Source: Bacteroides sp. ET71 | Lineage (GTDB): Bacteria; Bacteroidota; Bacteroidia; Bacteroidales; Bacteroidaceae | Assembly (NCBI RefSeq): GCF_023336905.1 | Contig: NZ_JAMBLS010000005.1 | Coordinates: 92,213-156,212 of the forward strand | Length of the DNA: 64,000 nt | Direction: 5' to 3' | Shown: positions 1 to 64,000 of the stretch, piece by piece | How positions within the stretch are numbered: the stretch's first letter is position 1 | Layout: each line of letters opens with the position of its first letter | Notes under the pieces: generated by a model | What the model saw: only the letters and a program-made list of their open reading frames with translations | Databases searched by the model: none | What the model was told of the DNA's origin: nothing | Made by a program: the position numbers and the translations under genes

Positions 1-528
1 CAGGATGACCTGCTCGACGCCCTGTGTGACGAGGCCCTTCTGTCCGTAGGAGCCGTCGTCGGTCATGATGATGACTTCGTCGCTGGAGGCGCGCATCTCT
101 TTTTCCAGGATGATGAGTTCCTTGGTGCGTCCGGCCAGGACGGTGATGACGCGGTTGCCGGCAGCCTTCAGGGCTTGTACGATGGGCAGCATGGGGGCGA
201 CGCCCACGCCTCCTCCGGCGCAGACCACGGTGCCGAAGCGTTCGATGTGCGTGGCTTGTCCCAGGGGGCCGACGACGTCGGTGATGTAGTCGCCTTCCTG
301 CAGTTCGCAGAGGCGGGTGGAGGAGAGGCCGACTTCCTGCACGACGAGGGTGATGGTGCCGGCTACGGGGTCGGCTTCGGCAATGGTGAGGGGCATGCGT
401 TCGCCCTTCTCGCCGACGCGGACGATAACGAAGTGCCCGGCCTTGCGCGACCGGGCGATGAGGGGTGCTTCAACGACGAGCTTGAAGACCTTTTCGGAGA
501 AATGTTCTTTGTGGAGAATCTTGTTCAT
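1..528 (-). CDS. Ferredoxin-NADP reductase-like FAD/NAD-binding protein (partial, C-terminus off window)
   Basis: Translation from the ATG at 528 runs open to the window edge, giving 176 residues from MNKILHKEHFSEKVFKL. It matches the sulfide dehydrogenase / dihydroorotate-dehydrogenase electron-transfer type of FAD/NAD(P)-binding subunit. The N-terminal half is a beta-barrel FAD domain (MPLTIAEADP near 50-60, then LVVQEVGLSSTRL). A nucleotide-binding segment follows with the run VCAGGGVGVAPMLP near residue 105-120. Members of this family usually pair with a glutamate-synthase-like (GltA/NfnB) subunit encoded directly downstream, which would lie left of this window, so that pairing is inference. 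The C-terminal cysteine cluster expected for a [2Fe-2S] centre cannot be checked. The orphan antitoxin gene lies 45 nt upstream on the same strand. Confidence 0.85.
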   Translation of the reverse strand, partial: MNKILHKEHFSEKVFKLVVEAPLIARSRKAGHFVIVRVGEKGERMPLTIAEADPVAGTITLVVQEVGLSSTRLCELQEGDYITDVVGPLGQATHIERFGTVVCAGGGVGVAPMLPIVQALKAAGNRVITVLAGRTKELIILEKEMRASSDEVIIMTDDGSYGQKGLVTQGVEQVIL

Positions 529-573
529 ATTCGGTTAGTTATGTATAATTACGTAGGATTTGAGGGACTTGGA

Positions 574-819
574 CTATTCGCATGGGGCGTGTCGTTTGCG
601 CAGTTCGTCGCTGGTGTAATAGTGTCCTTCGCGATAGCTCTGCATAGATTGTTCCAGGCGTTGTTGCAGTTGCTCTGCGGTGTATTGGCAAGGGGCGGCA
701 TCCTGTTCGTGTCGGGCGTCTTCAATCAGCTTTTGGGCCAGCCACTCTTTGTTGTCGGGGCTGAGGGCAAGGGAGCGGATGAAGGACAGGAGGCCGTCCA
801 GTGAGATGGTTGCGTTCAT
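574..819 (-). CDS. Orphan antitoxin-like protein (81 aa)
   Basis: An 81-residue protein starting MNATISLDGLLSFIRSL. It is a clear paralogue of the antitoxin at 2191-2445: both begin M-x-A-T-[IV]-S-L-D, carry LSPDN-K-x-WLA-x-KL near residues 19-29, then YT-x-E-x-[LI] and a C-terminal TS/TT-DE/EE-[LV]-R segment, and both end in CE. The predicted fold is helical and charged, as in small type II antitoxins. No toxin gene follows; the next gene is the flavoprotein 45 nt downstream. A TAACTTTG box at 854-861 on this strand could be its -7 element. Function as an antitoxin is inferred from the paralogue and its partner; it may now be a free-standing regulator or a remnant. Confidence 0.6.
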   Translation of the reverse strand: MNATISLDGLLSFIRSLALSPDNKEWLAQKLIEDARHEQDAAPCQYTAEQLQQRLEQSMQSYREGHYYTSDELRKRHAPCE

Positions 820-865
820 AGGGTGTTCTTTTACTGTGTTTTTACTTTCCCCGCAAAGTTAACAA

Positions 866-899
866 AAAAGGCCGACGTCCATCCCTACGCCGGCCTTTT
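866..899. terminator. Hairpin terminator candidate
   Basis: AAAAGGCCG at 866-874 pairs with CGGCCTTTT at 891-899 and the stem is extended by an imperfect ACG/CGC step. It has A/T runs on both sides so could act in either direction. It would end minus-strand transcripts arriving from the hexapeptide gene and insulates the orphan antitoxin promoter. Confidence 0.55.
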
Positions 900-1051
900 C
901 TTGTGTTTTTTTAGCGTTAGCCGAAGGTGCCTTCGCCGTCGCTGTCGTCGGTGCCGGGACACCGGCATTCTTCTGTAAATAGTTTTGGATGTCGGCACGA
1001 CATCAGTGTGCCTCGTTGGGCGCTTTCTAATGATTTCAGTGACAGTGCGTT

Positions 1052-1161
1052 GACACTTAGCACAGGTGTCGCTGACACTTAGCACAAGTATCCGTGACAC
1101 TTAGCACAAGTGTCGGTGATACTTAGCACAAGTGTCGGTGATACTTAGCACAAGTGTCGGC
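1052..1161. repeat. Tandem hairpin array 1: five 22-bp units
   Basis: Five head-to-tail units start at 1052, 1074, 1096, 1118 and 1140, with no spacer DNA. Each unit has the arm GACACTT (or GATACTT), a 5-nt centre AGCAC, the opposing arm AAGTGTC (AGGTGTC in unit 1, AAGTATC in unit 2) and a 3-nt linker such as GGT. Each could form a small stem-loop. The array sits in the 453-bp gap between the orphan antitoxin and the hexapeptide-repeat gene, both on the minus strand. No protein is predicted across it. It is not a CRISPR array because there are no unique spacers. Confidence 0.9.
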
Positions 1162-1272
1162 CATGCGCAAGGGAAGTCTCCGCGATGTCTCTCGTGATGT
1201 AAGGATTTATTGTTTGAAAAGAAAGGCAGGAGCTTTGCACGGCTTTGGGGGAGGTAAGCTACGAGTGGTGGC

Positions 1273-1851
1273 TTATCTCCCCAGCATGTACTTGTTGAGG
1301 CTCCTGCGGTCCCAGTTGATGCCCCGTTTGACCACCTTGGCGGGGATGCCGGCCAGGATGACGTTGGGCTCGTCGAAGCGCCTGGTGACGATGCTTCCCC
1401 AGCCCACGATGCTGTAGTCGCCGATGCAGACGTGCGAGCGGTCTTCTTGCAAGTAGAGCGTGACGCCGTTGATGACCACCCGGTTGCCGATGCGCACGCG
1501 GCAGCCGTTGGCCGTGCGCGACACGCCCGCGCCCAGTCCCGGCAGTTGGCCGACGATGAGCTTCAGTCCCGTCATGCCCAGGATGGAGGAGCAGCGCACG
1601 ATGACGTGTCCCACCTCCACGTCGTTGTCATCGCCTTTGACAATCAGCAGGAAGCCGCCTCCCGTCAGCAGCTCTTCGGCAGCGGCCTCCGACTCGAAGT
1701 GCAGCAGCACGCGGTTGCGGTGGCCGATGATGGAGATGTCCGCCCTCTCCAGCAGGCGGCTTGTCAGGGCATCGGTCGTTGTCGTGCAGTTGACTTCCCG
1801 GTCGGGGAAGGCGAAGATGAGTTGGTTTTCGTTTCCTTCTATCTGTGTCAT
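1273..1851 (-). CDS. Hexapeptide-repeat (left-handed beta-helix) acyltransferase-like protein
   Basis: A 192-residue protein. The C-terminal 120 residues contain the short hydrophobic steps of a left-handed beta-helix (VRIGNRVVINGVTLYLQ, VCIGDYSIVGWGSIVTR, then NVILAGIPAKVVK). The last of these is the typical end of CysE/LacA/NodL-type acetyltransferases, where it closes the CoA site. The N-terminal 70 residues are less regular and not assigned. Substrate cannot be told; sugars and antibiotics are the usual acceptors of relatives. The gene starts just 15 nt downstream of the frameshifted toxin on the same strand, so it may be transcribed from the toxin-antitoxin promoter. The hairpin array lies 112 nt beyond its stop. 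Confidence 0.7.
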   Translation of the reverse strand: MTQIEGNENQLIFAFPDREVNCTTTTDALTSRLLERADISIIGHRNRVLLHFESEAAAEELLTGGGFLLIVKGDDNDVEVGHVIVRCSSILGMTGLKLIVGQLPGLGAGVSRTANGCRVRIGNRVVINGVTLYLQEDRSHVCIGDYSIVGWGSIVTRRFDEPNVILAGIPAKVVKRGINWDRRSLNKYMLGR

Positions 1852-1866
1852 GGGGATATATGGGTG

Positions 1867-2200
1867 TTATGGGTTATGGGTGTCGGTTCCGGTCAGTCCG
1901 TCGGCCTGTCGGACGGGCTCGCGTCGGGTGTCCCAGAGGTCGGCGATGTAAATAGTGTCACCTTCAACGTAATACACTATTTTGTAATTGGGATGCACGA
2001 CGATGCTGCGATAACCTTCCGGCTCTTTTTCAAGCAGTGGCTCTTTCTTTCCCATTCCGGGGTTGCTTTGCAAGAGTTGCTCGTAATCCAAGATAACGGG
2101 CATAGAATTTCTTCATTGCGCGTTCGCCAAATGTGTCGCGGCCATATTCCAGCGTATCGGCAAGTCTTTCGCTTGCATCATCATCCCATATCACTCGCAT
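1867..2200 (-). pseudogene. RelE/ParE-type toxin, frameshifted
   Basis: Two reading frames must be joined to recover a complete toxin. Frame 1 begins at the ATG at 2200 (MRVIWDDDASERLADTLEYG) and overlaps the antitoxin stop by 10 nt, the usual arrangement of such operons. The family-like continuation (LDYEQLLQSNPGMGKKEP, then YKIVYYVEGDTIYIADLWDTRREP) is one nucleotide out of register and starts near 2104. The C-terminal part aligns with the intact toxin at 22305-22628, which has YKIYYIILPTHILIGLVWDTRRNP. Without correction frame 1 runs into unrelated sequence (YLGLRATLAKQPRNGKERATA) and stops. There is no homopolymer slip site at the join. The toxin is probably inactive, unless the base call is wrong or frameshifting is programmed. 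Confidence 0.7.
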
Positions 2201-2445
2201 AGCCAAGGGTGTTTGTTTTCTATCATGCGTCTGACTTCTTCCGTCGTATGCACGCGTCCGGCCTTGATATTGGCACGCGAGCGTTCAATGCGGGCATTGA
2301 TTTCCTCCATGGTGTAGGGCGTGAGGCGTTGTTTTTCCTCTTCCTCTACTTCTTCGTAGAGCTTGCCGGCCAGCCAGCGTTTGTTGTCGGGACTGAGCGA
2401 TTGTATCAGTTTCCACAGATAATCCAATGATACGGTTGCTTCCAT
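2191..2445 (-). CDS. Type II antitoxin-like protein, partner of the frameshifted toxin
   Basis: The start is taken at the ATG at 2445 (MEATVSLDYLWKLIQSL, 84 aa) because the paralogue at 574-819 starts at the same place and because an AGGAGG stretch lies 9 nt upstream. An upstream ATG in frame would add 12 residues without similarity. The protein is helical and charged, with LSPDNKRWLAGKL in the first third and YTMEEINARIERSRANIKAG in the middle. It should bind and neutralise the RelE/ParE-type toxin encoded next, with which it overlaps by 10 nt (TGA inside ATGCGAGTGA). A well-formed promoter lies 34 nt upstream. DNA binding for autoregulation is expected of the family but no domain is evident. 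Confidence 0.7.
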   Translation of the reverse strand: MEATVSLDYLWKLIQSLSPDNKRWLAGKLYEEVEEEEKQRLTPYTMEEINARIERSRANIKAGRVHTTEEVRRMIENKHPWLCE

Positions 2446-2478
2446 AGTTGGTTCCTCCTTCGTTAGGTTCAACAGGGA

Positions 2479-2509
2479 CAAAGGTAAAAGAAAGGCAGGA
2501 ACTTTGCAA
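2479..2509 (-). promoter_or_regulatory. Promoter of toxin-antitoxin operon 1
   Basis: On the minus strand TTG (2507-2509) and TACCTTTG (2479-2486) are 20 bp apart, matching the Bacteroides -33/-7 consensus. It lies inside the serS terminator hairpin, so promoter and terminator overlap. Confidence 0.6.
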
Positions 2510-2522
2510 GCCCCTGCCTTCT
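2491..2522 (-). terminator. serS terminator
   Basis: AAAGGCAGG (2491-2499) pairs with CCTGCCTTC (2514-2522), loop about 14 nt, followed on the minus strand by a T-rich run. It is 32 nt beyond the serS stop. Confidence 0.65.
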
Positions 2523-2553
2523 TTTCTTGTGCATCTGTATAATATAATGTGTA

Positions 2554-3828
2554 TCAGTCAATCATGTCGAACCCGCAGTAGGGCACCAGTGCCTTGGGGA
2601 TGCGGATGCCCTGGGGCGTCTGGTTGTTCTCCAGCAGGGCGGCCACGATGCGGGGCAGGGCGAGGGCCGAGCCGTTGAGCGTGTGGCACAGCTCGATTTT
2701 CTTGTCCGCCGTGCGGTAGCGGCAGTGCAGGCGGTTGGCCTGGTAGGTGTCGAAGTTGGAGACGGAGCTGACCTCGAGCCAACGCTTCTGCGCCTCGCTG
2801 TAGACCTCGAAGTCGTAGCAGATGGCGGCGGTGAAGCTGATGTCGCCGCCGCAGAGGCGCAGGATGCGGTAGGGCAGTTCGAGCTTCTGCAGCAGGCCCT
2901 CGACGTGGTCTAGCATCTCCTGGTGGCTCTGGCGGCTGTGTTCGGGCTTGTCGATGCGGACGAGCTCTACCTTGGAGAACTCGTGCAGGCGGTTCAGGCC
3001 GCGCACGTCCTTGCCGTAGGAGCCGGCCTCGCGGCGGAAGCACTCGGTGTAGGCGCAGTTCTTGATGGGCAGGTCGCGCTCGTCGAGGATGACGTCGCGG
3101 TAGATGTTCGTGACGGGCACCTCGGCGGTGGGGATGAGGTAGAGGTCGTCCACCTCGCAGTGGTACATCTGTCCCTCCTTGTCGGGCAGTTGGCCGGTGC
3201 CGTAGCCCGAGGCGGCGTTGACCACCGTGGGGGGCATCACTTCGGTGTAGCCCGATGCGCGTGCTTCGTCCAGGAAGAAGTTGATGAGGGCGCGTTGCAG
3301 GCGGGCGCCTTTGCCTTTGTAGACGGGGAATCCGGCGCCGGTGATTTTCACGCCCAAGTCGAAGTCGATGATGTCATACTTCTTGGCCAGTTCCCAGTGG
3401 GGCAGGGCGTCCTTGGGCAGGGGTGTCTCCATGCCGCCCATCTTGACGACGAGGTTGTCTTCGGCGCCGTTGCCTTCGGGCACTTCGTCGTAGGGCACGT
3501 TGGGGATGGTGTAGAGCAGTTGTTGCAGGTCTTGGGCGGCCTGGTCCATGTCGGCTTGCAGTGTCTTGTTGGTCTCTTTCAGTTGGGCCACGCGTGCCTT
3601 GGCGGTTTCGGCCTCGTCGCGGCGGCCTTCCTTCATCAGTTGGCCGATGGTTTTGGAGGTGGCGTTCACTTCGGCCAGGTTGGTGTCCAGCACGGCTTGC
3701 GTGCTCTTGCGCTTGTTGTTGAGGGCCAGCACCTGGTCGATGGTCTCCTTGGCGTTCTTGAAATGTTTCTTCTCGAGTCCGCGCACCACGGCGTCGGTGT
3801 TCTCGGTGATTTGTTTGATGGTAAGCAT
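2554..3828 (-). CDS. serS: Seryl-tRNA synthetase
   Basis: 424 residues, the normal length for bacterial SerRS, which charges tRNA-Ser (and tRNA-Sec where present) with serine in the cytoplasm. The N-terminal 110 residues form the long antiparallel coiled coil that holds the tRNA variable arm (charged heptads through NKRKSTQAVLDTNLAEVNAT). The class II catalytic core follows: a TAEVPVTNIYRD segment, motif 2 FRREAGSYGKDVRGLNR near residue 265-285 with the ATP-binding arginine, and motif 3 NGSALALPRIVAALLENNQ near 385-403. A TATCTTTG box on this strand at 3884-3891 is a likely -7 element. It is flanked by its own terminator and a repeat-bearing gap, so it is probably monocistronic. Confidence 0.97.
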   Translation of the reverse strand: MLTIKQITENTDAVVRGLEKKHFKNAKETIDQVLALNNKRKSTQAVLDTNLAEVNATSKTIGQLMKEGRRDEAETAKARVAQLKETNKTLQADMDQAAQDLQQLLYTIPNVPYDEVPEGNGAEDNLVVKMGGMETPLPKDALPHWELAKKYDIIDFDLGVKITGAGFPVYKGKGARLQRALINFFLDEARASGYTEVMPPTVVNAASGYGTGQLPDKEGQMYHCEVDDLYLIPTAEVPVTNIYRDVILDERDLPIKNCAYTECFRREAGSYGKDVRGLNRLHEFSKVELVRIDKPEHSRQSHQEMLDHVEGLLQKLELPYRILRLCGGDISFTAAICYDFEVYSEAQKRWLEVSSVSNFDTYQANRLHCRYRTADKKIELCHTLNGSALALPRIVAALLENNQTPQGIRIPKALVPYCGFDMID

Positions 3829-3970
3829 GGTTTATACCTATTTATTTAATGTTATTTCATTTCGTTCTGTACGATTCGCGGGGCAAAGATACGCAAAAAA
3901 CCGATATGTGGTGATGTTCTGGTGAGAAGGCTTTTGCCGAAAGCAGATTTTCTTGTCCGTCAGTCTGTTG

Positions 3971-4036
3971 CTTGCCGGGTGCAACGGCTGCGCTTGCCGT
4001 TCGCCGCAGCCTTCCTTGCCGTGCGTGCCGGCCGCG
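3971..4036. repeat. Degenerate 22-bp tandem repeat with conserved CTTGCCG start
   Basis: Units start at 3971, 3993 and 4015, exactly 22 bp apart. Each begins CTTGCCG, while the other 15 bp have diverged. It occupies the gap between serS and the acidic protein at 4110 and stops just before that operon's terminator. Confidence 0.6.
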
Positions 4037-4054
4037 GCGCTTGTGGGGATAACG

Positions 4055-4088
4055 AAAGAGGGTATGCCTTGGCGGGCATACCCTCTTT
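4055..4088 (-). terminator. Terminator of the dnaE-trxA-4110 operon
   Basis: Perfect 14-bp stem AAAGAGGGTATGCC (4055-4068) with GGCATACCCTCTTT (4075-4088) and a 6-nt loop, 21 nt beyond the stop of the 111-aa gene. Confidence 0.8.
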
Positions 4089-4109
4089 GCATAAGTGTGC
4101 GGACCGATG

Positions 4110-4445
4110 TCAGTCTCCGTTGTCCAGCGAGTCGGCATAGTCCATCTCTCCCTGTACGATGAAGAGCAGTTCTTCGGGGTCATATTCACCCATTCCGTCT
4201 TTTCGGGCTTCCTTGACCATGTAATCGACAACTTTCTCCAGGTCGATTTCTATGCAGCCCTCTGCGTCGGGCTGTGCGTCGAGGATACCGCTTTGCGTGT
4301 AGTACTCGTCAATCAGGTCGAGGAAGTAATAGAACTCGTCGTCCGTGAACTTGTTTTTCAAGTCTTGCGGCAGGTAATTCTTAATGAACTCGATGGTCTT
4401 TTCGTCATCGAGGTCGTCCTGCAAAAAGTCGTCATCTTGTCTCAT
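4110..4445 (-). CDS. Conserved acidic hypothetical protein (111 aa)
   Basis: A strongly acidic protein (start MRQDDDFLQDDLDDEKT, end DYADSLDNGD), predicted helical, with no signal peptide or membrane segment and no motif that I recognise. It lies 49 nt downstream of trxA and ends at a strong terminator, so it is probably the last gene of a trxA-led transcript. Its conservation in this position in Bacteroidales is my recollection rather than something seen here. A cytosolic partner or chaperone-like role would be guesswork. Confidence 0.6.
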   Translation of the reverse strand: MRQDDDFLQDDLDDEKTIEFIKNYLPQDLKNKFTDDEFYYFLDLIDEYYTQSGILDAQPDAEGCIEIDLEKVVDYMVKEARKDGMGEYDPEELLFIVQGEMDYADSLDNGD

Positions 4446-4494
4446 GGTTGATGTCTTTTTAGAAGGTTTGGATGGTCTGAATGTCTGTACTGTC

Positions 4495-4809
4495 TTAGAG
4501 CAGTGCTTCCAGCTTGGCCACGAATGTTGCCTTGGGGGCCGAGCCTATCTGCTTGTCCACCAGCTCGCCGTTCTTGAAGAACAGCACGGCGGGAATGTTG
4601 CGGATGCCGTACTCCATGGCCAGGTCGTTGCTCTCTTCCACGTCGCACTTGCCGATGACAGCGCGTCCTTCATATTCCGTAGCCAGTTCGTCGATGATGG
4701 GGCTTACCATGCGGCATGGTCCGCACCACGTAGCCCAGAAGTCGATAACCACAGGCTTGTCGCCTGCCAGCAGTTCTTTGTAATTGCTTTCTGTAATGTT
4801 CAAAGCCAT
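4495..4809 (-). CDS. trxA: Thioredoxin
   Basis: 104 residues, the standard length of thioredoxin, a cytoplasmic disulfide reductase recycled by thioredoxin reductase. The active site WCGPC is at residues 28-32 within the beta-strand context VVIDFWATWCGPC. The cis-proline loop follows as IRNIPAVLFFKNGE. No signal peptide is present, so it is the cytosolic form. A TATCTTTG box on the minus strand at 4858-4865, at the 3' edge of dnaE, could give it its own promoter, while close spacing also allows read-through from dnaE (56 nt gap). Confidence 0.96.
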   Translation of the reverse strand: MALNITESNYKELLAGDKPVVIDFWATWCGPCRMVSPIIDELATEYEGRAVIGKCDVEESNDLAMEYGIRNIPAVLFFKNGELVDKQIGSAPKATFVAKLEALL

Positions 4810-4865
4810 AATGTTCTAATATTAAAGTTTGGTGTTTCTGATGATTCTCTTTCGCTGCAAAGATA

Positions 4866-7800
4866 CTAATTTATCTGGAACCTGAGGTCGGGATGCCCTT
4901 TTAAGTATGAAATCAGCTCGCGGCCCACGTTCAGTTTGACCGGTCTCGACACGAGGTCGACGGCCATGCGCGTATCTTTGTCCATCACCTTAAAGCACAG
5001 TTGCGTGTTGCCGGGGTGTGCTTTGGTCAGGTCGGCCAGTTCGGCGATGAGCCCTTTGTTCAGGACGCTGAGCGGAATGAAGATGGTAATCTTTTCCACC
5101 AGCTTCTCCTTCACGTCGGGCAGCAGCTCGATGGAAGTGACCTTTACCTCCAGCTCGTTCTGTTTCCATTGCTTGGCCTGGCACCGTGCCTTGATGAACA
5201 GGAAAGTCTTTTCGCCCAGGTAACCTTGCCAGGTGACCCAGTCGTTGCCAAAGAACGGCAGTTCGGCCGAGCCCGTGTAGTCTTCGATGCGGACGATGCC
5301 GTAGGGGTTGCCGTTCTTGCTGGTGCCACGCCGCACGTCAGTGACCATGCCTCCCATGGTGATTTCGCGTCCCACGAGGTTTTCTTTGTTCTCCAGTTCC
5401 TTCATGTGCGTGTTGCACACATTCTCCAGTATGACCGAAAACTCGTCCAACGGATGTGCCGAGAGGTAGATGCCTACCAGTTCGCGTTCCTTGTTCAGAC
5501 GCTCCAGGTCGCTCCAGCGTTCGGTGGGCAATATTTCGGGCGTAGAGACTTGCACCATGTTCTCGCCTCCGAACAGCGAGTTCAAGGCCATGGCCTTGTC
5601 CATTTGGTAGCGGTTGCCGTAGCGCACCAAAGTTTCCAAGAAGCTCTCGTTCTTGGCATTGACGGCGAAATACTGTTCGCGCGTCAGCTCGGGGAAGTTG
5701 TCGAAACTGCCGGACAGTGCCAGACATTCCAGGTTCTTCTTGTTGCAGGCGTTCAGGTTGACGCGCTGCACGAAGTCGAATATGCCTTTGTACGGCCCCT
5801 CCTTCTTACGCCCTTCTATGATGCTTTCTACGGCGCTTTCGCCCACTCCCTTCACGGCTCCCAGCCCGAAGCGGATGTTGCCCTCGGCATTGACGGTGAA
5901 CTTCAGGTTACTTTCGTTCACGTCCGGTCCCAATACCTTGATGCCCATTGCCTTACATTCATCCATGAACTTCGTGATGTCCGTGATGTTGTCCTTGCTT
6001 CGGCTCATCACGGCAGCCATGTATTCGGCGGGATAGTTGGCCTTGAGGTAGGCCGTCTGGTAAGCCACCCACGAGTAGCACGTGGCGTGCGATTTGTTGA
6101 AGGCGTACGAAGCAAACTTTTCCCAGTCCGCCCAGATTTTCTCCAACACCTTCGGGTCGTGGCCGTTCTTCTTGCCGCCTTCGATGAACTTGGGTTTCAT
6201 GTGGTCCAGCTTGTCGCGCAGCTTCTTACCCATCGCTTTGCGCAGGGCATCAGACTCACCGCGGGTGAAGTTGGCCAGCAATCGGGACAGCAACATGACC
6301 TGCTCCTGGTAGACGGTGATGCCATACGTGTCCTTCAGATACTTCTCCATGATAGGGATGTCATACTCGATGGGCTTGCGTCCCCACTTGCGGTCGATGA
6401 AGTCGGGGATGTAATCCATAGGCCCCGGCCGGTAGAGGGCGTTCATGGCGATGAGGTCCTCGAAGGTGCTGGGCTGAAGCTCGCGCAGGTACTTCTGCAT
6501 GCCGGCCGACTCGAACTGGAAGGTGCCCACGGTACGTCCGTCGCAGTAAAGTTTATAAGTGGCCGGGTCGTCTATGGGGATGGTGTCGATGTCCAAGTCT
6601 ATGCCCCGGTGCAACTTCACGTTGGCCACGGCTTCCTTGATAATGGAAAGCGTCTTCAGGCCTAAGAAGTCCATCTTGATCAGTCCGGTGTCTTCGATGA
6701 CCGAGCCTTCGTATTGTGTGACCAGCATCTTTTCGCCCGTCTCCTTGTCGTCGGCCGTGCTGACGGGCACCCAGTCGGTGATGTCGTCTCGGCAGATGAT
6801 GGTGCCGCAGGCGTGCACGCCCGTGCCTCGCACGTTTCCTTCCAGCATTTTGGCGTATTTGAGGGTGTCGCGCACGCGTTCGTCGGGCGAGGCTTCGGCG
6901 GCTCGCAGTTCGGGGACGTATTCGATGGCGTTGGGCAGGTTCAGCTTCTTGTCGGGAATCTTGTCGGGAATCAGTTTGCAGAGGCGGTCAGACTCGGCCA
7001 CGGAGAGCCCTTGCACGCGGGCCACGTCCTTGATAGCCATCTTCGTGGCCATCGTGCCGTAGGTGATGATGTGCGCCACTTTCTCCTGGCCGTACTTCTC
7101 CGTCACCCAGCGCAAGACTTCTCCGCGTCCGTCGTCGTCGAAGTCTACGTCGATATCGGGCAGCGAGATGCGGTCGGGGTTCAGGAAACGTTCGAACAGC
7201 AGGTCGTACTGTATGGGGTCGATCTTGGTGATGCCTAAGCAATAGGCCACGGCCGAGCCGGCCGCCGAGCCGCGTCCCGGGCCTACGGACACGCCCAGTT
7301 GGGTGCGCGCCGCGTTGATGAAGTCTTGCACAATGAGGAAGTAGCCCGGGAAACCCATTGTCTTCATGATGTATAGCTCGAACACCAGCCGTTCTTTGAT
7401 TTCCTCGGACAGCGGGTCGCCATACAGCCTTTTGGCTCCGTCGAAAGTCAGTTTGGCCAGGTAGTCGGCCTCCAACTTGATGCGGTACAGCTTCTCGTAG
7501 CCGCCCAAACGTTTGATTTTAGCGTTGGCGGCGTCTTCATCCAGCACGACGTTACCGTTTTCGTCCTGGGTGAACTCGTCGAACAAGTCTTTCTCGGTAT
7601 ATTTCTTTCGGTATTCTTCCTCCGTGCCGAAGTCTTCGGGGATGGCGAAGGTAGGCATGATGGGAGCGTGGTCTATGGAATAGTATTCCACTTTGTCCAG
7701 AATTTCCAGCGTATTCGAAAGGGCCTCGGGCACGTCGGCAAAAAGCTGGTTCATCTCTGCCTTGGTTTTCATCCATTCCTGCTTGGTGTAGAGCATCCGT

Positions 7801-8663
7801 TTGGGGTCGTTCAAATCCTTTTGGGTACTGAGGCAGATGAGGCGGTCGTGTGCTTCGGCGTTTTCTTCGTCCACAAAGTGCACGTCGTTCGTGCAGATAA
7901 CCTTGATATTGTATTTCTTGGCATACTCCAGCAACTTGGCGTTCACTTTCTGCTGCAAAGGGAAGGCTTCGTGGTTGGCACGTTCGACGGTTGCCTTGTG
8001 GCGTTGCAGTTCTAAGTAATAGTCCTCGCCGAATAGGTTCTTGTACCATTGGATGGCCTCTTCCGCCTCGTCGTAATGGTCGGCGATTATCTTCTTGGGT
8101 ATCTCTCCGCCTAAGCAGGCCGAGCAGACGATGAGGCCCTCGTGGTATTTCTCCAGTTCGCTTCGGTCGGTACGTGGACGCATGTAGTAACCCTTCGTCC
8201 ATGCGCGGGAGACCAACTTGATGAGGTTATGGTAGCCTTTCTCGTTCTTCGCCAGGACGATGAGGTGCCAGCCGCTTTGGTCGGGTTTTCCTTCCTTCTT
8301 ATCCATGGTGCGGTGGGCCACGTACATCTCGCATCCGATGACGGGCTTGAACAGCTTGCTTTCTGCTTCGGCTATTTTCTTTTGACAAGCCGCCATCTCC
8401 TCCAAGGTTTCAGCATCCTTGGACGAAGCGTTTTCCAGCTCGGCCAGGCGTTTCTTCAGTTCTTTGATTTCTCCGCGCGGGCCGCTGTTCTTTTTGCTTA
8501 CATAGTTGTAGAACTCTTTGATGCCAAACATATTGCCATGGTCGGTGACGGCGATTCCTTTCATGCCGTCTTTCATGGCTTTGTCTACTAACTTGCTGAC
8601 GCTGGCCTGACCGTCGAGGAGCGAATATTGGGTGTGTACGTGTAGGTGGACGAAATCTTGCAT
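4866..8663 (-). CDS. dnaE: DNA polymerase III subunit alpha
   Basis: 1265 residues counted from the ATG at 8663 (MQDFVHLHVHTQYSLLDG); the ORF extends 20 codons upstream without family similarity. It is the replicative polymerase of the C family. The N-terminal PHP domain carries HVHT near residue 8. The palm contains the run GPGRGSAAGSAVAYCLG (~460-476) and the catalytic acidic motif PDIDVDFDDDGR (~500-511). The HhH/tandem and OB-fold region is at the C-terminal third (EITMGGMVTDVRRGTSKNG). The architecture is the DnaE1 type without an inserted proofreading exonuclease, as normal for Bacteroidota. It heads the minus-strand run dnaE-trxA-4110 and faces psd divergently, with 185 bp between the two starts. 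Confidence 0.97.
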   Translation of the reverse strand: MQDFVHLHVHTQYSLLDGQASVSKLVDKAMKDGMKGIAVTDHGNMFGIKEFYNYVSKKNSGPRGEIKELKKRLAELENASSKDAETLEEMAACQKKIAEAESKLFKPVIGCEMYVAHRTMDKKEGKPDQSGWHLIVLAKNEKGYHNLIKLVSRAWTKGYYMRPRTDRSELEKYHEGLIVCSACLGGEIPKKIIADHYDEAEEAIQWYKNLFGEDYYLELQRHKATVERANHEAFPLQQKVNAKLLEYAKKYNIKVICTNDVHFVDEENAEAHDRLICLSTQKDLNDPKRMLYTKQEWMKTKAEMNQLFADVPEALSNTLEILDKVEYYSIDHAPIMPTFAIPEDFGTEEEYRKKYTEKDLFDEFTQDENGNVVLDEDAANAKIKRLGGYEKLYRIKLEADYLAKLTFDGAKRLYGDPLSEEIKERLVFELYIMKTMGFPGYFLIVQDFINAARTQLGVSVGPGRGSAAGSAVAYCLGITKIDPIQYDLLFERFLNPDRISLPDIDVDFDDDGRGEVLRWVTEKYGQEKVAHIITYGTMATKMAIKDVARVQGLSVAESDRLCKLIPDKIPDKKLNLPNAIEYVPELRAAEASPDERVRDTLKYAKMLEGNVRGTGVHACGTIICRDDITDWVPVSTADDKETGEKMLVTQYEGSVIEDTGLIKMDFLGLKTLSIIKEAVANVKLHRGIDLDIDTIPIDDPATYKLYCDGRTVGTFQFESAGMQKYLRELQPSTFEDLIAMNALYRPGPMDYIPDFIDRKWGRKPIEYDIPIMEKYLKDTYGITVYQEQVMLLSRLLANFTRGESDALRKAMGKKLRDKLDHMKPKFIEGGKKNGHDPKVLEKIWADWEKFASYAFNKSHATCYSWVAYQTAYLKANYPAEYMAAVMSRSKDNITDITKFMDECKAMGIKVLGPDVNESNLKFTVNAEGNIRFGLGAVKGVGESAVESIIEGRKKEGPYKGIFDFVQRVNLNACNKKNLECLALSGSFDNFPELTREQYFAVNAKNESFLETLVRYGNRYQMDKAMALNSLFGGENMVQVSTPEILPTERWSDLERLNKERELVGIYLSAHPLDEFSVILENVCNTHMKELENKENLVGREITMGGMVTDVRRGTSKNGNPYGIVRIEDYTGSAELPFFGNDWVTWQGYLGEKTFLFIKARCQAKQWKQNELEVKVTSIELLPDVKEKLVEKITIFIPLSVLNKGLIAELADLTKAHPGNTQLCFKVMDKDTRMAVDLVSRPVKLNVGRELISYLKGHPDLRFQIN

Positions 8664-8770
8664 AGTTTGAGTTTTCCTTTCTAATGAGCGCATAAAAATA
8701 CAACCAAATGCGGGATTGGGCAAAATTTTCTCCCAAAAGTTATTAACAGGTACTTTTCTGTACGCTTTTT

Positions 8771-8801
8771 TTGCTTCATGTTCAAAATAAGCCTATTTTT
8801 G
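8771..8801 (+). promoter_or_regulatory. Promoter of psd-pssA
   Basis: TTG (8771-8773), 20 bp, TATTTTTG (8794-8801); the psd start is 47 bp downstream. Confidence 0.6.
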
Positions 8802-8848
8802 CACGCAGATTCTACATTATTCATAACAACTGTTGTAATTACGAGATA

Positions 8849-9535
8849 ATGGGTCGTTTGAAAAGATTGAAGAAAATACGCATACACCGTGAAGGTACAC
8901 ATACACTGACTGGCAGCTTTCTGTTGCTGTTAATCATTAACGCTGCGCTTTACTGGGGGCTGGAGACCAGAATCCCTTTCTATATTATTGCTCTGTTGAG
9001 TCTGGTGGTTTATGGGATTATGGTTAATTTCTTCCGTTGTCCTATCCGGCTGTTCGGGCAAGATACGGAGAAGGTGGTGGTGGCTCCTGCTGACGGAAAG
9101 GTGGTAGTCGTGGAAGAGGTGGACGAGAACGAGTATTTCCACGACCGTCGTATTATGATTTCTATCTTCATGAGTTTGGTGAACGTGCATGCCAACTGGT
9201 ATCCTGTGGATGGGACGGTGAAGAAAGTTCTTCATCAAAACGGCAAATTCATGAAAGCGTGGCTGCCCAAGGCCAGTACGGATAACGAACGGTCGACCGT
9301 GGTCATCGAGACGCCCGAAGGCGTGGAGGTGATGGCCCGTCAGATTGCCGGTGCAATGGCGCGGCGAATCGTCACATACGCTGTGGAAGGTGACGAGTGT
9401 TACATTGACGAGCACATGGGGTTCATCAAGTTCGGTTCGCGTGTGGATGTGTTCCTGCCACTGGGTACGGAGGTGCTGGTCAAACTGGGGCAAACGACCA
9501 CGGGTAACCAGACCGTCATTGCCAGACTAAAATAA
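8849..9535 (+). CDS. psd: Phosphatidylserine decarboxylase (proenzyme)
   Basis: Start taken at the ATG at 8849 ([16 protein letters not shown], 228 aa); the longer ORF would run through the promoter. It converts phosphatidylserine to phosphatidylethanolamine at the inner membrane. Two adjacent hydrophobic stretches at residues ~20-60 anchor it. The pattern [12 protein letters not shown] and the C-terminal [10 protein letters not shown] are those of the short PSD-A-type family. Self-cleavage should occur between Gly196 and Ser197, the serine becoming the pyruvoyl group. It lies 17 nt upstream of pssA, which makes the substrate, so the two consecutive steps are co-transcribed. Confidence 0.95.
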
Positions 9536-9552
9536 TTATTTCTTTTTTGCTT

Positions 9553-10260
9553 ATGGCTAATTGCATTACTCGTCACATTCCCAATACGCTGACTTGCCTG
9601 AATCTTTTTTCGGGCTGTGTGGCTGCCGTCATGGCGTTTCAGTCTCGTTATGACATGGCTTTGTTGTTCATCATCGTTGGAGCGGTGTTCGACTTTTTCG
9701 ACGGGATGGCGGCGCGTGCGCTTCATGCTTATTCCAACATCGGCAAGGATTTGGATTCGCTGGCCGATGACATCAGCTTCGGCCTGGCACCGTCGGTGGT
9801 GGTCTTTTCTCTTTTGCAGGAGATGCGTTATCCGACTTATCTGGAGGCGGTGGCTCCTTATTTCCCTTATGTGGCTTTCCTGATAGCTGTCTTTTCGGGC
9901 CTGCGTTTGGCCAAGTTCAACAATGATGCGCGGCAGACCACTTCGTTCATCGGCTTGCCTGTCCCGGCCAATGCGTTGTTCTGGGCGGCATTGGTGGCGG
10001 GGTTCCATCCTTGGCTGTCGGGAGGGGACGTTCATCCTTTGTGGCTGTTGCTGCTGGTGTGCCTGTCGTCGTGGCTGTTGGTGAGCGAGGTGCCCATGTT
10101 TTCGCTGAAGTTCAAGAGCCTGTCGTGGGCGGACAATAAGTTGCGTTTCCTCTTCCTGGCTGTTTGCATTGTGCTGCTGGCTTGCCTGCAAGTCAAGGGC
10201 TTGTCTGCTTGCATCGTGTGGTATGTCTTGCTTTCGCTCTGCACGGCTAAGCGGGGTTGA
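9553..10260 (+). CDS. pssA: CDP-diacylglycerol-serine O-phosphatidyltransferase
   Basis: 235 residues from the ATG at 9553 (MANCITRHIPNTLTCLNLFSG). It condenses CDP-diacylglycerol with serine to phosphatidylserine in the inner membrane. The CDP-alcohol phosphotransferase signature D-G-x2-A-R-x8-G-x3-D-x3-D is complete at about residues 49-71 (DGMAARAL, then GKDLDSLADD). Six or so hydrophobic segments follow. It is directly downstream of psd and 70 nt upstream of the DUF4834 gene, all on one strand. Confidence 0.95.
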   Translation: MANCITRHIPNTLTCLNLFSGCVAAVMAFQSRYDMALLFIIVGAVFDFFDGMAARALHAYSNIGKDLDSLADDISFGLAPSVVVFSLLQEMRYPTYLEAVAPYFPYVAFLIAVFSGLRLAKFNNDARQTTSFIGLPVPANALFWAALVAGFHPWLSGGDVHPLWLLLLVCLSSWLLVSEVPMFSLKFKSLSWADNKLRFLFLAVCIVLLACLQVKGLSACIVWYVLLSLCTAKRG

Positions 10261-10330
10261 ACTTTTTTTCGGCACGGTTGTTGTAGTTATACCTTCAGAG
10301 GTAATTCATTTTTAACTTAAAACCGGATAT

Positions 10331-10624
10331 ATGCTTCATTTCTTAGGATTTATTCTGATTATCATATTGGCCATTGTGTTCATTGGCATCGCTATCCTGC
10401 TCAGTGTGGTGCGGGGTGTCTTTGGCTTTGGCCGGGGAAAAAATACGACGGCTTATCAGCGGGCCGGCGGTGCGGAACGTACGGGTGCGGAACGTGCGCG
10501 GCGGACTGCTGTGTCGGACGACGGGACTGTGACGGTGGAAGAGGGGGAACTGCATATTAACCGGAAGAAGATTTTCGGCAAAGATGAAGGCGAGTATGTG
10601 CCTTATGAAGAGGTGAGGGATTAA
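10331..10624 (+). CDS. DUF4834 family small membrane protein
   Basis: 97 residues. An N-terminal transmembrane helix (LGFILIIILAIVFIGIAILL) is followed by a glycine/arginine-rich stretch and an acidic C-terminal tail ending EYVPYEEVRD. This is the layout of DUF4834, a Bacteroidota family of unknown function. It follows psd-pssA on the same strand, which hints at envelope lipid biology, but nothing in the sequence gives a mechanism. It ends before a long bidirectional terminator shared with rpmA. Confidence 0.7.
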   Translation: MLHFLGFILIIILAIVFIGIAILLSVVRGVFGFGRGKNTTAYQRAGGAERTGAERARRTAVSDDGTVTVEEGELHINRKKIFGKDEGEYVPYEEVRD

Positions 10625-10702
10625 GGTACTTAAGCGGTCGGTCGTCCGGAGATTCTTTCCGCTGTTGTGGCTGTGGTTCCTACGTCCGGCAGAGAGAGGT
10701 TT

Positions 10703-10749
10703 AGAAACAGAAAAGGGAGAGTAATCGTTACTCTCCCTTTTCTGTTTCT
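10703..10749. terminator. Bidirectional terminator, perfect 22-bp stem
   Basis: AGAAACAGAAAAGGGAGAGT plus AA (10703-10724) is exactly repeated in inverse after the 3-nt loop TCG (10725-10727). It lies between the convergent DUF4834 and rpmA genes and serves both. Confidence 0.9.
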
Positions 10750-10762
10750 GGGGTATGCAGTC

Positions 10763-11035
10763 TTATGCTTCTGCTTTTGTCTCTGCCGGGATGACGGACA
10801 CGTAGCGTCTGTCTTCGCGGGTTACTTTGAACTGTACAGTTCCGTCTACCAAGGCGTACAGAGTGTGGTCACTACCCATGCCGATGTTTTTGCCCGGATG
10901 GAACTCGGTACCTCTCTGACGGACGATGATGTTTCCTGCCTTGCAAGCTTCACCGCCGAATATTTTAACGCCTAATCTCTTACTTGCTGATTCGCGGCCG
11001 TTCTTAGAACTACCAACACCTTTTTTATGTGCCAT
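10763..11035 (-). CDS. rpmA: 50S ribosomal protein L27
   Basis: 90 residues beginning [16 protein letters not shown], the conserved N-terminus of L27 that reaches the peptidyl-transferase centre. There is no cleavable N-terminal extension of the Firmicute type. The core [22 protein letters not shown] is typical. It is encoded 23 nt downstream of rplU, the usual pairing. Confidence 0.98.
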
Positions 11036-11058
11036 TTCTTCTTACTGTTTTTAATTGA

Positions 11059-11376
11059 TTAAGCTACTACTTCTTTGATTGTCAATTCCGTGAACTGTTC
11101 GCGGTGGCCTTTCAGCTTGCGATAGCCTTTTCTTCTTTTCTTGTGGAAAACAAGTACTTTGTCGCCTTTTACCAGCGGGGATACTACTTCGCAAACTACT
11201 TTTGCACCTTCTACGGTGGGAACTCCCACGGTGATGACACCGTCTTTGTCCACCAACAGTACTCTGTCAAACTCTACCGTTGCACCGTTTTCTGCGTTCT
11301 GCATGTGGTGAACGAACAACTTCTTTCCGGCCTCTGCTTTGAATTGCTGGCCTTGGATTTCTACAATTGCGTACAT
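11059..11376 (-). CDS. rplU: 50S ribosomal protein L21
   Basis: 105 residues ([20 protein letters not shown]), a normal length for L21, with the C-terminal [20 protein letters not shown] rRNA-binding stretch. First gene of rplU-rpmA. A promoter with ideal spacing lies about 93 nt upstream, leaving a leader of roughly 85 nt in which autogenous control could sit; I see no clear structure there. Confidence 0.98.
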
Positions 11377-11468
11377 TTCTTATAAAACAATGTATAAGTT
11401 AGCTCCGGCGGGTGGTCCCTAATCACTTAGAGAACTCTTAACTGAACCCGTTGCGGAATAATCGGCTG

Positions 11469-11499
11469 CAAAGGTACGGATTTTATCCGAGACGGGCAA
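11469..11499 (-). promoter_or_regulatory. Promoter of rplU-rpmA
   Basis: Minus strand TTG (11497-11499), 20 bp, TACCTTTG (11469-11476). Confidence 0.65.
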
Positions 11500-11538
11500 G
11501 TGTAGGCAGGGCTTTTTTATCCGTTTTTTTGCCCGCCT

Positions 11539-12045
11539 TCATGCCGGTTTGTCGCGAAACAGCTCCAGCGTGTCGCTGAACTGCTGGGCGATGAAGGCAA
11601 ACCGGGGATGGTCGGGACGGACGATGAGGGCGACGTAGTTCGGGATGCCTTCTTCGTCGGGTATCTGTGCCGATAGAAAAGCGAACGTTGTCTGGCTGCC
11701 CGAAGAGCGGAACCACGATTCGAACAGGCGGCTGCGGTGCTTCTGCCGGTTGTCGCCCGTCTCGCACAGGTAGAGCATGACGGCTTCCCGCTTGCGGAAA
11801 AATTCGTAGACCAAGGCCAGGATGGTTTGCCGCAGCTTGGGGTCGCGGGGAGACTTGCGGTGGTTGGTGTTGGATATGGCAAACTCGTATGCTTCAATGT
11901 TCGGCATAAGGTCGCTTGGCATGAAGCTTAACGTGTAATTGACGCCGTAGTCAGTGGTCAATATGTATGACAACTGGGCGTATGGAGCCAACCGGAGCAT
12001 ATATGGAGCAGATGTGTTGACACGCTCCAAGTCAATTTTTACCAT
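11539..12045 (-). CDS. DUF6169-like hypothetical protein (168 aa)
   Basis: A soluble 168-residue protein with an N-terminal beta-rich part (YAQLSYILTTDYGVNYTLSFMP) and a helical/beta C-terminal part (LVYEFFRKREAVMLYLCETGDNRQKHRSRLFESWF). Its shape resembles the Bacteroidota family DUF6169, an assignment from memory and of moderate certainty. It overlaps the preceding 59-aa gene by 7 nt (ATGGTAA), so the two are translated together from one promoter. No catalytic motif is recognised. Confidence 0.55.
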   Translation of the reverse strand: MVKIDLERVNTSAPYMLRLAPYAQLSYILTTDYGVNYTLSFMPSDLMPNIEAYEFAISNTNHRKSPRDPKLRQTILALVYEFFRKREAVMLYLCETGDNRQKHRSRLFESWFRSSGSQTTFAFLSAQIPDEEGIPNYVALIVRPDHPRFAFIAQQFSDTLELFRDKPA

Positions 12046-12218
12046 ACTTCGATAGATTCTGGTTCTTGCCCTGTACGTTTCTTGTATTCTGCTCTCAAGT
12101 ACTCTTCCATCTGTCGGATAAGTTCTTGCTTCTTCCGCTTATGCTCCTTCATCCGCCGCCATACTTCTTCTTTGGTCAGCGTTGTCTTCTTGGGGGGTGT
12201 TTGCAATGTTTCTTCCAT
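12039..12218 (-). CDS. Small charged helical protein (59 aa) paired with the 168-aa gene
   Basis: Reading from the ATG at 12218 gives MEETLQTPPKKTTLTKEEVW, then a Lys/Arg/Glu-rich amphipathic helix (RRMKEHKRKKQELIRQMEEY), ending ESIEVW. Its stop overlaps the start of the next gene within ATGGTAA. A strong promoter sits 22 nt upstream of its start. The arrangement (small charged protein first, larger one second, stop/start overlap, own promoter) resembles toxin-antitoxin or immunity pairs, but neither partner is recognised as such. Confidence 0.6.
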   Translation of the reverse strand: MEETLQTPPKKTTLTKEEVWRRMKEHKRKKQELIRQMEEYLRAEYKKRTGQEPESIEVW

Positions 12219-12239
12219 AGTGATAAGTGTTTATGGAGG

Positions 12240-12270
12240 CAAAGGTACGAATCTTGGGGTAGACGGCCAA
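12240..12270 (-). promoter_or_regulatory. Promoter of the 59-aa/168-aa gene pair
   Basis: Minus strand TTG (12268-12270), 20 bp, TACCTTTG (12240-12247), 22 nt before the ATG. Confidence 0.65.
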
Positions 12271-12300
12271 ACTTTTGAGGGATTATCTTGGTGGAGGCTG

Positions 12301-12340
12301 CAACGGTCGGGCTTCTTCCGGACAAGAAGCCCGGCCGTTG
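12301..12340 (-). terminator. Strong hairpin downstream of the HAD-DUF3667 gene
   Basis: CAACGGTCGGGCTTCTT (12301-12317) pairs over 17 bp with AAGAAGCCCGGCCGTTG (12324-12340), with a 6-nt loop and one G-T pair. No good T-run follows. GCTTCTTCCGGACAAG recurs at 12311 and 12355, 44 bp (two 22-bp steps) apart, so this may be part of a degenerate 22-bp repeat. Confidence 0.5.
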
Positions 12341-12383
12341 TGTGTCAGGACCGCGCTTCTTCCGGACAAGCACCGCGCCCTGC

Positions 12384-14348
12384 TCACAGCAGGCTTTCGG
12401 CTGCGGCGATGAGGAGGAGTACGAACATCACGATGCCGACGAGCAACAGGAGGGCGTAGACGAACATCAGCAGCGTGCGCCAGAAGCTTTCCCACCACGA
12501 GCAGAGGTATAACTGCCGGAAATCCCACCAGAAAAGCAGGAAGAGGACCCACCACGGCAGGGCGAAGAGGTCGTCGGCATAGGCGGTCAGACCGATGGGC
12601 AGGAGCAAGATGCTGATGAGCATGATTTGTCCGGCGATGTAGGCTTGTATGAAGAAATGTTCCATCAGGTTGAAGCGTACCTTGGGCGGACAGCGCCTGA
12701 GCCGGCGTCGGCTTTGGAAAGCCCAGAGCGTGGCGATGGCCAGCAGGGGCAGCGTGGCGACGACGTGCAGCGTGCGGTTGCCGTGCCCCCAGCGTTTCAG
12801 CAGCTCCCATACGCGGTTGAGGAAGGGGACACTGCGGATGCCGTTCTCCAGGTAGTGGCTCAGTTTGGATTCTCCGGCCAGGACGCGGGCGGTTTGGCTC
12901 AACTCTTCCATGTCGCTCTGGTCGGCGGCAGACAGGGAGTCGGCGGTGGCAGTTTTCTGTGCCAGTTCTTTCTGCAAGAGGATGATGGCCAGGTCGTTGG
13001 CGGCTTTGGACAGGGAGTCGTCTTTGTAATTGTTTTCTTCTTGCAGTTCGGCGATGGACTCGCGCAGCTTGGCCACCTGCACGGAGTCGCTTTCGACCGT
13101 TGTTTTTTCCGTTTCTATCTGGGGGATGACCAGTTGCACGGCTAGCAGGTAGAAGGCCACGAGCAGGAAGAGCGTCTGAAGGGGCATGGAGTGGTTGGCG
13201 CGGCGGCCCTGCATGAAGTCGCGCATCAGATGGCCGGGGCGGTAGAGCAGGGCGATGAGCGTGCGGCCGAATTTGCCGTCCACACGGAACAGGCTGCGCA
13301 GGATGTTGCCCGCCGCGTGCTTCAGCCGGAAGCGATAGACGGAACGCGTCTGTCCGCAGCGGGGGCAGAAATTGCCCGTGAACGTGTGTCCGCAGTTGCG
13401 GCAGGTGCAGGGCTGCGTGCTGAGCGGGGCGGGCACTTTGCCGCGAATCTGGCGGATGTGCAGGGCGCGGGCGCGGACGATGAGGGGGTGACACTGCTCG
13501 CACAGCCATTGTCTGGCAGCCGGAGGCAGGACACGGCGCGTGCGGAGGACTTTGACCAGATAGGCGAGGAAGAAGAGGAAGAAGAGATACGTCGGGTCGT
13601 CGTCCAGCGGAAAGCTTTCTTCGCAGGCAATCCATAGCAGCAGGGCCAGGATGAGCACCTGGTGTACGGCGATGCGTCGGTGGGTGGTGGGGCGTTGCGT
13701 CTTTCCCTCCGGCTCCAACAGTTCGTCCAGCGAGGACATGATGCGTTGGTGGGGATAGGCAGCCAGCTCGTCGGCGGTGGTGACGCCGTGAGTCACTCCG
13801 GCAAAGTCCACGCCGGCGGCTTGGGCCGTCTCGGCATCCACGGTGCTGTCGCCGATGTAGAGCACGCGCTTCTTCTTCACGCCCAGTTGGCGGATGGCGT
13901 AGAGCAGTCCTTCGGGGTCGGGCTTGGCGCGGGAGACGTCTTCACCGCCCACCACGATGTCCAGGAAATCCGCAGGCAGGTGCTGGTCCATGGTGTCGTG
14001 GATGCGGAAGCGGTATTTGGTGGAGATGATGCCCACACGGGCGCCCCGCTCCTTCAGCGTCCGGAGCACACGGAGCGTTTCGGGGAAGAGGCGCGTGTTG
14101 GGCGTCATGTGCACGTCGGCTTCCCGGCGGTATTCGGCTTTGAAAGCCGCCAGACGTTCGGGGTCGGTGACACCCGTCAGGATGGAGAACGACTCCTCCA
14201 GCGTCTTGCCGATGGTGCGGCGGATGGCCTCGTCGGTCACGTCGGCATAGCCGTTGCGCTCCAGCACGTGGCGGAAGCACATCACAATGCCGCGCGACGA
14301 GTCGGCCAGGGTGTAGTCGAAGTCAAAAAGGTAGACTTGATAAGACAT
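12384..14348 (-). CDS. HAD-superfamily phosphatase fused to a DUF3667 membrane protein
   Basis: 654 residues in one uninterrupted frame. Residues 1-~215 form a phosphoglycolate-phosphatase-like HAD domain: nucleophile motif DFDYTLADS near 8-16, motif II in GIISTKY, the lysine in SRAKPDPEG, and motif IV GDSTVDAETA. The rest is a membrane protein: hydrophobic segments around 225-265, a zinc ribbon CRNCGHTFTGNFCPRCGQ and an earlier CEQC pair, then a long insertion with coiled-coil character (VAKLRESIAELQEENNYKDD) between transmembrane helices, ending with several helices. DUF3667 proteins are normally separate genes of unknown function. The substrate of the HAD domain is unknown. A sequencing-induced fusion is possible but no overlap of two frames is seen. 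Confidence 0.75.
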   Translation of the reverse strand: MSYQVYLFDFDYTLADSSRGIVMCFRHVLERNGYADVTDEAIRRTIGKTLEESFSILTGVTDPERLAAFKAEYRREADVHMTPNTRLFPETLRVLRTLKERGARVGIISTKYRFRIHDTMDQHLPADFLDIVVGGEDVSRAKPDPEGLLYAIRQLGVKKKRVLYIGDSTVDAETAQAAGVDFAGVTHGVTTADELAAYPHQRIMSSLDELLEPEGKTQRPTTHRRIAVHQVLILALLLWIACEESFPLDDDPTYLFFLFFLAYLVKVLRTRRVLPPAARQWLCEQCHPLIVRARALHIRQIRGKVPAPLSTQPCTCRNCGHTFTGNFCPRCGQTRSVYRFRLKHAAGNILRSLFRVDGKFGRTLIALLYRPGHLMRDFMQGRRANHSMPLQTLFLLVAFYLLAVQLVIPQIETEKTTVESDSVQVAKLRESIAELQEENNYKDDSLSKAANDLAIILLQKELAQKTATADSLSAADQSDMEELSQTARVLAGESKLSHYLENGIRSVPFLNRVWELLKRWGHGNRTLHVVATLPLLAIATLWAFQSRRRLRRCPPKVRFNLMEHFFIQAYIAGQIMLISILLLPIGLTAYADDLFALPWWVLFLLFWWDFRQLYLCSWWESFWRTLLMFVYALLLLVGIVMFVLLLIAAAESLL

Positions 14349-14357
14349 GCGGAGGGA

Positions 14358-14448
14358 GAGTGATTAATGGTTAATGATTAATGGTTAATGGTAAATGATG
14401 TCCGGCCGCACGTATTAACCATTAATCATTTACCATTCACCATTATTC
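14358..14448. repeat. AT-rich imperfect inverted repeat of iterated TTAATGGTTAATG
   Basis: Left arm made of TAATGGTTAATGATTAATGG-type steps (14361-14398), GC-rich centre TCCGGCCGCACG, right arm ATTAACCATTAATCATTTAC onward (14413-14448). Folds into a long hairpin between the TraB/GumN and HAD genes. A shorter relative follows at 15331-15410. Confidence 0.7.
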
Positions 14449-15330
14449 TCATTTCATCGGTTCTACTGTATATCCTTTCTCTTTCAGCAGACTGAGCACG
14501 CCTCGTTCGCCCGGCAGGTGTCCGGCGCCTACGACAAACAGGGTGGGAGCGGCCTGCATCAAGGCGGGCATCTGCTTCGCCCAGGCTTGGTTGCGGTCAT
14601 ACAGCAGTTGGGCCATCTCTTCGGGCGTGGGGTCGCACGACGTGCCTTCCTTCTCCTCCATCAGTTGCAGCATTTTGTCCAGGTCCTGCGCGGCATAGGC
14701 GGCGATGAGTTCCTTGGCTTGGCGTTCGGCTTTGGCCGGGTCGCTGACGAAGCAGTAGAGGTCTTCGGCCTGGCGGCGGAGGGGCTTGTTGAAGAGGATG
14801 TCCATCTGCGACTGTACCGTCTCCAGCCCGCCTACCTTCTTGCCTGCCTTCGTGGCATCTTGCTGGAAGGAGGCGTCCAGCTGTTCCTGCGGGTTATAGC
14901 CCGGCGTATGCTTCAGGTAGAACAGCACGGTCAGTTGCTGGAAGAGGGCGGCGGGCTTCAGGCGGTCCAGCAGGGCGATGTCTACCTTGAGGTACTCCGT
15001 CACGGCGCGGGTCACCACCTCGAACTCTTTGGGAGAGAAGAGGCTGCGGAGCGTGGTGTCCGCGGGCAGCATCATCTGTTGCTGCATCTGCGTCAGCGTT
15101 TCGGGCTTCATCATGTCGGCCATGACCAGTTCGCCGTACACCTGTTGCACGTCTTGTTGCACTTGCGGCAGGGCAGCGATGCTGTCCTTGATGCTCAAGG
15201 CGGCGAGGTGATACGTGCCAAAGAGGTACGAAGGTTTGTCGAGCCCGTTGCCCGATACTTTCCAGAGTAATTGTGCCTGGGCGCCCAGCGTGGCTGCGAC
15301 GACCAGGAGGAGGGTGATGAATCGTTTCAT
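14449..15330 (-). CDS. TraB/GumN family protein (exported)
   Basis: 293 residues. A signal peptide (MKRFITLLLVVAATLGAQA) is followed by the family start WKVSGNGLDKPSYLFGTYHLAAL near 25-45, which carries the GTYH histidine of the TraB/GumN/PrgY family (Tiki-like fold, a proposed metalloprotease). The C-terminal LFVVGAGHLPGERGVLSLL contains the second conserved GAGHLPG motif. Location is probably periplasmic. The gene lies in the minus-strand run upstream of the HAD fusion and downstream of the NlpC/P60 lipoprotein gene, separated from each by AT-rich repeat tracts. Confidence 0.85.
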   Translation of the reverse strand: MKRFITLLLVVAATLGAQAQLLWKVSGNGLDKPSYLFGTYHLAALSIKDSIAALPQVQQDVQQVYGELVMADMMKPETLTQMQQQMMLPADTTLRSLFSPKEFEVVTRAVTEYLKVDIALLDRLKPAALFQQLTVLFYLKHTPGYNPQEQLDASFQQDATKAGKKVGGLETVQSQMDILFNKPLRRQAEDLYCFVSDPAKAERQAKELIAAYAAQDLDKMLQLMEEKEGTSCDPTPEEMAQLLYDRNQAWAKQMPALMQAAPTLFVVGAGHLPGERGVLSLLKEKGYTVEPMK

Positions 15331-15393
15331 AATGGTTAATGATAAATGGTTAATGGTTAATACGTCTTGATAGCAACGCCTCGTTGTTAATTG

Positions 15394-15981
15394 TCAATTG
15401 ATTCTTCCGCCCCGCATCCAGTGCTCGTCCCAATAGTCCTCGTCCAGCCGGCTGACCATGACGCCCCGGCTGGTGCTGGCGTGGACAAACTTGCCGTCTT
15501 TCAGGTAGATGCCCACATGGTTGACGCGGCGTTTGCGGCTTCCGTGGAAGAAAACCAGGTCTCCTTCGCGCAATTTGCCCCGGCGGACCCGGCTCGTGGC
15601 ATCCATTTGCTGGTCGGTGCTGCGGGGCAGGTCGATGCCGTAGGCCGCCTTGTAGACCTGGCGCACGAAGCCTGAGCAGTCCGTGCCTCGTCGGCTCTGT
15701 CCGCCGCTGCGATAGGGTGTGCCTATCCACTGCGCGGCCTCCAGGTAGAGGGCGTGGTGGTCCTTGGGACCAATGTCCACACCCAGGCGGTCGGCGGCGC
15801 GGACCAGGGCGCGGTAGTCCAGCTTGGGCGCAGCGGTGCGGCAGCCGGTCAGGCAGAGGAGAAAGAATATAAATGAAGAATAAAGAATGAGGAATGAAGA
15901 ATGGGCGCGTAGCGTCCGCTTCCGGCGATTCTTGTCTCTCGTCTTTCGTCCTTCATGTTTGGTTAATTCTTCATTCTTCAT
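15394..15981 (-). CDS. NlpC/P60 family lipoprotein (C40 peptidase)
   Basis: 195 residues. The C-terminal domain has the papain-like catalytic set: Cys102 in TDCSGFVRQVY, His155 in VNHVGIYL, then a short polar residue region after GKFVHASTSRG. Such enzymes cut D-Glu-meso-DAP bonds in peptidoglycan peptides. The N-terminus is odd: about 27 polar, basic residues (MKNEELTKHEGRKTRDKNRR), then AHSSFLILYSSFIFFLLC and a lipobox LTGC with Cys47. The start codon and most of the hydrophobic segment are encoded by copies of the ATTCTTCATT repeat on the opposite strand. No nearer methionine exists. The catalytic domain is secure; whether export works from this leader is uncertain. Confidence 0.85.
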   Translation of the reverse strand: MKNEELTKHEGRKTRDKNRRKRTLRAHSSFLILYSSFIFFLLCLTGCRTAAPKLDYRALVRAADRLGVDIGPKDHHALYLEAAQWIGTPYRSGGQSRRGTDCSGFVRQVYKAAYGIDLPRSTDQQMDATSRVRRGKLREGDLVFFHGSRKRRVNHVGIYLKDGKFVHASTSRGVMVSRLDEDYWDEHWMRGGRIN

Positions 15982-16075
15982 TCTTTATTCTTCATTCTTT
16001 ATTCTTCATTCTTTATTCTTCATTTATTTCGTTCTTCATTGATTCGTAGATTCTTCATTATTCATTTCTTCGGCT
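15864..16075. repeat. ATTCTTCATT/AATGAAGAAT iterated tract
   Basis: Plus-strand AATGAAGAATAAAGAATGAG-type steps at 15870-15904 and ATTCTTCATTCTTTATTCTT steps at 15964-16068. The tract overlaps both ends of the NlpC/P60 leader and the last codons of the ABC ATPase gene (EEMNNEESTNQ), so genic ends on both sides are made of repeat sequence. Confidence 0.85.
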
Positions 16076-16773
16076 TTCAGGTTGAAGTAGTCCTCCAGTT
16101 CCTTCTCGGCCTGTCCGTCGTGGTTGTCGATGTCGCGCAGGATGACGCCGTGCTCCAGCAGGGCGATGCGGGGGCAGATGTCGACGGTGTGGTTCAGGTT
16201 GTGGCTGGAGATGAGGACAGTAGCGTGGTGCTCCTCGTTGTATGCCCGCAGCAAGTGCTTGATGATGGCTTGGCTGGAGGGGTCAAGGAAGTTGAAGGGT
16301 TCGTCCAGGATGAGCAGTTGCGGGTGGTGCAGCATGGCGGAGATGATGCCAATTTTCTGCTTGTTGCCCATGGAGTAGTTGCGGATGAACTTCTTCTGTC
16401 CCAGCACCTCGCCGTTCATAAAGCGGTCGAAGGGGCGGAGGCGTTCGTCCACTTCTTCTTTTTTCAGCCCGTACATGCGGCCGATGAAGTAGAAGTATTC
16501 TTCGGGCGTGAGGTAGTCGATGAGGAAGCCGTCGTCGATGTACGCACCGGTGATGTCCTTCCAGTCCTCGGTGCGGGTGACGTCCGTCCCGGCGATGGCC
16601 ACCGTGCCTTGGTCGGCCTTCACCAAGTCCAGGATGAGGCGGAACAGGGTGGTCTTGCCCGCGCCGTTGTTGCCCACCAGGCCCAGCATGTCGCCGTCGG
16701 CGATAGTGTAGCGGTCGATGTCGATGGCCCGTTTCGAGCCGTAGCTCTTCTGTAAGTCGGTTATTTCTATCAT
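16036..16773 (-). CDS. ABC transporter ATP-binding protein
   Basis: 245 residues of an ABC ATPase, which powers transport by the partner membrane protein encoded just upstream (DUF5687). Walker A is GNNGAGKTT at residues 34-42. A degenerate signature NYSMGNKQKIG is near 140-150, Walker B LLILDEPFNFLDP near 165, and the H-loop in SSHNLNHT near 200. The C-terminal residues EEMNNEESTNQ derive from the intergenic repeat and are likely dispensable. The order on the minus strand is membrane subunit, 132-bp gap with tandem hairpin array 2, then this gene. Confidence 0.92.
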   Translation of the reverse strand: MIEITDLQKSYGSKRAIDIDRYTIADGDMLGLVGNNGAGKTTLFRLILDLVKADQGTVAIAGTDVTRTEDWKDITGAYIDDGFLIDYLTPEEYFYFIGRMYGLKKEEVDERLRPFDRFMNGEVLGQKKFIRNYSMGNKQKIGIISAMLHHPQLLILDEPFNFLDPSSQAIIKHLLRAYNEEHHATVLISSHNLNHTVDICPRIALLEHGVILRDIDNHDGQAEKELEDYFNLKAEEMNNEESTNQ

Positions 16774-16813
16774 ATCTTTATTCTTTTATAGGTTACGGGT
16801 GTCGTAAAGGATA

Positions 16814-16905
16814 CTTTCCGGGTATCGGAAAGGAGGCATTCCGGGTATCGGAAAGGAGGCATTCCGGGTGCCGGAAAGGAAGCATTCCGGGTGCCGGAAA
16901 GGAGC
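16814..16905. repeat. Tandem hairpin array 2: four 23-bp units inside an operon
   Basis: Units start at 16814, 16837, 16860 and 16883. Each has TTCCG, a 5-nt centre (GGTAT or GGTGC) and CGGAA, followed by an AGGAGGCA-type linker; units 3 and 4 widen the palindrome to TTCCGG-GTG-CCGGAA. The array abuts the stop codon of the DUF5687 gene (16906) and lies in the mRNA between it and its ATPase partner. Confidence 0.9.
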
Positions 16906-18402
16906 TTACCGTTGGCGGCTGTCGCGGAAGCCCTCCATGTTCTTGTACCTGCGTTTCATCAGTCTCGTGTAGACGTTGCGTATCCACAGCCGCGAGGTCA
17001 GGATGAAGGCGAGGCCAAGGACGAGGAGTCCCCAGTAGGCCACTGTCTCATTGAAGAGAACAACCAGCGGCAGGTAGACAATCCACGGCAGCATGAAGGC
17101 GCCGAAGCTGGCCAGTTGTTGCAGGCCTGTACCGGCATTGTTGCGGCTGGTCATCTTGGCGTTGAGGTCCACGGTGCGGTTGTTGTACACGGCCAGTTGG
17201 AAGAAGCCGAAGTTGACGGGTCCCGCTGTGAACAGTCCCCACCCCAAGATTTGCAAGAGTGTCAGCTTGCCCGTCACCACGCCCGTCAGCATCAGCAGGA
17301 AGGGGAGGAGGAGGACAAGGTTGTAGAGCACGTACTTGGCCCGCAGCAGGGCGAAGATGGACTCGCGGCGTGTCATTAGCCCGTCCATGTAGTTGCCCTC
17401 GTAGCCCATCAGCGTGGAGAAAGCCAGCAGACTGACGATGACGTAATTGTACATCACCCAGAAGTTGTTCATCCCCCCGCTGCTGTAAACGTCCGTGAAG
17501 GCGATGACCGCGCTGATGGCGGCCACGGCGCAGACGATGGCGATGAGCGACTTGCGGCACATCTTGTTCCGTAGCATCAGCTTCAGCTCCAAGCGCATGT
17601 ATTCTCCTGTCATGCCGTAGCGGTCCAGGAAGCGGTACTCCGAGAGCGTCTTCACTTCCACGGTAGTGTCTTCCGTCTTGTTCAGCTCGTCGTAGATGAG
17701 GCGGCGGATGACGCGGCTGTTGACCCACCACATCAGGCCGATGCCGGCCAGCAGGGCCAGGAACACCCACGCGTTGCCCGTGATGAAGCCCTCGCCCAAC
17801 TCCAGGAACCAGTCGAACACCGGGCTGTCATCCGGCAGGAACATCCCCAAAGCCAGTCCCCCATAGACGGCCACGGGCAAGAGCACCCACCAGATGCGTT
17901 CGCTCAGGAGCGTTTTGCACAGCAGGAACCAGTAGTTGTTGAGCACCATCAGCAGCCAAATGCCCACGCAGTAGGTCAGCACACCCCACAGTCCGTAGAA
18001 CTTGGTGACGGTGATCAGCGCGAAGGGCGCGAACAGGAACAGCCAGAGGAGGTTAAAACCGCTCAGCCCCGAACGGATGAGCAGGAAGTCAATCAGCCGG
18101 TTGCGCCGCACGGGCAGCAGCAGGTAGGGCTTCACCTCCTGCGTGGGTGTCTTCTGGAAGGGGAAGCGCATCAGGAAGTCCAGCGCGAGCACGAATACCA
18201 GACCGGAATTGAGGAGGTGGTACGGCTCTACTGCCGCTCCCTCGAAGCCGAAGGCAAAGGTAGTGCCGATGAAGATAAGATAGCCCGCCCAAAACACGGC
18301 CATGAAGTACATCCAGAACCGGGTGAAGCGGCTCTTCTCGTACATCGGGTGGCGCTTGTCGGCCAGGCGGCCGTGGCGGCGGAGTTCTAAGAATAAGTTC
18401 AT
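16906..18402 (-). CDS. DUF5687 family membrane protein, probable ABC permease
   Basis: 498 residues with about ten to twelve hydrophobic segments spread over the whole length (for example WMYFMAVFWAGYLIFIGTTFAF near 33-54 and KSLIAIVCAVAAISAVIAFT). A soluble loop RLIYDELNKTEDTTVEVKTL lies mid-protein. The layout matches DUF5687, a Bacteroidota family that pairs with an ABC ATPase. The next gene downstream is that ATPase, so an export role is inferred; the substrate is unknown. The start at 18402 (MNLFLELRRHGRLADKRHP) fits the first helix well. Confidence 0.75.
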   Translation of the reverse strand: MNLFLELRRHGRLADKRHPMYEKSRFTRFWMYFMAVFWAGYLIFIGTTFAFGFEGAAVEPYHLLNSGLVFVLALDFLMRFPFQKTPTQEVKPYLLLPVRRNRLIDFLLIRSGLSGFNLLWLFLFAPFALITVTKFYGLWGVLTYCVGIWLLMVLNNYWFLLCKTLLSERIWWVLLPVAVYGGLALGMFLPDDSPVFDWFLELGEGFITGNAWVFLALLAGIGLMWWVNSRVIRRLIYDELNKTEDTTVEVKTLSEYRFLDRYGMTGEYMRLELKLMLRNKMCRKSLIAIVCAVAAISAVIAFTDVYSSGGMNNFWVMYNYVIVSLLAFSTLMGYEGNYMDGLMTRRESIFALLRAKYVLYNLVLLLPFLLMLTGVVTGKLTLLQILGWGLFTAGPVNFGFFQLAVYNNRTVDLNAKMTSRNNAGTGLQQLASFGAFMLPWIVYLPLVVLFNETVAYWGLLVLGLAFILTSRLWIRNVYTRLMKRRYKNMEGFRDSRQR

Positions 18403-18409
18403 GGATTTA

Positions 18410-18532
18410 ATGAAGAATTAAGAATGAAGAGTGAAGAATGAAAAATGAAGAGTGATGAATGGGTGCGTGGCGTCGTCCGCTTCTTGCTCAGATTCTTCAT
18501 TCTTCGTTCTTCATTCTTCATTTAACTTATTA
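18410..18532. repeat. AATGAAGAAT / ATTCTTCATT inverted repeat
   Basis: AATGAAGAATTAAGAATGAA steps (18411-18459) face ATTCTTCATTCTTCGTTCTT steps (18495-18522) across a GC-rich centre (18460-18494). The arms would pair as a long hairpin between the M16 protease and DUF5687 genes and may end transcription. Confidence 0.75.
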
Positions 18533-21364
18533 TTCCGGCACGGTCATTACCACCGTCAGTTTGTTGCCTTGCTTCAGCAGGGCTTGGGCAAACTGGGCTA
18601 CGTCTTGGGCGGTGAGGCCGTTGACGAGTGCTTCGTAGTCCTTGGTCTTGTCCATGCCGGTGTAGAGCATCTCTCTGATATTGCCCAGCCAGTAGCCGTT
18701 TTCCTTCTGGTTGTCGGCATACTTCTTGAGCATGTACTCCTTGATTTTCTGCATCTGCTCGTCCGAGGGGCCTTGTTGGGCCATCTTCTCCAGTTGGGTG
18801 TTGATGATGCCGTTAAGGTGTTCGAACTTGGCGGGGTCGGTCTGGTAGAAAATCTGGAGCGTGGCATCCTGGCGTTCGCTTCCTAACATTCCGTAGGTGC
18901 TGACACCGTATGTGCCACCTTCCTTCTCGCGGATTTCCTCGGTATAGACCATGTCGAGGGCCTGGTTGAGGACGCTCATCAGGACGGAGCTGCGCAGGTT
19001 GTATGTGCAGTTGCCGGTGATGACCATGGCTACGGTAGCCATTGGAGTCTGCTGTTCCTTGGCGAAGATGTTCTCCTTGGTGCCTTTGGCGGGAATCAGC
19101 AGGTTGGCCTTGTTGTAGTTCTGCTTGGCACTCTTGGCGGGCAGGGCGCCGAGGTATGTTTCGATGTAGGGCTTGATGGAGTCGAGTTCGGCATTGCCCA
19201 CGAAGATGAACTGGAAGTCGCCGCAGTCGGCAAAGGCTTGCTTGTACAGTTCGAGGATGCGGTCGTAGTCCACTTGGTCTACCATGGAGGCTTTCACGTT
19301 GATGAAGCGTTCGTTCTGGCCGTACATCTCATAGCTCAGTGTATCGCTGAATACGGAGAGCGGGTTGACTTCGGAGCTTTCCAACTGGGCTTTCATGCGG
19401 TTCATGAAGGAGGTGAAGGCTTCCTCGTCCTTGCGGGGCTGGGTGAGGTAGAGGTAGGTGAGCTGCATCATGGTCTCGAAGTCCTTTGGCGAGCAAGAGC
19501 CGTTGACGTTCTCCTGCGTGCTGCCCACGGAAGCGGTGACGCTGACGTTCTTGCCGGCCAGCATCTTGGTCAGCTCGATGTTGCTGAAGTTGCCGGCGCC
19601 GCCTGCATCTACCGCGCCGTTCATGAAGGAGTAGTTCAGCTTGTCGGCTGCGTCGAAGTTGGTCATGCCGCCCAGGCTGAAGCCGCTCATGCGGATTTCA
19701 TCGGCCTTGAAGTCGGTCTTCTTCACATAGACCTTGATGCCGTTGGAGAGGGTCAGCAGGGTGGCGCCGAACAGGGCGTTGTCCTTCTGGCTGACAATCT
19801 TGCCGCCTTGGGGGGCTTCCTTCATCAGCGGTTCGTTGGATACTTTGTCCACGTAGGGCTGCACGTCGAGGGTGGGCATGGCTTTGAGGTCGGCAATGAC
19901 TTCTTCCTGAGTGGGGATGACTACGCCTTCCTTGTCCGGAGCGGCGATGAAGACGGCCTGGTTGTTGTCCGTAATCAGTTGCTGGGCTACTTGGTTGATG
20001 GCTTGCACAGGGATGTTGGGAGCCAGTTGGTTGAGCGTGGCGTATTCATACTCGATGCCGGGGATGGGTTCGGCGTGGAGGAAGTGCTGGAGGCACTGGT
20101 TGACGTAGCGGTCGTTGTTGGTCTTCTCGCGTTCGTTGTAGACGGACTCCAGTTGTTGCAGGATGTTGGCACGGGCACGGGTGTATTCCGATTCGGTGAA
20201 TCCGTGGCGGCGTACGCGTTCTACTTCTTGCAGCAGGACTTTGAGGGCGTTGCTCAGACCGTCGTCCTTGCAGTAGGCGCTGACGTTGAAGGCTTTCTTG
20301 GTGCCGCTGATGAAGAAGTCGCCGTCGGGCGAGCAGCCGGCCATGTTGAAGGGCGGGTTGGGCGACTGTGCCAGTTCGCTGAAGCGTTGGTTGAGCATGG
20401 TGGCGATGGCGTCGAGCATGTATTGCTGTGCCAGGTACATGACGCTGCCTTTGATGCTGTCGGGCGTGGCATCGTGCTTGAAGTAGATGTCTACGATGGG
20501 GGTGTCGATTTCCTTGTCCTTGCCGATGTAGACGATGGGTTCTTCGTTGTCGGGCACGGGGTACCAGATGCGTTCGGCGCGTTCGGCCGGCAGCTTGATG
20601 TCAGAGAAGAGGGTCTTTATCTTCTGCTCCATCTGGTCGACGTCGATGTCACCCACCACGATGATGCCTTGCAGGTCGGGGCGGTACCACTTGGCGTAGT
20701 AGTCGCGGATGTCCTGGTAGGGGAAGTTGTTGATGACGTCGATGCTACCGATAGGCATGCAGTCGGCGTATTTCGAATCGGGATAGAACGTGGCCTGTGC
20801 GTCGGTGTAGAGGCGGAGCATGCCGACGTTGCGGCTGCGCCACTCCTCGCGGATGACGCCACGTTCCTTGTCAATCTCCTTGTCGGCCAGCAGGATGGAG
20901 TTGCTCCAGTCGTGCAGGATGAGCAGGCAGGAGTCGACGATGGCGGGGTCGGTGCTGGGCACATTACTTATATTATACACCGTCTCGTCTACCGAGGTGT
21001 AGGCGTTGAGGTTGGTGCCGAACTTGATGCCTTTCGATTCGCACCACTGCACGATGCCCAGGCCGCGCTCGTCGCCGGGGAAGTTCTTCGTGCCGTTGAA
21101 GGCCATGTGCTCCAGGAAGTGGGCCAGGCCGCGCTGCTGCGGTTCTTCGAGGATGGAGCCTACCTTCTGTGCGATGTAGAACTCCACGCGGTTTTCGGGT
21201 TTCTCGTTGTGGCGGATGTAGTAAGTCAGTCCGTTGTCCAACTTGCCGATGCGGACGTTCTTGTCCACCGGCAGCGGCGGCAACTGCATCTGGGCAGCTG
21301 CCTGTTGCAGGCTGCAGCACAGGATGAGTGCCGCGAGCCAAAGTGTTTTTGTTAACTGTTTCAT
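18530..21364 (-). CDS. M16 (pitrilysin/insulinase) family zinc metallopeptidase, exported
   Basis: 944 residues with a signal peptide (MKQLTKTLWLAALILCCSLQQAAAQ). The inverted zinc motif HxxEH is HFLEH at residues 82-86, followed by MAFNGTKNFPG. A second M16-type domain without the motif occupies the C-terminal half (LLTLSNGIKVYVKKTDFKADE, SMVDQVDYDRILELYKQAF), as expected for the two-domain clamshell of full-length periplasmic M16 proteases. It probably degrades peptides in the periplasm. It stands alone between repeat tracts, 128 bp downstream of kdsA, so it may have its own promoter, though none with both boxes was found. Confidence 0.95.
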   Translation of the reverse strand: MKQLTKTLWLAALILCCSLQQAAAQMQLPPLPVDKNVRIGKLDNGLTYYIRHNEKPENRVEFYIAQKVGSILEEPQQRGLAHFLEHMAFNGTKNFPGDERGLGIVQWCESKGIKFGTNLNAYTSVDETVYNISNVPSTDPAIVDSCLLILHDWSNSILLADKEIDKERGVIREEWRSRNVGMLRLYTDAQATFYPDSKYADCMPIGSIDVINNFPYQDIRDYYAKWYRPDLQGIIVVGDIDVDQMEQKIKTLFSDIKLPAERAERIWYPVPDNEEPIVYIGKDKEIDTPIVDIYFKHDATPDSIKGSVMYLAQQYMLDAIATMLNQRFSELAQSPNPPFNMAGCSPDGDFFISGTKKAFNVSAYCKDDGLSNALKVLLQEVERVRRHGFTESEYTRARANILQQLESVYNEREKTNNDRYVNQCLQHFLHAEPIPGIEYEYATLNQLAPNIPVQAINQVAQQLITDNNQAVFIAAPDKEGVVIPTQEEVIADLKAMPTLDVQPYVDKVSNEPLMKEAPQGGKIVSQKDNALFGATLLTLSNGIKVYVKKTDFKADEIRMSGFSLGGMTNFDAADKLNYSFMNGAVDAGGAGNFSNIELTKMLAGKNVSVTASVGSTQENVNGSCSPKDFETMMQLTYLYLTQPRKDEEAFTSFMNRMKAQLESSEVNPLSVFSDTLSYEMYGQNERFINVKASMVDQVDYDRILELYKQAFADCGDFQFIFVGNAELDSIKPYIETYLGALPAKSAKQNYNKANLLIPAKGTKENIFAKEQQTPMATVAMVITGNCTYNLRSSVLMSVLNQALDMVYTEEIREKEGGTYGVSTYGMLGSERQDATLQIFYQTDPAKFEHLNGIINTQLEKMAQQGPSDEQMQKIKEYMLKKYADNQKENGYWLGNIREMLYTGMDKTKDYEALVNGLTAQDVAQFAQALLKQGNKLTVVMTVPE

Positions 21365-21492
21365 GTGTCTATCTTTTTGTTAAGAATAGTTTGACTTATC
21401 TGTCGCAGGCTGGTGGCTTTAATCACAGCGGCGTGGAAAAAAGTGTTGCGGGTGTGGCAACCGAGTAGTTGCGACAGTCGCAACCTTCCCGT

Positions 21493-22308
21493 TCATGCTT
21501 CCGTAATGGCCCGGCGGATGCGTACCAGCCGCTCCAGCAAGCCTTCCAGCAGGTCGAGGCGCAGCATGTTGGCTCCGTCGCTCTTGGCCACGGAGGGGTC
21601 TTCGTGCGTCTCGATGAACAGGCCGTCGGCTCCCACGGCGATGCCCGCGCGGGCGATGGTCTCGATGAGCTGTGGCATGCCACCGGTCACTCCCGCCGCC
21701 TGGTTGGGCTGTTGCAGCGAGTGCGTGGCGTCCAGGATGACGGGGTAACCGTAGGCCTGCATCTCGGGGATGCCGCGGTAGTCCACCACCAGGTCCTGGT
21801 AGCCGAAGGTCGTGCCGCGCTCGGTCAGCATCACGTCCGTGTCGCCCGCGCCCACCACCTTTTCGGCGGCAAAGTGCATGGCCTGGGGCGAGAGGAACTG
21901 CCCCTTCTTGATGTTCACCGTGCGCCCCGTCTGTGCGGCGGCCACCAGCAGGTCGGTCTGCCGGCAGAGGAAGGCGGGTATCTGGAGGATGTCGACGTAC
22001 TCTGCCGCCATCTGTGCCTCGTCCGCCGCGTGTATGTCGGTGACGGTGGGGATGCCGAACGTGTCGTGCACCTTGCGCAGCACGCGCAGCGCCTTTTCGT
22101 CGCCGATGCCCGTGAACGAGTCCAGCCTCGAGCGGTTGGCCTTGCGGTACGAGCCCTTGAACACGTAGGGTATCTTCAGCCGTTCCGTTATCTTCACGAT
22201 GCGTTCGGCGATGCGCAGGGCCATGTCTTCGCCCTCGATGACGCAGGGACCTGCCAGCAGGAAGAAGTTGCCGGCGGGGTTGTTCTTCAGTTGTTCAGAT
22301 AGTTTCAT
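21493..22308 (-). CDS. kdsA: 3-deoxy-8-phosphooctulonate synthase
   Basis: 271 residues of KdsA, which condenses phosphoenolpyruvate with arabinose 5-phosphate to Kdo-8-phosphate for lipopolysaccharide core. Typical segments: FFLLAGPCVIEGEDMALRIA (16-35), YVFKGSYRKANRSRLDSF, QIPAFLCRQTDLLVAAAQTG with the metal-type cysteine, and VILDATHSLQQP. The ATG overlaps the stop of the preceding toxin gene (ATGA), so it is translationally coupled to a toxin-antitoxin pair. A short perfect hairpin GTTGCGA-CAG-TCGCAAC lies 9 nt beyond the stop (21468-21484). Confidence 0.97.
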   Translation of the reverse strand: MKLSEQLKNNPAGNFFLLAGPCVIEGEDMALRIAERIVKITERLKIPYVFKGSYRKANRSRLDSFTGIGDEKALRVLRKVHDTFGIPTVTDIHAADEAQMAAEYVDILQIPAFLCRQTDLLVAAAQTGRTVNIKKGQFLSPQAMHFAAEKVVGAGDTDVMLTERGTTFGYQDLVVDYRGIPEMQAYGYPVILDATHSLQQPNQAAGVTGGMPQLIETIARAGIAVGADGLFIETHEDPSVAKSDGANMLRLDLLEGLLERLVRIRRAITEA

Positions 22309-22628
22309 TGTTGTGTAGGGGAAATGTTTAATAGTTTGGTTAATAGCTCAGGGTTCCGCCTGGTGTCCCACACCAGTCCTATAAGAATATGTGTGGGCAA
22401 GATGATATAGTAAATCTTATAATGCCCTTTGACGATATAGCGGTAGTCATAACTGTTGATTTCGACCGGTTCTTTTCTTCCCATTTCCGGAAAGATAAGT
22501 AGATAGCGTGTCTCTTTTTTCAGTTCCGTTACGATGGCATGCGCTTTCTCTCTCCCGGTCTTGGGCAGATGGAACAGGTAGATTTCTTTCAGGCTTCGTT
22601 GAGCCAAGGGGGACCATTTGATTACCAT
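22305..22628 (-). CDS. RelE/ParE-type toxin
   Basis: 107 residues with the RelE/ParE layout: two N-terminal helices (LAQRSLKEIYLFHLPKTGRE), then beta strands ending YKIYYIILPTHILIGLVWDTRRNP, which carries the C-terminal VWDTRRNP characteristic of ParE-like toxins. It starts inside the end of the antitoxin gene (ATGGTAA overlap) and its stop overlaps the kdsA start. Targets of the family are DNA gyrase (ParE) or ribosome-bound mRNA (RelE); which applies here cannot be told. Unlike the copy at 1867-2200 it is intact. Confidence 0.8.
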   Translation of the reverse strand: MVIKWSPLAQRSLKEIYLFHLPKTGREKAHAIVTELKKETRYLLIFPEMGRKEPVEINSYDYRYIVKGHYKIYYIILPTHILIGLVWDTRRNPELLTKLLNISPTQQ

Positions 22629-22873
22629 TTCTGTATCTCCTGTTCCATTTCTTCATCACTGATGCTTAGTCCTTCGGCATCTTCCTGTAAGGCTTCATTG
22701 AGCAGTTGCTCCAGCAAATAGGCCGGCATTGCAGGCAGATTGTCTGCCAGTTCTTCGTTTTTTATGAGGTGGCATGCCGTTCCTAATCTGCTGAGCGCTT
22801 TCTCCGTATTGAAGTTGTTGATGATGTCGCGGAGCAATTCCATTTTATAGCGGGTAAGTTCAATGGTTGTCAT
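22622..22873 (-). CDS. Antitoxin-like protein, partner of the 22305 toxin
   Basis: 83 residues (MTTIELTRYKMELLRDIINN), helical, with an acidic C-terminus ISDEEMEQEIQKW that probably wraps the toxin. It is not similar in sequence to the antitoxins at 574 and 2191 apart from general character. It lies 39 nt downstream of the lipid kinase gene and overlaps the toxin start by 7 nt. Assignment rests on position and on the partner. Confidence 0.65.
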   Translation of the reverse strand: MTTIELTRYKMELLRDIINNFNTEKALSRLGTACHLIKNEELADNLPAMPAYLLEQLLNEALQEDAEGLSISDEEMEQEIQKW

Positions 22874-22912
22874 AATGATAGTTCTTTCTTGTGGGTTACA
22901 TATCTCGGTTCT

Positions 22913-23836
22913 TTATGGGATAATCAGTGTGATGGCTTCGTGCAGGATGCCTATGTTCAGCGGGAAATGCCTGTCCAGGATGCGTCCGTCCAGGTCGACC
23001 ACGGCGTTGCGAGCCCGCAGCACCTTCACCTCGCGGGTGCGGAAGGGCTTCACCAGCCGGTGGTTCAAAATACGCCCCTGGATGAGCATCCACAGCCCGC
23101 CCCACAGTTGGCGCAGCTCCGGGCGGTAGATGACCGATACGTCCAGCCAGCCGTTGTAGGGCACGGCGCTGGGCACCTGCCCGTAGCCCGTGGCGCTGCC
23201 GATGCACACCGTCATGATGCGTCCGCGCACGTGCTCGCCGTTAATCTTCAGGTGCATGCGGTACAGCTTGCGTTCGAAGATGAGCGACAGGAAGGCCATG
23301 AAGTACGACAGGTATTTCACGCCCCAGAACCGCTTGCATTGGTCGGTTGTCTTCACAATCCGGGCTCCCAGCCCGATGTTGATGGCGTTCAGGAAGTAGC
23401 GCGTCACGTGTTTCTGTCCGTCGTAATACTGGCACGTGCCCACGTCAATCTTGCGTCGTCGTCCGCGGATGAGGCAGTCCACCGCCTCGCGGTAGTCGTC
23501 GCTCATCTCCCAGTAGTCGGCAAAGTCGTTGCCGATGCCGTTGGGGATGATGCCCAGGGCAATGTCTTCTTTCCGCAGGACGTTGGAGCGCATGATGCCG
23601 TTGATGGCGTCGTTCAGCGCCCCGTCTCCTCCCACGATGACGATGGTGCGGTAGCCGTTGTTGGCCAGCACGCCGGCCAGCCTCTCCACGGCGCCGAAGC
23701 CCTCGGACTGTACGTAGTCGTAGGCCACGCCCCGGCTGTCCATGTAGTCTTTTATCTCTTTCCAGCGCTTTTGCACCTTGCGGGTGCCGGCTTTGGGGTT
23801 GTAGATGATGCCCCATCTTTCGGGTTCTGTGTTCAT
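22913..23836 (-). CDS. YegS/DgkB-type lipid kinase (diacylglycerol kinase catalytic domain)
   Basis: 307 residues from the ATG at 23836 (MNTEPERWGIIYNPKAGTRK), which overlaps the miaA stop by 4 nt; the much longer ORF reading through miaA is spurious. The nucleotide-binding motif GGDGALNDAING is at residues 69-80 and GIIPNGIGNDFA follows near 95-106, both typical of DAGK/sphingosine/YegS kinases. The C-terminal domain ends in a beta-sandwich with VVDLDGRIL. The lipid substrate (diacylglycerol, phosphatidylglycerol or sphingoid base) cannot be decided; Bacteroidales make sphingolipids, so the last is possible. Confidence 0.88.
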   Translation of the reverse strand: MNTEPERWGIIYNPKAGTRKVQKRWKEIKDYMDSRGVAYDYVQSEGFGAVERLAGVLANNGYRTIVIVGGDGALNDAINGIMRSNVLRKEDIALGIIPNGIGNDFADYWEMSDDYREAVDCLIRGRRRKIDVGTCQYYDGQKHVTRYFLNAINIGLGARIVKTTDQCKRFWGVKYLSYFMAFLSLIFERKLYRMHLKINGEHVRGRIMTVCIGSATGYGQVPSAVPYNGWLDVSVIYRPELRQLWGGLWMLIQGRILNHRLVKPFRTREVKVLRARNAVVDLDGRILDRHFPLNIGILHEAITLIIP

Positions 23837-24792
23837 GTTCCCTCCGTAGGTTTGGTTGAGTAAGACGATGTTTCTTCTTCTGCCAGCAGTTGCCTGACGA
23901 TGGCGACTTTCTCCGCCGTGGGCAGTGTGGCGTCTATCCAGTGTATGGTAAAGCCGCGCCGTTCCATGCCGCGGAACCAGGTCATCTGCCGTTTGGCAAA
24001 CTGGTGGATGGCTGTCTCCAGCCCCCGCACCATTTCGTCGTAGGCCAGCCGGCCGGTGGCGTAGAGGGTGAGGAACTTGTACTCCAGCCCGTAGTACGTC
24101 AGGTCTTCCGGCGCGATGCCTTCGTCCAGCAGGCGGCGCACTTCGTTCACCATGCCTTCGTCCAAGCGTTGGCGCAAGCGCTGGCTGATGCGGCTGCGGC
24201 GTTCGTCCCGCCCGATGCTGATGCCCACGATAAGGCTGTGCAACTGCGGGAAGGGGCGTTCTTCGACAGGTGCCTGGCGGTAATATTCTTCTATCTCGAT
24301 GGCCCGGATGGCCCGTTTGGGCGTGTCCACGTCCGTCGTATTGTGCAACGTCTTGTAGGTCTTCAGCAGTTCGGTCAGCTCGTCCAGCGTCTTGCCAGCC
24401 AGGGCTGCCCGCAGGGCCGGGTTCTCCGGGACGGGCAACAGGCGGTAGCCCCGCAGCACGGCTTCCAGATACAGTCCCGTGCCGCCGCACACGATGGGCA
24501 GGCGGCCGCGCGCCCTGATGTCGTCGTAAGCCTGCCGGAAGTCGCGCTGATACTCGAAGAGGTTGTACTTGGTGCCCGGCTCGGCGATGTCGATAAGATG
24601 GTAGGGCATCCGTCGTCCGTCCACCACATAGTCATCCAGGTCTTTGCCCGTCCCCAGGTCCATGCGGCGGTACACCTGGCGCGAGTCGGCGCTGATGATT
24701 TCCGTGTCGAGTTCGGCTGCCAGGGCGGCTGCCAGCGTGGTCTTTCCTGATGCGGTGGGGCCTAATATGGCGATTAAATCTGGGGCAGGCAT
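23833..24792 (-). CDS. miaA: tRNA dimethylallyltransferase
   Basis: 319 residues from the ATG at 24792 (MPAPDLIAILGPTASGKTTL), chosen because the P-loop GPTASGKT should be near residue 11; the longer ORF adds 36 unrelated residues. It adds dimethylallyl to A37 of tRNAs reading UNN codons. DSRQVYRRMDLGTGK and the GGTGLYLEAVLRG segment are typical. First gene of the run miaA, lipid kinase, antitoxin, toxin, kdsA. A TATCTTTG box at 24828-24835 (minus) with a TTG 22 bp further up is the likely promoter. Confidence 0.95.
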   Translation of the reverse strand: MPAPDLIAILGPTASGKTTLAAALAAELDTEIISADSRQVYRRMDLGTGKDLDDYVVDGRRMPYHLIDIAEPGTKYNLFEYQRDFRQAYDDIRARGRLPIVCGGTGLYLEAVLRGYRLLPVPENPALRAALAGKTLDELTELLKTYKTLHNTTDVDTPKRAIRAIEIEEYYRQAPVEERPFPQLHSLIVGISIGRDERRSRISQRLRQRLDEGMVNEVRRLLDEGIAPEDLTYYGLEYKFLTLYATGRLAYDEMVRGLETAIHQFAKRQMTWFRGMERRGFTIHWIDATLPTAEKVAIVRQLLAEEETSSYSTKPTEGT

Positions 24793-24891
24793 AGAGTTCG
24801 TAGTGTGGTTGTTTTTGGTTACGCCAGCAAAGATAACGCAAAATCGGATAGAATGTGCAAAACTTCTGTCTAAAAAAAGCCGTTTGCCTGT

Positions 24892-24958
24892 CGTGTGCAA
24901 GGGGCATGGCTCGTGTGCGTCAGGAGCGTGCTGCGTGTGCGGAAGAACGAAGTGTTTG
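24892..24958. repeat. Degenerate CGTGTGC repeat, about 22-bp period
   Basis: CGTGTGC occurs at 24892, 24912 and 24934 (steps of 20 and 22 bp). The last copy reads GCTGCGTGTGCGGAAGAAC, closely related to elements at 30846 and 38225. Confidence 0.5.
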
Positions 24959-25041
24959 TTCCGCTGAAATGAAAAAGGACGTGAACGGGAGCCGTGCTTT
25001 TATTAAAATATGTTGTAAAACATACTTTTTGCGGGAATAAT

Positions 25042-25071
25042 TTGCAGGTATCGCAAAAGTCCGTACCTTTG
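25042..25071 (+). promoter_or_regulatory. Promoter of small RNA element, copy 1
   Basis: TTG (25042-25044), 19 bp, TACCTTTG (25064-25071). Confidence 0.7.
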
Positions 25072-25077
25072 CAACGT

Positions 25078-25137
25078 GTTTTTCATGGTATTAGATTTAA
25101 GGTTAACAAAGGTTGGGCTCAGCGGAGCCCTTTTTTT
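25078..25137 (+). ncRNA. Small RNA element, copy 1 (~60 nt)
   Basis: Begins about 7 nt after the -7 box. The body contains TTTTTCATGGTATTAGATTT and AAGGTTAACAAAG, and it ends with stem GGGCTC-AGCG-GAGCCC (25115-25130) and a run of seven T. Promoter, body and terminator are shared with copy 2 at 38117 and, for body and -7 box, with copy 3 at 28006 on the other strand. The reading frame starting at its ATG is destroyed in copy 2, so it is treated as RNA. Confidence 0.7.
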
Positions 25138-25316
25138 ATGCCCGTACGCTTCCTATTCCCTTCAGAACTTGCAGAACAACGATACGAAGAACGGTGCACT
25201 CAGGTCGATGAGCTGGCCGTGGAAGATGGCCACCGGCAGCATCGCGGGATTACTGGATGCCCTCTGCCGGCAGCCATGTCAGCGGGCTGGCACGCGGGAC
25301 GTCGCCCCGGTGCGGG
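25138..25316. other. Gap between small RNA copy 1 and rsmE
   Basis: 179 bp with no supported gene. A short minus-strand frame (MLPVAIFHGQLIDLSAPFFV, ending just before the small RNA) looks protein-like but is only 26 codons and lacks support. Confidence 0.4.
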
Positions 25317-26015
25317 TCACTGGTTTTTCAAGTTCAGGATGTGGCAGGCCACCAATGCCGCCGTCTCTGTCCGCAATCGCGAGGGACCCAGGCTGATGGG
25401 CGTGAACCCCGCTTCTGTGGCCAGGCGGACTTCCTCTTCGCTGAAGTCGCCCTCCGGCCCTATCAGCACCAAGGCATTTTCCCCCTTGCGCACCACGTCT
25501 TTCAGCGACGGCTTTTCACCTTTGTAGCAATGGGCAATGAACTTTTGTCCCTCGAAAGGCTGTGCGATGAAGGTCTTAAAGTCCGTCATCTCGTTCAGCC
25601 GGGGTAGACGTGCCTTGAGCGATTGCTTGATGGCCGACACCAGAATCTTGGCAATGCGTTCGGTCTTGATGACCTTGCGCTCGGAAAAACGGCAATTCAG
25701 GAACGTCAGCTCATCCAGCCCTATCTCGGTGGCTTTCTCGGCAAACCATTCGGTACGGTCCATGTTTTTGGTGGGCGCCATGGCGATGTGCAGATGCCCG
25801 CTCCACAAAGGGGCTTGCGGTTCAACCTCCAGAATGTCTACCAGGCAGCGCTTGTGGGCCGCCAGGCTGATGCGTGCGTGGTAGAAATGGCCGACGCCGT
25901 CGGTCAGCATGATTTCGTCGCCGGCTTGCAGGCGTAGCACGCGCAACGCATGGGCGGCTTCTTCTTCCGGCAGCTCATGGACGGACTGGATGTCAGGAGT
26001 GTAAAAAATGTGCAT
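25317..26015 (-). CDS. rsmE: 16S rRNA (uracil(1498)-N(3))-methyltransferase
   Basis: 232 residues, a SPOUT-class methyltransferase with an N-terminal PUA-like domain (DEIMLTDGVGHFYHARI). The knot region has ALVLIGPEGDFSEEEV and FTPISLGPSRLRTETA, the RsmE SAM-binding signature. It methylates U1498 in helix 44 of 16S rRNA. Last gene of the minus-strand run MFS permease, DUF151 protein, rsmE, with gaps of 16 and 9 nt. Confidence 0.95.
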   Translation of the reverse strand: MHIFYTPDIQSVHELPEEEAAHALRVLRLQAGDEIMLTDGVGHFYHARISLAAHKRCLVDILEVEPQAPLWSGHLHIAMAPTKNMDRTEWFAEKATEIGLDELTFLNCRFSERKVIKTERIAKILVSAIKQSLKARLPRLNEMTDFKTFIAQPFEGQKFIAHCYKGEKPSLKDVVRKGENALVLIGPEGDFSEEEVRLATEAGFTPISLGPSRLRTETAALVACHILNLKNQ

Positions 26016-26024
26016 GGCGTAACG

Positions 26025-26588
26025 TTATGGGATGTGTAATTGTCTGAGACGGTCGCGCAAGACGGCGGCCTGCTCGTAGTTTTCTTCGTCGATGGCTTTT
26101 TGCAGAGCGGCCTTCAGCGCTTCCTCGTTCTGCTTCAGCAGTTCTTCTTCGCTCAGTTCCGCAGGCTCTTCATCCATAGGCGGGATACATTCTCTTTGCA
26201 AAAGGTCGTCGTATATCAGGACAGGAGCCCCCATGTGCAAGGCCAAAGCCACGGCATCGCTGGTGCGCGAGTCTATGCGCAAGAGTATTTCACCCGAACG
26301 CAGGTATATATAAGTATAGAATATGCCTTTCTCGGCTTTGTAGATAAGCACACGCAACAAGCGGACTCCCAGCGCGTCCAGCACCGATGCGAACAAGGCA
26401 TGTGTCAGCGGGCGTGAAGGATGGATGCCGCGCAGTTCGAGCGCGATGGCTTGTGCTTCCGATGCGCCTATGATGACGGGTAACTGGCGTCTGCCGCCTA
26501 CCTCGGTAAACAACAGATTGTAGGCTCCGTTTTGTTCATGGCTGGCGCTGAGGCTGTATACTTGCAGTTCTATTTTCTTTCTGTCCAT
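26025..26588 (-). CDS. Bifunctional nuclease (DUF151) family protein
   Basis: 187 residues. The DUF151 core covers residues ~1-130 (VIIGASEAQAIALELRGIHPSRPLTH, then the IDSRTSDAVALALHMGAPV signature near 100-120). A C-terminal extension forms a UVR-like helical hairpin (AIDEENYEQAAVLRDRLRQL), as in UvrB/UvrC and several nucleases. Relatives in plants and some bacteria are reported to have RNase/DNase activity; no catalytic residues can be named here. Cytosolic. Operon with rsmE. Confidence 0.85.
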   Translation of the reverse strand: MDRKKIELQVYSLSASHEQNGAYNLLFTEVGGRRQLPVIIGASEAQAIALELRGIHPSRPLTHALFASVLDALGVRLLRVLIYKAEKGIFYTYIYLRSGEILLRIDSRTSDAVALALHMGAPVLIYDDLLQRECIPPMDEEPAELSEEELLKQNEEALKAALQKAIDEENYEQAAVLRDRLRQLHIP

Positions 26589-26604
26589 GCGTTTCCTTCC
26601 TTTC

Positions 26605-27855
26605 TTATAAGGTCTTCTCCGGAGTGTGCTTATAGCGGAACACTACGGTAAATACCAGAGCGAGCACCAGTGCGTAGGCGGCAAAAATCATCCAGATGGG
26701 TGTCCACTCGCGGCTGATGACCCCTCCGCCTTCGGCATAGACGGAAAACATGTCTACCACGGCTCCGCTGGCATACCCGCCCACGAAAGCGCCGATGCCG
26801 TTGGTCATCATGAAAAACAGGCCTTGTGCACTGGCACGGATGCCGGAGTGTGCCTCCATTTCGGTGAACAGCGAGCCGGACACGTTGAAGAAATCAAAAG
26901 CCATGCCGTAGACAATCATCGAGAGGATGAGCATCCATAGCCCGTCGCCCGGGTTGCCCAGTCCGAAAAGTCCGAAGCGGAATACCCAGGCAAACATGCT
27001 GATGAGCATGACGCGCTTGATGCCGAAATGACGCAAGAAGAACGGTATGGCCAGGATGAACAGCGTTTCGCTCATCTGCGAGATGGAGAGCAGTATGACG
27101 GAGTGCTTGACGCCAAACGAATCGGCATATTCGGGGATGGAAGCGAACGAGCTGAGGAACGTGTCGCCGTATGTGTTCGTAATCTGAAGGGCAGCCCCCA
27201 AGAGCATGGAGAAGAGGAAGAAGATGGCCATCTTCTTTTGCTTGAACAGCACCAGCGCGTCCAATCCGAAGGCAGAGAGCCATGTCTTCTTCTCGTTACG
27301 TTCGGGCGGGCATGGGGGCAGGGTGAATGAGTATAAGCCTAAGACGGCGGCCGAGATAGCCGCCACATACAACTGGGCAGCGCTGTATTTGAAGCCTGTC
27401 AAGTCTACCAGCCACATGGCACAAATAAATCCCACCGTGCCCCATACGCGTATGGGGGGGAAGTCTTTCACCAAGTCGAGCTTGTATTTCTCCAGAGCGT
27501 TGTATGAAACGGTGTTGGCCAGCGAGAGTGTCGGCATGTAGGCCAGCAGGTTGAACAGCATGGCCACGTACATCTGTTCGTAAGTGCTGGCTGTCGAGGC
27601 GTAGAACAAAGCACCTGCGCCTATCAGGTGGAGCAATCCGTACAGCTTTTCGGCGTTCATCCATTTGTCGGCTATGATGCCGGTGAGGCCTGGCATGAAC
27701 AGGGCGGCTATGCCCATTGTCGCGAAAATTTTACCGATTTCTCCGCCTTCGAAGTGCAGTGTGTTGTTCATGTAGCTGCCTAACGAGATAAGCCATGCAC
27801 CCCATACGAAGAATTGCAGGAATTGCATGGCGGTTAGTCTTATCTTTATGTTCAT
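26605..27855 (-). CDS. Nucleoside permease-like MFS transporter (NupG/XapB family)
   Basis: 416 residues with twelve hydrophobic segments. The start MNIKIRLTAMQFLQFFVWGAWLISLGSYM has the family's FF-x-WG-x-W pattern in helix 1, and NVSGSLFTEMEAHSGIRASAQGLF near 330-355 is the NupG-type signature. It should bring nucleosides across the inner membrane with protons. Heads the run with the DUF151 protein and rsmE and has an ideal promoter upstream. Confidence 0.9.
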   Translation of the reverse strand: MNIKIRLTAMQFLQFFVWGAWLISLGSYMNNTLHFEGGEIGKIFATMGIAALFMPGLTGIIADKWMNAEKLYGLLHLIGAGALFYASTASTYEQMYVAMLFNLLAYMPTLSLANTVSYNALEKYKLDLVKDFPPIRVWGTVGFICAMWLVDLTGFKYSAAQLYVAAISAAVLGLYSFTLPPCPPERNEKKTWLSAFGLDALVLFKQKKMAIFFLFSMLLGAALQITNTYGDTFLSSFASIPEYADSFGVKHSVILLSISQMSETLFILAIPFFLRHFGIKRVMLISMFAWVFRFGLFGLGNPGDGLWMLILSMIVYGMAFDFFNVSGSLFTEMEAHSGIRASAQGLFFMMTNGIGAFVGGYASGAVVDMFSVYAEGGGVISREWTPIWMIFAAYALVLALVFTVVFRYKHTPEKTL

Positions 27856-27904
27856 AGGTGTATGTTTTTGACGGTTGTTGTTTCTACGTTCTTGCTATTC
27901 ATTG

Positions 27905-27935
27905 CAAATGTACGATGTTGATACAAAAAAAACAA
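27905..27935 (-). promoter_or_regulatory. Promoter of the permease-DUF151-rsmE run
   Basis: Minus strand TTG (27933-27935), 20 bp, TACATTTG (27905-27912). Confidence 0.65.
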
Positions 27936-28005
27936 GTCCGGGCGGGGGAAAAAGATGGAGGGCGGGAGAAGAAGCGAAGAGCGCCGGAGGCGGAAGCGGA
28001 GGGCA

Positions 28006-28075
28006 TAAAAAAAAGAAGGGTATCTATCCCAGACACCCAATCTTTGTTAACCTTAAATCTAATACCATGAAAAAC
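28006..28075 (-). ncRNA. Small RNA element, copy 3 (~70 nt)
   Basis: Minus strand: -7 box TACCTTTG at 28082-28089, body TTTTTCATGGTATTAGATTT then AAGGTTAACAAAG, and terminator stem GGGTGTCT-GGGAT-AGATACCC (28018-28038) followed by a T-rich run. The stem sequence differs from copies 1 and 2 but all eight positions pair (one G-U), which supports RNA structure. Upstream of -7 the homology to the other copies fades and no TTG is found at the right distance. Confidence 0.65.
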
Positions 28076-28207
28076 ACAGTGCAAAGGTAAGCGTTTTATG
28101 TTATGCAGCATAATAAATGAGCAAAAATCTGCTTTTATTTAACTCTTATTAAGAAGGTGGACCGCTTTTATACACTTCTTTGCAAAATCTGCCGTGTTTG
28201 AGGCCCA

Positions 28208-29392
28208 TTATTCCACATAAAGCACCAGTCCTTTCAGGTACTCGCCCTCCGGGTGGTAGATATTGACCGGATGGTCGGCGGGTTGGGTCAACTGGTGCAG
28301 GATGCGCACGCTGCGTCCCGACAGGGCGGCTGCCGTGAAGACTGCCGTGCGGAATTGCTCTTTGCTGACGGCCTGCGAGCAGGAGAAGGTAAAGAGTATG
28401 CCTCCCGGTCGGATTTTCTCGAAAGCGCGGGCGTTGAGCTTGCGGTATCCTTGCAGGGCGTTGTGCAGGGCGTCGCGGTGTTTGGCAAAGGCGGGAGGGT
28501 CCAGCACGATGAGGTCGTAGGTCTGGGCATCCATGCGGTCGAGAAACTTGAAGGCGTCTTCGGCGAAAGCCGTATGGCGCTCGTCGCCGGGGAAGTTCAG
28601 CCCGATGTTTTTGTTGGTCAGGTCGATGGCCTTGGCCGAACTGTCTACCGAGTGTACGGACAGGGCGTTGCCGCGCATGGCGTAGACGGAGAATCCGCCG
28701 GTGTAGCAGAACATGTTCAGCACCCGTCGTCCCCGGGCATAGCGTTCCAGCAGGGCGCGGTTTTCGCGTTGGTCCACGAAGAATCCTGTCTTTTGTCCTT
28801 TCAGCCAGTCTATGTGGAACTTCAGGCCGTATTCCGTGGCGATGTTGTCGGTGCTTCCTCCGCGCAGGAATCCGTTTTCGGGGAAGAGGTCGGCTTTGTA
28901 GGGCAGGGTGGTTTCTGACTTGTAGTAGATGTTGTCCACTTCTTCCTGCATCACGTCGGCCAGGGCTTCGGCAATGGCCATGCGGTCGAGGTGCATGCCG
29001 GCTGAGTGTGCCTGCATCACGGCGGTGCGGGCGTAGATGTCTATCACCAGTCCGGGCAGGTTGTCGCCTTCGCCGTGCACCAAGCGGTAGGTGTTGTTGT
29101 CTGTCCGTCCGATGAGTCCGATGCTGCGGCGCATTTCTTTGGCGGTCTGGAGTTTGCGCCGCCAGAAGTCGGTGTTTATCTCTTCTTCCTGGCGGAAGGA
29201 GAGCACACGCACGGCGATGCTGCCTATTTGGAAATGGCCTTTGGCTATGAACTGCCGGGCGGCGGTATAGACTTCGACTACTTCGCCTTCTTCGGGCTTG
29301 CCGTCTATGTGGGCGATGGCACCGGAGAATATCCATGGGTGGAAGCGTTTGAGTGATTCTTCCTTGCCGGGTTTCAGGTAGACTTTATACAT
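28208..29392 (-). CDS. rlmI: 23S rRNA (cytosine(1962)-C(5))-methyltransferase RlmI-like
   Basis: 394 residues from the ATG at 29392 (MYKVYLKPGKEESLKRFHPW). An N-terminal PUA domain (HPWIFSGAIAHIDG) is followed by a Rossmann methyltransferase: VLNMFCYTGGFSVYAM is motif I, YDLIVLDPPAFAKHR motif IV, and GGILFTFSCSQAVSKEQF the later Cys-containing motif. These are hallmarks of class I RlmI-type m5C methyltransferases. It lies 10 nt downstream of the exonuclease gene. Confidence 0.9.
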   Translation of the reverse strand: MYKVYLKPGKEESLKRFHPWIFSGAIAHIDGKPEEGEVVEVYTAARQFIAKGHFQIGSIAVRVLSFRQEEEINTDFWRRKLQTAKEMRRSIGLIGRTDNNTYRLVHGEGDNLPGLVIDIYARTAVMQAHSAGMHLDRMAIAEALADVMQEEVDNIYYKSETTLPYKADLFPENGFLRGGSTDNIATEYGLKFHIDWLKGQKTGFFVDQRENRALLERYARGRRVLNMFCYTGGFSVYAMRGNALSVHSVDSSAKAIDLTNKNIGLNFPGDERHTAFAEDAFKFLDRMDAQTYDLIVLDPPAFAKHRDALHNALQGYRKLNARAFEKIRPGGILFTFSCSQAVSKEQFRTAVFTAAALSGRSVRILHQLTQPADHPVNIYHPEGEYLKGLVLYVE

Positions 29393-29402
29393 ATTGATGG
29401 AG

Positions 29403-30023
29403 TCAGTTAGGGTTATCTTTGTCTGCAATTTCGAAGTCGCCTGTACGTTTCAGTTCTTGCAGGCGGTTGTAGATGTTGAGGCAGGCCCAGGCATCGGTGG
29501 CGGCATAGAGTTTCTGGGGTTCGGTCAGGGTGTCTGCTTCCCAGTTGGTGAGGCGTTGTGCCTTGGAGATTTTCTCTCCAAACAGGATGCCGTATATTTT
29601 TTGCAGGCTTTTGTCTTCGATGCCGAAGGTGCGGACGTATTCTTGCAGCTCGATGCAGGCGTGTGCTTCGAAAGGGGCACGCTTGTGCAGCATCATGAGG
29701 TCGTCTTTCAGCGAGAGTCCTATCTTGGTGATGTTGGGGCTTTCGAGCAGGTTGATGATGGGCAGGGTGAGGCCCGTCAGGTTGAGGCGGAACAGGAAGC
29801 AGTGGTCTTCGGACGATACTTGCAGCAGGGCCACTTTGTGTGGTTTGCCTTTGGAGAAGGAGGGGCGTGTTTCGCTGTCGATGCCCACCATCGAGCATTG
29901 CCGCAGGAAGGTGACCGCCCGTTCTGCCTCCTGCGGGGTCTGCACCACGTGAATCTTTCCCGGGAAAGAGGCTTTGGGCAGGTCTTTCAATGCTTCTTTG
30001 TCAATAGTTCTTTTTATAATCAT
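29403..30023 (-). CDS. 3'-5' exonuclease domain protein (DEDDy family)
   Basis: 206 residues of the WRN/RNase D-type exonuclease fold: motif I SMVGIDSETRPSF with DxE near residue 45, motif II ITKIGLSLKDDLMML near 100, and motif III in KLYAATDAWACLNIYNRL (Y-x3-D) near 180. All four acidic residues appear present. There is no HRDC or helicase domain, so it is a stand-alone exonuclease that probably trims structured RNA or DNA. Sandwiched between DUF5063 (11 nt) and rlmI (10 nt) in one transcript. Confidence 0.88.
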   Translation of the reverse strand: MIIKRTIDKEALKDLPKASFPGKIHVVQTPQEAERAVTFLRQCSMVGIDSETRPSFSKGKPHKVALLQVSSEDHCFLFRLNLTGLTLPIINLLESPNITKIGLSLKDDLMMLHKRAPFEAHACIELQEYVRTFGIEDKSLQKIYGILFGEKISKAQRLTNWEADTLTEPQKLYAATDAWACLNIYNRLQELKRTGDFEIADKDNPN

Positions 30024-30034
30024 CGTCGGGTGGA

Positions 30035-30628
30035 TTAATGGAGTGGTTCCCTGTCGGGCTCGTCATAGAAGTCGGTGTCTGCTTCTGTGCCGTCTTCGTC
30101 GTTTTCGTCTTCGCTTTGGGTGTACCTTGTCTCGTGCAGGGCGCGCAGGGTGTTGACCAGTTTCTGCCCCCAGTAGAGGCGGAAGTTTTCTTGGCAGATG
30201 GCCAGGGCGTCGTGCATCGTCTGGTTCAGCCCCAGGCTGAAGACGAAGATGAAGTCTTTGACGTCTTGGTAGATGTCGGCCAGGTCTTCGGAGATGTAGC
30301 GGGTGATGGGCTGGTCGCTGTACTTCATGTCTTCGACGAATACGTCCAGGTAGTCGTCGCGTTCGGCCAGGATGGAGGCCAGTGTCAGGCGCAAGACCTC
30401 GTAGGTTTCTTCCGTCACGTAGTGTTCGGGTTCTTCGTCGCCCATCGGTTCGCAAGGGGGCAGCAACGTGGCCTTCAGATACAGCAGGGGCAGTATCTTC
30501 AGCATCGTGTCGACAAAAGTGGCGCGTCGCGTGCCTTCGGCCTGTTCCACGTATTTGCAGAATTCGGCGGCCACGGTGACGAACTCTATGACGTTGCGGT
30601 CGAATATCGTTTGGCTTTCTTTTTCCAT
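30035..30628 (-). CDS. DUF5063 domain protein
   Basis: 197 residues from the ATG at 30628 (MEKESQTIFDRNVIEFVTVA); the longer ORF reading to 30994 crosses the promoter. All-helical and acidic, with an aromatic-rich middle and an Asp/Glu tail (SEDENDEDGTEADTDFYDEP). It fits DUF5063, of unknown function. It heads the three-gene run DUF5063, exonuclease, rlmI, an arrangement I associate with Bacteroidota genomes. Confidence 0.75.
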   Translation of the reverse strand: MEKESQTIFDRNVIEFVTVAAEFCKYVEQAEGTRRATFVDTMLKILPLLYLKATLLPPCEPMGDEEPEHYVTEETYEVLRLTLASILAERDDYLDVFVEDMKYSDQPITRYISEDLADIYQDVKDFIFVFSLGLNQTMHDALAICQENFRLYWGQKLVNTLRALHETRYTQSEDENDEDGTEADTDFYDEPDREPLH

Positions 30629-30647
30629 TTTCTGTTCTATTGTCTTG

Positions 30648-30678
30648 CAAAGGTAATGTAATTTGAGGGGAGTCGCAA
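30648..30678 (-). promoter_or_regulatory. Promoter of the DUF5063-exonuclease-rlmI run
   Basis: Minus strand TTG (30676-30678), 20 bp, TACCTTTG (30648-30655), 20 nt before the ATG. Confidence 0.65.
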
Positions 30679-30845
30679 ATTTCGTTTTGACAAAGTTTTC
30701 TTTTCCCGTGGGCAAAGGTGCTGTCTGCTTGGGCTTTTCCCCCGCTGCGTGTGCTTGTGGAGGCGTCGGGGGCAGAAATCGTTTTTTTTCTTGCAAGCGT
30801 TCTTTGGGGGCCGTAGATGGGGTGGAAGAGCTGCGTCCTGCCGGC

Positions 30846-30889
30846 CCGTGCTTCGTGTGCGCAAGAGCCGTGCTTCGTGCGTACACGGG
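30846..30889. repeat. Two 22-bp units starting CCGTGCTTCGTG
   Basis: CCGTGCTTCGTG starts at 30846 and 30868. Unit 1 contains CTTCGTGTGCGCAAGAGC, nearly identical to the element at 38225 and related to that at 24930. Confidence 0.55.
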
Positions 30890-31046
30890 CGGAGGCTCGT
30901 CCGGACGGTGGCGTGGCGCCCTTTTTCGTAGAAAGGGGGCCGATTTGGGGCTTGCGGCGACAAAAAATGCCGACAAGCTGGTTTTATTTCTCAAGATTAA
31001 TTATATTTGCCCTTGACAAATCGTGTGTTTCATTTAAATTTAGAGA

Positions 31047-31682
31047 ATGGATATGGAAGATAAATTCGTAGTGAACATTGGCCGCCAGTTGGGCAGTGGC
31101 GGTCGTGAGATAGGTGAGAAGCTGGCCATACGGTTGGGCATCTCTTTTTACGACAAAGAGCTCATCACGCTGGCGTCGGAAGAAAGCGGCCTGTGCAGCG
31201 AGTTCTTCGAACGGGCCGACGAACGTCCCTCGCAGGGCTTCGTGGGCGGCTGGTTCGGGATGCGCTTCCCTTTCATCACCGACGGGGCCATGCCGGCCAG
31301 CAATTGCCTGAGCAACGATTCCTTGTTCAAGGTGCAGAGCGACGTGATTCGCCGCCTGGCCGAAAAGAAATCATGCCTGTTCGTCGGGCGTTGTGCCGAC
31401 TATATCTTGCGCGAGCATCCGCGTTGTGCCAACATCTTCATCTCCTCCACCCGCGAAGACCGCATCGCCCGCCTGTGCCGTATTCATGGCTTCGGCGAGC
31501 AGGAAGCCGAGGCCATGATGGTAAAGGCCGACAAGAAACGTTCGGAATACTACAACTATTACAGCTATAAGACTTGGGGCGCTGCGGCATCCTACCACCT
31601 GTGCATCGATTCCTCCGTGTTGGGCATAGACGGCACCGTCGATTTCGTGGAGGAATTTGTGCGGAAGAAACTCTCGCTCTGA
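31047..31682 (+). CDS. Cytidylate kinase-like family protein
   Basis: 211 residues. The start VVNIGRQLGSGGREIGEKLA near 8-27 is the P-loop-like segment of the cytidylate-kinase-like family (GRQxGSGGxxIG), and the middle reads SCLFVGRCADYILREHP. The family phosphorylates nucleotides or is of unknown substrate; the true Cmk for CMP is usually a separate gene. In-frame ATGs at 31047 and 31053 are both possible. A TATATTTG box lies 38 nt upstream. It converges on the transporter gene at 31786. Confidence 0.85.
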   Translation: MDMEDKFVVNIGRQLGSGGREIGEKLAIRLGISFYDKELITLASEESGLCSEFFERADERPSQGFVGGWFGMRFPFITDGAMPASNCLSNDSLFKVQSDVIRRLAEKKSCLFVGRCADYILREHPRCANIFISSTREDRIARLCRIHGFGEQEAEAMMVKADKKRSEYYNYYSYKTWGAAASYHLCIDSSVLGIDGTVDFVEEFVRKKLSL

Positions 31683-31709
31683 TTCATGCCGGAAGAAAAC
31701 AAAAAACTT

Positions 31710-31750
31710 AGAGCGGCTGTGTCGGCAAATCCTTGCCACGCAGCCGCTCT
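31710..31750. terminator. Bidirectional terminator between convergent genes
   Basis: AGAGCGGCTG (31710-31719) pairs with CAGCCGCTCT (31741-31750) with a further partial stem inside; A-rich and T-containing flanks on both sides. Confidence 0.7.
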
Positions 31751-31785
31751 ACTGTTTAGCTATGTTTAGAAAGATATTCGCTTTC

Positions 31786-33450
31786 TTACATCATCGTCAG
31801 CAATATCATCTGCCCCGCCAGGATGCGCAGGAACATGGTGAGAGGGTAAACGGTTGAATAACCCACCGAAGGAGCCGTATTGCCGGCCACTTGGTTCGAG
31901 TAGGCCAGTGCAGGAGGGTCGGTCGTGGCACCGCCGATAAGACCCATCAGGATGAAGTAGTTCACCTTGAAGAATCCGCGGGCAAAGATGCCGACCACAA
32001 GCAGCGGGATGACCGTAATCAAAAAGCCCCACAGCACGTACAACAATCCGTCTCCTTGCAGCACCGTCTGCACGAACTGGCCGCCCGCATCAATGCCTAC
32101 GCTGGCCAGGAAGAGCACGAGACCTATCTCGCGCAGCATCAGGTTGGCACTCATCGTGGTGTACGTAACCAGCTTTAACTTGTAACCGAAACGGCCGATA
32201 AGGATGGCCACCACCAGCGGACCGCCGGCCAGGCCCAGCTTGACAGGCGTAGGCATGCCCGGGAAAGAGATAGGCAGGCTGCCCACCAGTATGCCCAGGA
32301 ACAAGCCGACAAAGATGGTGACGATGTTCGGTGTGTCAAGGCGTTTGAGTTGATTGCCCAGCACGAGTGCTACGCCATTGACAGCATCCTGCTGGCCTAC
32401 CACCATGACGCGGTCGCCTACCTGGAGTGTCAGGTTGGGAGCAGCGAAAAGGTCCATGCCCGAACGGTTGACGCGGGTGACGGTGACACCGTAAGTGCTG
32501 CGGAAGTGCATGTCACCCAGCTTCTTGCCATTGATTTCAGACTTGGTCACCAAGATACGTCTCGACACCATCGGCATGTCCTGATGTTCCCAATCCACCT
32601 CTACTTGTCGTCCTATGAAAGCTATTATAGCCTCGGCATCTTCTTCAGAACATACCATGTAAAGCTGGTCGCCGATGTGGAAACGGGTATCTTGGTCGGG
32701 GATGGACACGTGCCCCTCATGACGGAGACGTGTGCAGACGAAGGGACGTCCCAAAAACTCCTTGACCTGAATGAGACGCTTGCCGTCAATCGATTCGTTG
32801 CGCACTTCCAGCGTCATCAGGTGTGGCTTTTGTTTCTCATCTTCCTCCGTGTGGCGCAAAGCCTCTTCTTCCTTATGGAAGTCTATACGGAAGATGTAGC
32901 GGATAGCGATGATGGAACCTATGATGCCCAACACACCCAAGGGGTAAGCGCAGGCATAACCTAACGCAATGGGGTCGCCGGTGTATTGCAACTGGTTAAG
33001 AGCCTCTTGTGCAGCACCCAAACCGGGCGTATTGGTCACGGCCCCGTACAAAATACCTACAATCATAGGCAATTCCACACGTCCGTTGGCAATGAAGTAA
33101 ATGGTCAGAGCCACTGCGATGTTGAGCACAATAATCATCACTGCCAATAGGTTCAGCGTCATGCCTCCCTTTTTGAAAGATGAAAAGAAAGACGGACCTA
33201 CCTGCAGGCCGATGCAGAACACAAACAGTGTCAAGCCAAACTCGCGCAGGAAGTGCAGAATAGGCGTAGATACCGTAAAACCGAAATGCCCCATCAGGAT
33301 ACCCATGAAGAGGACGAACGTCACCCCCAGCGAGATTCCCGCCACTTTAATTTTGCCCAGCAAAACCCCGGCCGCTATCACGAAGGAGTATAGAAATACG
33401 ATGTGGGCGACGGAGGAAGGGTCCCATAATAAACTGTTTAACCAATCCAT
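31786..33450 (-). CDS. AspT/YidE/YbjL-type transporter with TrkA-C domains
   Basis: 554 residues from the ATG at 33450 ([20 protein letters not shown]). Two membrane halves of about five helices each flank a central cytoplasmic region (~200-380) with two TrkA-C-like (RCK_C) domains ([40 protein letters not shown]). The duplicated motif [20 protein letters not shown] / [16 protein letters not shown] is diagnostic of the aspartate:alanine exchanger family. The substrate is probably a dicarboxylate or amino acid. It has its own promoter and a shared terminator, so it is monocistronic. Confidence 0.9.
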
Positions 33451-33498
33451 AGTCCTATAAGTAATGTTAATAGATTCTAAATCGCGGATTAACGCCTG

Positions 33499-33529
33499 CA
33501 AAAGTACACATAACGTCCGAAGAAGGCAA
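33499..33529 (-). promoter_or_regulatory. Promoter of the AspT-type transporter
   Basis: Minus strand TTG (33527-33529), 20 bp, TACTTTTG (33499-33506). Confidence 0.6.
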
Positions 33530-33589
33530 GCTTTTCATAAAGAAAAAAGACTTTTTGTTCGAAAAGAGAAAAATATACTCCTCTTCGTA

Positions 33590-33619
33590 TTGTATAATTC
33601 AAATATTTTGCTATATTTG
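33590..33619 (+). promoter_or_regulatory. Promoter of the structured RNA upstream of mutA
   Basis: TTG (33590-33592), 19 bp, TATATTTG (33612-33619). No gene follows before a terminator. Confidence 0.65.
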
Positions 33620-33625
33620 CAGATG

Positions 33626-33765
33626 AACAACAGGCCATAGCTGAAGATACTTAGTATAAAAAGACGTGGACTGTACCGCCATAAGCTGCTCTCCACGTTG
33701 ATGCTTCGTTTATAATGGTGAAGCGGGGCGTGTCCGTAGCTTTTGCACAGTACACGCCCCTTTTT
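33626..33765 (+). ncRNA. Structured small RNA candidate (~140 nt) upstream of mutA
   Basis: From about 7 nt after a consensus promoter to a T-run at 33761-33765. It contains three stems: ACGTGGA (33663-33669) with TCCACGT (33692-33698), GCTTC (33703-33707) with GAAGC (33720-33724), and the terminator GGGGCGTGT (33725-33733) with ACACGCCCC (33752-33760). The downstream gene mutA has a separate TATATTTG box at 33821-33828, so this looks like an independent transcript rather than a leader. No cobalamin-riboswitch box was found, and no match to 6S, SRP or tmRNA could be made by eye. Confidence 0.6.
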
Positions 33766-33820
33766 GCACACGGATTCGAAAAATTTAAGCAACAGGTGCC
33801 CCCTCAATCGACTTATTTCT

Positions 33821-33828
33821 TATATTTG
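33821..33828 (+). promoter_or_regulatory. -7 element of mutA-mutB
   Basis: TATATTTG, 56 nt before the mutA ATG; no TTG at the usual distance was found. Confidence 0.5.
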
Positions 33829-33884
33829 CAGGACAAAGTGAAATCGCACTTTTTTCAACCTACATTATAATAAAAAGATAAACT

Positions 33885-35756
33885 ATGGCAGAAAACAAAG
33901 AAAAGCTCTTCTCTGACTTTCCGTCAGTCAGCACGGAAGCGTGGATGGAGAAAGTCACGGCAGATCTTAAAGGTGCCGACTTCGAGAAGAAACTCGTTTG
34001 GCGAACAAACGAAGGATTCAATGTGAAACCTTTCTACCGCCGTGAAGACTTGGACGGGCTGAAAACGACCGACGCTTTGCCCGGCGAATATCCTTATTTG
34101 CGTGGTAATAAGAAAAAAGACAATTCCTGGCTCATTCGGCAAGACATCCGTGTAGAAGATCCGGCGGAAGCCAATGCCAAAGCACTTGACATCTTGAACC
34201 GTGGCGTAGATTCATTAGGTTTCAGCATCAAGGCCAAACAGTTGAGCGAAGCCTACCTGGAAGTTCTCTTGAAAGACATCTGCGCTGAATGTGTAGAACT
34301 GAATTTCTCTACTTGCCAAGGGCATGTCGTAGAGTTGGCCAATCTGTTGCTCGCTTATTTCAAGAAGCACGGATATGACCTCTCGAAACTCAAAGGCTCA
34401 ATCGCTTACGACCCTCTGGGCAAGATGCTCGCCAAAGGAAAAGAACGCACGGCAATAGCCGAGACTGGTAAGGCTCTTATAGCGGCTACGGCAGATCTTC
34501 CTGGCTATCATGTTCTCGGAGTAGACGCTTCTTTGCTTTGCAATGCCGGTGCTTATATCTATCAGGAACTGGGTTATGCTTTGGCATGGGGTAACGAGTA
34601 CTTGAATGTCTTGACCGAAGCCGGAGTGCCGGCTGCTTTGGTAGCAAAGAAAATCAAGTTCAATTTCGGCATCTCCTCCAATTACTTTATGGAGATAGCA
34701 AAGTTCCGTGCTGCCCGTATGTTGTGGGCTGATATCGTGGGACAATATCTTGCGGAAAGTGACTGTAAGTGTGCCGCCAAAATGCATATACATGCCGAAA
34801 CATCTAAATTCAATCTAACCCTTTTCGATTCTTATGTCAACCTGCTCCGCACCCAGACAGAAGCCATGAGTGCAGCGTTGGCTGGTGTAGAATCAATGAC
34901 GGTATTGCCTTTTGACTCTGCTTACGAAACTCCTACAGAGTTTTCCGAACGCTTGGCTCGCAATCAGCAGCTTTTGCTTCGCGAAGAGTCACACTTTGAC
35001 AAAGTGATTGACCCGGCCGGCGGTTCTTATTATATTGAGAATTTGACGGCGTCTATTGCAGCACAAGCTTGGAAGCTTTTCCTGGCTGTGGAAGAAGAAG
35101 GCGGCTTCTATGCATTGGTCAAAGCCGGAAAGGTGCAGGATACCGTTAACGCCAGCAACCGTGCTCGCCACGAGGCTGTGGCTCGTCGGAAGGAAATTTT
35201 ATTGGGAACCAACCAATATCCGAATTTTACGGAGTTGGCGGGTGACAAACATCCGTTGGAAGCTGCTTGTTGCTGTGGAGGAGGTCACGAACATGCTTGC
35301 GAGAAAGATTGCGCTTCACTTGATTTTTCTCGGGCTGCCAGTGAGTTTGAGGCTCTTCGTTTGCAAACAGAACAAAGCGGTAAGCGCCCACGTGCATTCA
35401 TGCTCACTATCGGCAATCTGGCCATGCGTCAGGCTCGTGCGCAGTTCTCTTGCAACTTCCTGGCTTGTGCGGGCTATGAGGTGATTGACAACCTCGGCTT
35501 TGCTACGGTAGAAGAAGGCATTGATGCTGCTCTTGCTGCTAAGGCCGACATAGTTGTGCTCTGTTCCAGTGATGACGAATATGCTGAGTATGCCATTCCT
35601 GCTTATCAAGCCTTGGCGGGCCGTGCCATGTTCATTGTGGCGGGTGCTCCTGCTTGTATGGACGAACTCAAGACTGCCGGTATCGAGAATTTCATCCACG
35701 TGCGTGTCAATGTGCTGGAGACTTTAAAGGAATACAACGCTAAACTATTGAAATAA
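33885..35756 (+). CDS. mutA: Methylmalonyl-CoA mutase small subunit
   Basis: 623 residues of the non-catalytic beta subunit, which pairs with MutB in the interconversion of succinyl-CoA and methylmalonyl-CoA (propionate formation and B12 metabolism). It has the mutase barrel (PFYRREDLDGLKTTDALPGE; DPAGGSYYIENLTASIAAQAW near 370-390) and a degenerate C-terminal cobalamin-type domain that lacks DxHxxG. A Cys/His-rich insertion CCCGGGHEHACEKDC near residues 463-477 lies in the linker between the two domains and is not part of the barrel. mutB starts 6 nt after the stop. Confidence 0.95.
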   Translation: MAENKEKLFSDFPSVSTEAWMEKVTADLKGADFEKKLVWRTNEGFNVKPFYRREDLDGLKTTDALPGEYPYLRGNKKKDNSWLIRQDIRVEDPAEANAKALDILNRGVDSLGFSIKAKQLSEAYLEVLLKDICAECVELNFSTCQGHVVELANLLLAYFKKHGYDLSKLKGSIAYDPLGKMLAKGKERTAIAETGKALIAATADLPGYHVLGVDASLLCNAGAYIYQELGYALAWGNEYLNVLTEAGVPAALVAKKIKFNFGISSNYFMEIAKFRAARMLWADIVGQYLAESDCKCAAKMHIHAETSKFNLTLFDSYVNLLRTQTEAMSAALAGVESMTVLPFDSAYETPTEFSERLARNQQLLLREESHFDKVIDPAGGSYYIENLTASIAAQAWKLFLAVEEEGGFYALVKAGKVQDTVNASNRARHEAVARRKEILLGTNQYPNFTELAGDKHPLEAACCCGGGHEHACEKDCASLDFSRAASEFEALRLQTEQSGKRPRAFMLTIGNLAMRQARAQFSCNFLACAGYEVIDNLGFATVEEGIDAALAAKADIVVLCSSDDEYAEYAIPAYQALAGRAMFIVAGAPACMDELKTAGIENFIHVRVNVLETLKEYNAKLLK

Positions 35757-35762
35757 TAAGCT

Positions 35763-37910
35763 ATGAGAAAAGATTTCAGAAACATAGATATATATGCCGA
35801 CTTCAAGCCCGCTAACGGAGCTGAGTGGCAGAAGGCTAACGGCATCCAGGCTGATTGGAAGACGCCGGAACACATCGAAGTGAAGCCTGTTTATACCAAG
35901 GAAGACCTTGAGGGGATGGAGCATCTGGATTATGCGGCTGGGATTCCTCCTTATCTGCGTGGTCCGTACTCCATGATGTACACCTTCCGTCCTTGGACCA
36001 TTCGTCAGTATGCCGGATTTTCTACAGCCGAAGAGTCCAATGCTTTTTATCGCCGTAATCTGGCCAGCGGCCAAAAAGGTCTTTCCGTGGCTTTCGATTT
36101 GCCTACGCACCGTGGTTATGACCCGGATAATGAGCGTGTGGTGGGCGATGTGGGCAAGGCTGGCGTGTCCATTTGTTCGCTGGAGAATATGAAGGTCCTT
36201 TTCGAGGGTATTCCTTTGAACAAGATGTCTGTCTCCATGACGATGAACGGGGCCGTGCTGCCCGTCATGGCGTTTTATATCAATGCCGGCCTGGAGCAAG
36301 GTGCCAAGTTGGAAGAGATGGCAGGAACCATCCAGAACGATATCCTGAAAGAGTTCATGGTACGTAACACGTACATTTATCCGCCTGCATTCTCCATGAA
36401 GATTATTTCCGACATTTTCGAGTATACGTCTCAGAAGATGCCGAAGTTCAACTCCATCTCTATCTCCGGTTACCACATGCAGGAGGCCGGTGCTACGGCA
36501 GACATTGAATTGGCGTACACGTTGGCCGACGGTTTGGAATATCTGCGTGCCGGTGTCAACGCCGGATTGGACATCGATGCCTTCGCGCCGCGTCTTTCTT
36601 TCTTCTGGGCCATCGGTACGAACCATTTCATGGAGATTGCCAAGATGCGTGCCGCCCGTATGTTGTGGGCGAAAATAGTGAAGCAGTTCAACCCGAAGAA
36701 TCCCAAGTCGCTGGCTTTGCGCACGCACTCGCAGACTTCCGGCTGGTCGCTGACGGAGCAAGACCCGTTCAACAACGTGGGACGTACGTGTATCGAGGCT
36801 ATGGCGGCAGCTTTGGGTCATACCCAGTCGTTGCATACCAATGCTTTGGATGAGGCTATTGCCTTGCCGACGGATTTTTCGGCCCGCATCGCCCGTAACA
36901 CGCAGATATATATTCAGGAGGAGACTTACATTTGTAAGAACGTAGACCCCTGGGCCGGTTCTTATTATGTGGAGTCGCTGACCAACGAGATTGCCCACAA
37001 GGCGTGGGAGCATATCCAGGAGATTGAAAAGCTGGGCGGCATGGCCAAGGCTATCGAGACGGGTATTCCCAAGATGCGCATCGAGGAGGCGGCAGCCCGT
37101 ACCCAGGCTCGTATCGACAGCGGTGCACAGACCATTGTCGGTGTGAACAAGTACCGTTTGGACAAGGAAGCTCCTATTGATATCCTGGAGATTGACAATA
37201 CGGCTGTGCGCCAGGAGCAGGTGGAGAACCTGAAGAAGCTGAAAGCTAACCGTGACCAGGCCGAGGTGGACAAAGCCTTGGATGCCATTACGGAATGTGT
37301 GCGTACGGGTAAGGGCAATTTGCTGGAATTGGCCGTCGAGGCTGCCCGTGTGCGTGCCACTTTGGGAGAAATCTCTTATGCGTGTGAGAAAGTAGTAGGA
37401 CGTTACAAAGCAATCATTAGAACTATTTCAGGCGTGTATTCATCAGAAAGTAAGAATGATTCAGACTTCGCCAAGGCTTGTGAATTGTGCGAGAAGTTTG
37501 CGAAGAAGGAAGGTCGTCAGCCGCGCATCATGATAGCCAAGATGGGTCAGGACGGGCACGACCGTGGTGCAAAGGTGGTGGCAACGGGTTATGCCGACTG
37601 CGGTTTCGACGTAGACATGGGGCCGTTGTTCCAGACGCCGGCCGAGGCTGCGCGTGAGGCTGTGGAGAACGACGTTCATGCCGTGGGTGTATCGTCATTG
37701 GCGGCAGGTCATAAGACGTTGATTCCGCAACTCATGGACGAGTTGAAGAAGTTGGGCCGTGAAGACATCGTGGTGTTTGCCGGCGGTGTTATCCCTCCGC
37801 AGGACTATGACTTCCTCTACAAAGCCGGCGTGGCTGCTATCTTTGGCCCCGGCACTCCGGTTGCGAAGGCGGCTTGCCAGATATTGGATATTTTGATGGA
37901 CGAAGAATAA
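35763..37910 (+). CDS. mutB: Methylmalonyl-CoA mutase large (catalytic) subunit
   Basis: 715 residues. The TIM-barrel has [20 protein letters not shown] (61-80) with the active-site tyrosine and [19 protein letters not shown] near 320-338. The C-terminal B12-binding domain has the DxHxxG motif as [12 protein letters not shown] near residue 595-606, then [16 protein letters not shown] and [16 protein letters not shown]. Full length, with all key residues visible. Transcribed with mutA; a GC-rich terminator follows. No MeaB/ArgK chaperone gene lies next to it in this window. Confidence 0.97.
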
Positions 37911-37940
37911 GTTCCAGCGTTCAGAATCTGGAGATGATGG

Positions 37941-37970
37941 AAGGGGAGTCCCGGCAGCGGGGCTCCCCTT
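37941..37970 (+). terminator. mutA-mutB terminator
   Basis: AAGGGGAGTCCC (37941-37952) pairs with GGGGCTCCCCTT (37959-37970), then TTCT. It lies 31 nt beyond the mutB stop. Confidence 0.75.
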
Positions 37971-38080
37971 TTCTGGTGTTTTCGCTTTACCTGAGTTTGT
38001 TAAGAATCCTTTTGTCGGGCGGATTATTTGCAAGGGCAGCTTAAAGAATGTTATAAAACATGTTTTGAGGCGCCGATTAT

Positions 38081-38110
38081 TTGCAGGTTCCGAAAAAGTC
38101 CGTATCTTTG
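38081..38110 (+). promoter_or_regulatory. Promoter of small RNA element, copy 2
   Basis: TTG (38081-38083), 19 bp, TATCTTTG (38103-38110). The region upstream (from about 38050) is also similar to that of copy 1. Confidence 0.7.
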
Positions 38111-38116
38111 CAACGT

Positions 38117-38177
38117 GTTTTTCATAGTATTAGATTTTAAGGTTAACAAAGGTTGGGCTCAGCGGAGCCCTTTTTTT
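38117..38177 (+). ncRNA. Small RNA element, copy 2 (~60 nt)
   Basis: Same body and terminator as copy 1 (GGGCTC-AGCG-GAGCCC at 38155-38170 and seven T). It differs in the body by ATG to ATA (CATAGTATTAG) and one extra T, which breaks the only possible reading frame. Confidence 0.7.
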
Positions 38178-38185
38178 ATGCCCGT

Positions 38186-38295
38186 ATGCGTCGGGTGCGT
38201 GCCTGCTGTGCGTGAAAGCCGTCCTTCGTGTGCGGAAGAGCGTGTGCCGCTGTGCGGAAGAGCGGAATACGTGGTGCGCCGAAGAAAACTTTTTC
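38186..38295. repeat. Degenerate 22-bp tandem array upstream of topB
   Basis: The pentamer GTGCG (ATGCG in the first unit) recurs at 38186, 38208, 38230, 38252 and 38274, exactly every 22 bp. Units 3 and 4 share GTGCGGAAGAGCG; CTTCGTGTGCGGAAGAGC spans units 2-3. It starts right after small RNA copy 2 and ends at the topB -7 box. Confidence 0.65.
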
Positions 38296-38296
38296 G

Positions 38297-38304
38297 TACC
38301 TTTG
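38297..38304 (+). promoter_or_regulatory. -7 element of topB
   Basis: TACCTTTG, 25 nt before the ATG; the -33 position falls in the degenerate repeat array and shows no TTG. Confidence 0.5.
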
Positions 38305-38329
38305 CCCTCCGATTACTAAAAAATAGAGC

Positions 38330-40480
38330 ATGATAGTTTGCATTGCCGAGAAACCCTCTGTGGCCCGCGACATCGCCGATGTGTTGGGCGCAAGAGAAAA
38401 GAAAGACGGATATATAGAAGGAAACGGCTACCAGGTGACGTGGACCTTCGGGCATTTGTGCACGCTGAAAGAGCCGCACGAGTATACGCCCGACTGGAAG
38501 TCCTGGCGTTTGGACTACCTGCCGATGATTCCTCCGCGTTTTGGCATCAAGCTGATAGAGAACGCCACGTACGAGCGGCAGTTTCACGTCATCGAACGCC
38601 TGATGCAAGCGGCAGACCTGATTATCAACTGCGGCGATGCCGGGCAGGAGGGGGAGCTTATCCAGCGGTGGGTGATGCAGAAGGCCGGGGCACGTTGTCC
38701 GGTGAAACGCCTGTGGATTTCGTCGCTGACGGAAGAAGCCATCCGCGAGGGCTTTGCCAAGCTGCGCGATGCGGCCGATTTCCAACCCTTGTACGAAGCC
38801 GGTCTGAGCCGTGCCATCGGCGACTGGCTGTTGGGGATGAACGCCACGCGCCTCTACACCATGAAATACGGGCAAAACCGCCAGGTGCTTTCCATCGGGC
38901 GTGTGCAGACGCCGACGTTGGCGCTGATTGTGAACCGGCAGTTGGAGATACAGCGTTTCGTCCCCAAGCAATATTGGGTGCTGAACACGGTGTACCGCGA
39001 CACGACCTTTTCGGCACTGGTCAAGAAGAGCGAGGAAGAGCTGGTGCTGGAGGCGGAAAAACAGAAAGACAATCCGGCGGCCAAAAAGTCCGGAAAAACA
39101 GAAGAAAACCGGGGCATCGAGCCCATCACCGACCGGGCGCGGGGAGAAGCCTTGTTGGCCCGAATCAAAGACGTGCCTTTTACGGTGACAGGCGTGACAA
39201 AGAAAGAAGGACGCGAAGCACCCCCGCGCCTGTTCGACCTGACCTCTCTCCAGGTGGAGTGTAACAAGAAGTTCGCTTATTCGGCCGACGACACGCTGAA
39301 GCTCATCCAGTCTCTCTACGAGAAGAAAGTGGCGACCTATCCCCGTGTCGACACCACTTTCCTGAGCGATGACATCTATCCGAAGTGTCCCGGCATCCTG
39401 AACGGTCTGCGCGGCTACGAGCCGCTGACGGCGCCTTTGGCGGGCAAGCCGCTTCCCAAGTCGAAGAAGGTCTTCGACAACTCCAAGGTGACAGACCACC
39501 ACGCCATTATTCCTACGGGACAGCCTCCCGTGAACCTGACAGACATGGAGCGCCGCGTGTTCGACCTGATTGCCCGGCGTTTCATAGCCGTGTTCTATCC
39601 CGACTGCAAGTTCTCCACCACCACGGTCATGGGCGAAGCAGACGGCATCGAATTCAAGACCACGGGCCGGCAGATACTCGAGCCCGGTTGGCGGGTGGTC
39701 TTCGCCACTCCGGCCGCCCAAGCTTCTTCTGCCGAGGACAAAGAAGAGCGCGAAGGCGAGGCCGACCGCGTGCTGCCCGCTTTCGTGCGGGGCGAGTCGG
39801 GACCCCATTTCCCCGAGTTGTCGGAGAAGTGGACGCAGCCGCCCAAACCTTATACCGAAGCCACCTTGCTGCGGGCGATGGAGACGGCCGGCAAGCTGGT
39901 GGATAACGACGAGCTGCGCGACGCGCTGAAGGAAAACGGCATCGGCCGCCCCTCCACCCGCGCCGCCATTATTGAGACGCTTTTCAAGCGCAGTTACATA
40001 CGGAAGGAACGCAAGAACCTGATTGCCACTCCTACGGGCGTGGAACTGATTCAGACCATCCACGAAGAATTGCTGAAATCTGCCGAGCTGACCGGCATCT
40101 GGGAGAAAAAGTTGCGCGAGATAGAAAAGCGTACCTACGATGCTGCCCGCTTTCTGGAAGAGCTGAAGCAGATGGTCCGCGAGATTGTGGCAAACGTCCT
40201 GGCCGATACCAGCAACCGGCGTATCACCGCACAGACAGCCCCGCCGCCCAAAACCGCGCAAGCGTCGCCAGCCAAGGACGCCACCAAAGACAAGCCCAAG
40301 CGGACGCCGAAGAAACGTTCGCCCAAGAAAGCAGCCGCCACATCCGTCCCGGCAGATGACTCCTTGGTCGGCCAGCCCTGTCCCCTCTGTGGCAAAGGCA
40401 CCCTTATCAAAGGAAAAACGGCCTACGGATGCTCCCGCTGGAAAGAGGGGTGCCAGTTCCGTAAACCGTTTGGCGGGTGA
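38330..40480 (+). CDS. topB: DNA topoisomerase III
   Basis: 716 residues of a type IA topoisomerase that passes single strands and decatenates DNA. The Toprim domain starts at once (MIVCIAEKPSVARDIADVLG) and continues with NCGDAGQEGELI. SIGRVQTPTLALIVNRQLE is the domain II entry. The catalytic tyrosine is in KKVATYPRVDTTFLSDD near residue 338. After GRPSTRAAIIETLFKR comes a Lys/Pro-rich linker (KDKPKRTPKKRSPKKAA) and a C-terminal C4 zinc finger (CPLCGKG ... CSRWKEGC). The overall plan is that of the plasmid/chromosomal TopB found in Bacteroidales; mobile elements also carry topB, but neighbours here are chromosomal. Confidence 0.95.
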   Translation: MIVCIAEKPSVARDIADVLGAREKKDGYIEGNGYQVTWTFGHLCTLKEPHEYTPDWKSWRLDYLPMIPPRFGIKLIENATYERQFHVIERLMQAADLIINCGDAGQEGELIQRWVMQKAGARCPVKRLWISSLTEEAIREGFAKLRDAADFQPLYEAGLSRAIGDWLLGMNATRLYTMKYGQNRQVLSIGRVQTPTLALIVNRQLEIQRFVPKQYWVLNTVYRDTTFSALVKKSEEELVLEAEKQKDNPAAKKSGKTEENRGIEPITDRARGEALLARIKDVPFTVTGVTKKEGREAPPRLFDLTSLQVECNKKFAYSADDTLKLIQSLYEKKVATYPRVDTTFLSDDIYPKCPGILNGLRGYEPLTAPLAGKPLPKSKKVFDNSKVTDHHAIIPTGQPPVNLTDMERRVFDLIARRFIAVFYPDCKFSTTTVMGEADGIEFKTTGRQILEPGWRVVFATPAAQASSAEDKEEREGEADRVLPAFVRGESGPHFPELSEKWTQPPKPYTEATLLRAMETAGKLVDNDELRDALKENGIGRPSTRAAIIETLFKRSYIRKERKNLIATPTGVELIQTIHEELLKSAELTGIWEKKLREIEKRTYDAARFLEELKQMVREIVANVLADTSNRRITAQTAPPPKTAQASPAKDATKDKPKRTPKKRSPKKAAATSVPADDSLVGQPCPLCGKGTLIKGKTAYGCSRWKEGCQFRKPFGG

Positions 40481-40496
40481 CCTGCCGCGCCCTGTG

Positions 40497-41336
40497 TTAT
40501 CTGAAGAAAGAGCGGAGAAGGCGTCCCAAGCGGCGGTACCACTTGTTCTTGCGTCTCCTCTGATAATGTTCAAGCTCCGCCTTCATCTGATGGATGGTTT
40601 CCTCGTCCTGTTGCAGCCAGCGCAGCAAGGCAATCGGGTCGTCGTACAGTTTCCCGTAGATGTCCATGTGCTTGCTGTAAATGATTTGATGCAGTTCATG
40701 CAGGTGCAGGGTGGCTGTCGTGTTGCGTGAGTTTTCCTTTATCCGGTAAAAGAACAAAGGTTCTTCTAACTGGACCACCACGCTCTGTTCGTCCAGCAGG
40801 CGGATGTAGAACTCCCAGTCCTCGAGCCCCCACACCATTCCCGTGTCATACCCTCCGATGGCCAGGCAATCGCTTTTCCTGTACACGGCCGAGCTGAAGA
40901 TGGTGTTGTAAACCAGCAGGCTTTTATAGCCTGCATACCTGGGCGACGGACATTCCTCTTCGTTGTTGCTGCATTGCAGGCAGTAGACCAAGGTGGTTTC
41001 CGGGTGTTCCGAGAACACTCTTACAGCCTTTTCTATGTATGTCGGTTTAATCCAGTCGTCAGCGTCGAGCGGCAGGATGAACTCTCCCTTTGCTTGCTTT
41101 ATCCCGTTGTTGCGCGCGGCAGACACGCCTTGGTTCTGCTGTGGCAAGTAGCTGATGCGGTTGTCTTGCTGCATGTACTGCCGTACTACTTCTTCGGTAT
41201 TGTCTGGCGAGCCGTCGTTCACAACAATGGCTTCCCAGTTCCGGTAGGTTTGTTTCAACAAAGACTCTAAAGCGTCAGGCAGGAAATCCGCCTGTTTGTA
41301 GCATGGTATAATGACAGAGACTTTTACTTCGTCCAT
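40497..41336 (-). CDS. Glycosyltransferase family 2
   Basis: 279 residues of a GT-A inverting glycosyltransferase. The start KVSVIIPCYKQADFLPDALE is typical. WEAIVVNDGSPDNTEEVV carries the nucleotide-sugar DGS, and EFILPLDADDWIKPTYIEKA has the metal-binding DADD near residue 95. GMVWGLEDWEFYIRLL contains the ED catalytic base region near 168-180. There is no membrane segment, so it works at the cytosolic face, perhaps on a cell-surface glycan. It is 3 nt downstream of the M20 peptidase gene. Confidence 0.92.
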   Translation of the reverse strand: MDEVKVSVIIPCYKQADFLPDALESLLKQTYRNWEAIVVNDGSPDNTEEVVRQYMQQDNRISYLPQQNQGVSAARNNGIKQAKGEFILPLDADDWIKPTYIEKAVRVFSEHPETTLVYCLQCSNNEEECPSPRYAGYKSLLVYNTIFSSAVYRKSDCLAIGGYDTGMVWGLEDWEFYIRLLDEQSVVVQLEEPLFFYRIKENSRNTTATLHLHELHQIIYSKHMDIYGKLYDDPIALLRWLQQDEETIHQMKAELEHYQRRRKNKWYRRLGRLLRSFFR

Positions 41337-41339
41337 AAG

Positions 41340-42695
41340 CTATTCTTGATAGTAGCGGTAGAACTCGACGACGGCTTCGATGCCTTTCCGCAAGATGTCC
41401 AGTGGGAGATTCTCGTTGGGCGAGTGGATAGCGTTGCTTTCCAGCCCGAAGCCCATCAGTATTGTCTTGATGCCCAGCACCTGCTCGAAGGTGGCGATGA
41501 TGGGGATGCTTCCGCCGCGGCGCACGGCCAGCGGTTTCCGTCCGAACGCTTTCTCGAACCCGTGTGCGGCGGCCTTGTAGGCTGGCAGGCTGATGGGGCA
41601 GACGTAGCCTTGTCCGCCGTGCATGGGCGTGACCTTCACGGTTACCGTGTCGGGTGCAATGGCCTGTATGTAGTCGGCCAGCAGGTGCGAAATCTTTTCG
41701 TGGTCTTGGTGCGGGACGAGGCGGCACGACACTTTGGCGTAGGCTTTCGAGGGCAATACGGTTTTCGAGCCTTCGCCCGTGTATCCGCCCCAGATGCCGC
41801 ATACGTCGAACGACGGGCGGCAACTGTTCCGCTCCAGTGTGCTGTATCCTTTTTCTCCGTCCAGGGCTTTTACGCCGATAGCCCGCTTGTACTTCTCTTC
41901 GTCAAAGGGGATGCTGGCTATCATGTCGCGTTCTTCTTGTGGCACGTCTTCGACGTCGTCGTAGAAGCCGGGCACGGTGATACGCCCGTTTTCGTCCGTC
42001 AGCCGGGCAATCAGTTTGCAGAGCACGTTGATGGGGTTGGCCACGGCGCCGCCGAAGTGTCCGGAGTGCAAGTCACGGTTGGGGCCGGTCACCTCGATTT
42101 CCCAGTAAGCCAGTCCGCGCAGGCCGGTGGTCAGCGAAGGCAGGTCTGCGCCGAGCATGCTGGTGTCTGACACAAGGATGATGTCTGCCTTTAACAGTTC
42201 GCGGTGTTCTTGGCAGAAGCTCTCCAGGCTGGGTGAGCCTATTTCTTCTTCTCCCTCGAAGATGAACTTGACGTTTACTTTCAGTTCTTTGTTTTTCACC
42301 AGGTATTCGAAGGCTTTGACTTGTATGAATGACTGTCCCTTGTCGTCGTCTGCGCCGCGTGCCCAGATGTGTCCGTCGCGCACTTCGGGTTCGAAGGGGG
42401 CGCTTTTCCACAGCTCCAGGGGTTCGGCGGGCATGACGTCGTAGTGGGCATAGACCAGCACGGTCCGTGCCTCCGGGTTCACGGTCTTTTGGGCGAAGAC
42501 GATGGGGTTGCCGGCCGATGGCATGACGTGTGCTTCGTCGGCTCCGGCTTGCAGCAGCAACTGGCTCCAGCGTTGGGCGCAGGCCAGCATGTCGTCGCGG
42601 TGTTCGGGTTGGGCGCTGATGCTGGGGATTCGGATGAGGCTGAACAATTCGTCCAGCATCCGCGGTTCGTTGGATTGGATGTAGTCTTTAATCAT
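41340..42695 (-). CDS. M20 family dipeptidase
   Basis: 451 residues, CNDP/carnosinase-like M20 metallopeptidase. Metal ligands: VLVYAHYDVMPAEPLELW (HYD near residue 82), GADDDKGQSFIQVKA (the bridging aspartate), then FIFEGEEEIGSPSL (catalytic Glu-Glu near 150). The dimerisation domain includes TGPNRDLHSGHFGGAVANP. There is no signal peptide; cytosolic. An AAGAAT repeat tract lies upstream of its start. Confidence 0.93.
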   Translation of the reverse strand: MIKDYIQSNEPRMLDELFSLIRIPSISAQPEHRDDMLACAQRWSQLLLQAGADEAHVMPSAGNPIVFAQKTVNPEARTVLVYAHYDVMPAEPLELWKSAPFEPEVRDGHIWARGADDDKGQSFIQVKAFEYLVKNKELKVNVKFIFEGEEEIGSPSLESFCQEHRELLKADIILVSDTSMLGADLPSLTTGLRGLAYWEIEVTGPNRDLHSGHFGGAVANPINVLCKLIARLTDENGRITVPGFYDDVEDVPQEERDMIASIPFDEEKYKRAIGVKALDGEKGYSTLERNSCRPSFDVCGIWGGYTGEGSKTVLPSKAYAKVSCRLVPHQDHEKISHLLADYIQAIAPDTVTVKVTPMHGGQGYVCPISLPAYKAAAHGFEKAFGRKPLAVRRGGSIPIIATFEQVLGIKTILMGFGLESNAIHSPNENLPLDILRKGIEAVVEFYRYYQE

Positions 42696-42699
42696 GGTT

Positions 42700-42800
42700 A
42701 AATGAAGAATTGAGAATGAAGAATGAAGAATTTTGCACAGCTTTCCGGGGGAACATTCTTCATTTCTCCGCGAAGCGGATGTTCTTCATTCCTCATTCGT
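42700..42800. repeat. AATGAAGAAT / ATTCTTCATT inverted repeat
   Basis: AATGAAGAATTGAGAATGAA steps (42703-42733) face CATTCTTCATT and GTTCTTCATTCCTCATTCG (42753-42799) around a GC-rich centre, between the M20 peptidase and aroC. Confidence 0.75.
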
Positions 42801-42801
42801 G

Positions 42802-43878
42802 TTACAATTGTGTGGTACGGTCTATCAGGTAGAAGTCCAGCAGGGTCATGGCGGCCATGGCCTCTACGATGGGTACGGCGCGGGGCAGGACGCAGGGGTC
42901 GTGCCGGCCGCGTGCTTTGAGGGTGGTGTCTTGCCCGTCTATGTTGACGGTGTGTTGCTCCATCAGCACGGTGGCCACGGGTTTGAAGGCCACGCGGAAG
43001 TAGATGTCTTGTCCGTTGCTGATGCCTCCCTGTATGCCTCCGGAGTGGTTGGTGCGTGTTTCGATGCGTCCGGCGTTGTTGTAGAACACGTCGTTCTGTT
43101 CAGAGCCTTTCATCTTGAGGCCCTTGAAGCCGTCGCCGTACTCGAAGGCTTTGGCTGCGTTGATGCTGAGCATGCCCGAGGCCAGGGCCGATTGCAGCTT
43201 GCCGAAGACGGGTTGTCCCAGTCCGATGGGGCAGCCTTGGATGACGCACGTCACTACGCCGCCTATCGTGTCCCCTTCTTCCTTCACCTGGTAGATGTAT
43301 TCTTCCATCTCTTTCGCCTTGTCCGGGTCCGGGCAGCGCACGGGGTTGTTTTCTATCAGGTCGAGGTCGTAGGCCGTGTAGTCGTCTTCCAGGCGGATGG
43401 GGCCCACTTGCGAGGTGTATGCCTTGATGCTGACGCCCAGTTGCCTGAGGGCAATCTTGGCCAAGGCTCCCCCCACGACGCGCGAGATGGTCTCGCGGGC
43501 CGACGAGCGTCCGCCGCCTCGGTAGTCGCGGATGCCGTATTTCAGCTTGTACGTGTAGTCGGCGTGCGAGGGGCGGTAGACGCTTTGCATTTCGCTGTAA
43601 TCGCTGCTGTGCTGGTTTTTGTTCCATACCAGGAAACCGATGGGGCTGCCGGTTGATTTGCCGTTGAAGATGCCCGACAGAAATTCTACCTTGTCGTCTT
43701 CCGAGCGCGAAGTGGTGATGCGCGACTGACCCGGCCGACGGCGGTTCAGTTCGGCCTGTACGAAGTCCATGTCGATGGTTACGCCCGAGGGAAATCCGTC
43801 TATTACGCCTCCGATGGCCTTGCCGTGCGATTCCCCGAAAGTGGTAAGGCGGAGGATGTTTCCAAATGAATTGAACAT
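42802..43878 (-). CDS. aroC: Chorismate synthase
   Basis: 358 residues, full length. It makes chorismate from 5-enolpyruvylshikimate-3-phosphate using reduced FMN. Signatures: [20 protein letters not shown] (11-30), [19 protein letters not shown] near 127-145, and [20 protein letters not shown] near 275-295. It stands alone, with no other aromatic-pathway gene nearby. Confidence 0.97.
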
Positions 43879-44593
43879 ACTTCAAATGCTTTAAAGGTTT
43901 ATAATCAGGCTGATGCAGTGGCTTTTTCGCCGAAAGCGTCGTTTGCTCCTCGTAAAGATAATAAATATTTCTGAAAAAGCGTTGTTTCGGCTGCGCTTTT
44001 TTTTTCTGTTTTTTTTATTTTGCCTTGTCGGCGCTTGGGATGGAGTGTTTGGGGGCGCCTCGTTTTTCCGGCAAAAAGTTCTGCTGTCCGGGTGTTCCGC
44101 CTCCCCTCCGCCGTGCGTCTGCTTCTTCCGAAGTCCGGGCGTGCTTCTTGTGCTATGTGGCCGTGCTTCTGTCCCGGCGCTTCCTGCCCTCTTGTCCGTA
44201 GCCCGTTTTCCCCGGTCTGAAAAAACGGCCATCTTCCGTCCGGCCTGTTTCTGCCCATATCGGGATGCTGTTGCCCGGATGATGTGTAATCGGATGGGGT
44301 GTTTTTCTTTCAAGAGAGACTTTTCTTCTTTCTCTGGCTTACAAATAGACTGTTCTTGACTTGCAGCCTGTGCAAAGTGTCAAAATGTCATCTGTGCTTG
44401 GCAAACCTCCCCGTGCCTTCTTCCCATAGGACGCTTTGAGGGCAGAAATCTTAAAAATAGAACATCTATTTATAGAAAAAAGCTTGCCAGGTTGCCATAT
44501 TTTGCCTTATTTTGCACCCGATTTTAAAAAAGGGAAATTTAACTGACTCGGTGACGAGTCATTTTATTCACTAAACAAATTTTTTTAGAAAGT
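43879..44593. other. 715-bp gap between aroC and the surface lipoprotein gene
   Basis: No gene is supported. The first part is T-rich then GC-rich, with partial 22-bp repeats (CGTGCTTCT at 44140 and 44162) and CTTCTTCCGAAG. ORFs in it lack similarity to anything I recognise. The last 100 bp are AT-rich and probably hold the promoter of the lipoprotein gene. Confidence 0.5.
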
Positions 44594-45811
44594 ATGAAAA
44601 AGAATTGGCTTACATTATTTGCATTGGCCTGCTCGGTAGCCTTATTTACGGCTTGTAGCGACGACGATGAACCGGCCGGAGCGTCTGTGGACACGGTGAA
44701 CGGTACGTACACTTCGACCGACACTGAAAAGCAACTGGCACTGACTTATGGCGACGCTGTCATGACGGGCAAGAGCGTCACTTTCAACTCGGCGGACGGG
44801 CAAAGTGCCACCATCACCCTGACGGGTGCTGCGAACACATTGCTGAGCGGACTGACGGGACAGACGGTCAACAATCCCGGCGTCATCCCCGGTGAAGCTT
44901 CTACGACGCTGAACGTTACCCTGGTACCGCAAGGCGAAACGGGCTACACGTTCTCCGGCACAGACCAGTCCAACGACCGCACGGTTGCTTATACGGGTTC
45001 GGTAGAGGCCGGCAAGCTGACGCTGGATGTGGATGTGACGTTTGCCAGCAATGAACTGACGGGAACATGGAATCTCTATCCTGCGAGTGATTTATCGGCT
45101 TCGACCTTTCCTATTTTTGCTAATTGGGAAAGTAATACCAAAATTGTAATGGATGAAAACACTCAATGGAGTATGACTGAGTTGCTGGCTCTCGCTCTTC
45201 ATTTGCCTGTATTTGGATCGACAGATAACCCACAGTCGGTAGACCAAATGTTGGCTGCTGTTTTGCAGAGTATAACATTTGGTGTTGATGGTAACATCAT
45301 AGCTTCTTATTCTGATGCTGCCAACATTTCATCTCCTACTTGGCAGGACTCTCCGGCTGGTATGGTTCAATATTGCGTAAAGAATGGAAAACTTTATGCT
45401 TATCTGGATATTGATGTTATTATGGCTGCTGTAATGGGTACTTCTTCGCAGGCTGATGCCGGAAGCGATGATTTATTATCAAGTCTGTTGCCCATGTTGT
45501 TGGGGCATATGAACGAAATCGCTCCGCTTTTAACTGAAGGAATTCCTTTGGGCTATCGTATAGATCCTTCAACGGGAGTATTGAGCGTGTATATTGAGAA
45601 AGAAGGTTTGGGTGATGTCTTAATTAATATAGCTACCGAACTGCTGAACGATCCGGAGATGCAGGAGAAACTTCTTGCGATGATGCCGTCAGATGGAATA
45701 TTTGGTGTTTTCGGTGCTCTGATAATTCCTCAGCTGGGTGGTGTAATTGGAGACACTACGGGCATGGAACTCGGTCTGAACTTCAACCCTGCAACGACGA
45801 CTGCCGAATAA
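44594..45811 (+). CDS. Surface lipoprotein, DUF4925-like
   Basis: 405 residues. The lipoprotein signal is MKKNWLTLFALACSVALFTAC with Cys21, followed by SDDDEP, an acidic patch that in Bacteroidetes marks export to the cell surface. The N-terminal part (30-155) is beta-rich with repeats of calycin-like strands; the C-terminal part (~160-405) has NLYPASDLSASTFPIFANW and a helical stretch LLSSLLPMLLGHMNEIAPLL. Assignment to DUF4925 is from overall layout. Codon and base use change near 45070: GC-rich before, distinctly AT-rich after. A strong terminator follows. Confidence 0.65.
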   Translation: MKKNWLTLFALACSVALFTACSDDDEPAGASVDTVNGTYTSTDTEKQLALTYGDAVMTGKSVTFNSADGQSATITLTGAANTLLSGLTGQTVNNPGVIPGEASTTLNVTLVPQGETGYTFSGTDQSNDRTVAYTGSVEAGKLTLDVDVTFASNELTGTWNLYPASDLSASTFPIFANWESNTKIVMDENTQWSMTELLALALHLPVFGSTDNPQSVDQMLAAVLQSITFGVDGNIIASYSDAANISSPTWQDSPAGMVQYCVKNGKLYAYLDIDVIMAAVMGTSSQADAGSDDLLSSLLPMLLGHMNEIAPLLTEGIPLGYRIDPSTGVLSVYIEKEGLGDVLINIATELLNDPEMQEKLLAMMPSDGIFGVFGALIIPQLGGVIGDTTGMELGLNFNPATTTAE

Positions 45812-45838
45812 TTCGATAGCCATCGAAGAGATTAACAG

Positions 45839-45873
45839 CGACGCCCGGCCTTCTTGCTGAAGACCGGGCGTCG
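45839..45873 (+). terminator. Terminator of the DUF4925-like gene
   Basis: CGACGCCCGG(C)CTTC at 45839-45853 pairs with GAAGACCGGGCGTCG (45859-45873); one unpaired position. Confidence 0.7.
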
Positions 45874-46032
45874 TTCGCTTTCTTGCATCGGGCATCCCGA
45901 GCATCGGTGTTCAGATATCTTGGACATAGGCACTTGGGCTTCCCCGTGCCTTTTTCATGCCGTGGACGGGAGGTCGGGAGCGAAGTCGGAGGCTAAGTCT
46001 GGCCCTCGGCAATAATATTTTCCCCTAAACGC

Positions 46033-46062
46033 TTGCCTGCTATGGAAAAATGCTTATTTTTG
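46033..46062 (+). promoter_or_regulatory. Promoter of the RelA/SpoT gene
   Basis: TTG (46033-46035), 19 bp, TATTTTTG (46055-46062), 53 nt before the ATG. Confidence 0.65.
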
Positions 46063-46115
46063 CAAACACGCTCCCCGCAAGCAGAAAGAGCGCACCGATT
46101 TAAAGAGCAAGAACT

Positions 46116-48383
46116 ATGGAAGAGCATTTGAGTCTGAAAGAAAAAGAGCAGGCCGAAGAAGCCATGATACAGCAAGCGTTCCAGGAACTGCTGAATGACT
46201 ACCTGGCCACCAAACACCGCAAACGCGTGGAAATCATCACCAAAGCGTTCAACTTTGCCAACCAGGCCCACCGCGGCATCAAACGACGTTCGGGCGAACC
46301 CTACATCATGCACCCCATCGCCGTGGCAAAAATCGTGTGCAACGAAATAGGACTCGGCTCTACCTCCATCTGCGCCGCCCTCCTGCACGACGTGGTGGAG
46401 GATACCGACTATACGGTAGAGGACATTGAGAATATCTTCGGCCACAAAATTGCGCAGATTGTGGACGGGCTGACCAAAATCTCCGGCGGCATCTTCGGCG
46501 ACCGCGCCTCGGCACAGGCGGAGAACTTCAAGAAGCTGCTGCTCACCATGAGCGATGACATCCGCGTCATCCTTATCAAGATAGCCGATCGTCTGCACAA
46601 CATGCGCACGCTGGGGTCCATGCTGCCCAACAAGCAATACAAGATTGCCGGCGAGACGCTTTATATCTACGCTCCCCTGGCTCACCGACTGGGGCTGAAC
46701 CGTATCAAGACAGAGCTGGAAAACCTCAGCTTCAAGTACGAACACCCCGAAGAATATGCCGAGATAGAGAAGAAGCTGGCCGCCACGGCAGCCGAGCGTG
46801 ACAAGGTTTTCCAGGAGTTTACCGCTCCCATTCGCGCCCAGTTGGACAAGATGGGCTTGCAGTACCACATCCTGGCCCGTGTCAAATCCATCTACTCCAT
46901 CTGGAACAAGATGCAGACCAAGCATGTGCCTTTTGAGGAAATCTACGACATCCTGGCCGTACGCATTGTCTTCAAACCGCGCAACATGGAGGAAGAACTG
47001 AACGATTGCTTCGACATCTACGTGGCTATCTCCAAGATATACAAACCGCATCCCGACCGCCTGCGCGACTGGGTAAGCCATCCGAAGAGTAACGGATACC
47101 AGGCCCTGCACGTCACCCTCATGGCCAACAACGGACAGTGGATAGAGGTGCAGATACGCAGCGAACGCATGGACGACGTGGCCGAGCAGGGCTTTGCCGC
47201 TCATTGGAAATACAAGGAAGGTGGAGGCGGCGAGGACGAAGGCGAGCTGGAACGCTGGCTGCATACCATCAAGGAGATTCTGGACGACCCGCAGCCCGAT
47301 GCCATCGACTTCCTGGACACCATCAAGCTGAACCTCTTCGCTTCGGAGATTTTCGTCTTCACGCCCAAGGGCGACTTGAAGACCATGCCTCAGGATTCTA
47401 CCGCGCTGGACTTTGCTTTCTCTCTTCATACCGACATTGGAACGCACTGCATCGGCGCGAAGGTCAACCATAAGCTGGTTCCTCTGAGCCATCGTTTGAA
47501 CAGTGGCGACCAGGTGGAAATACTGACTTCGAAAGCCCAACGCATACAGCCCGAATGGGTGGGGTTCGTCACCACTGCCCGCGCCAAGGCCAAGATTACC
47601 GAAATTCTGCGCAAAGAGGAGAAAATCAATCAGCAGAAAGGTGAAGTGCTCTTGAACGAGTTTTTGCAGAAAGAGGGCGTGCCGGTAGATGCTTCTTCCA
47701 TTGACCGCCTGACGAATCTGCATAACTTCCATACTCCCGACGAACTGATGGCCGCCATTGGCAGTGGTAAAGTGGTGCTGGGCGATGTAGACCGTAATCT
47801 TTTCAAGGAGAAGCAGGGGAAGAATTGGAAGAAACTGCTGTCTTTCTCTTTCGTGAAGGACACTGTCAAGGACGGGAAAGACGGCAAGGTGGTACCGAAG
47901 GCCGAGGGCAAGCCTGAGAAAATTGATACCAAGAAGATTCTGAAACTGACGGAGGAGGCCATCTCCAAAGAATACATCATGGCAGAGTGTTGCCATCCTA
48001 TTCCCGGCGATGACGTATTAGGCTATATCGACGAGCAAAACCGGGTTATCATACACAAACGGCAGTGCCCCGTGGCCGTGAAACTGAAGAGCAGCTATGG
48101 CAACCGCATCATTGCCACGCAATGGGACACGCACAAAGACCTTTCGTTCCTGGTTACTATCTATGTGAGAGGCATTGACGGAGTGGGGGTCTTGAATGAA
48201 GTCACACAAGTCATCTCGCGCCAACTCAACGTGAACATCCGCAAGCTGAACATCGATGCTATTGATGGCATTTTTGAGGGGAAGATACAGCTTTACGTAC
48301 ACGACGTGGACGATGTGCGGACCATCTGTAATAACCTGAAGCAGTTGCAGCACATCAAAGAGGTGGCCCGCGTCGAGGATTAA
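46116..48383 (+). CDS. Bifunctional (p)ppGpp synthetase/hydrolase (RSH)
   Basis: 755 residues with all four RSH parts. The HD hydrolase domain is intact: HRGIKRRSGEPYIMHPIAVA near 48-67 and HDVVEDTDYT near 91-100. The synthetase domain has RVKSIYSIWNKMQ and HPKSNGYQALHVTL. A TGS domain follows (VFTPKGDLKTMPQDSTALDFA near 415). The C-terminal zinc-finger and ACT regions include AECCHPIPGDDVLGYI and LNEVTQVISRQLNVNI. It therefore should both make and degrade the stringent-response alarmone. Ends 1 nt from the convergent MerR gene. Confidence 0.95.
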   Translation: MEEHLSLKEKEQAEEAMIQQAFQELLNDYLATKHRKRVEIITKAFNFANQAHRGIKRRSGEPYIMHPIAVAKIVCNEIGLGSTSICAALLHDVVEDTDYTVEDIENIFGHKIAQIVDGLTKISGGIFGDRASAQAENFKKLLLTMSDDIRVILIKIADRLHNMRTLGSMLPNKQYKIAGETLYIYAPLAHRLGLNRIKTELENLSFKYEHPEEYAEIEKKLAATAAERDKVFQEFTAPIRAQLDKMGLQYHILARVKSIYSIWNKMQTKHVPFEEIYDILAVRIVFKPRNMEEELNDCFDIYVAISKIYKPHPDRLRDWVSHPKSNGYQALHVTLMANNGQWIEVQIRSERMDDVAEQGFAAHWKYKEGGGGEDEGELERWLHTIKEILDDPQPDAIDFLDTIKLNLFASEIFVFTPKGDLKTMPQDSTALDFAFSLHTDIGTHCIGAKVNHKLVPLSHRLNSGDQVEILTSKAQRIQPEWVGFVTTARAKAKITEILRKEEKINQQKGEVLLNEFLQKEGVPVDASSIDRLTNLHNFHTPDELMAAIGSGKVVLGDVDRNLFKEKQGKNWKKLLSFSFVKDTVKDGKDGKVVPKAEGKPEKIDTKKILKLTEEAISKEYIMAECCHPIPGDDVLGYIDEQNRVIIHKRQCPVAVKLKSSYGNRIIATQWDTHKDLSFLVTIYVRGIDGVGVLNEVTQVISRQLNVNIRKLNIDAIDGIFEGKIQLYVHDVDDVRTICNNLKQLQHIKEVARVED

Positions 48384-48384
48384 C

Positions 48385-48795
48385 TTACGAACCGGCTTCC
48401 GGCTTCCGGTCTTCTTCGATGTTCTTTTTCAGCGCATCCATGTCCTCGTAACTGAAGGCGTTCAAGGCGTCGCGCATGCTTACCAGCTCCTCGCGGATGG
48501 ATTTCAGCCGTTCCACCGCTTCGTAGTTGCGGAGGGTTGTCTCGCGGTTGTCTTTCAGCCGTTGGCGGGCGCCTTGCAGAGTCATGCCGCGTTCTTTCAC
48601 CAGATGGTATATCAGTTTTAGTGCCTCGATGTCTTCGGTGTTGTATTGGCGCACGCCTCTTCCCGCCCGCTTGGGCTTAAGCTGTTGCGGAAACTCGTCT
48701 TCCCAGTAGCGCAGCAGCGATTCGGTCACGCCCAGCATCTGGGCCACTTCGCTGATGGAGTAATATAGCTTCAGGTTCTTGTTCTTGTTCAGCAT
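48385..48795 (-). CDS. MerR family transcriptional regulator
   Basis: 136 residues. The winged helix-turn-helix is at the N-terminus (LKLYYSISEVAQMLGVTESL then LRYWEDEFPQQLKPKRAGRG), with the MerR arginine-tyrosine-tryptophan pattern. A coiled-coil dimer helix follows. There is no cysteine cluster for metal binding, so the effector is unknown. Convergent with the RSH gene (stop codons 1 nt apart), and 137 nt downstream of the M23 gene with hairpin array 3 in between. Confidence 0.9.
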   Translation of the reverse strand: MLNKNKNLKLYYSISEVAQMLGVTESLLRYWEDEFPQQLKPKRAGRGVRQYNTEDIEALKLIYHLVKERGMTLQGARQRLKDNRETTLRNYEAVERLKSIREELVSMRDALNAFSYEDMDALKKNIEEDRKPEAGS

Positions 48796-48842
48796 GTCGT
48801 CTGTGGTTTGACTTTCTTCTTCTTTCTTTTATTATTATGGTA

Positions 48843-48925
48843 GAGCGGACTGCTCTCTTGCTATCGAGCGGACTGCTCTCTTGCTATCGAGCAGATTGCT
48901 CTCTTGCTATCGAGCAAGTCGCTCG
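48843..48925. repeat. Tandem hairpin array 3: three full 23-bp units plus a partial
   Basis: Units start at 48843, 48866, 48889 and (partial) 48912. Each has GAGC, a 5-nt centre (GGACT, AGATT or AAGTC) and GCTC, then the linker TCTTGCTATC. The centre varies while the arms are constant. The array ends 7 nt before the stop codon of the M23 peptidase gene and precedes the MerR start by 47 nt. Confidence 0.9.
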
Positions 48926-48931
48926 TTCCGG

Positions 48932-49900
48932 TCAGTCCATCATCTTGCCGTGGTTGGCGGCCAGTTGTATCATGCGGTCATAGTCCTCGGCGCTCAGGTC
49001 CATGAAGTAGTAGTTGACGGGGTTCACCACGCGACCTTTCACGTGCACCTCGTAATGCAGATGCGGCCCGGTGCTTTTGCCTGTGCTGCCCACGCCGCCT
49101 ATCACTTCGCCGCGCACCACCTTTTTGCCCAGCCGTGTGCGGAATTCCTGAAGATGTGCGTACCAGGTCTCATAACCGAATCCGTGGTCGATGACGATGA
49201 TGTTGCCATAGCCCGTCTGCCAGCCCATCTTTACCACTGTTCCATCTCCCGTGGCGTAGACATCTGTGCCCGGATTGGCGGAGAAATCCATGCCCGCGTG
49301 GAAGCGCGTCGTGCCGTAGATGGGGTCTATGCGTGTGCCGTAACCCGAAGCCGTTTTCTTCAGGTCTTTGTTGGACACGGGCTGAATGGCGGGGATGCAG
49401 CGCAGCATTTCGTCGTGTTGCCGGCACATCTCCACCACTTCGTCGAACGAGCGCGACTGGATGTACAGTTGTTTCGTCAGCAAGTCCAGCTTCTGTGTTG
49501 TGCTTACCACCAGTTCCGCGTCGGCCATGTTCATCAGATGCTCGTAGCGGTTGGTTCTTCCGTAGCCGGCCTGGCGGATGGCCGAGGGGATGGGGTCGGC
49601 CTGGAAGATGACGCGGTAGAGGTTGTCATCGCGCTGTTGGATGTCCTGCAACACGCCCATCGCTTCGTCCATGCGGTGCGACAAGACGTTGTATTGCGAC
49701 AACAGGCGGCTGTTCTCCTTGCGCAGTTCTTTTTCGGATGGCGAGCCGAAGATGATGAGCGGGGCAATGAAGCACGCCGCGCCCAGTCCCATGCCGATGA
49801 ACAGGCGGCGCAGGTGGCTCATCAGCCGCTGGCGGACGGTGGGGTAGATGCGGTCGTAGGTCTGGGTACGTGGGTTGTAAATGTAGTAAACTTTGCGCAT
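48932..49900 (-). CDS. M23 family metallopeptidase (membrane-anchored)
   Basis: 322 residues. A basic cytoplasmic start (MRKVYYIYNPRTQTYDRIYP) is followed by one transmembrane helix (LFIGMGLGAACFIAPLIIFG) and a coiled-coil (EKELRKENSRLLSQYNVLSH). The C-terminal LytM/M23 domain has the zinc motif in RFHAGMDFSANPGTD (HxxxD) and HLHYEV (HxH) near residue 285. It cleaves peptidoglycan cross-bridges in the periplasm or serves as a regulator of division amidases. Divergent from alaS; the two -7 boxes lie within 30 bp (TACTTTTG minus at 49930-49937, TATCTTTG plus at 49950-49957). Confidence 0.92.
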   Translation of the reverse strand: MRKVYYIYNPRTQTYDRIYPTVRQRLMSHLRRLFIGMGLGAACFIAPLIIFGSPSEKELRKENSRLLSQYNVLSHRMDEAMGVLQDIQQRDDNLYRVIFQADPIPSAIRQAGYGRTNRYEHLMNMADAELVVSTTQKLDLLTKQLYIQSRSFDEVVEMCRQHDEMLRCIPAIQPVSNKDLKKTASGYGTRIDPIYGTTRFHAGMDFSANPGTDVYATGDGTVVKMGWQTGYGNIIVIDHGFGYETWYAHLQEFRTRLGKKVVRGEVIGGVGSTGKSTGPHLHYEVHVKGRVVNPVNYYFMDLSAEDYDRMIQLAANHGKMMD

Positions 49901-49949
49901 GATGGGGAATTATTTCGCTGTCAATGCGGCAAAAGTAATAAAAACAAGC

Positions 49950-49957
49950 TATCTTTG
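49950..49957 (+). promoter_or_regulatory. -7 element of alaS
   Basis: TATCTTTG, 37 nt before the alaS ATG; faces the M23 gene's -7 box 12 bp away. Confidence 0.5.
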
Positions 49958-49994
49958 CGCAGTTTTTTGAGAATATTAACCGCTAAATAAGAGT

Positions 49995-52616
49995 ATGTTG
50001 ACTGCAAATGAAATCAGAGACTCGTTCAAGAGTTTCTTCGAGAGCAAAGGACACCATATCGTACCCTCGGCTCCCATGGTGATAAAAGATGACCCCACGC
50101 TGATGTTCACCAACGCGGGAATGAACCAGTTCAAAGACATCATTCTGGGCAACCATCCGGCGCAATGGAAGCGCGTGGCCGACTCGCAGAAGTGCCTGCG
50201 TGTCAGCGGAAAGCACAATGACCTGGAAGAAGTGGGACACGACACGTACCACCACACCATGTTCGAGATGCTGGGTAACTGGTCGTTCGGCGATTATTTC
50301 AAGAAAGAGGCCATCTCCTGGGCATGGGAATACCTGGTGGACGTGCTGAAACTGAATCCTGACAACCTCTATGCCACCGTCTTCGAGGGAAGTCCCGAAG
50401 AGGGGCTGGGCCGCGACGACGAGGCGGCTGCCTATTGGGAACAATTCCTCCCCAAAGACCATATTATCAACGGCAACAAGCACGATAACTTCTGGGAGAT
50501 GGGCGAGACAGGGCCCTGCGGACCTTGTTCGGAGATTCACATCGACCTGCGCAGCGAGGAAGAGAAGGCCCAGGTGCCCGGACGGGACATGGTGAACCAC
50601 GACCACCCGCAGGTCATCGAAATCTGGAACCTCGTGTTCATGCAGTTCAACCGCAAGGCCGACGGCAGCCTGGAGGATTTGCCGGCCCGTGTCATTGATA
50701 CCGGCATGGGCTTCGAGCGTCTTTGCATGGCTCTTCAGGGCAAGACGTCCAACTATGACACCGATGTCTTCCAACCCATGATACAGGCCATTGCCACGAT
50801 GGCCGGCACGCCGTATGGGGCGGATGCGCAGAAAGACGTGGCCATGCGCGTGGTGGCCGATCATATCCGCACGATTGCTTTCTCTATCACCGACGGGCAG
50901 TTGCCGGGCAATGCCAAGGCGGGCTATGTCATCCGCCGCATCTTGCGCCGTGCCGTGCGCTATGGCTACACGTTCCTGGGGCAGAAACGGGCGTTCATGT
51001 ACAAGCTTTTGCCGGTGCTGATACAGGAGATGGGAACGGCTTATCCCGAGTTGGGCGATCAGAAAGACCTTATCGCCAAGGTGATGAAGGAAGAAGAGGA
51101 GACGTTCTTGCGCACATTGGAGACGGGCATCCGCCTGCTGGACAAGACGATGGCCGAAGCGAAGGCTGCCGGACGGACGGAAATCAGCGGAAAGGATGCC
51201 TTCACGCTGTACGACACCTTCGGCTTCCCGTTGGATCTGACGGAGCTTATCTTGCGCGAGAATGGCATGACGGCCGACATTGAAGCGTTCAACGCCGAGA
51301 TGCAGCAGCAGAAGCAGCGTGCCCGCAATGCCGCTGCCGTGGAGACCGGAGACTGGGTTACGCTGAAGGAAGGCACCACGGAGTTCGTCGGCTATGACTA
51401 TACGGAATATGAGACCAGCATCTTGCGCTACCGCCAGGTGAAGCAGAAGAACCAGACGCTCTACCAGATTGTGCTGGACAAGACGCCGTTCTACGCCGAA
51501 AGCGGCGGCCAGGTGGGCGACACCGGTGTGCTGGTCAGCGAATACGAGACGATAGAAATCATCGACACGAAGAAGGAGAACAATCTGCCCATCCACCTGG
51601 CCAAGACGCTGCCCACGCATCCCGAGGCGCCGATGATGGCCTGTGTCGACGTGGAGAAGCGCGCCGCCTGTGCCGCCAACCACTCGGCCACGCACCTGCT
51701 GGACGAGGCGTTGCGTCAGGTGCTCGGCGACCACGTGCAGCAGAAAGGCTCGCTCGTGACGCCCGACTCGCTCCGCTTCGACTTCTCGCACTTCCAGAAG
51801 GTGACGGACGAACAGCTACGCGAGGTGGAACACCGCGTTAATGCCAAGATACGTGCCAACATCCCCCTGACCGAACATCGCAACATCCCCATCGAGGAAG
51901 CCCGCGAACTGGGTGCCATCGCCCTCTTCGGCGAGAAATATGGTGACCACGTGCGCGTCATTCAGTTCGGCTCGTCCATCGAGTTCTGCGGCGGCACGCA
52001 CGTACCCGCCACGGGCTGCATCGGCATGGTCAAGATTATCTCTGAGAGTTCCGTGGCCGCCGGCGTGCGCCGCATCGAGGCCCTGACGGGTGCGAAGGTG
52101 GAGGAACTGATGGACGGCATACAGGATACTATCCAGGGACTGAAGGTGCTCTTCAACAACGCCCCCGACCTGACTGCCGCCATCCGCCGCTACATCGACG
52201 AGAACGCCGGGCTGAAGAAGCAAATCGAGGACTTCATGCGCGAGAAGGAGGCGCAGTTGAAGGAGCGGCTCCTGAAGGGCATGAAGGAGGTGCACGGCGT
52301 GAAGGTCGTATCGTTCTGCGCGCCCATCGCGCCGGACATGGCCAAGAACATCGCCTTCCAACTGCGGGGCGAGCTGGGCGACAGCTTCTGCTTCGTAGCC
52401 GGAACCGTCTTCGAGGGCAAGCCCATGCTGACGGTGATGCTGGGCGAGAAGCTCGTGGCCGACGGACTGAAGGCCGGTGCGCTGGTGAAGGAAGCCGCAC
52501 GACTCATCTTGGGCGGCGGCGGCGGGCAACCGCACTTTGCTACGGCAGGCGGCAAGAACCCCGATGGCCTCAAGGCCGCTGTGGACAAGGTGCTGGAGCT
52601 GGCCGGGCTGCAGTAA
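49995..52616 (+). CDS. alaS: Alanyl-tRNA synthetase
   Basis: 873 residues. The class II catalytic domain starts [20 protein letters not shown] and includes [20 protein letters not shown]. The editing domain has [13 protein letters not shown] (HxxxH near 560) and [11 protein letters not shown] (CxxxH near 660) for clearing Ser/Gly-tRNA-Ala. The C-Ala domain closes with [20 protein letters not shown]. Complete and typical. Confidence 0.97.
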
Positions 52617-52795
52617 AATGAAAGAGGGGGTGTGCCGAATATGGAATTGCACACAGATGACACGGATTAAGGACAGATGACCACTGATGATATGTTATAA
52701 ATCTGCGAAAATCTGTTTAATCCGTGTTATCTGCGTGCCAATGTCTCATTACGCGGCACACCTCCTTTTTTATGCCCTCTGCGCGGGCGTTGAAA

Positions 52796-52858
52796 AACTC
52801 TGGTGCAGAGTTTACCCAAACTCTGATGCAGAGTTTACCCGAACTCTGGGCAGAGTTT
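52796..52858. repeat. Tandem hairpin array 4: three units, 23-bp period
   Basis: AACTCT at 52796, 52819 and 52842. Units have AACTCT, centre GGTGC or GATGC (GGGC in the third), AGAGTT and a TACCCA/TACCCG linker. It lies between alaS and the DUF4954 gene, which converge. Confidence 0.8.
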
Positions 52859-52867
52859 GAACAAAAC

Positions 52868-52919
52868 ATGGGCAGGATTTTCGGAAGGCACGCCCAGCGT
52901 CCCCGGAAATCCTGCCCAT
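52868..52919 (-). terminator. Terminator of the DUF4954 gene
   Basis: ATGGGCAGGATTT (52868-52880) pairs with AAATCCTGCCCAT (52907-52919); 26-nt loop, 12 nt beyond the stop. Confidence 0.55.
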
Positions 52920-52930
52920 TCACTTGCTTG

Positions 52931-54919
52931 TCAGCGCTTTACCTGCCTCATGCGGCCGATGAGCTCGTCACCCAAAGCCGTCTTGACGCGGATGTGCTCC
53001 AGCACAGCCGTCACAAACGGGTTGCTCTCGAAGTCGCCGCGCACCTGCTCGAAGTCCAGCTCCTTCTCGGCACGCGAGCCGTCGGCCCCGAAGCCCGTCA
53101 TCGACGCCAGCGAGAACTCCTTGCGCGCATCCTCGTACAGCATCCGGTCCAGCCCCACCACGGCCTCCTTCCACTTCTCCACGATGCGGATGATGTCCTC
53201 GGCCGTCATCTCCTCCGGTTTCGTGCCGTAAAACTCCTCCAGCCGCTCGTATGCCCACGTCCACTCGTAGGTGTAATAATTCAGGTGCATCCGTTCGAAC
53301 TCGGCATTGATGTCCTGCAGCCGGTTCACCTCGCCCCGCTCGATGGCGTCCAGCAAGCGGTCAATCTCACTCTTCGGCGCAATCAGCCCCGAGATGTCCA
53401 CCCACTCGCCGCTGCCCACCGGCGTGTCCGGCCGCAACCGTGCCCGAATCTCCTCGTCCGTGCGGAAGGCCGTCCCCTCCAGCCGCTTGATGACCGAGTT
53501 GCCCAGGAACTTGTGTATGGCCGTTTCATAGAAGCCGATGCCTTTCACCAGGGCCGAATTGCGGATTTTCGCGCTGTGGTACGAGTAAATGTCCGACAAC
53601 TCGCCCGACGCATGGCGCAGCGCCAGCAAAATCTCCCTGCCCTTGAACATCTTCTGCACCGTGTACGGGCTCAAGAGGTTGTAGTTGATATAGTCCAGCC
53701 GGTGCGGGTCGGTACGTCCGTCGCGCTTCGGCCACTTCTGCGCGTCGCGGATGGTTCCCACGCTGCGCAAGTTCACGCCCGGCGCCAGATACGTCGTGTT
53801 CTGCTGTTCGATGAGGTAGGAGAACGGCAGATTCGAGGTGTCCGCATGGTTCACATGCCGCCCCATCACCAGCGAAAAAGCACCCACCCGTGCCGGCCAC
53901 AAGATGTACGAGTCCGACGAAGTCTTCGCCCCTCGCTCCAGCGTCCCCTGGTGGATAGGTCCCAGCTTGTACATATGGTTGCTCTGGTTCGACCCCGACC
54001 CTGCGTTCATGAACGAGAACATCCCCGCAATGAGCAGCGTCGACTTGTGGTGCGTCACCGTGAACGGCCCCGCGAAGATGGCGCACGCCTCGCCGTTCTC
54101 GCCCTGGCAGTTGCTGAAGAACAGCGAGTCCGAGGCCGAATACCCATGTCCCAGCTTGCACGCCTGCCCCACGAAGCAGCGCGTCAGCATCGCCCCGTCG
54201 TCCACGTGCGAGCCGCTCGAGATGATGAAATCCTCGCACACCACGCCCTGCCCGATGTGCACCGGGGCCGCAACGTTGCTGTTGATGCTGCCGTTGTACA
54301 AGCGTCCCGCACCCGAGATGCGGCACCAGTCGCCGATGCGCACGTTCTTAATGCTCCCCGTGTTGAGGATGGTCACGTGGTCACCTATCCGTCCGCGGTC
54401 CGAAGCATGCTTGCGGGCATAGAAGTCCGTAATCTCCTTCAGCCGTGCCGTCAGCACCGGGCGGTGGCGATACAGCGCCATGATGTAAGCGATGTGGGCA
54501 GACAGCTTGTCGTTGATGGCCACCTCGCGGCCGCCGGTCTCGTTCAGCACGGCCACCTCCACGCCGTTGCCGAAGGTCGATGTGCCTTCCACGAGGATGC
54601 GGTCCACGTTCTCGATGAACGTGTCGTCGCCTATTTCATAATTGGCAATATAGTTCTGTATGTTCTCGATGCAGCAGTTGTTGCCCACCGTCACGTTGTG
54701 CAGCGTCACGTGGCGCAGCGCCGAATGTTTCTTGATACCTCCGGGCAAGGTGAACTCACCCTCGAACACGCCCAGGCGGACGTCGCCCGAGAAGCGCGTG
54801 TGGTGCACATAGTCGGTGGTGAAGCCTTCGGCCACACTCACTCTCTCCCAATCGTCGGCCAGGCAAGATTGGGCTTGCAGGCGGGCGATTTCGTCGTTTG
54901 TCAGTTGTCTGTAGTTCAT
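52931..54919 (-). CDS. DUF4954 family protein (beta-helix, sugar-nucleotide acyltransferase-like)
   Basis: 662 residues. The N-terminal half (~80-350) is dominated by hexapeptide-like turns of a left-handed beta-helix (GNNCCIENIQNYIANYEIGD, VTILNTGSIKNVRIGDWCRI, EDFIISSGSHVDDGAML), and the C-terminal half is helical (DAIERGEVNRLQDINAEFER, TAEDIIRIVEKWKEAVVGLD). This is the layout of DUF4954, a Bacteroidota and spirochaete family without known function. No acetyltransferase histidine can be assigned with confidence. Cytosolic by lack of signal. Flanked by repeat tracts. Confidence 0.75.
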   Translation of the reverse strand: MNYRQLTNDEIARLQAQSCLADDWERVSVAEGFTTDYVHHTRFSGDVRLGVFEGEFTLPGGIKKHSALRHVTLHNVTVGNNCCIENIQNYIANYEIGDDTFIENVDRILVEGTSTFGNGVEVAVLNETGGREVAINDKLSAHIAYIMALYRHRPVLTARLKEITDFYARKHASDRGRIGDHVTILNTGSIKNVRIGDWCRISGAGRLYNGSINSNVAAPVHIGQGVVCEDFIISSGSHVDDGAMLTRCFVGQACKLGHGYSASDSLFFSNCQGENGEACAIFAGPFTVTHHKSTLLIAGMFSFMNAGSGSNQSNHMYKLGPIHQGTLERGAKTSSDSYILWPARVGAFSLVMGRHVNHADTSNLPFSYLIEQQNTTYLAPGVNLRSVGTIRDAQKWPKRDGRTDPHRLDYINYNLLSPYTVQKMFKGREILLALRHASGELSDIYSYHSAKIRNSALVKGIGFYETAIHKFLGNSVIKRLEGTAFRTDEEIRARLRPDTPVGSGEWVDISGLIAPKSEIDRLLDAIERGEVNRLQDINAEFERMHLNYYTYEWTWAYERLEEFYGTKPEEMTAEDIIRIVEKWKEAVVGLDRMLYEDARKEFSLASMTGFGADGSRAEKELDFEQVRGDFESNPFVTAVLEHIRVKTALGDELIGRMRQVKR

Positions 54920-55160
54920 AGTTTAATGAAGAATTAAGAATGATGAATGAAGAATCTTGTTAAATGAAGAATTAAGAATTAAGAATTAAGAATGAAGAAT
55001 TTCCCGCCTGCCCTTTCTTCTTGCTCTGTCATGTTGAGCGAAGCCAGCAGGGCGCAGTCGAAACATCTCAAGACAAGAAGGACTTAGTGAGATCCTTCGA
55101 CTTCGCTCAAGATGACATCCAGTCGGGAGATTCTTCATTTTTCGTTCTTCATTCTTCATG
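54918..55160. repeat. AAGAATTAAG tract with a REP-like palindrome at its centre
   Basis: AATGAAGAATTAAGAATGAT steps (54924-55001) face ATTCTTCATTTTTCGTTCTT steps (55130-55159). Between them, TGTCATGTTGAGCGAAG ... TCGAAACATCTC (55027-55069) is inverted as GAGATCCTTCGACTTCGC ... TGACA (55089-55117). The inner palindrome belongs to a repeat type found widely in bacterial genomes. The last repeats reach the 3' end of hflX. Confidence 0.8.
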
Positions 55161-56408
55161 AATAGGGTACAGGAAGTCATTGTACGGATACTTCTGCACA
55201 TGCAGTTCGCGGACGCGGTCGTAGACCACGCGGCGCAGCTCTTCCAGATTAGTGCGCTGCTTGGCGGAGATGAAGAGGCAGCCACCCGGCTCCATCTTGG
55301 CCATCCAGGTCTGCATCAGCTCTTCCAGCGTCCAGTTTTCCTTGGTGCGGGGCGTGAGGTCGTCTTCCGCCTTCTGGATGTAGGTGTAGGCGTCTATCTT
55401 GTTGAAGACAATCATCATCGGTTTGCCCGCCGCGCCAATGTCGGCCAGGGTCTTGTTCACCACTTCGATTTGTTCCTCAAAGTCCGGGTGGCTGATGTCC
55501 ACCACGTGTAGGAGCAAGTCCGCCTCGCGTACCTCGTCCAGCGTCGACTTGAACGAGTCCACCAGGTCGGTGGGCAGCTTGCGGATGAAGCCCACGGTGT
55601 CGCTCAGCAGGAAAGGCAGGTTGTCGATGATGACCTTGCGCACCGTCGTGTCCAGCGTGGCGAACAACTTGTTCTCGGCAAAGACCTCGCTCTTGGCCAG
55701 CAGGTTCATCAGTGTGGATTTGCCCACGTTGGTATATCCCACCAGTGCCACGCGAATCAGCCGTCCGCGGTTCTTGCGTTGGGTGCTTTTCTGTTTGTCT
55801 ATCTCTGCCAGGCGTTGTTTCAGCAGGGCCATGCGGTTCAGGATGATTCGTCGGTCCATCTCCAACTGCGTTTCACCCGGTCCGCGCAGACCCACCGAGC
55901 CTTTCCCACCGCCGGCGCCCGAGCCGCCTCCCTGTCGTTCGAGGTGCGTCCACAGGCGTTGCAGGCGGGGCAACATATATTTATATTGCGCCAGTTCCAC
56001 CTGCGTCTTGGCGTTGGCCGTCTGTGCCCGCATGGCGAAGATGTCGAGGATGAGCGACGTGCGGTCCAGTATCTTCACCTTCAGTGCACCTTCGATATTG
56101 CGTATCTGCTTGGCGGACAGCTCGTCGTCGAAGATGACCATGCCCACTTCGCGTTCCTGTTCTTCCTCGCTGTCGATGTATGCCTTTATCTCGTCCAGCT
56201 TTCCCTTGCCCACGTAGGTCACTGAATTGGGCTGGTCCAGCTTTTGCGTGAAGCGTTTCACTACCTCCGCTCCGGCTGTCTCGGCCAGGAAAGCCAGTTC
56301 GTCCAGGTATTCCGCTGTCTTGCGTTCGTTTTGCGTCTGGGTGACCAGACCCACCAGCACGGCGGTCTCTACCTTGGCTTCGGATATTACGAATTCTTTC
56401 ATTGCCAT
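55149..56408 (-). CDS. hflX: GTPase HflX
   Basis: 419 residues from MAMKEFVISEAK (ATG at 56408). HflX is a ribosome-binding GTPase that splits stalled 70S ribosomes. The N-terminal domain carries the family's QNERKTAEYLDELAFLAETA, then a glycine-rich loop QGGGSGAGGGKGSVGLRGPG and ETQLEMDRR. The G domain has G1 GYTNVGKST near 222-230, G3 DTVGFIRKLPTDL and G4 NKID. A TATATTTG box lies upstream on the minus strand (56439-56446). Confidence 0.95.
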   Translation of the reverse strand: MAMKEFVISEAKVETAVLVGLVTQTQNERKTAEYLDELAFLAETAGAEVVKRFTQKLDQPNSVTYVGKGKLDEIKAYIDSEEEQEREVGMVIFDDELSAKQIRNIEGALKVKILDRTSLILDIFAMRAQTANAKTQVELAQYKYMLPRLQRLWTHLERQGGGSGAGGGKGSVGLRGPGETQLEMDRRIILNRMALLKQRLAEIDKQKSTQRKNRGRLIRVALVGYTNVGKSTLMNLLAKSEVFAENKLFATLDTTVRKVIIDNLPFLLSDTVGFIRKLPTDLVDSFKSTLDEVREADLLLHVVDISHPDFEEQIEVVNKTLADIGAAGKPMMIVFNKIDAYTYIQKAEDDLTPRTKENWTLEELMQTWMAKMEPGGCLFISAKQRTNLEELRRVVYDRVRELHVQKYPYNDFLYPIHEE

Positions 56409-56569
56409 GTTGTTGCCTTTCTTCTTGATTCGATGCGGCAAATATACGGAAAAACTCTTTTATTTCTATCTCGAACGTGGCGAAGAATCTCTCTTTGCCT
56501 GTTTCGGGGCAAACAGGTCGTCTGTTGCGAGGCTAACAGGTTATCTGTTCTGAGGCGGATAAAAATAAA

Positions 56570-56598
56570 GGGGTGTGCACTTTTGTGATGCACACCCC
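56570..56598 (-). terminator. Terminator of the Sus-type operon
   Basis: GGGGTGTGCA (56570-56579) pairs with TGCACACCCC (56589-56598), followed on the minus strand by TTTATTTTT; 22 nt beyond the last stop. Confidence 0.85.
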
Positions 56599-56619
56599 CC
56601 TTATGCGTAGTGATAGCGA

Positions 56620-57432
56620 TTATAAGCCGCTAGCGACTAAAACCTGGTCTACAAACATACCCAATGAACCTGCGGCACATGTATAACTCATGGCCATGGT
56701 GATGATGCCTGTTTCCGGGTCATAGTTGTTATAGGGACCGTCATAGTTGTGGTCGATGCTGATATTAACCAACTGTGGCTCGGCCAATCCTACGTTAGCC
56801 CATACAAGTGCTTGTTGGCGCATGCGTACGGAGTTGTCTTCGTTGATTTTAATGACGATAGAATAATCCGAGTCAAAAGGTGTCATACATTTCACCCATC
56901 TGGCATTTTCCTCTGCTTGCATCACTTCGCACGGCGCTTGGCCGAAAGCACCGCTGGCGTAGATACCCTGTCCCAGCGATGTGTTCCAAGTGGCCTCTTG
57001 CAATACGTATCCCGTGGTGCTGGCCAGTACGGACTCCGAGTAGCTGTCGACAGCGCTGTTGTCCAACGCCACGCTGAAAGTATAGAGTTCTTCCTGTTCG
57101 AGACCCGAGAAAGGTATGTCGAACGTAGCAGTGGCCGAACCGGCGGCAAATGTCACGCTGGCCGGAATCTGGAAATTGCTGTCGCTTTGCGGCAGGGCTC
57201 TTAGAGCTACCGTTGCTTCGTTGGTAGTATTCTCGCGTGTGACGGTGATGCCGGTTATGGCCTGGATGTTGGAAGCTACGGTGTAATTGCCTCCGTCGGA
57301 CGTGAAGCTGGCGCGGATGCAGTCTTCGGCCACGGGGCTTGCCCCTTGGTATTCCACTTCGTCGGTACATGCGCTGAATCCCAGTGTCAGTACCGCAGCT
57401 AAAGCTATGTAGTAATATTTGATATTGTTCAT
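56620..57432 (-). CDS. SusE-position lipoprotein (Calx-beta/Ig-like)
   Basis: 270 residues with a lipoprotein signal (MNNIKYYYIALAAVLTLGFS, AC, Cys22) followed by TDEVEY. The mature part is beta-rich: a first domain with VTRENTTNEATVALRALPQS and FAAGSATATFDIPFSGLEQE resembles Calx-beta/DUF-type Ig domains of surface glycan-binding proteins. The second half (WVKCMTPFDSDYSIVIKINE) is not recognised. Its place after susC-susD is that of SusE/F-like outer-surface glycan binders, so that role is inferred from context. Ends at a strong terminator. Confidence 0.7.
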   Translation of the reverse strand: MNNIKYYYIALAAVLTLGFSACTDEVEYQGASPVAEDCIRASFTSDGGNYTVASNIQAITGITVTRENTTNEATVALRALPQSDSNFQIPASVTFAAGSATATFDIPFSGLEQEELYTFSVALDNSAVDSYSESVLASTTGYVLQEATWNTSLGQGIYASGAFGQAPCEVMQAEENARWVKCMTPFDSDYSIVIKINEDNSVRMRQQALVWANVGLAEPQLVNISIDHNYDGPYNNYDPETGIITMAMSYTCAAGSLGMFVDQVLVASGL

Positions 57433-57460
57433 ATGCTTATTGTATTTTATTACAGTTTGA

Positions 57461-59122
57461 TTAATAGCGGTTGCTCGGGTCGGGGTTGTTCCAGCCTCTC
57501 AAGGCGCTGTTGCTATTTTCTTCGGTCTGCACGATGCAGTAGTTCATCCATGCCGGACGGTGTCCGTTGGTGTTGAACTGCGTGTTGTCGTAGAAGTTCG
57601 AGCCTTGATATGTGCGGTCCACGCCCATGTCCAGGCGCTTCACGTCGAAGAAGGTCAGGCCTTCGCCCCACAGCTCGATGCGTTTCTGGAGGACAATCTC
57701 TTCCACCACGCCTTCCTTGTCTGTGGCGGCACAGGTGTACGTGTAGTCATCTACATCGTCGGCAATGCGGTAAGTGTTCATGAACGATTCCAGCAGTTGC
57801 TTGCCCTGTGCGGGATCTTGGTGCGCGGCGGCTTCAGCCTCGATGAAGTACATCTCTTCCACGCGCATTATCGGGAAAGCCGTGGCCGTGGCCAGGTTCA
57901 CGTCATCAGGATTGCCTTCGCCCGGGCGGAACTTGACGCCGGCATAATTGGGCAGCGTGTTGCCGAAATAAATCCCGTATGATGAAGTCAAGTAGTCTGT
58001 CTTTCCATCCAAAGCCCCGCCTCTGGGAGCCTTCCACATGCGTTTGCGGAAATCATTGTCATCAGCCTGGCTGTACAGGTTGGCGTCAATCATCGCCACA
58101 GGGCCGCCAGACTGTCCGGCATAGCCGAAGGTCGTCTCCGGGCACATCCACGATACCCAGTTGATGATACCGGTCTGCGCCAAGTCATTCTCCTTCACCA
58201 CTTGCGAGCCCCACATCCAGCAACTGATGTCGTTGAAGCCTTTTGACGTGCTGAGGCACTCTTCCTGCGTCATGGGCTGCACGGAAGCAGCGTCGATGGC
58301 CCGGCGGGCATAGTCTTGGGCGTTGCGGTAAGCCTCGAGGTTCTCCGTGTCGTCCACGTTCTGCCCCAGCCACATGTAGTAGCGAGCATACAGTCCGTAG
58401 ATAGCATCGAGGTGAGGCATGCACTCTGACGATTCGGTCAGGTAACCGATGTTTTCTTCGGCAGCCTGCAGGTCGGAGAGGATGAACTCGGCCATCTGTG
58501 CACGAGGCACGCGCGGGTTGTTGTAGCACTGCTCCTCGGTTGTCTCTTCCGTCACGATGGGCACGGTGTAGCCTGTCACGTCATTGCCTCCGTCTTCCGT
58601 GGGGTCGGTGGCTCCATACGTGGGCAGGTATTCATACATGCGGGCCAGGTCGAGATAGTACATCGCACGGTAGGCATGGGCGGCGGCAATATAGCCTTTC
58701 ACCTGGTCGCTGGCTGTCTCCAGGTCGAAGGCGCCCAGCAGCTTGTTACACGACAGCACACACTTCCAGTAATAGTTCCAGATAATCTGACCGTAAGCAT
58801 AATCCTTGCCCAGATATACAGCTTCTTCCCACGGCCAGAAGTGGTCGTAACCGGAGTACTGTATGGGCAGGTCGTTGGTCAGCACGTCGCGGATGTGCAT
58901 CATTGCGCCGTAGCCGAAGTCGAAGTGGTAAGTGCCTACTGTTGTGGCTGGCGTGTTCAATTGGGCATGCATGGCCCACAGCATGGCTGCGGCTGCTTGG
59001 TTGGAAGACGTCACTTGGTCTTCGGTAGCGGCATTGGTAGGGAAGGTCTCTTCAATGCAGCCGGTCAGCAGCAGCGTAGACGAGAGGCACCCGGCCGCCA
59101 TAAGTTTCATTATCTTGTTCAT
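57461..59122 (-). CDS. SusD/RagB family outer-membrane lipoprotein
   Basis: 553 residues from MNKIMKLMAAGCLSSTLLLTGC with lipidated Cys22. It has TPR-like helical repeats (AYRAMYYLDLARMYEYLPTY is the typical SusD helix near 150-170). The C-terminal part KRIELWGEGLTFFDVKRLD matches the RagB/SusD signature. It caps the SusC transporter and binds the substrate at the cell surface. The N-terminal half is complete, unlike its SusC partner. A single-gene loss would leave it without a transporter. Confidence 0.95.
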   Translation of the reverse strand: MNKIMKLMAAGCLSSTLLLTGCIEETFPTNAATEDQVTSSNQAAAAMLWAMHAQLNTPATTVGTYHFDFGYGAMMHIRDVLTNDLPIQYSGYDHFWPWEEAVYLGKDYAYGQIIWNYYWKCVLSCNKLLGAFDLETASDQVKGYIAAAHAYRAMYYLDLARMYEYLPTYGATDPTEDGGNDVTGYTVPIVTEETTEEQCYNNPRVPRAQMAEFILSDLQAAEENIGYLTESSECMPHLDAIYGLYARYYMWLGQNVDDTENLEAYRNAQDYARRAIDAASVQPMTQEECLSTSKGFNDISCWMWGSQVVKENDLAQTGIINWVSWMCPETTFGYAGQSGGPVAMIDANLYSQADDNDFRKRMWKAPRGGALDGKTDYLTSSYGIYFGNTLPNYAGVKFRPGEGNPDDVNLATATAFPIMRVEEMYFIEAEAAAHQDPAQGKQLLESFMNTYRIADDVDDYTYTCAATDKEGVVEEIVLQKRIELWGEGLTFFDVKRLDMGVDRTYQGSNFYDNTQFNTNGHRPAWMNYCIVQTEENSNSALRGWNNPDPSNRY

Positions 59123-59165
59123 ATCTGTATTCTTTATCAAATATAATATATATACGTATAGAAGT

Positions 59166-62100
59166 TTAGAAAGTCAGCGTGATACCGCCCGACAGGGTGC
59201 GCATGGGGGCATAGTAAGAAGATGATGCTTCGCCCATGATGCTCTGGCGGGGGTCAAGTCCCTGGCGTTTGGACCACAGCCACAGGTTTTCGCCGGTAAA
59301 GTAGATGCGTACCTTGTCGATGCCTGCGCGGCGGCTCCAACTGGCGGGCAGGGTATAGCCCACGGTCACGTTCTGCAAGCTCAGGTAAGAGGCGCTGGTC
59401 AGGAAACGGTCGGAGGACGATGCCGTATATTGGTCGCCGAATTGCAGGCGCGGGATGTTGCTGCCCGTGTTTTCGGGAGTCCAAGATTTCAAGATATCAG
59501 CGTGGAAGTTGCTACCCTTGCTGCCGGATGTAGGCGAACTCATCAGGTTGGCATAGTCGCTGTCGTACACCTGGCCGCCAATCTGGTAATTGAAGTCAAT
59601 AGAAGCGTCGAAACCTTTGTACGTAACGCTCGTGCCAAAACCGCCGTAAGCGTCGGGCAGGGAAGTGCCGCAGTTGTAATACGAAGCCTGCGAATAGTTG
59701 GTAGTGGTTGTCTGCGTCACCGTTCCGTCTTCATTCGTCACATTGCGATACCACATCGACTCACCGTTTTCGTTTACACCGGCATACTTCTGCAAGCGGA
59801 ACGTATAGAGCGACAGGCCTTCACCATAGAACATGTTGCCGCTGCTGTAACCTTCATGACCGTCCAGCTCCATCGTCTTGCGCTCTTCGGGCAAGTACGT
59901 GATTTTGTTCTTGTAGTGTGTCAGGTTCAAGCGGATGTCCCATGTCAGGTCGTTGGTCTTGATGGGAGTGGCGTTCAACTCGATTTCTACGCCTCGGTTG
60001 CGCATGTCACCCACGTTGGCATAGTACGAAGTGTAACCGAAGGAGGGCGACAGCGGGAAGCTGAAGAGCATGTCGGTGGTCTTGCGGTAGAAGAACTCGA
60101 TGCTACCGTTCAGGCGTGTGTCGAACAACTCAAACTCTACTCCGGCGTTGAAGTTACCGTTCGTCTCCCAAGTGATGTCTTTGTTACCCATGGCATCGGG
60201 CACGGCGGCAGGATTGCCACCCGAGTTGACGATGGTGTAAGTGTTGACGTAGCGGTAGTTACCGATGTTATCGTTACCTTGCGAACCGTAAGAAGCCTTC
60301 AGTTTCAACAGGTTCACCCAGTCTACATCGAAGAAGTCTTCCTTGGAGATAATCCAGGCAGCACCGGCCGACCAGAAGTTACCCCAACGGTTGTCCGGAT
60401 GGAAGCGCGAAGAAGCATCGCGGCGGTATGAACCGGAGAGGAAGTATTTTTCGTTAAAGTCATATTGTGCACGGCCGAAGTAACCTTCCGTGTTGTAGTC
60501 AGTGATGTAAGAGCCTGTGCCATTGTCTGTGATAGCACCGTTCAACTCATGGTTGGTCGGGTCGAACATGTTCATGCGGCTGGCATACAGATAGTAGTAT
60601 TTGTACCGGTAAGCCTCGTGGCCCAGCATCACATCTATGTTGTGCTGACCGAAACTGCGTTTCCAATTCAAAATCTGCTGATGGTTGTACGCCAAGTTGC
60701 GAGTATGATACTTATAAAGTATACCGTTGGACGAGGCATATTGTCCGTAGTAAGGGTTGGTGAAGCCAGTCTGGCGGGTTTCGTCTACGTTCACGCTGCT
60801 GGTCCATGTAAACTTGAAGTCTTTCAGGAAACGGATTTCAGCAAAACCGCTGGCATTGATGGCATTGCCTTCTGCGTTGTTCTCATCCATCTTGTTGGCA
60901 GCGTATGCATGAGCGTTGGTCATATACGGGCGTACCTGATAAGTCTCGTCACCTACGGTATAGCCAGAGCCATAATCATACATGGTGTTGCCGTTGCTGT
61001 CAATCATGACATTGCCCTGTCCGTCGCGCACATAGAACGGATAGATGGGGGCGATGTAAGAAGCGATGGCAAATACGTTGCCCGAAGAAACCGATGAACC
61101 ATCTTCACTCAGCGAGTTGGCATTGAAGTGTGTATAGGCCATGTTGGCGCCCACCTTCAACCAGTCTTTCACTTGGTAGTCGGCTTTCAAACGACCTGTC
61201 AGACGTTCATAATTTGAGTTTACAGAGATACCTTCATTGTCCAAGTAGCTGACAGAAGCGTAGAACGATGACTTGTCCGTACCAGCCGATACGTTTACGT
61301 TATATTCTTGTCGCAGACCATGGTTGTACACTTCGTCCATCCAATTGTCCGGCGTCAGCAGATAATCCTGCCCGTTATAGTTCACCACATTGCCCAGCGT
61401 GGCGTTAGGATTCAGCTTGCCGTTGCTTCCGATGAGCAATTGTCCGTCGGGTACCTTGAATACGTTGTAACCCAATGAATAACTGTTCGAAGAGCTGGGA
61501 TCAATCATCTGGACTGCTGCATTGTAATGTGCATTGGCGTCAGTCATGCCCATCGAGTTTACGAAATAACTCTTTAAGGCACCATAATATATTTCATAAT
61601 ATTGTGCCGGGTTCTTGATGACATCGTAGTCCTGTACACCACGCGAGTTGCTTCCCCACTTGGCATCTACTGTTACGGTAGCCTTGCCCGAAGTACCTTT
61701 CTTGGTAGTGATGATAATCACACCGTTGGCACCGCGTGCACCATACAAGGCATTGGAAGCCGCATCTTTCAGCACGGTCATCGACTCAATGTCTTGCGAA
61801 CTGATGTTGTTCAAATCGCCGTCGTAAGGCACACCGTCCAAGATGACCAGCGGGTCGTTACCAGCCATGATAGAACTGATACCACGGATACGGATGGTTG
61901 GTGTCGTTGCACCCGGTTGGCCTGACGCATTATTTAATTGTACACCGGAAACCTTACCGCTCAGTGCATTGACAGCGTTAGAACTTTGTATTTTCCCGAT
62001 GTCTTCAGACGAAACGACACTGGCCGAACCCGTGAACGCCGACTTCTTGGCCGTACCGTAAGCCACCACCATCACCTCGTCCAGCAGTTCAGCGTTGGTC

Positions 62101-62204
62101 TTCATCCGGACTGTCACATTCGGCTGGATTTCAACTTCCTGCGGATGCATACCCACGTAGGAAACTACCAGAGTCTCCGCCGAACTCGGTGTCTTATAAA
62201 AGCT
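59166..62204 (-). pseudogene. SusC/RagA TonB-dependent transporter, 5'-truncated
   Basis: The open frame runs from the first sense codon after TGA (62205-62207) to 59166, about 1012 codons. The readable protein begins SFYKTPSSAETLVVSYVGMH, the end of the carboxypeptidase-D-like domain. It continues with the TonB-box region, plug (MVVAYGTAKKSAFTGSASVV; GVIIITTKKG) and the beta-barrel to the C-terminal GGITLTF. Missing are the signal peptide and about 80-100 residues before the first segment. No upstream frame between 62208 and 62638 shows them. The barrel is otherwise undamaged. Unless an alternative N-terminus is supplied, the protein cannot be exported. Confidence 0.8.
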
Positions 62205-62207
62205 TCA

Positions 62208-62638
62208 TAACTAAGCATATGGAAAAAGCGTCTTGTACTTGGTTTTATTTATCCATCTCTGCTTTGCAAACGTTTAACCTATGTCGGAATGAATTTATTT
62301 CTACCCAATTTCTCTCGCAAACGGCATTTAACGAATTGATAGATAATATCTTGTGAAAGAGAACAGTGCATATTGGAGCTACTGGATGAATACCTTTGCC
62401 ACATAAATGCTTTCAAGTGAACAGAGTATTTTTCTTCAGATTCTCTTTTCTATTGTACGAAACTACCATGCCCAATAAGCTATAAAAGAAATTAAACCGT
62501 AAACTATTTTCTTAATCAGTCACTTTACCAATCTATGTAGTTTTGTCTTTTCCTTAGCTCCTAATATTTTTTTTTCATCTTTATCCATTATAATGGACAA
62601 AAAATACTATATTTGCATTTATATAAATTATAATAGAA
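62208..62638. other. AT-rich gap between truncated susC and the ATPase gene
   Basis: 431 bp of low-GC DNA with no gene. It contains the palindrome CCATTATAATGG (62585-62596) and TATATTTG (62608-62615) leading to the gene at 62639. Nothing resembling the missing susC 5' end was found in any frame. Confidence 0.6.
62585..62615 (+). promoter_or_regulatory. Promoter with operator-like palindrome of the ATPase gene
   Basis: TATATTTG (62608-62615) is preceded by the perfect 12-bp palindrome CCATTATAATGG (62585-62596) in the place of the -33 element. Confidence 0.45.
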
Positions 62639-63859
62639 ATGAAAGAATATATACCACGCCCTTTATACACCTTGCGTATAGAGCCGTTTATCGACAAAAG
62701 TCTGATTAAAGTTATCACCGGGCAACGCAGAATTGGGAAAAGTTATGTCCTATTACAACTAACCGATGTTATTCGTCGTTTGAACCCCAATGCCAATATC
62801 ATTTACATTGATAAAGAACTATTAGAGTTCTCAAGGTTGAAAAATGACACTGAACTTTATCATTATGTCAAACAAAAAATAGCAGAGAAAGAGAATAACT
62901 ATTTGTTTGTGGATGAAGTACAAGAAATTGAAAATTTCCAATTGGCACTGCGCAGTTTACTAAATGAAGAGGCTTGTGATATTTATTGTACGGGGAGCAA
63001 TGCCAAAATGCTTTCCGGAGAATTAGCAACTCATTTGGCAGGCCGATATATAGAGTTCCACATCCATTCTTTGAGTTATGCGGAATTTCTTACGTTCCAC
63101 CATTTACCTGATACACAAGACAGCTTGAAGAAATTTCTCATTTTTGGGGGAATGCCTTATTTATATCATTTGCCATTGGATGAAAATATTATTTTCGAAT
63201 ATCTGAACAGCATCTATTCTACAATCTTGCTGAAAGATGTCGTAAGCCGTGAATCCATACGCAATGTTTCTTTTTTGGAAAATTTGGTGGCGTATTTGGC
63301 TGACAACACGGGAGCTTTGTTTTCGGCACAAAATATCTACAAATACTTGAAATCACAGCATGTCAATATGCCTGTACAAACCATCTTGAACTATTTGAAA
63401 GCTTTGTGTAACAGCTTTTTTGTGTACAAAATCCAGCGAATAGACACTCAAGGAATGAAAATTTTCGAAGTTGGAGATAAATATTACTTTGAAGACTTAG
63501 GAATCCGCAACGCTGTGAATCATTTCAATTACCGAAATGATATTAACAAGTGGATGGAAAATGCTGTTTGCATAGATTTGCTTAGGGCAGGCTATCAAGT
63601 ATACGTCGGAAAAAATGCCAACAAAGAAATTGACTTTGTTGCTCGCAAGGGGACACAACGCCTTTATATACAGGTGACTTATTTGTTGACAGACGAAGAT
63701 ACCCTGCAACGAGAGTTTGGTAACCTGTTGGAGATTCCAGATAATTACCCCAAATATGTAGTTACCATGGACGAAATGTCTTCCGGAGGAAATTATCAAG
63801 GTATCAAGCAAGTACACTTGCGCGATTTCCTGTTGGCAGAAAACAAAGAAAAGCTATAA
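62639..63859 (+). CDS. AAA-type ATPase with DUF4143 domain
   Basis: 406 residues. The ATPase part has Walker A GQRRIGKS (28-35) and Walker B NNYLFVDEVQEI near 92-103, then STGSNAK-like sensor (CTGSNAKMLSGELATHLAGR). The C-terminal half is the DUF4143 domain with a winged helix and PD-(D/E)XK-like end (YVGKNANKEIDFVARKGTQR), in which the D and E-x-K-like residues could form a nuclease site. Many such proteins occur as mobile or accessory genes of unknown role. Base composition is clearly lower in GC than the rest of the window. Confidence 0.85.
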   Translation: MKEYIPRPLYTLRIEPFIDKSLIKVITGQRRIGKSYVLLQLTDVIRRLNPNANIIYIDKELLEFSRLKNDTELYHYVKQKIAEKENNYLFVDEVQEIENFQLALRSLLNEEACDIYCTGSNAKMLSGELATHLAGRYIEFHIHSLSYAEFLTFHHLPDTQDSLKKFLIFGGMPYLYHLPLDENIIFEYLNSIYSTILLKDVVSRESIRNVSFLENLVAYLADNTGALFSAQNIYKYLKSQHVNMPVQTILNYLKALCNSFFVYKIQRIDTQGMKIFEVGDKYYFEDLGIRNAVNHFNYRNDINKWMENAVCIDLLRAGYQVYVGKNANKEIDFVARKGTQRLYIQVTYLLTDEDTLQREFGNLLEIPDNYPKYVVTMDEMSSGGNYQGIKQVHLRDFLLAENKEKL

Positions 63860-64000
63860 CCGCGTGCATCAGCATATCCGCCAATCTGTAAAAAGAGGTT
63901 GTCTCAAAATGAAATGCCGGGTACCCTTTTGCTCTGTCATCCTGAACAACGCTCAGGATATCAGCGATGATGAAAAATTAAACAAGCTCTTAGCCACCAC
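63860..64000. other. Right edge, non-coding with a REP-like hairpin
   Basis: 141 bp without a gene. ATCCTGA-ACAACGC-TCAGGAT (63939-63959) is a hairpin, preceded by TTGCTCTGTCAT, also present at 55021. AGAGGTTGTCTCAAAA (63894-63909) looks like an end of some dispersed element, unconfirmed. Confidence 0.4.

What the first reader, a model, noticed from the sequence alone, without database searches (positions are those of the whole stretch)
1052..52858. Family of locus-private tandem hairpin arrays with a common 22-23 bp architecture
Four intergenic arrays (1052-1161, 16814-16905, 48843-48925, 52796-52858) have no sequence in common, yet share one design: a unit of 22 or 23 bp, a perfect or near-perfect palindrome with a centre of usually 5 nt (arms of 4-7 bp), a constant linker, and three to five copies without spacers. 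Seen directly: the repeats, periods and palindromes. Inference: the architecture, not the sequence, is selected, as would be expected of phased binding sites on two helical turns, of hairpins in mRNA 3' ends, or of a dedicated repeat-generating mechanism. I know of no described system that fits.
Basis: partly seen in the sequence, partly recalled or inferred. Interest (0 to 1): 0.75.

Follow-up and report, generated by a model that had tools for sequence, protein, structure and literature searches.

The report
Paired HU proteins and repeat arrays
Gut Bacteroides genomes hold many short tandem repeat arrays, often palindromic, with a fixed 22-24 base pitch, and most members of an expanded family of DNA-packaging (HU-like) genes examined carry such an array beside them, which suggests a set of protein-and-site pairs that may be new.

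Summary
The four arrays are real; a fifth (56499-56556) was missed. They are not a chance selection: in 1.25 Mb (34%) of this genome 88 of 135 intergenic tandem arrays have period 22-24 or twice that, against 6 of 43 coding arrays, none of those at 22. Sequence is not always private: array 1 has six loci. At orthologous spacers units turn over between species while place and pitch stay.

The new link: arrays sit beside genes of two expanded HU-like families. PF18291 (HU-HIG) genes have one upstream, pitch about 22, in 17 of 21 cases against 75 of 520 background genes. PF14848 genes have one within 260 bp after the stop codon, pitch mostly 23-24, in 10 of 12. Array 1 shares its core with an HU-HIG gene's array; array 4's family lies upstream of HU-HIG genes in two relatives. 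In array 1's family all 59 steps are 22 bp, with an invariant dyad core and a near-random linker.

Best reading: DNA-binding-site arrays of paralogous HU-like proteins. Binding is inferred; 59 of 76 arrays outside modules have no known partner.

The parts
1044..1160 (.). Array 1: five 19-bp dyads GACACTT-AGCAC-AAGTGTC (and near variants) at pitch 22, units starting at 1052, 1074, 1096, 1118, 1140; between two minus-strand genes
   Evidence: same core as the array upstream of HU-HIG gene G000:C14:50039-50515 (L281)
16796..16904 (.). Array 2: 4.7 copies, pitch 23, TTCCG-GCACC-CGGAA on the minus strand; 2 nt after the stop of a DUF5687 gene and 23 nt before the start of an ABC ATPase gene
   Evidence: other units in relatives
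48843..48925 (.). Array 3: GAGC-nnnnn-GCTC dyads, pitch 23, 3.2 copies; between an M23 peptidase gene and a MerR-type gene
   Evidence: one extra unit in sister species G065 and other units of pitch 22 or 23 in six further relatives
52795..52858 (.). Array 4: AAACTCTG-GTG-CAGAGTTT + ACCC, pitch 23, 2.8 copies, in a convergent spacer; the same unit family lies upstream of HU-HIG genes in two relatives
56499..56556 (.).
   Evidence: weak match (score 21, shuffled maximum 15) to the array after PF14848 gene L329

Best explanation
The arrays are tandem DNA binding sites for paralogous HU/IHF-superfamily proteins that are expanded in Bacteroidaceae. Shown: two classes of gene-array module. In class I a PF18291 (HU-HIG) gene has a pitch 21-23 (mostly 22) array in its upstream region; in 23 of 61 cases a Bacteroides-type -7 motif (TAnnTTTG, recalled) lies close before it. 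In class II a PF14848 (HU-DNA_bdg, with DUF4469 in the three checked) gene has a pitch 22-24 (mostly 23) array soon after its stop codon. Cores differ between modules, and some module cores recur at other intergenic loci. Inferred: dimers of each protein bind dyad-symmetric cores and pack side by side, one per 22-24 bp, so core and pitch are selected while the linker drifts; class I arrays near the transcription start give autorepression; dispersed arrays with the same core are further targets (regulatory or nucleoid-organising); array turnover follows gain, loss and re-targeting of the modules.
For: HU-HIG upstream array in 17 of 21 genes against 75 of 520 background genes, Fisher OR 25, p 7e-11 (one of the four misses, L294, is a class II gene, L331). 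Stricter lag test: own HU-HIG upstream 15 of 21 and own PF14848 downstream 10 of 12, against 94 of 918 upstream and 76 of 916 downstream for all own genes; at control lags 26-30 these two HU sets give 1 of 21 and 0 of 12, at 32-36 0 of 21 and 0 of 12. Best-scoring HU-HIG locus of each of 30 other genomes of the genus: 24 of 30, 23 of them at lag 22, 0 of 30 at either control range (one search gave 23 of 30 and 1 of 30 at lags 32-36 with two loci misplaced). HU-HIG loci found by similarity to L281 in 13 genomes: 23 of 29 with upstream sequence, all 23 at lag 22, 0 of 29 at control lags (three of the 29 are this genome's own). PF14848 genes of relatives: 17 of 25 have a downstream array, 0 of 25 at lags 27-32. 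Short HU genes of other families as control: 2 of 19, both AT-rich at lag 20. Module cores recur: 17 of 76 other arrays match a module of this genome (30 module arrays), one of the 17 in the same spacer as its module; 2 of 76 match a control set of 22 HU arrays from other species. Family A: 59 of 59 steps are 22 bp, nine core positions invariant in 77 of 77 units, 19 different 3-nt linkers. Arms are more conserved than linkers in 47 arrays beyond selection bias: difference 0.189 against simulated mean 0.047, maximum 0.121 of 60. TAnnTTTG from 110 bp before to 45 bp into class I arrays in 23 of 61, equal control window 3 of 61. A HU-HIG protein (L272) matches HU in the PDB at E 1.1e-4, IHF chains only at 0.014 and above. 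Lag 22 is frequent in own and Bacteroidaceae loci (67/596, 14/138, 20/274 regions) and not in other Bacteroidales loci (3/162); in a separate sample of the order 50 of 60 genomes have only 1-3 PF18291 hits.
Against: No binding or expression data exist here. 59 of 76 non-module arrays in the sample match no module core; arrays 2 and 3 of the window have no convincing partner (best scores 18 and 16; shuffled maximum 15). 39 of 88 arrays are not significantly palindromic. The match between protein and array similarity in class I (47 of 49 pairs at 70% identity or more) is largely shared descent: the array is not better conserved than the sequence between it and the gene, though better than the far flank. 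In class II arrays often differ between close homologues: 12 of 42 pairs at 70-90% identity score above 14 (only 140 nt after the stop were compared, so some arrays are missed). Family A and its HU gene do not co-occur cleanly in 13 genomes: both in G000, G141, G002, G033; arrays without an HU homologue of 66% or more in G065, G064, G016; HU without array in G125 (contig cut); neither in G015, G058, G057, G041, G143 (the 12 relatives are 63-96% complete). In stretches not chosen for HU genes, 2 of 5 HU-HIG genes had an upstream array. Of six HU-HIG loci from other families of the order, 2 (G180, G187) had one at lag 22 and 4 did not. Known HU proteins are mostly not sequence-specific (recalled).
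Confidence: 0.68

Rival explanations
1. RNA-level elements: the arrays are tandem hairpins in transcripts (5' UTR in class I, 3' end in class II) that bind the HU-like protein or RNases and tune mRNA stability or translation.
For: In 23 of 61 class I cases a -7 motif lies close before the array, and class II arrays follow the stop codon within 260 bp, so both may be transcribed. 15 of 63 co-directional arrays start within 10 nt of a stop codon.
Against: On the coding strand mispairs are G-U 13, A-C 20. The asymmetric centre of family A faces either way relative to transcription, 10 to 7 of 17 loci, 3 to 3 in this genome. Arrays are as common in divergent as in co-directional spacers, 15/96 and 63/388. 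RNA hairpins would not need an exact pitch (59 of 59 at 22).
Confidence: 0.12
2. Mobile or self-amplifying minisatellites: a recombination or replication process makes and disperses 22-24 bp units; HU-like proteins are cofactors (as IHF is for some recombinases, recalled) or merely live next to them.
For: Copy-number change between sister species: array 3 plus one unit, array 4 from 2.8 to nine or ten copies, another spacer from 1 to 4 copies. The array-4 family is at 1 locus here and at 3 loci each in G065 and G141. Turnover of units at orthologous spacers.
Against: Invariant cores with free linkers at an exact pitch need selection after duplication. No Y1 transposase in 6 of 6 genomes while 5 of 14 control genomes ring. 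No common leader or tail seen by eye around the family-A arrays, apart from short similarities between some pairs of flanks that were not tested. A duplication process alone does not explain why HU-like genes carry arrays.
Confidence: 0.15
3. Neutral slippage repeats with palindromes by chance.
For: Repeats of period 7, 14 and 21 are common in the same spacers.
Against: The pitch peak at 22-24 with little at 25-42, the excess of palindromes and the HU association.
Confidence: 0.02

Closest known systems
BrickBuilt minisatellite-MITE of Porphyromonas gingivalis (PMC4596501; abstract, sections 5 and 8 and passages seen)
   Same: Intergenic tandem repeat of 23 nt without spacers, imperfect copies, copy number different between strains, predicted stem-loops; one of its 19 places (BrickBuilt_14) lies next to PGN_0872, a DNA-binding protein of PF00216, the HU family (table in section 5).
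   Different: One repeat family with leader and tail segments and small inverted-repeat ends, interpreted as a MITE; the term 'HU protein' does not occur in the paper's main text. Here there are many families per genome and a gene-array pairing.
REP elements with RAYT transposases (PMC3733652, search listing only; otherwise recalled)
   Same: Short extragenic palindromes, repeated.
   Different: Dispersed single or paired palindromes tied to a Y1 transposase; no Y1 transposase found here; head-to-tail arrays with fixed pitch and many different cores here.
HU/IHF superfamily; PF18291 HU-HIG and PF14848 HU-DNA_bdg (Pfam; a 2017 paper on HU clades is recalled and could not be opened)
   Same: The neighbouring genes belong to it by profile and one by sequence match to a solved HU.
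   Different: Typical HU binds DNA with little sequence preference (recalled); here paralogues seem to have site arrays of their own.
Tandem operator arrays of autoregulated dimeric regulators (recalled, e.g. ARG boxes at about 21-bp centre spacing)
   Same: Dyad cores at about two helical turns beside the gene of the presumed binder.
   Different: About 30 paralogues in this genome with different cores, arrays of 2 to about 11 units, many arrays in places unrelated to promoters, rapid replacement between species.

Membership tests
HU/IHF superfamily (for the neighbouring genes) | Profile match above curated cut-off to PF18291 or PF14848 | tested here: met
   22 of 23 places for PF18291 (two of them short, canonical-like HU) and 12 of 16 for PF14848 are over the cut-off in this genome; five of the 16 are genes also listed under PF18291; eight proteins checked one by one
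HU/IHF superfamily (for the neighbouring genes) | Sequence relation to solved HU or IHF structures | tested here: met
   L272 protein matches HU 5eka at E 1.1e-4, IHF chains only weakly; L281 protein found none at E 0.01
Operator array of a neighbouring DNA-binding protein | Conserved dyad core with fixed spacing and free linker | tested here: met
   Family A: 77 units, 18 loci (some orthologous), 59 of 59 steps at 22 bp; arm over linker conservation in 47 arrays
Operator array of a neighbouring DNA-binding protein | Array lies beside the gene of its presumed binder | tested here: met
   17 of 21 HU-HIG upstream, 10 of 12 PF14848 downstream in this genome; 59 of 76 other arrays lack a partner
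Operator array of a neighbouring DNA-binding protein | The protein binds the array and regulates | not testable with these tools
   needs biochemistry
REP/RAYT | Y1 transposase (PF01797) in the genome | tested here: not met
   0 of 6 genomes, 5 of 14 control genomes ring
REP/RAYT | GTAG or CGTC tag at the palindrome foot | not tested
   cores differ between families; tag not scanned for
MITE (BrickBuilt-like) | Common leader/tail or terminal inverted repeats around copies | tested here: inconclusive
   flanks of family-A loci were read by eye: no common leader or tail, but short similarities between some pairs such as L001 and L004; no formal test
CRISPR array | Repeats separated by unique spacers of fixed length | tested here: not met
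   dyads are separated by linkers of 3 to about 10 nt; cas genes were not searched

The most novel reading that the evidence does not exclude
Bacteroidaceae run a multi-member code of HU-like proteins: about 30 paralogues in this genome, most with a tandem palindrome array of their own, whose arrays spread to other intergenic places and are rewritten between sister species, so that protein specificity and site sequence co-evolve quickly (much as PRDM9 and its sites do) and split the chromosome into paralogue-specific nucleoid or regulatory territories, possibly as a self-marking defence against incoming DNA.
Probability: 0.35. Interest if true: 0.92.

Novelty: categorically new. Interest (0 to 1): 0.8.

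Why it matters
HU-like genes of PF18291 and PF14848 are expanded in this genus (23 and 16 places here, five genes in both lists; up to 41 PF18291 places in one of 60 genomes), and the searches and 93 of the held open-licence library gave no description of their targets. The arrays offer candidate sites for many paralogues, so specificity, autoregulation and regulons become directly testable in common gut bacteria. Module arrays and arrays with a module core make up 29 of the 88 arrays in the sample, so a good part of the tandem repeats in these spacers would be explained. It would also give a bacterial case of fast co-evolution between a DNA-binding protein family and its sites.

Tried and rejected
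Rejected or left open: REP/RAYT (no PF01797). MerR as the binder of array 3: the start of the MerR gene is nearly the same in relatives whose arrays differ (by eye). RNA hairpins. Palindromes of unrelated sequence at pitch 22 without sequence repetition: only a mild excess in this genome. Protein-array co-evolution as independent proof in class I: not separable from shared descent. Family A and HU gene co-occurrence over 13 genomes: inconclusive. Literature: ten searches in the held open-licence library gave BrickBuilt and a REP survey, nothing on HU-linked arrays; subscription papers are mostly not held. PMC10434189 was opened for two passages only and not used. Correction on recount: two of the 30 other-species loci (L307, L314) were cut by contig ends and read at the wrong place, and two loci (L346, L348); one search repeats both sets with the right geometry and one threshold (23 of 30 became 24 of 30; 26 of 29 at 14 of 18 matches became 23 of 29 at 15 of 18). 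still uses L307 and L314 misplaced. Rows dropped: the two short HU genes L292 and L293 before the 17 of 21 and 15 of 21 counts; L385 (contig end) before 17 of 25; L344 (no upstream sequence) before 23 of 29; three short HU genes with under 200 bp upstream before 2 of 19; L337-L340 (below cut-off, class I genes) before 10 of 12; heptamer-like repeats in the HU tests. Of the 30 PF14848 loci returned for relatives I gave 26 to the test, leaving out four below the cut-off (L380, L381, L391, L392). Of the many HU-HIG matches only the loci returned were read (30 and 28; of the latter 6 long and 22 short HU genes).
Full report
Observation. All four arrays are present at the stated places and a fifth lies at 56499-56556. 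For each of the five, none of 40 column permutations is as palindromic. The host is a Bacteroides-like species: the nearest named relatives by the DUF4954 protein are uncultured Bacteroides sp. A13 bin.173 and Candidatus Bacteroides intestinipullorum, both 93%. The assembly has 3,625,986 bases in 189 contigs and the window is part of contig 5.

Is it chance? I took 1,246,390 bases of the genome (34%) and called 973 genes with a simple codon model. Of 135 intergenic tandem arrays, 88 have period 22, 23, 24 or 44-46; of the other 47, 26 have period 7, 14 or 21. Of 43 coding arrays none has period 22, one 23, four 24 and one 44. A test that does not use TRF asks in how many intergenic regions a 22-base window repeats at lag L: 67 of 596 at lag 22, 21 at 23, 18 at 24, 45 at 44, 15 at 66, and a median of 3 over lags 25 to 42. 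The same peak is in other Bacteroidaceae (14 of 138 and 20 of 274 regions at lag 22) and not in other Bacteroidales (3 of 162).

What is kept and what changes. 49 of 88 arrays are significantly palindromic; centre size varies. 44 of 88 have no second locus in the sample, 44 do, so 'private' holds for half at most. At the DUF5687 spacer of array 2, three relatives at 84-87% protein identity and one at 64% hold arrays of other units (pitch 22 to 24), while 25 of the 30 loci read show none (by eye). At the M23 spacer of array 3, 8 of the 10 nearest species including this one have a pitch 22-23 array, with five or six different units; G033 and G041 have none (by eye). In the sister species G065 (93.6% flanking identity over 73 spacers) array 3 has one more unit, array 4 nine or ten copies instead of 2.8, array 2 is a different unit, and in another spacer one copy here faces four there, with a constant dyad and changing linkers.

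Level of action. Coding-strand mispairs in arms are G-U 13 and A-C 20; spacer types are used about in proportion (63 of 388 co-directional, 15 of 96 divergent, 8 of 64 convergent, 2 at edges); the asymmetric centre of family A faces both ways relative to transcription (10 and 7 of 17 co-directional loci). These speak for DNA rather than RNA. In family A (array 1), 77 units at 18 loci in 7 genomes keep nine core positions in every unit and a 22-bp step in 59 of 59 cases, while the 3-base linker takes 19 forms. Orthologous loci are among the 18, and units with more than six mismatches were not taken, so the units are not all independent. In 47 strongly palindromic arrays the arms are more conserved than the linkers by 0.189, against 0.047 on average and 0.121 at most in 60 simulations with uniform mutation.

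The partner. Among 77 small proteins beside arrays, HU-HIG (PF18291) was the commonest family, with 8. The genome has 23 PF18291 places, two of which are short, canonical-like HU. Upstream arrays are found for 17 of the remaining 21 by TRF, against 75 of 520 genes with at least 100 bp of upstream spacer (p 7e-11; up to 420 bp before the domain against 350 bp before the gene, the farthest nearest array being 297 bp away). The cores differ by eye, except that L276 and L290, 88% identical proteins, share one. With a stricter lag test the figure is 15 of 21, and 1 and 0 of 21 at two control ranges. For the best-scoring HU-HIG locus of each of 30 other genomes of the genus it is 24 of 30, 23 at lag 22, none at control lags; for HU-HIG loci found by similarity to L281 in 13 genomes it is 23 of 29, all at lag 22, none at control lags. 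A second family, PF14848, with an Ig-like DUF4469 domain in the three checked, has an array within 260 bp after the stop codon in 10 of 12 genes here (pitch 23 in six, 24 in three, 22 in one; in eight of them within about 30 nt, by eye) and in 17 of 25 tested loci of relatives, with none at control lags in both sets. Short HU genes of other families show 2 of 19. The rule is not universal: in stretches not chosen for HU genes 2 of 5 HU-HIG genes had an array, and of six HU-HIG loci from other families of the order 2 had one.

Targets. Of 88 arrays in the sample, 12 are module arrays; of the other 76, 17 match the core of a module in this genome (one of them in the same spacer as its module), among them array 1 (HU gene L281) and, weakly, array 5 (L329); 2 of 76 match 22 HU arrays from other species, a somewhat smaller set than the 30 module arrays. 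Array 4's unit has one locus here, but in G065 and G141 it lies upstream of similar HU-HIG genes; G065 is also where array 4 is long. In G033 the array at the DUF5687 spacer matches the array behind a PF14848 gene of G002 (score 44), and the G058 array at the M23 spacer matches the one behind PF14848 gene L326 of this genome (38). 59 of 76 arrays remain without a partner, including arrays 2, 3 and 4 within this genome.

How it may work. HU and IHF act as dimers (recalled). A dyad core every 22-24 bp fits dimers packed side by side. A TAnnTTTG motif lies from 110 bp before to 45 bp into class I arrays in 23 of 61 cases, against 3 of 61 in a control window, which places many of them near the transcript start and suggests autorepression. 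This step, binding, and the role of dispersed arrays are inference.

Limits. Protein and array similarity rise together in class I (47 of 49 pairs at 70% identity or more share the array, 9 of 962 at 20-30%), but the stretch between array and gene is as well conserved, so this is not independent proof. In class II arrays change faster than proteins: L374, L375 and L383 (82-88% identical) keep an ACACC-like centre and have different but still palindromic arms. Co-occurrence of family A with its HU gene is unclear, partly because several genomes are incomplete. Genes were called by a simple model and array tests used thresholds set by me.

Comparison. BrickBuilt of P. gingivalis (PMC4596501) is the closest described repeat: 23 nt, tandem, intergenic; one of its 19 places lies beside an HU-family gene, which would fit the present reading. 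REP/RAYT fails a defining test here. I found no description of HU-linked arrays in the held library (searches listed in Tried and rejected). I rate the system as categorically new in its combination, though each ingredient, HU proteins and tandem operators, is known.

Noticed in passing
window 14361-14445, 15862-16040, 18409-18522, 42701-42731, 54921-55159: AT-rich heptamer repeats (AATGAAG / ATTCTTC type, periods 7, 14, 21) in several spacers, the second common class of intergenic tandem repeat in this genome.
   Followed up: no
L044 16684-17104: Three near-identical pitch-22 arrays spaced 176 bp apart, which is 8 x 22, upstream of an HU-HIG gene.
   Followed up: no
L263 (G065 C113), middle of the locus: Two array families abut in one spacer: by eye a core like that upstream of HU-HIG gene L291 of this genome, then the array-4 family.
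   Followed up: partly
L264 (G141 C23), middle of the locus: Core CTGCACCAGAGTT nearly constant while the 10-nt linker differs between units, pitch 23 kept.
   Followed up: partly
L046 3001-3190 and L294 2437-2885: Arrays of 44 and 115 bp (2 x 22, 5 x 23) built on an ATCCTGAGCGAAGC / GTCATGTTGAGC type repeat that is seen at other places of this genome.
   Followed up: no
L009 (G033, DUF5687 spacer): One array holds two unit types with the same ACACC centre and different arms, as if arms were being replaced unit by unit.
   Followed up: partly
L273 2033-2271 (gene orientation): The HU-linked array with the most copies seen in this genome, 10.8 at pitch 22, lies downstream and not upstream of its HU-HIG gene.
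   Followed up: no
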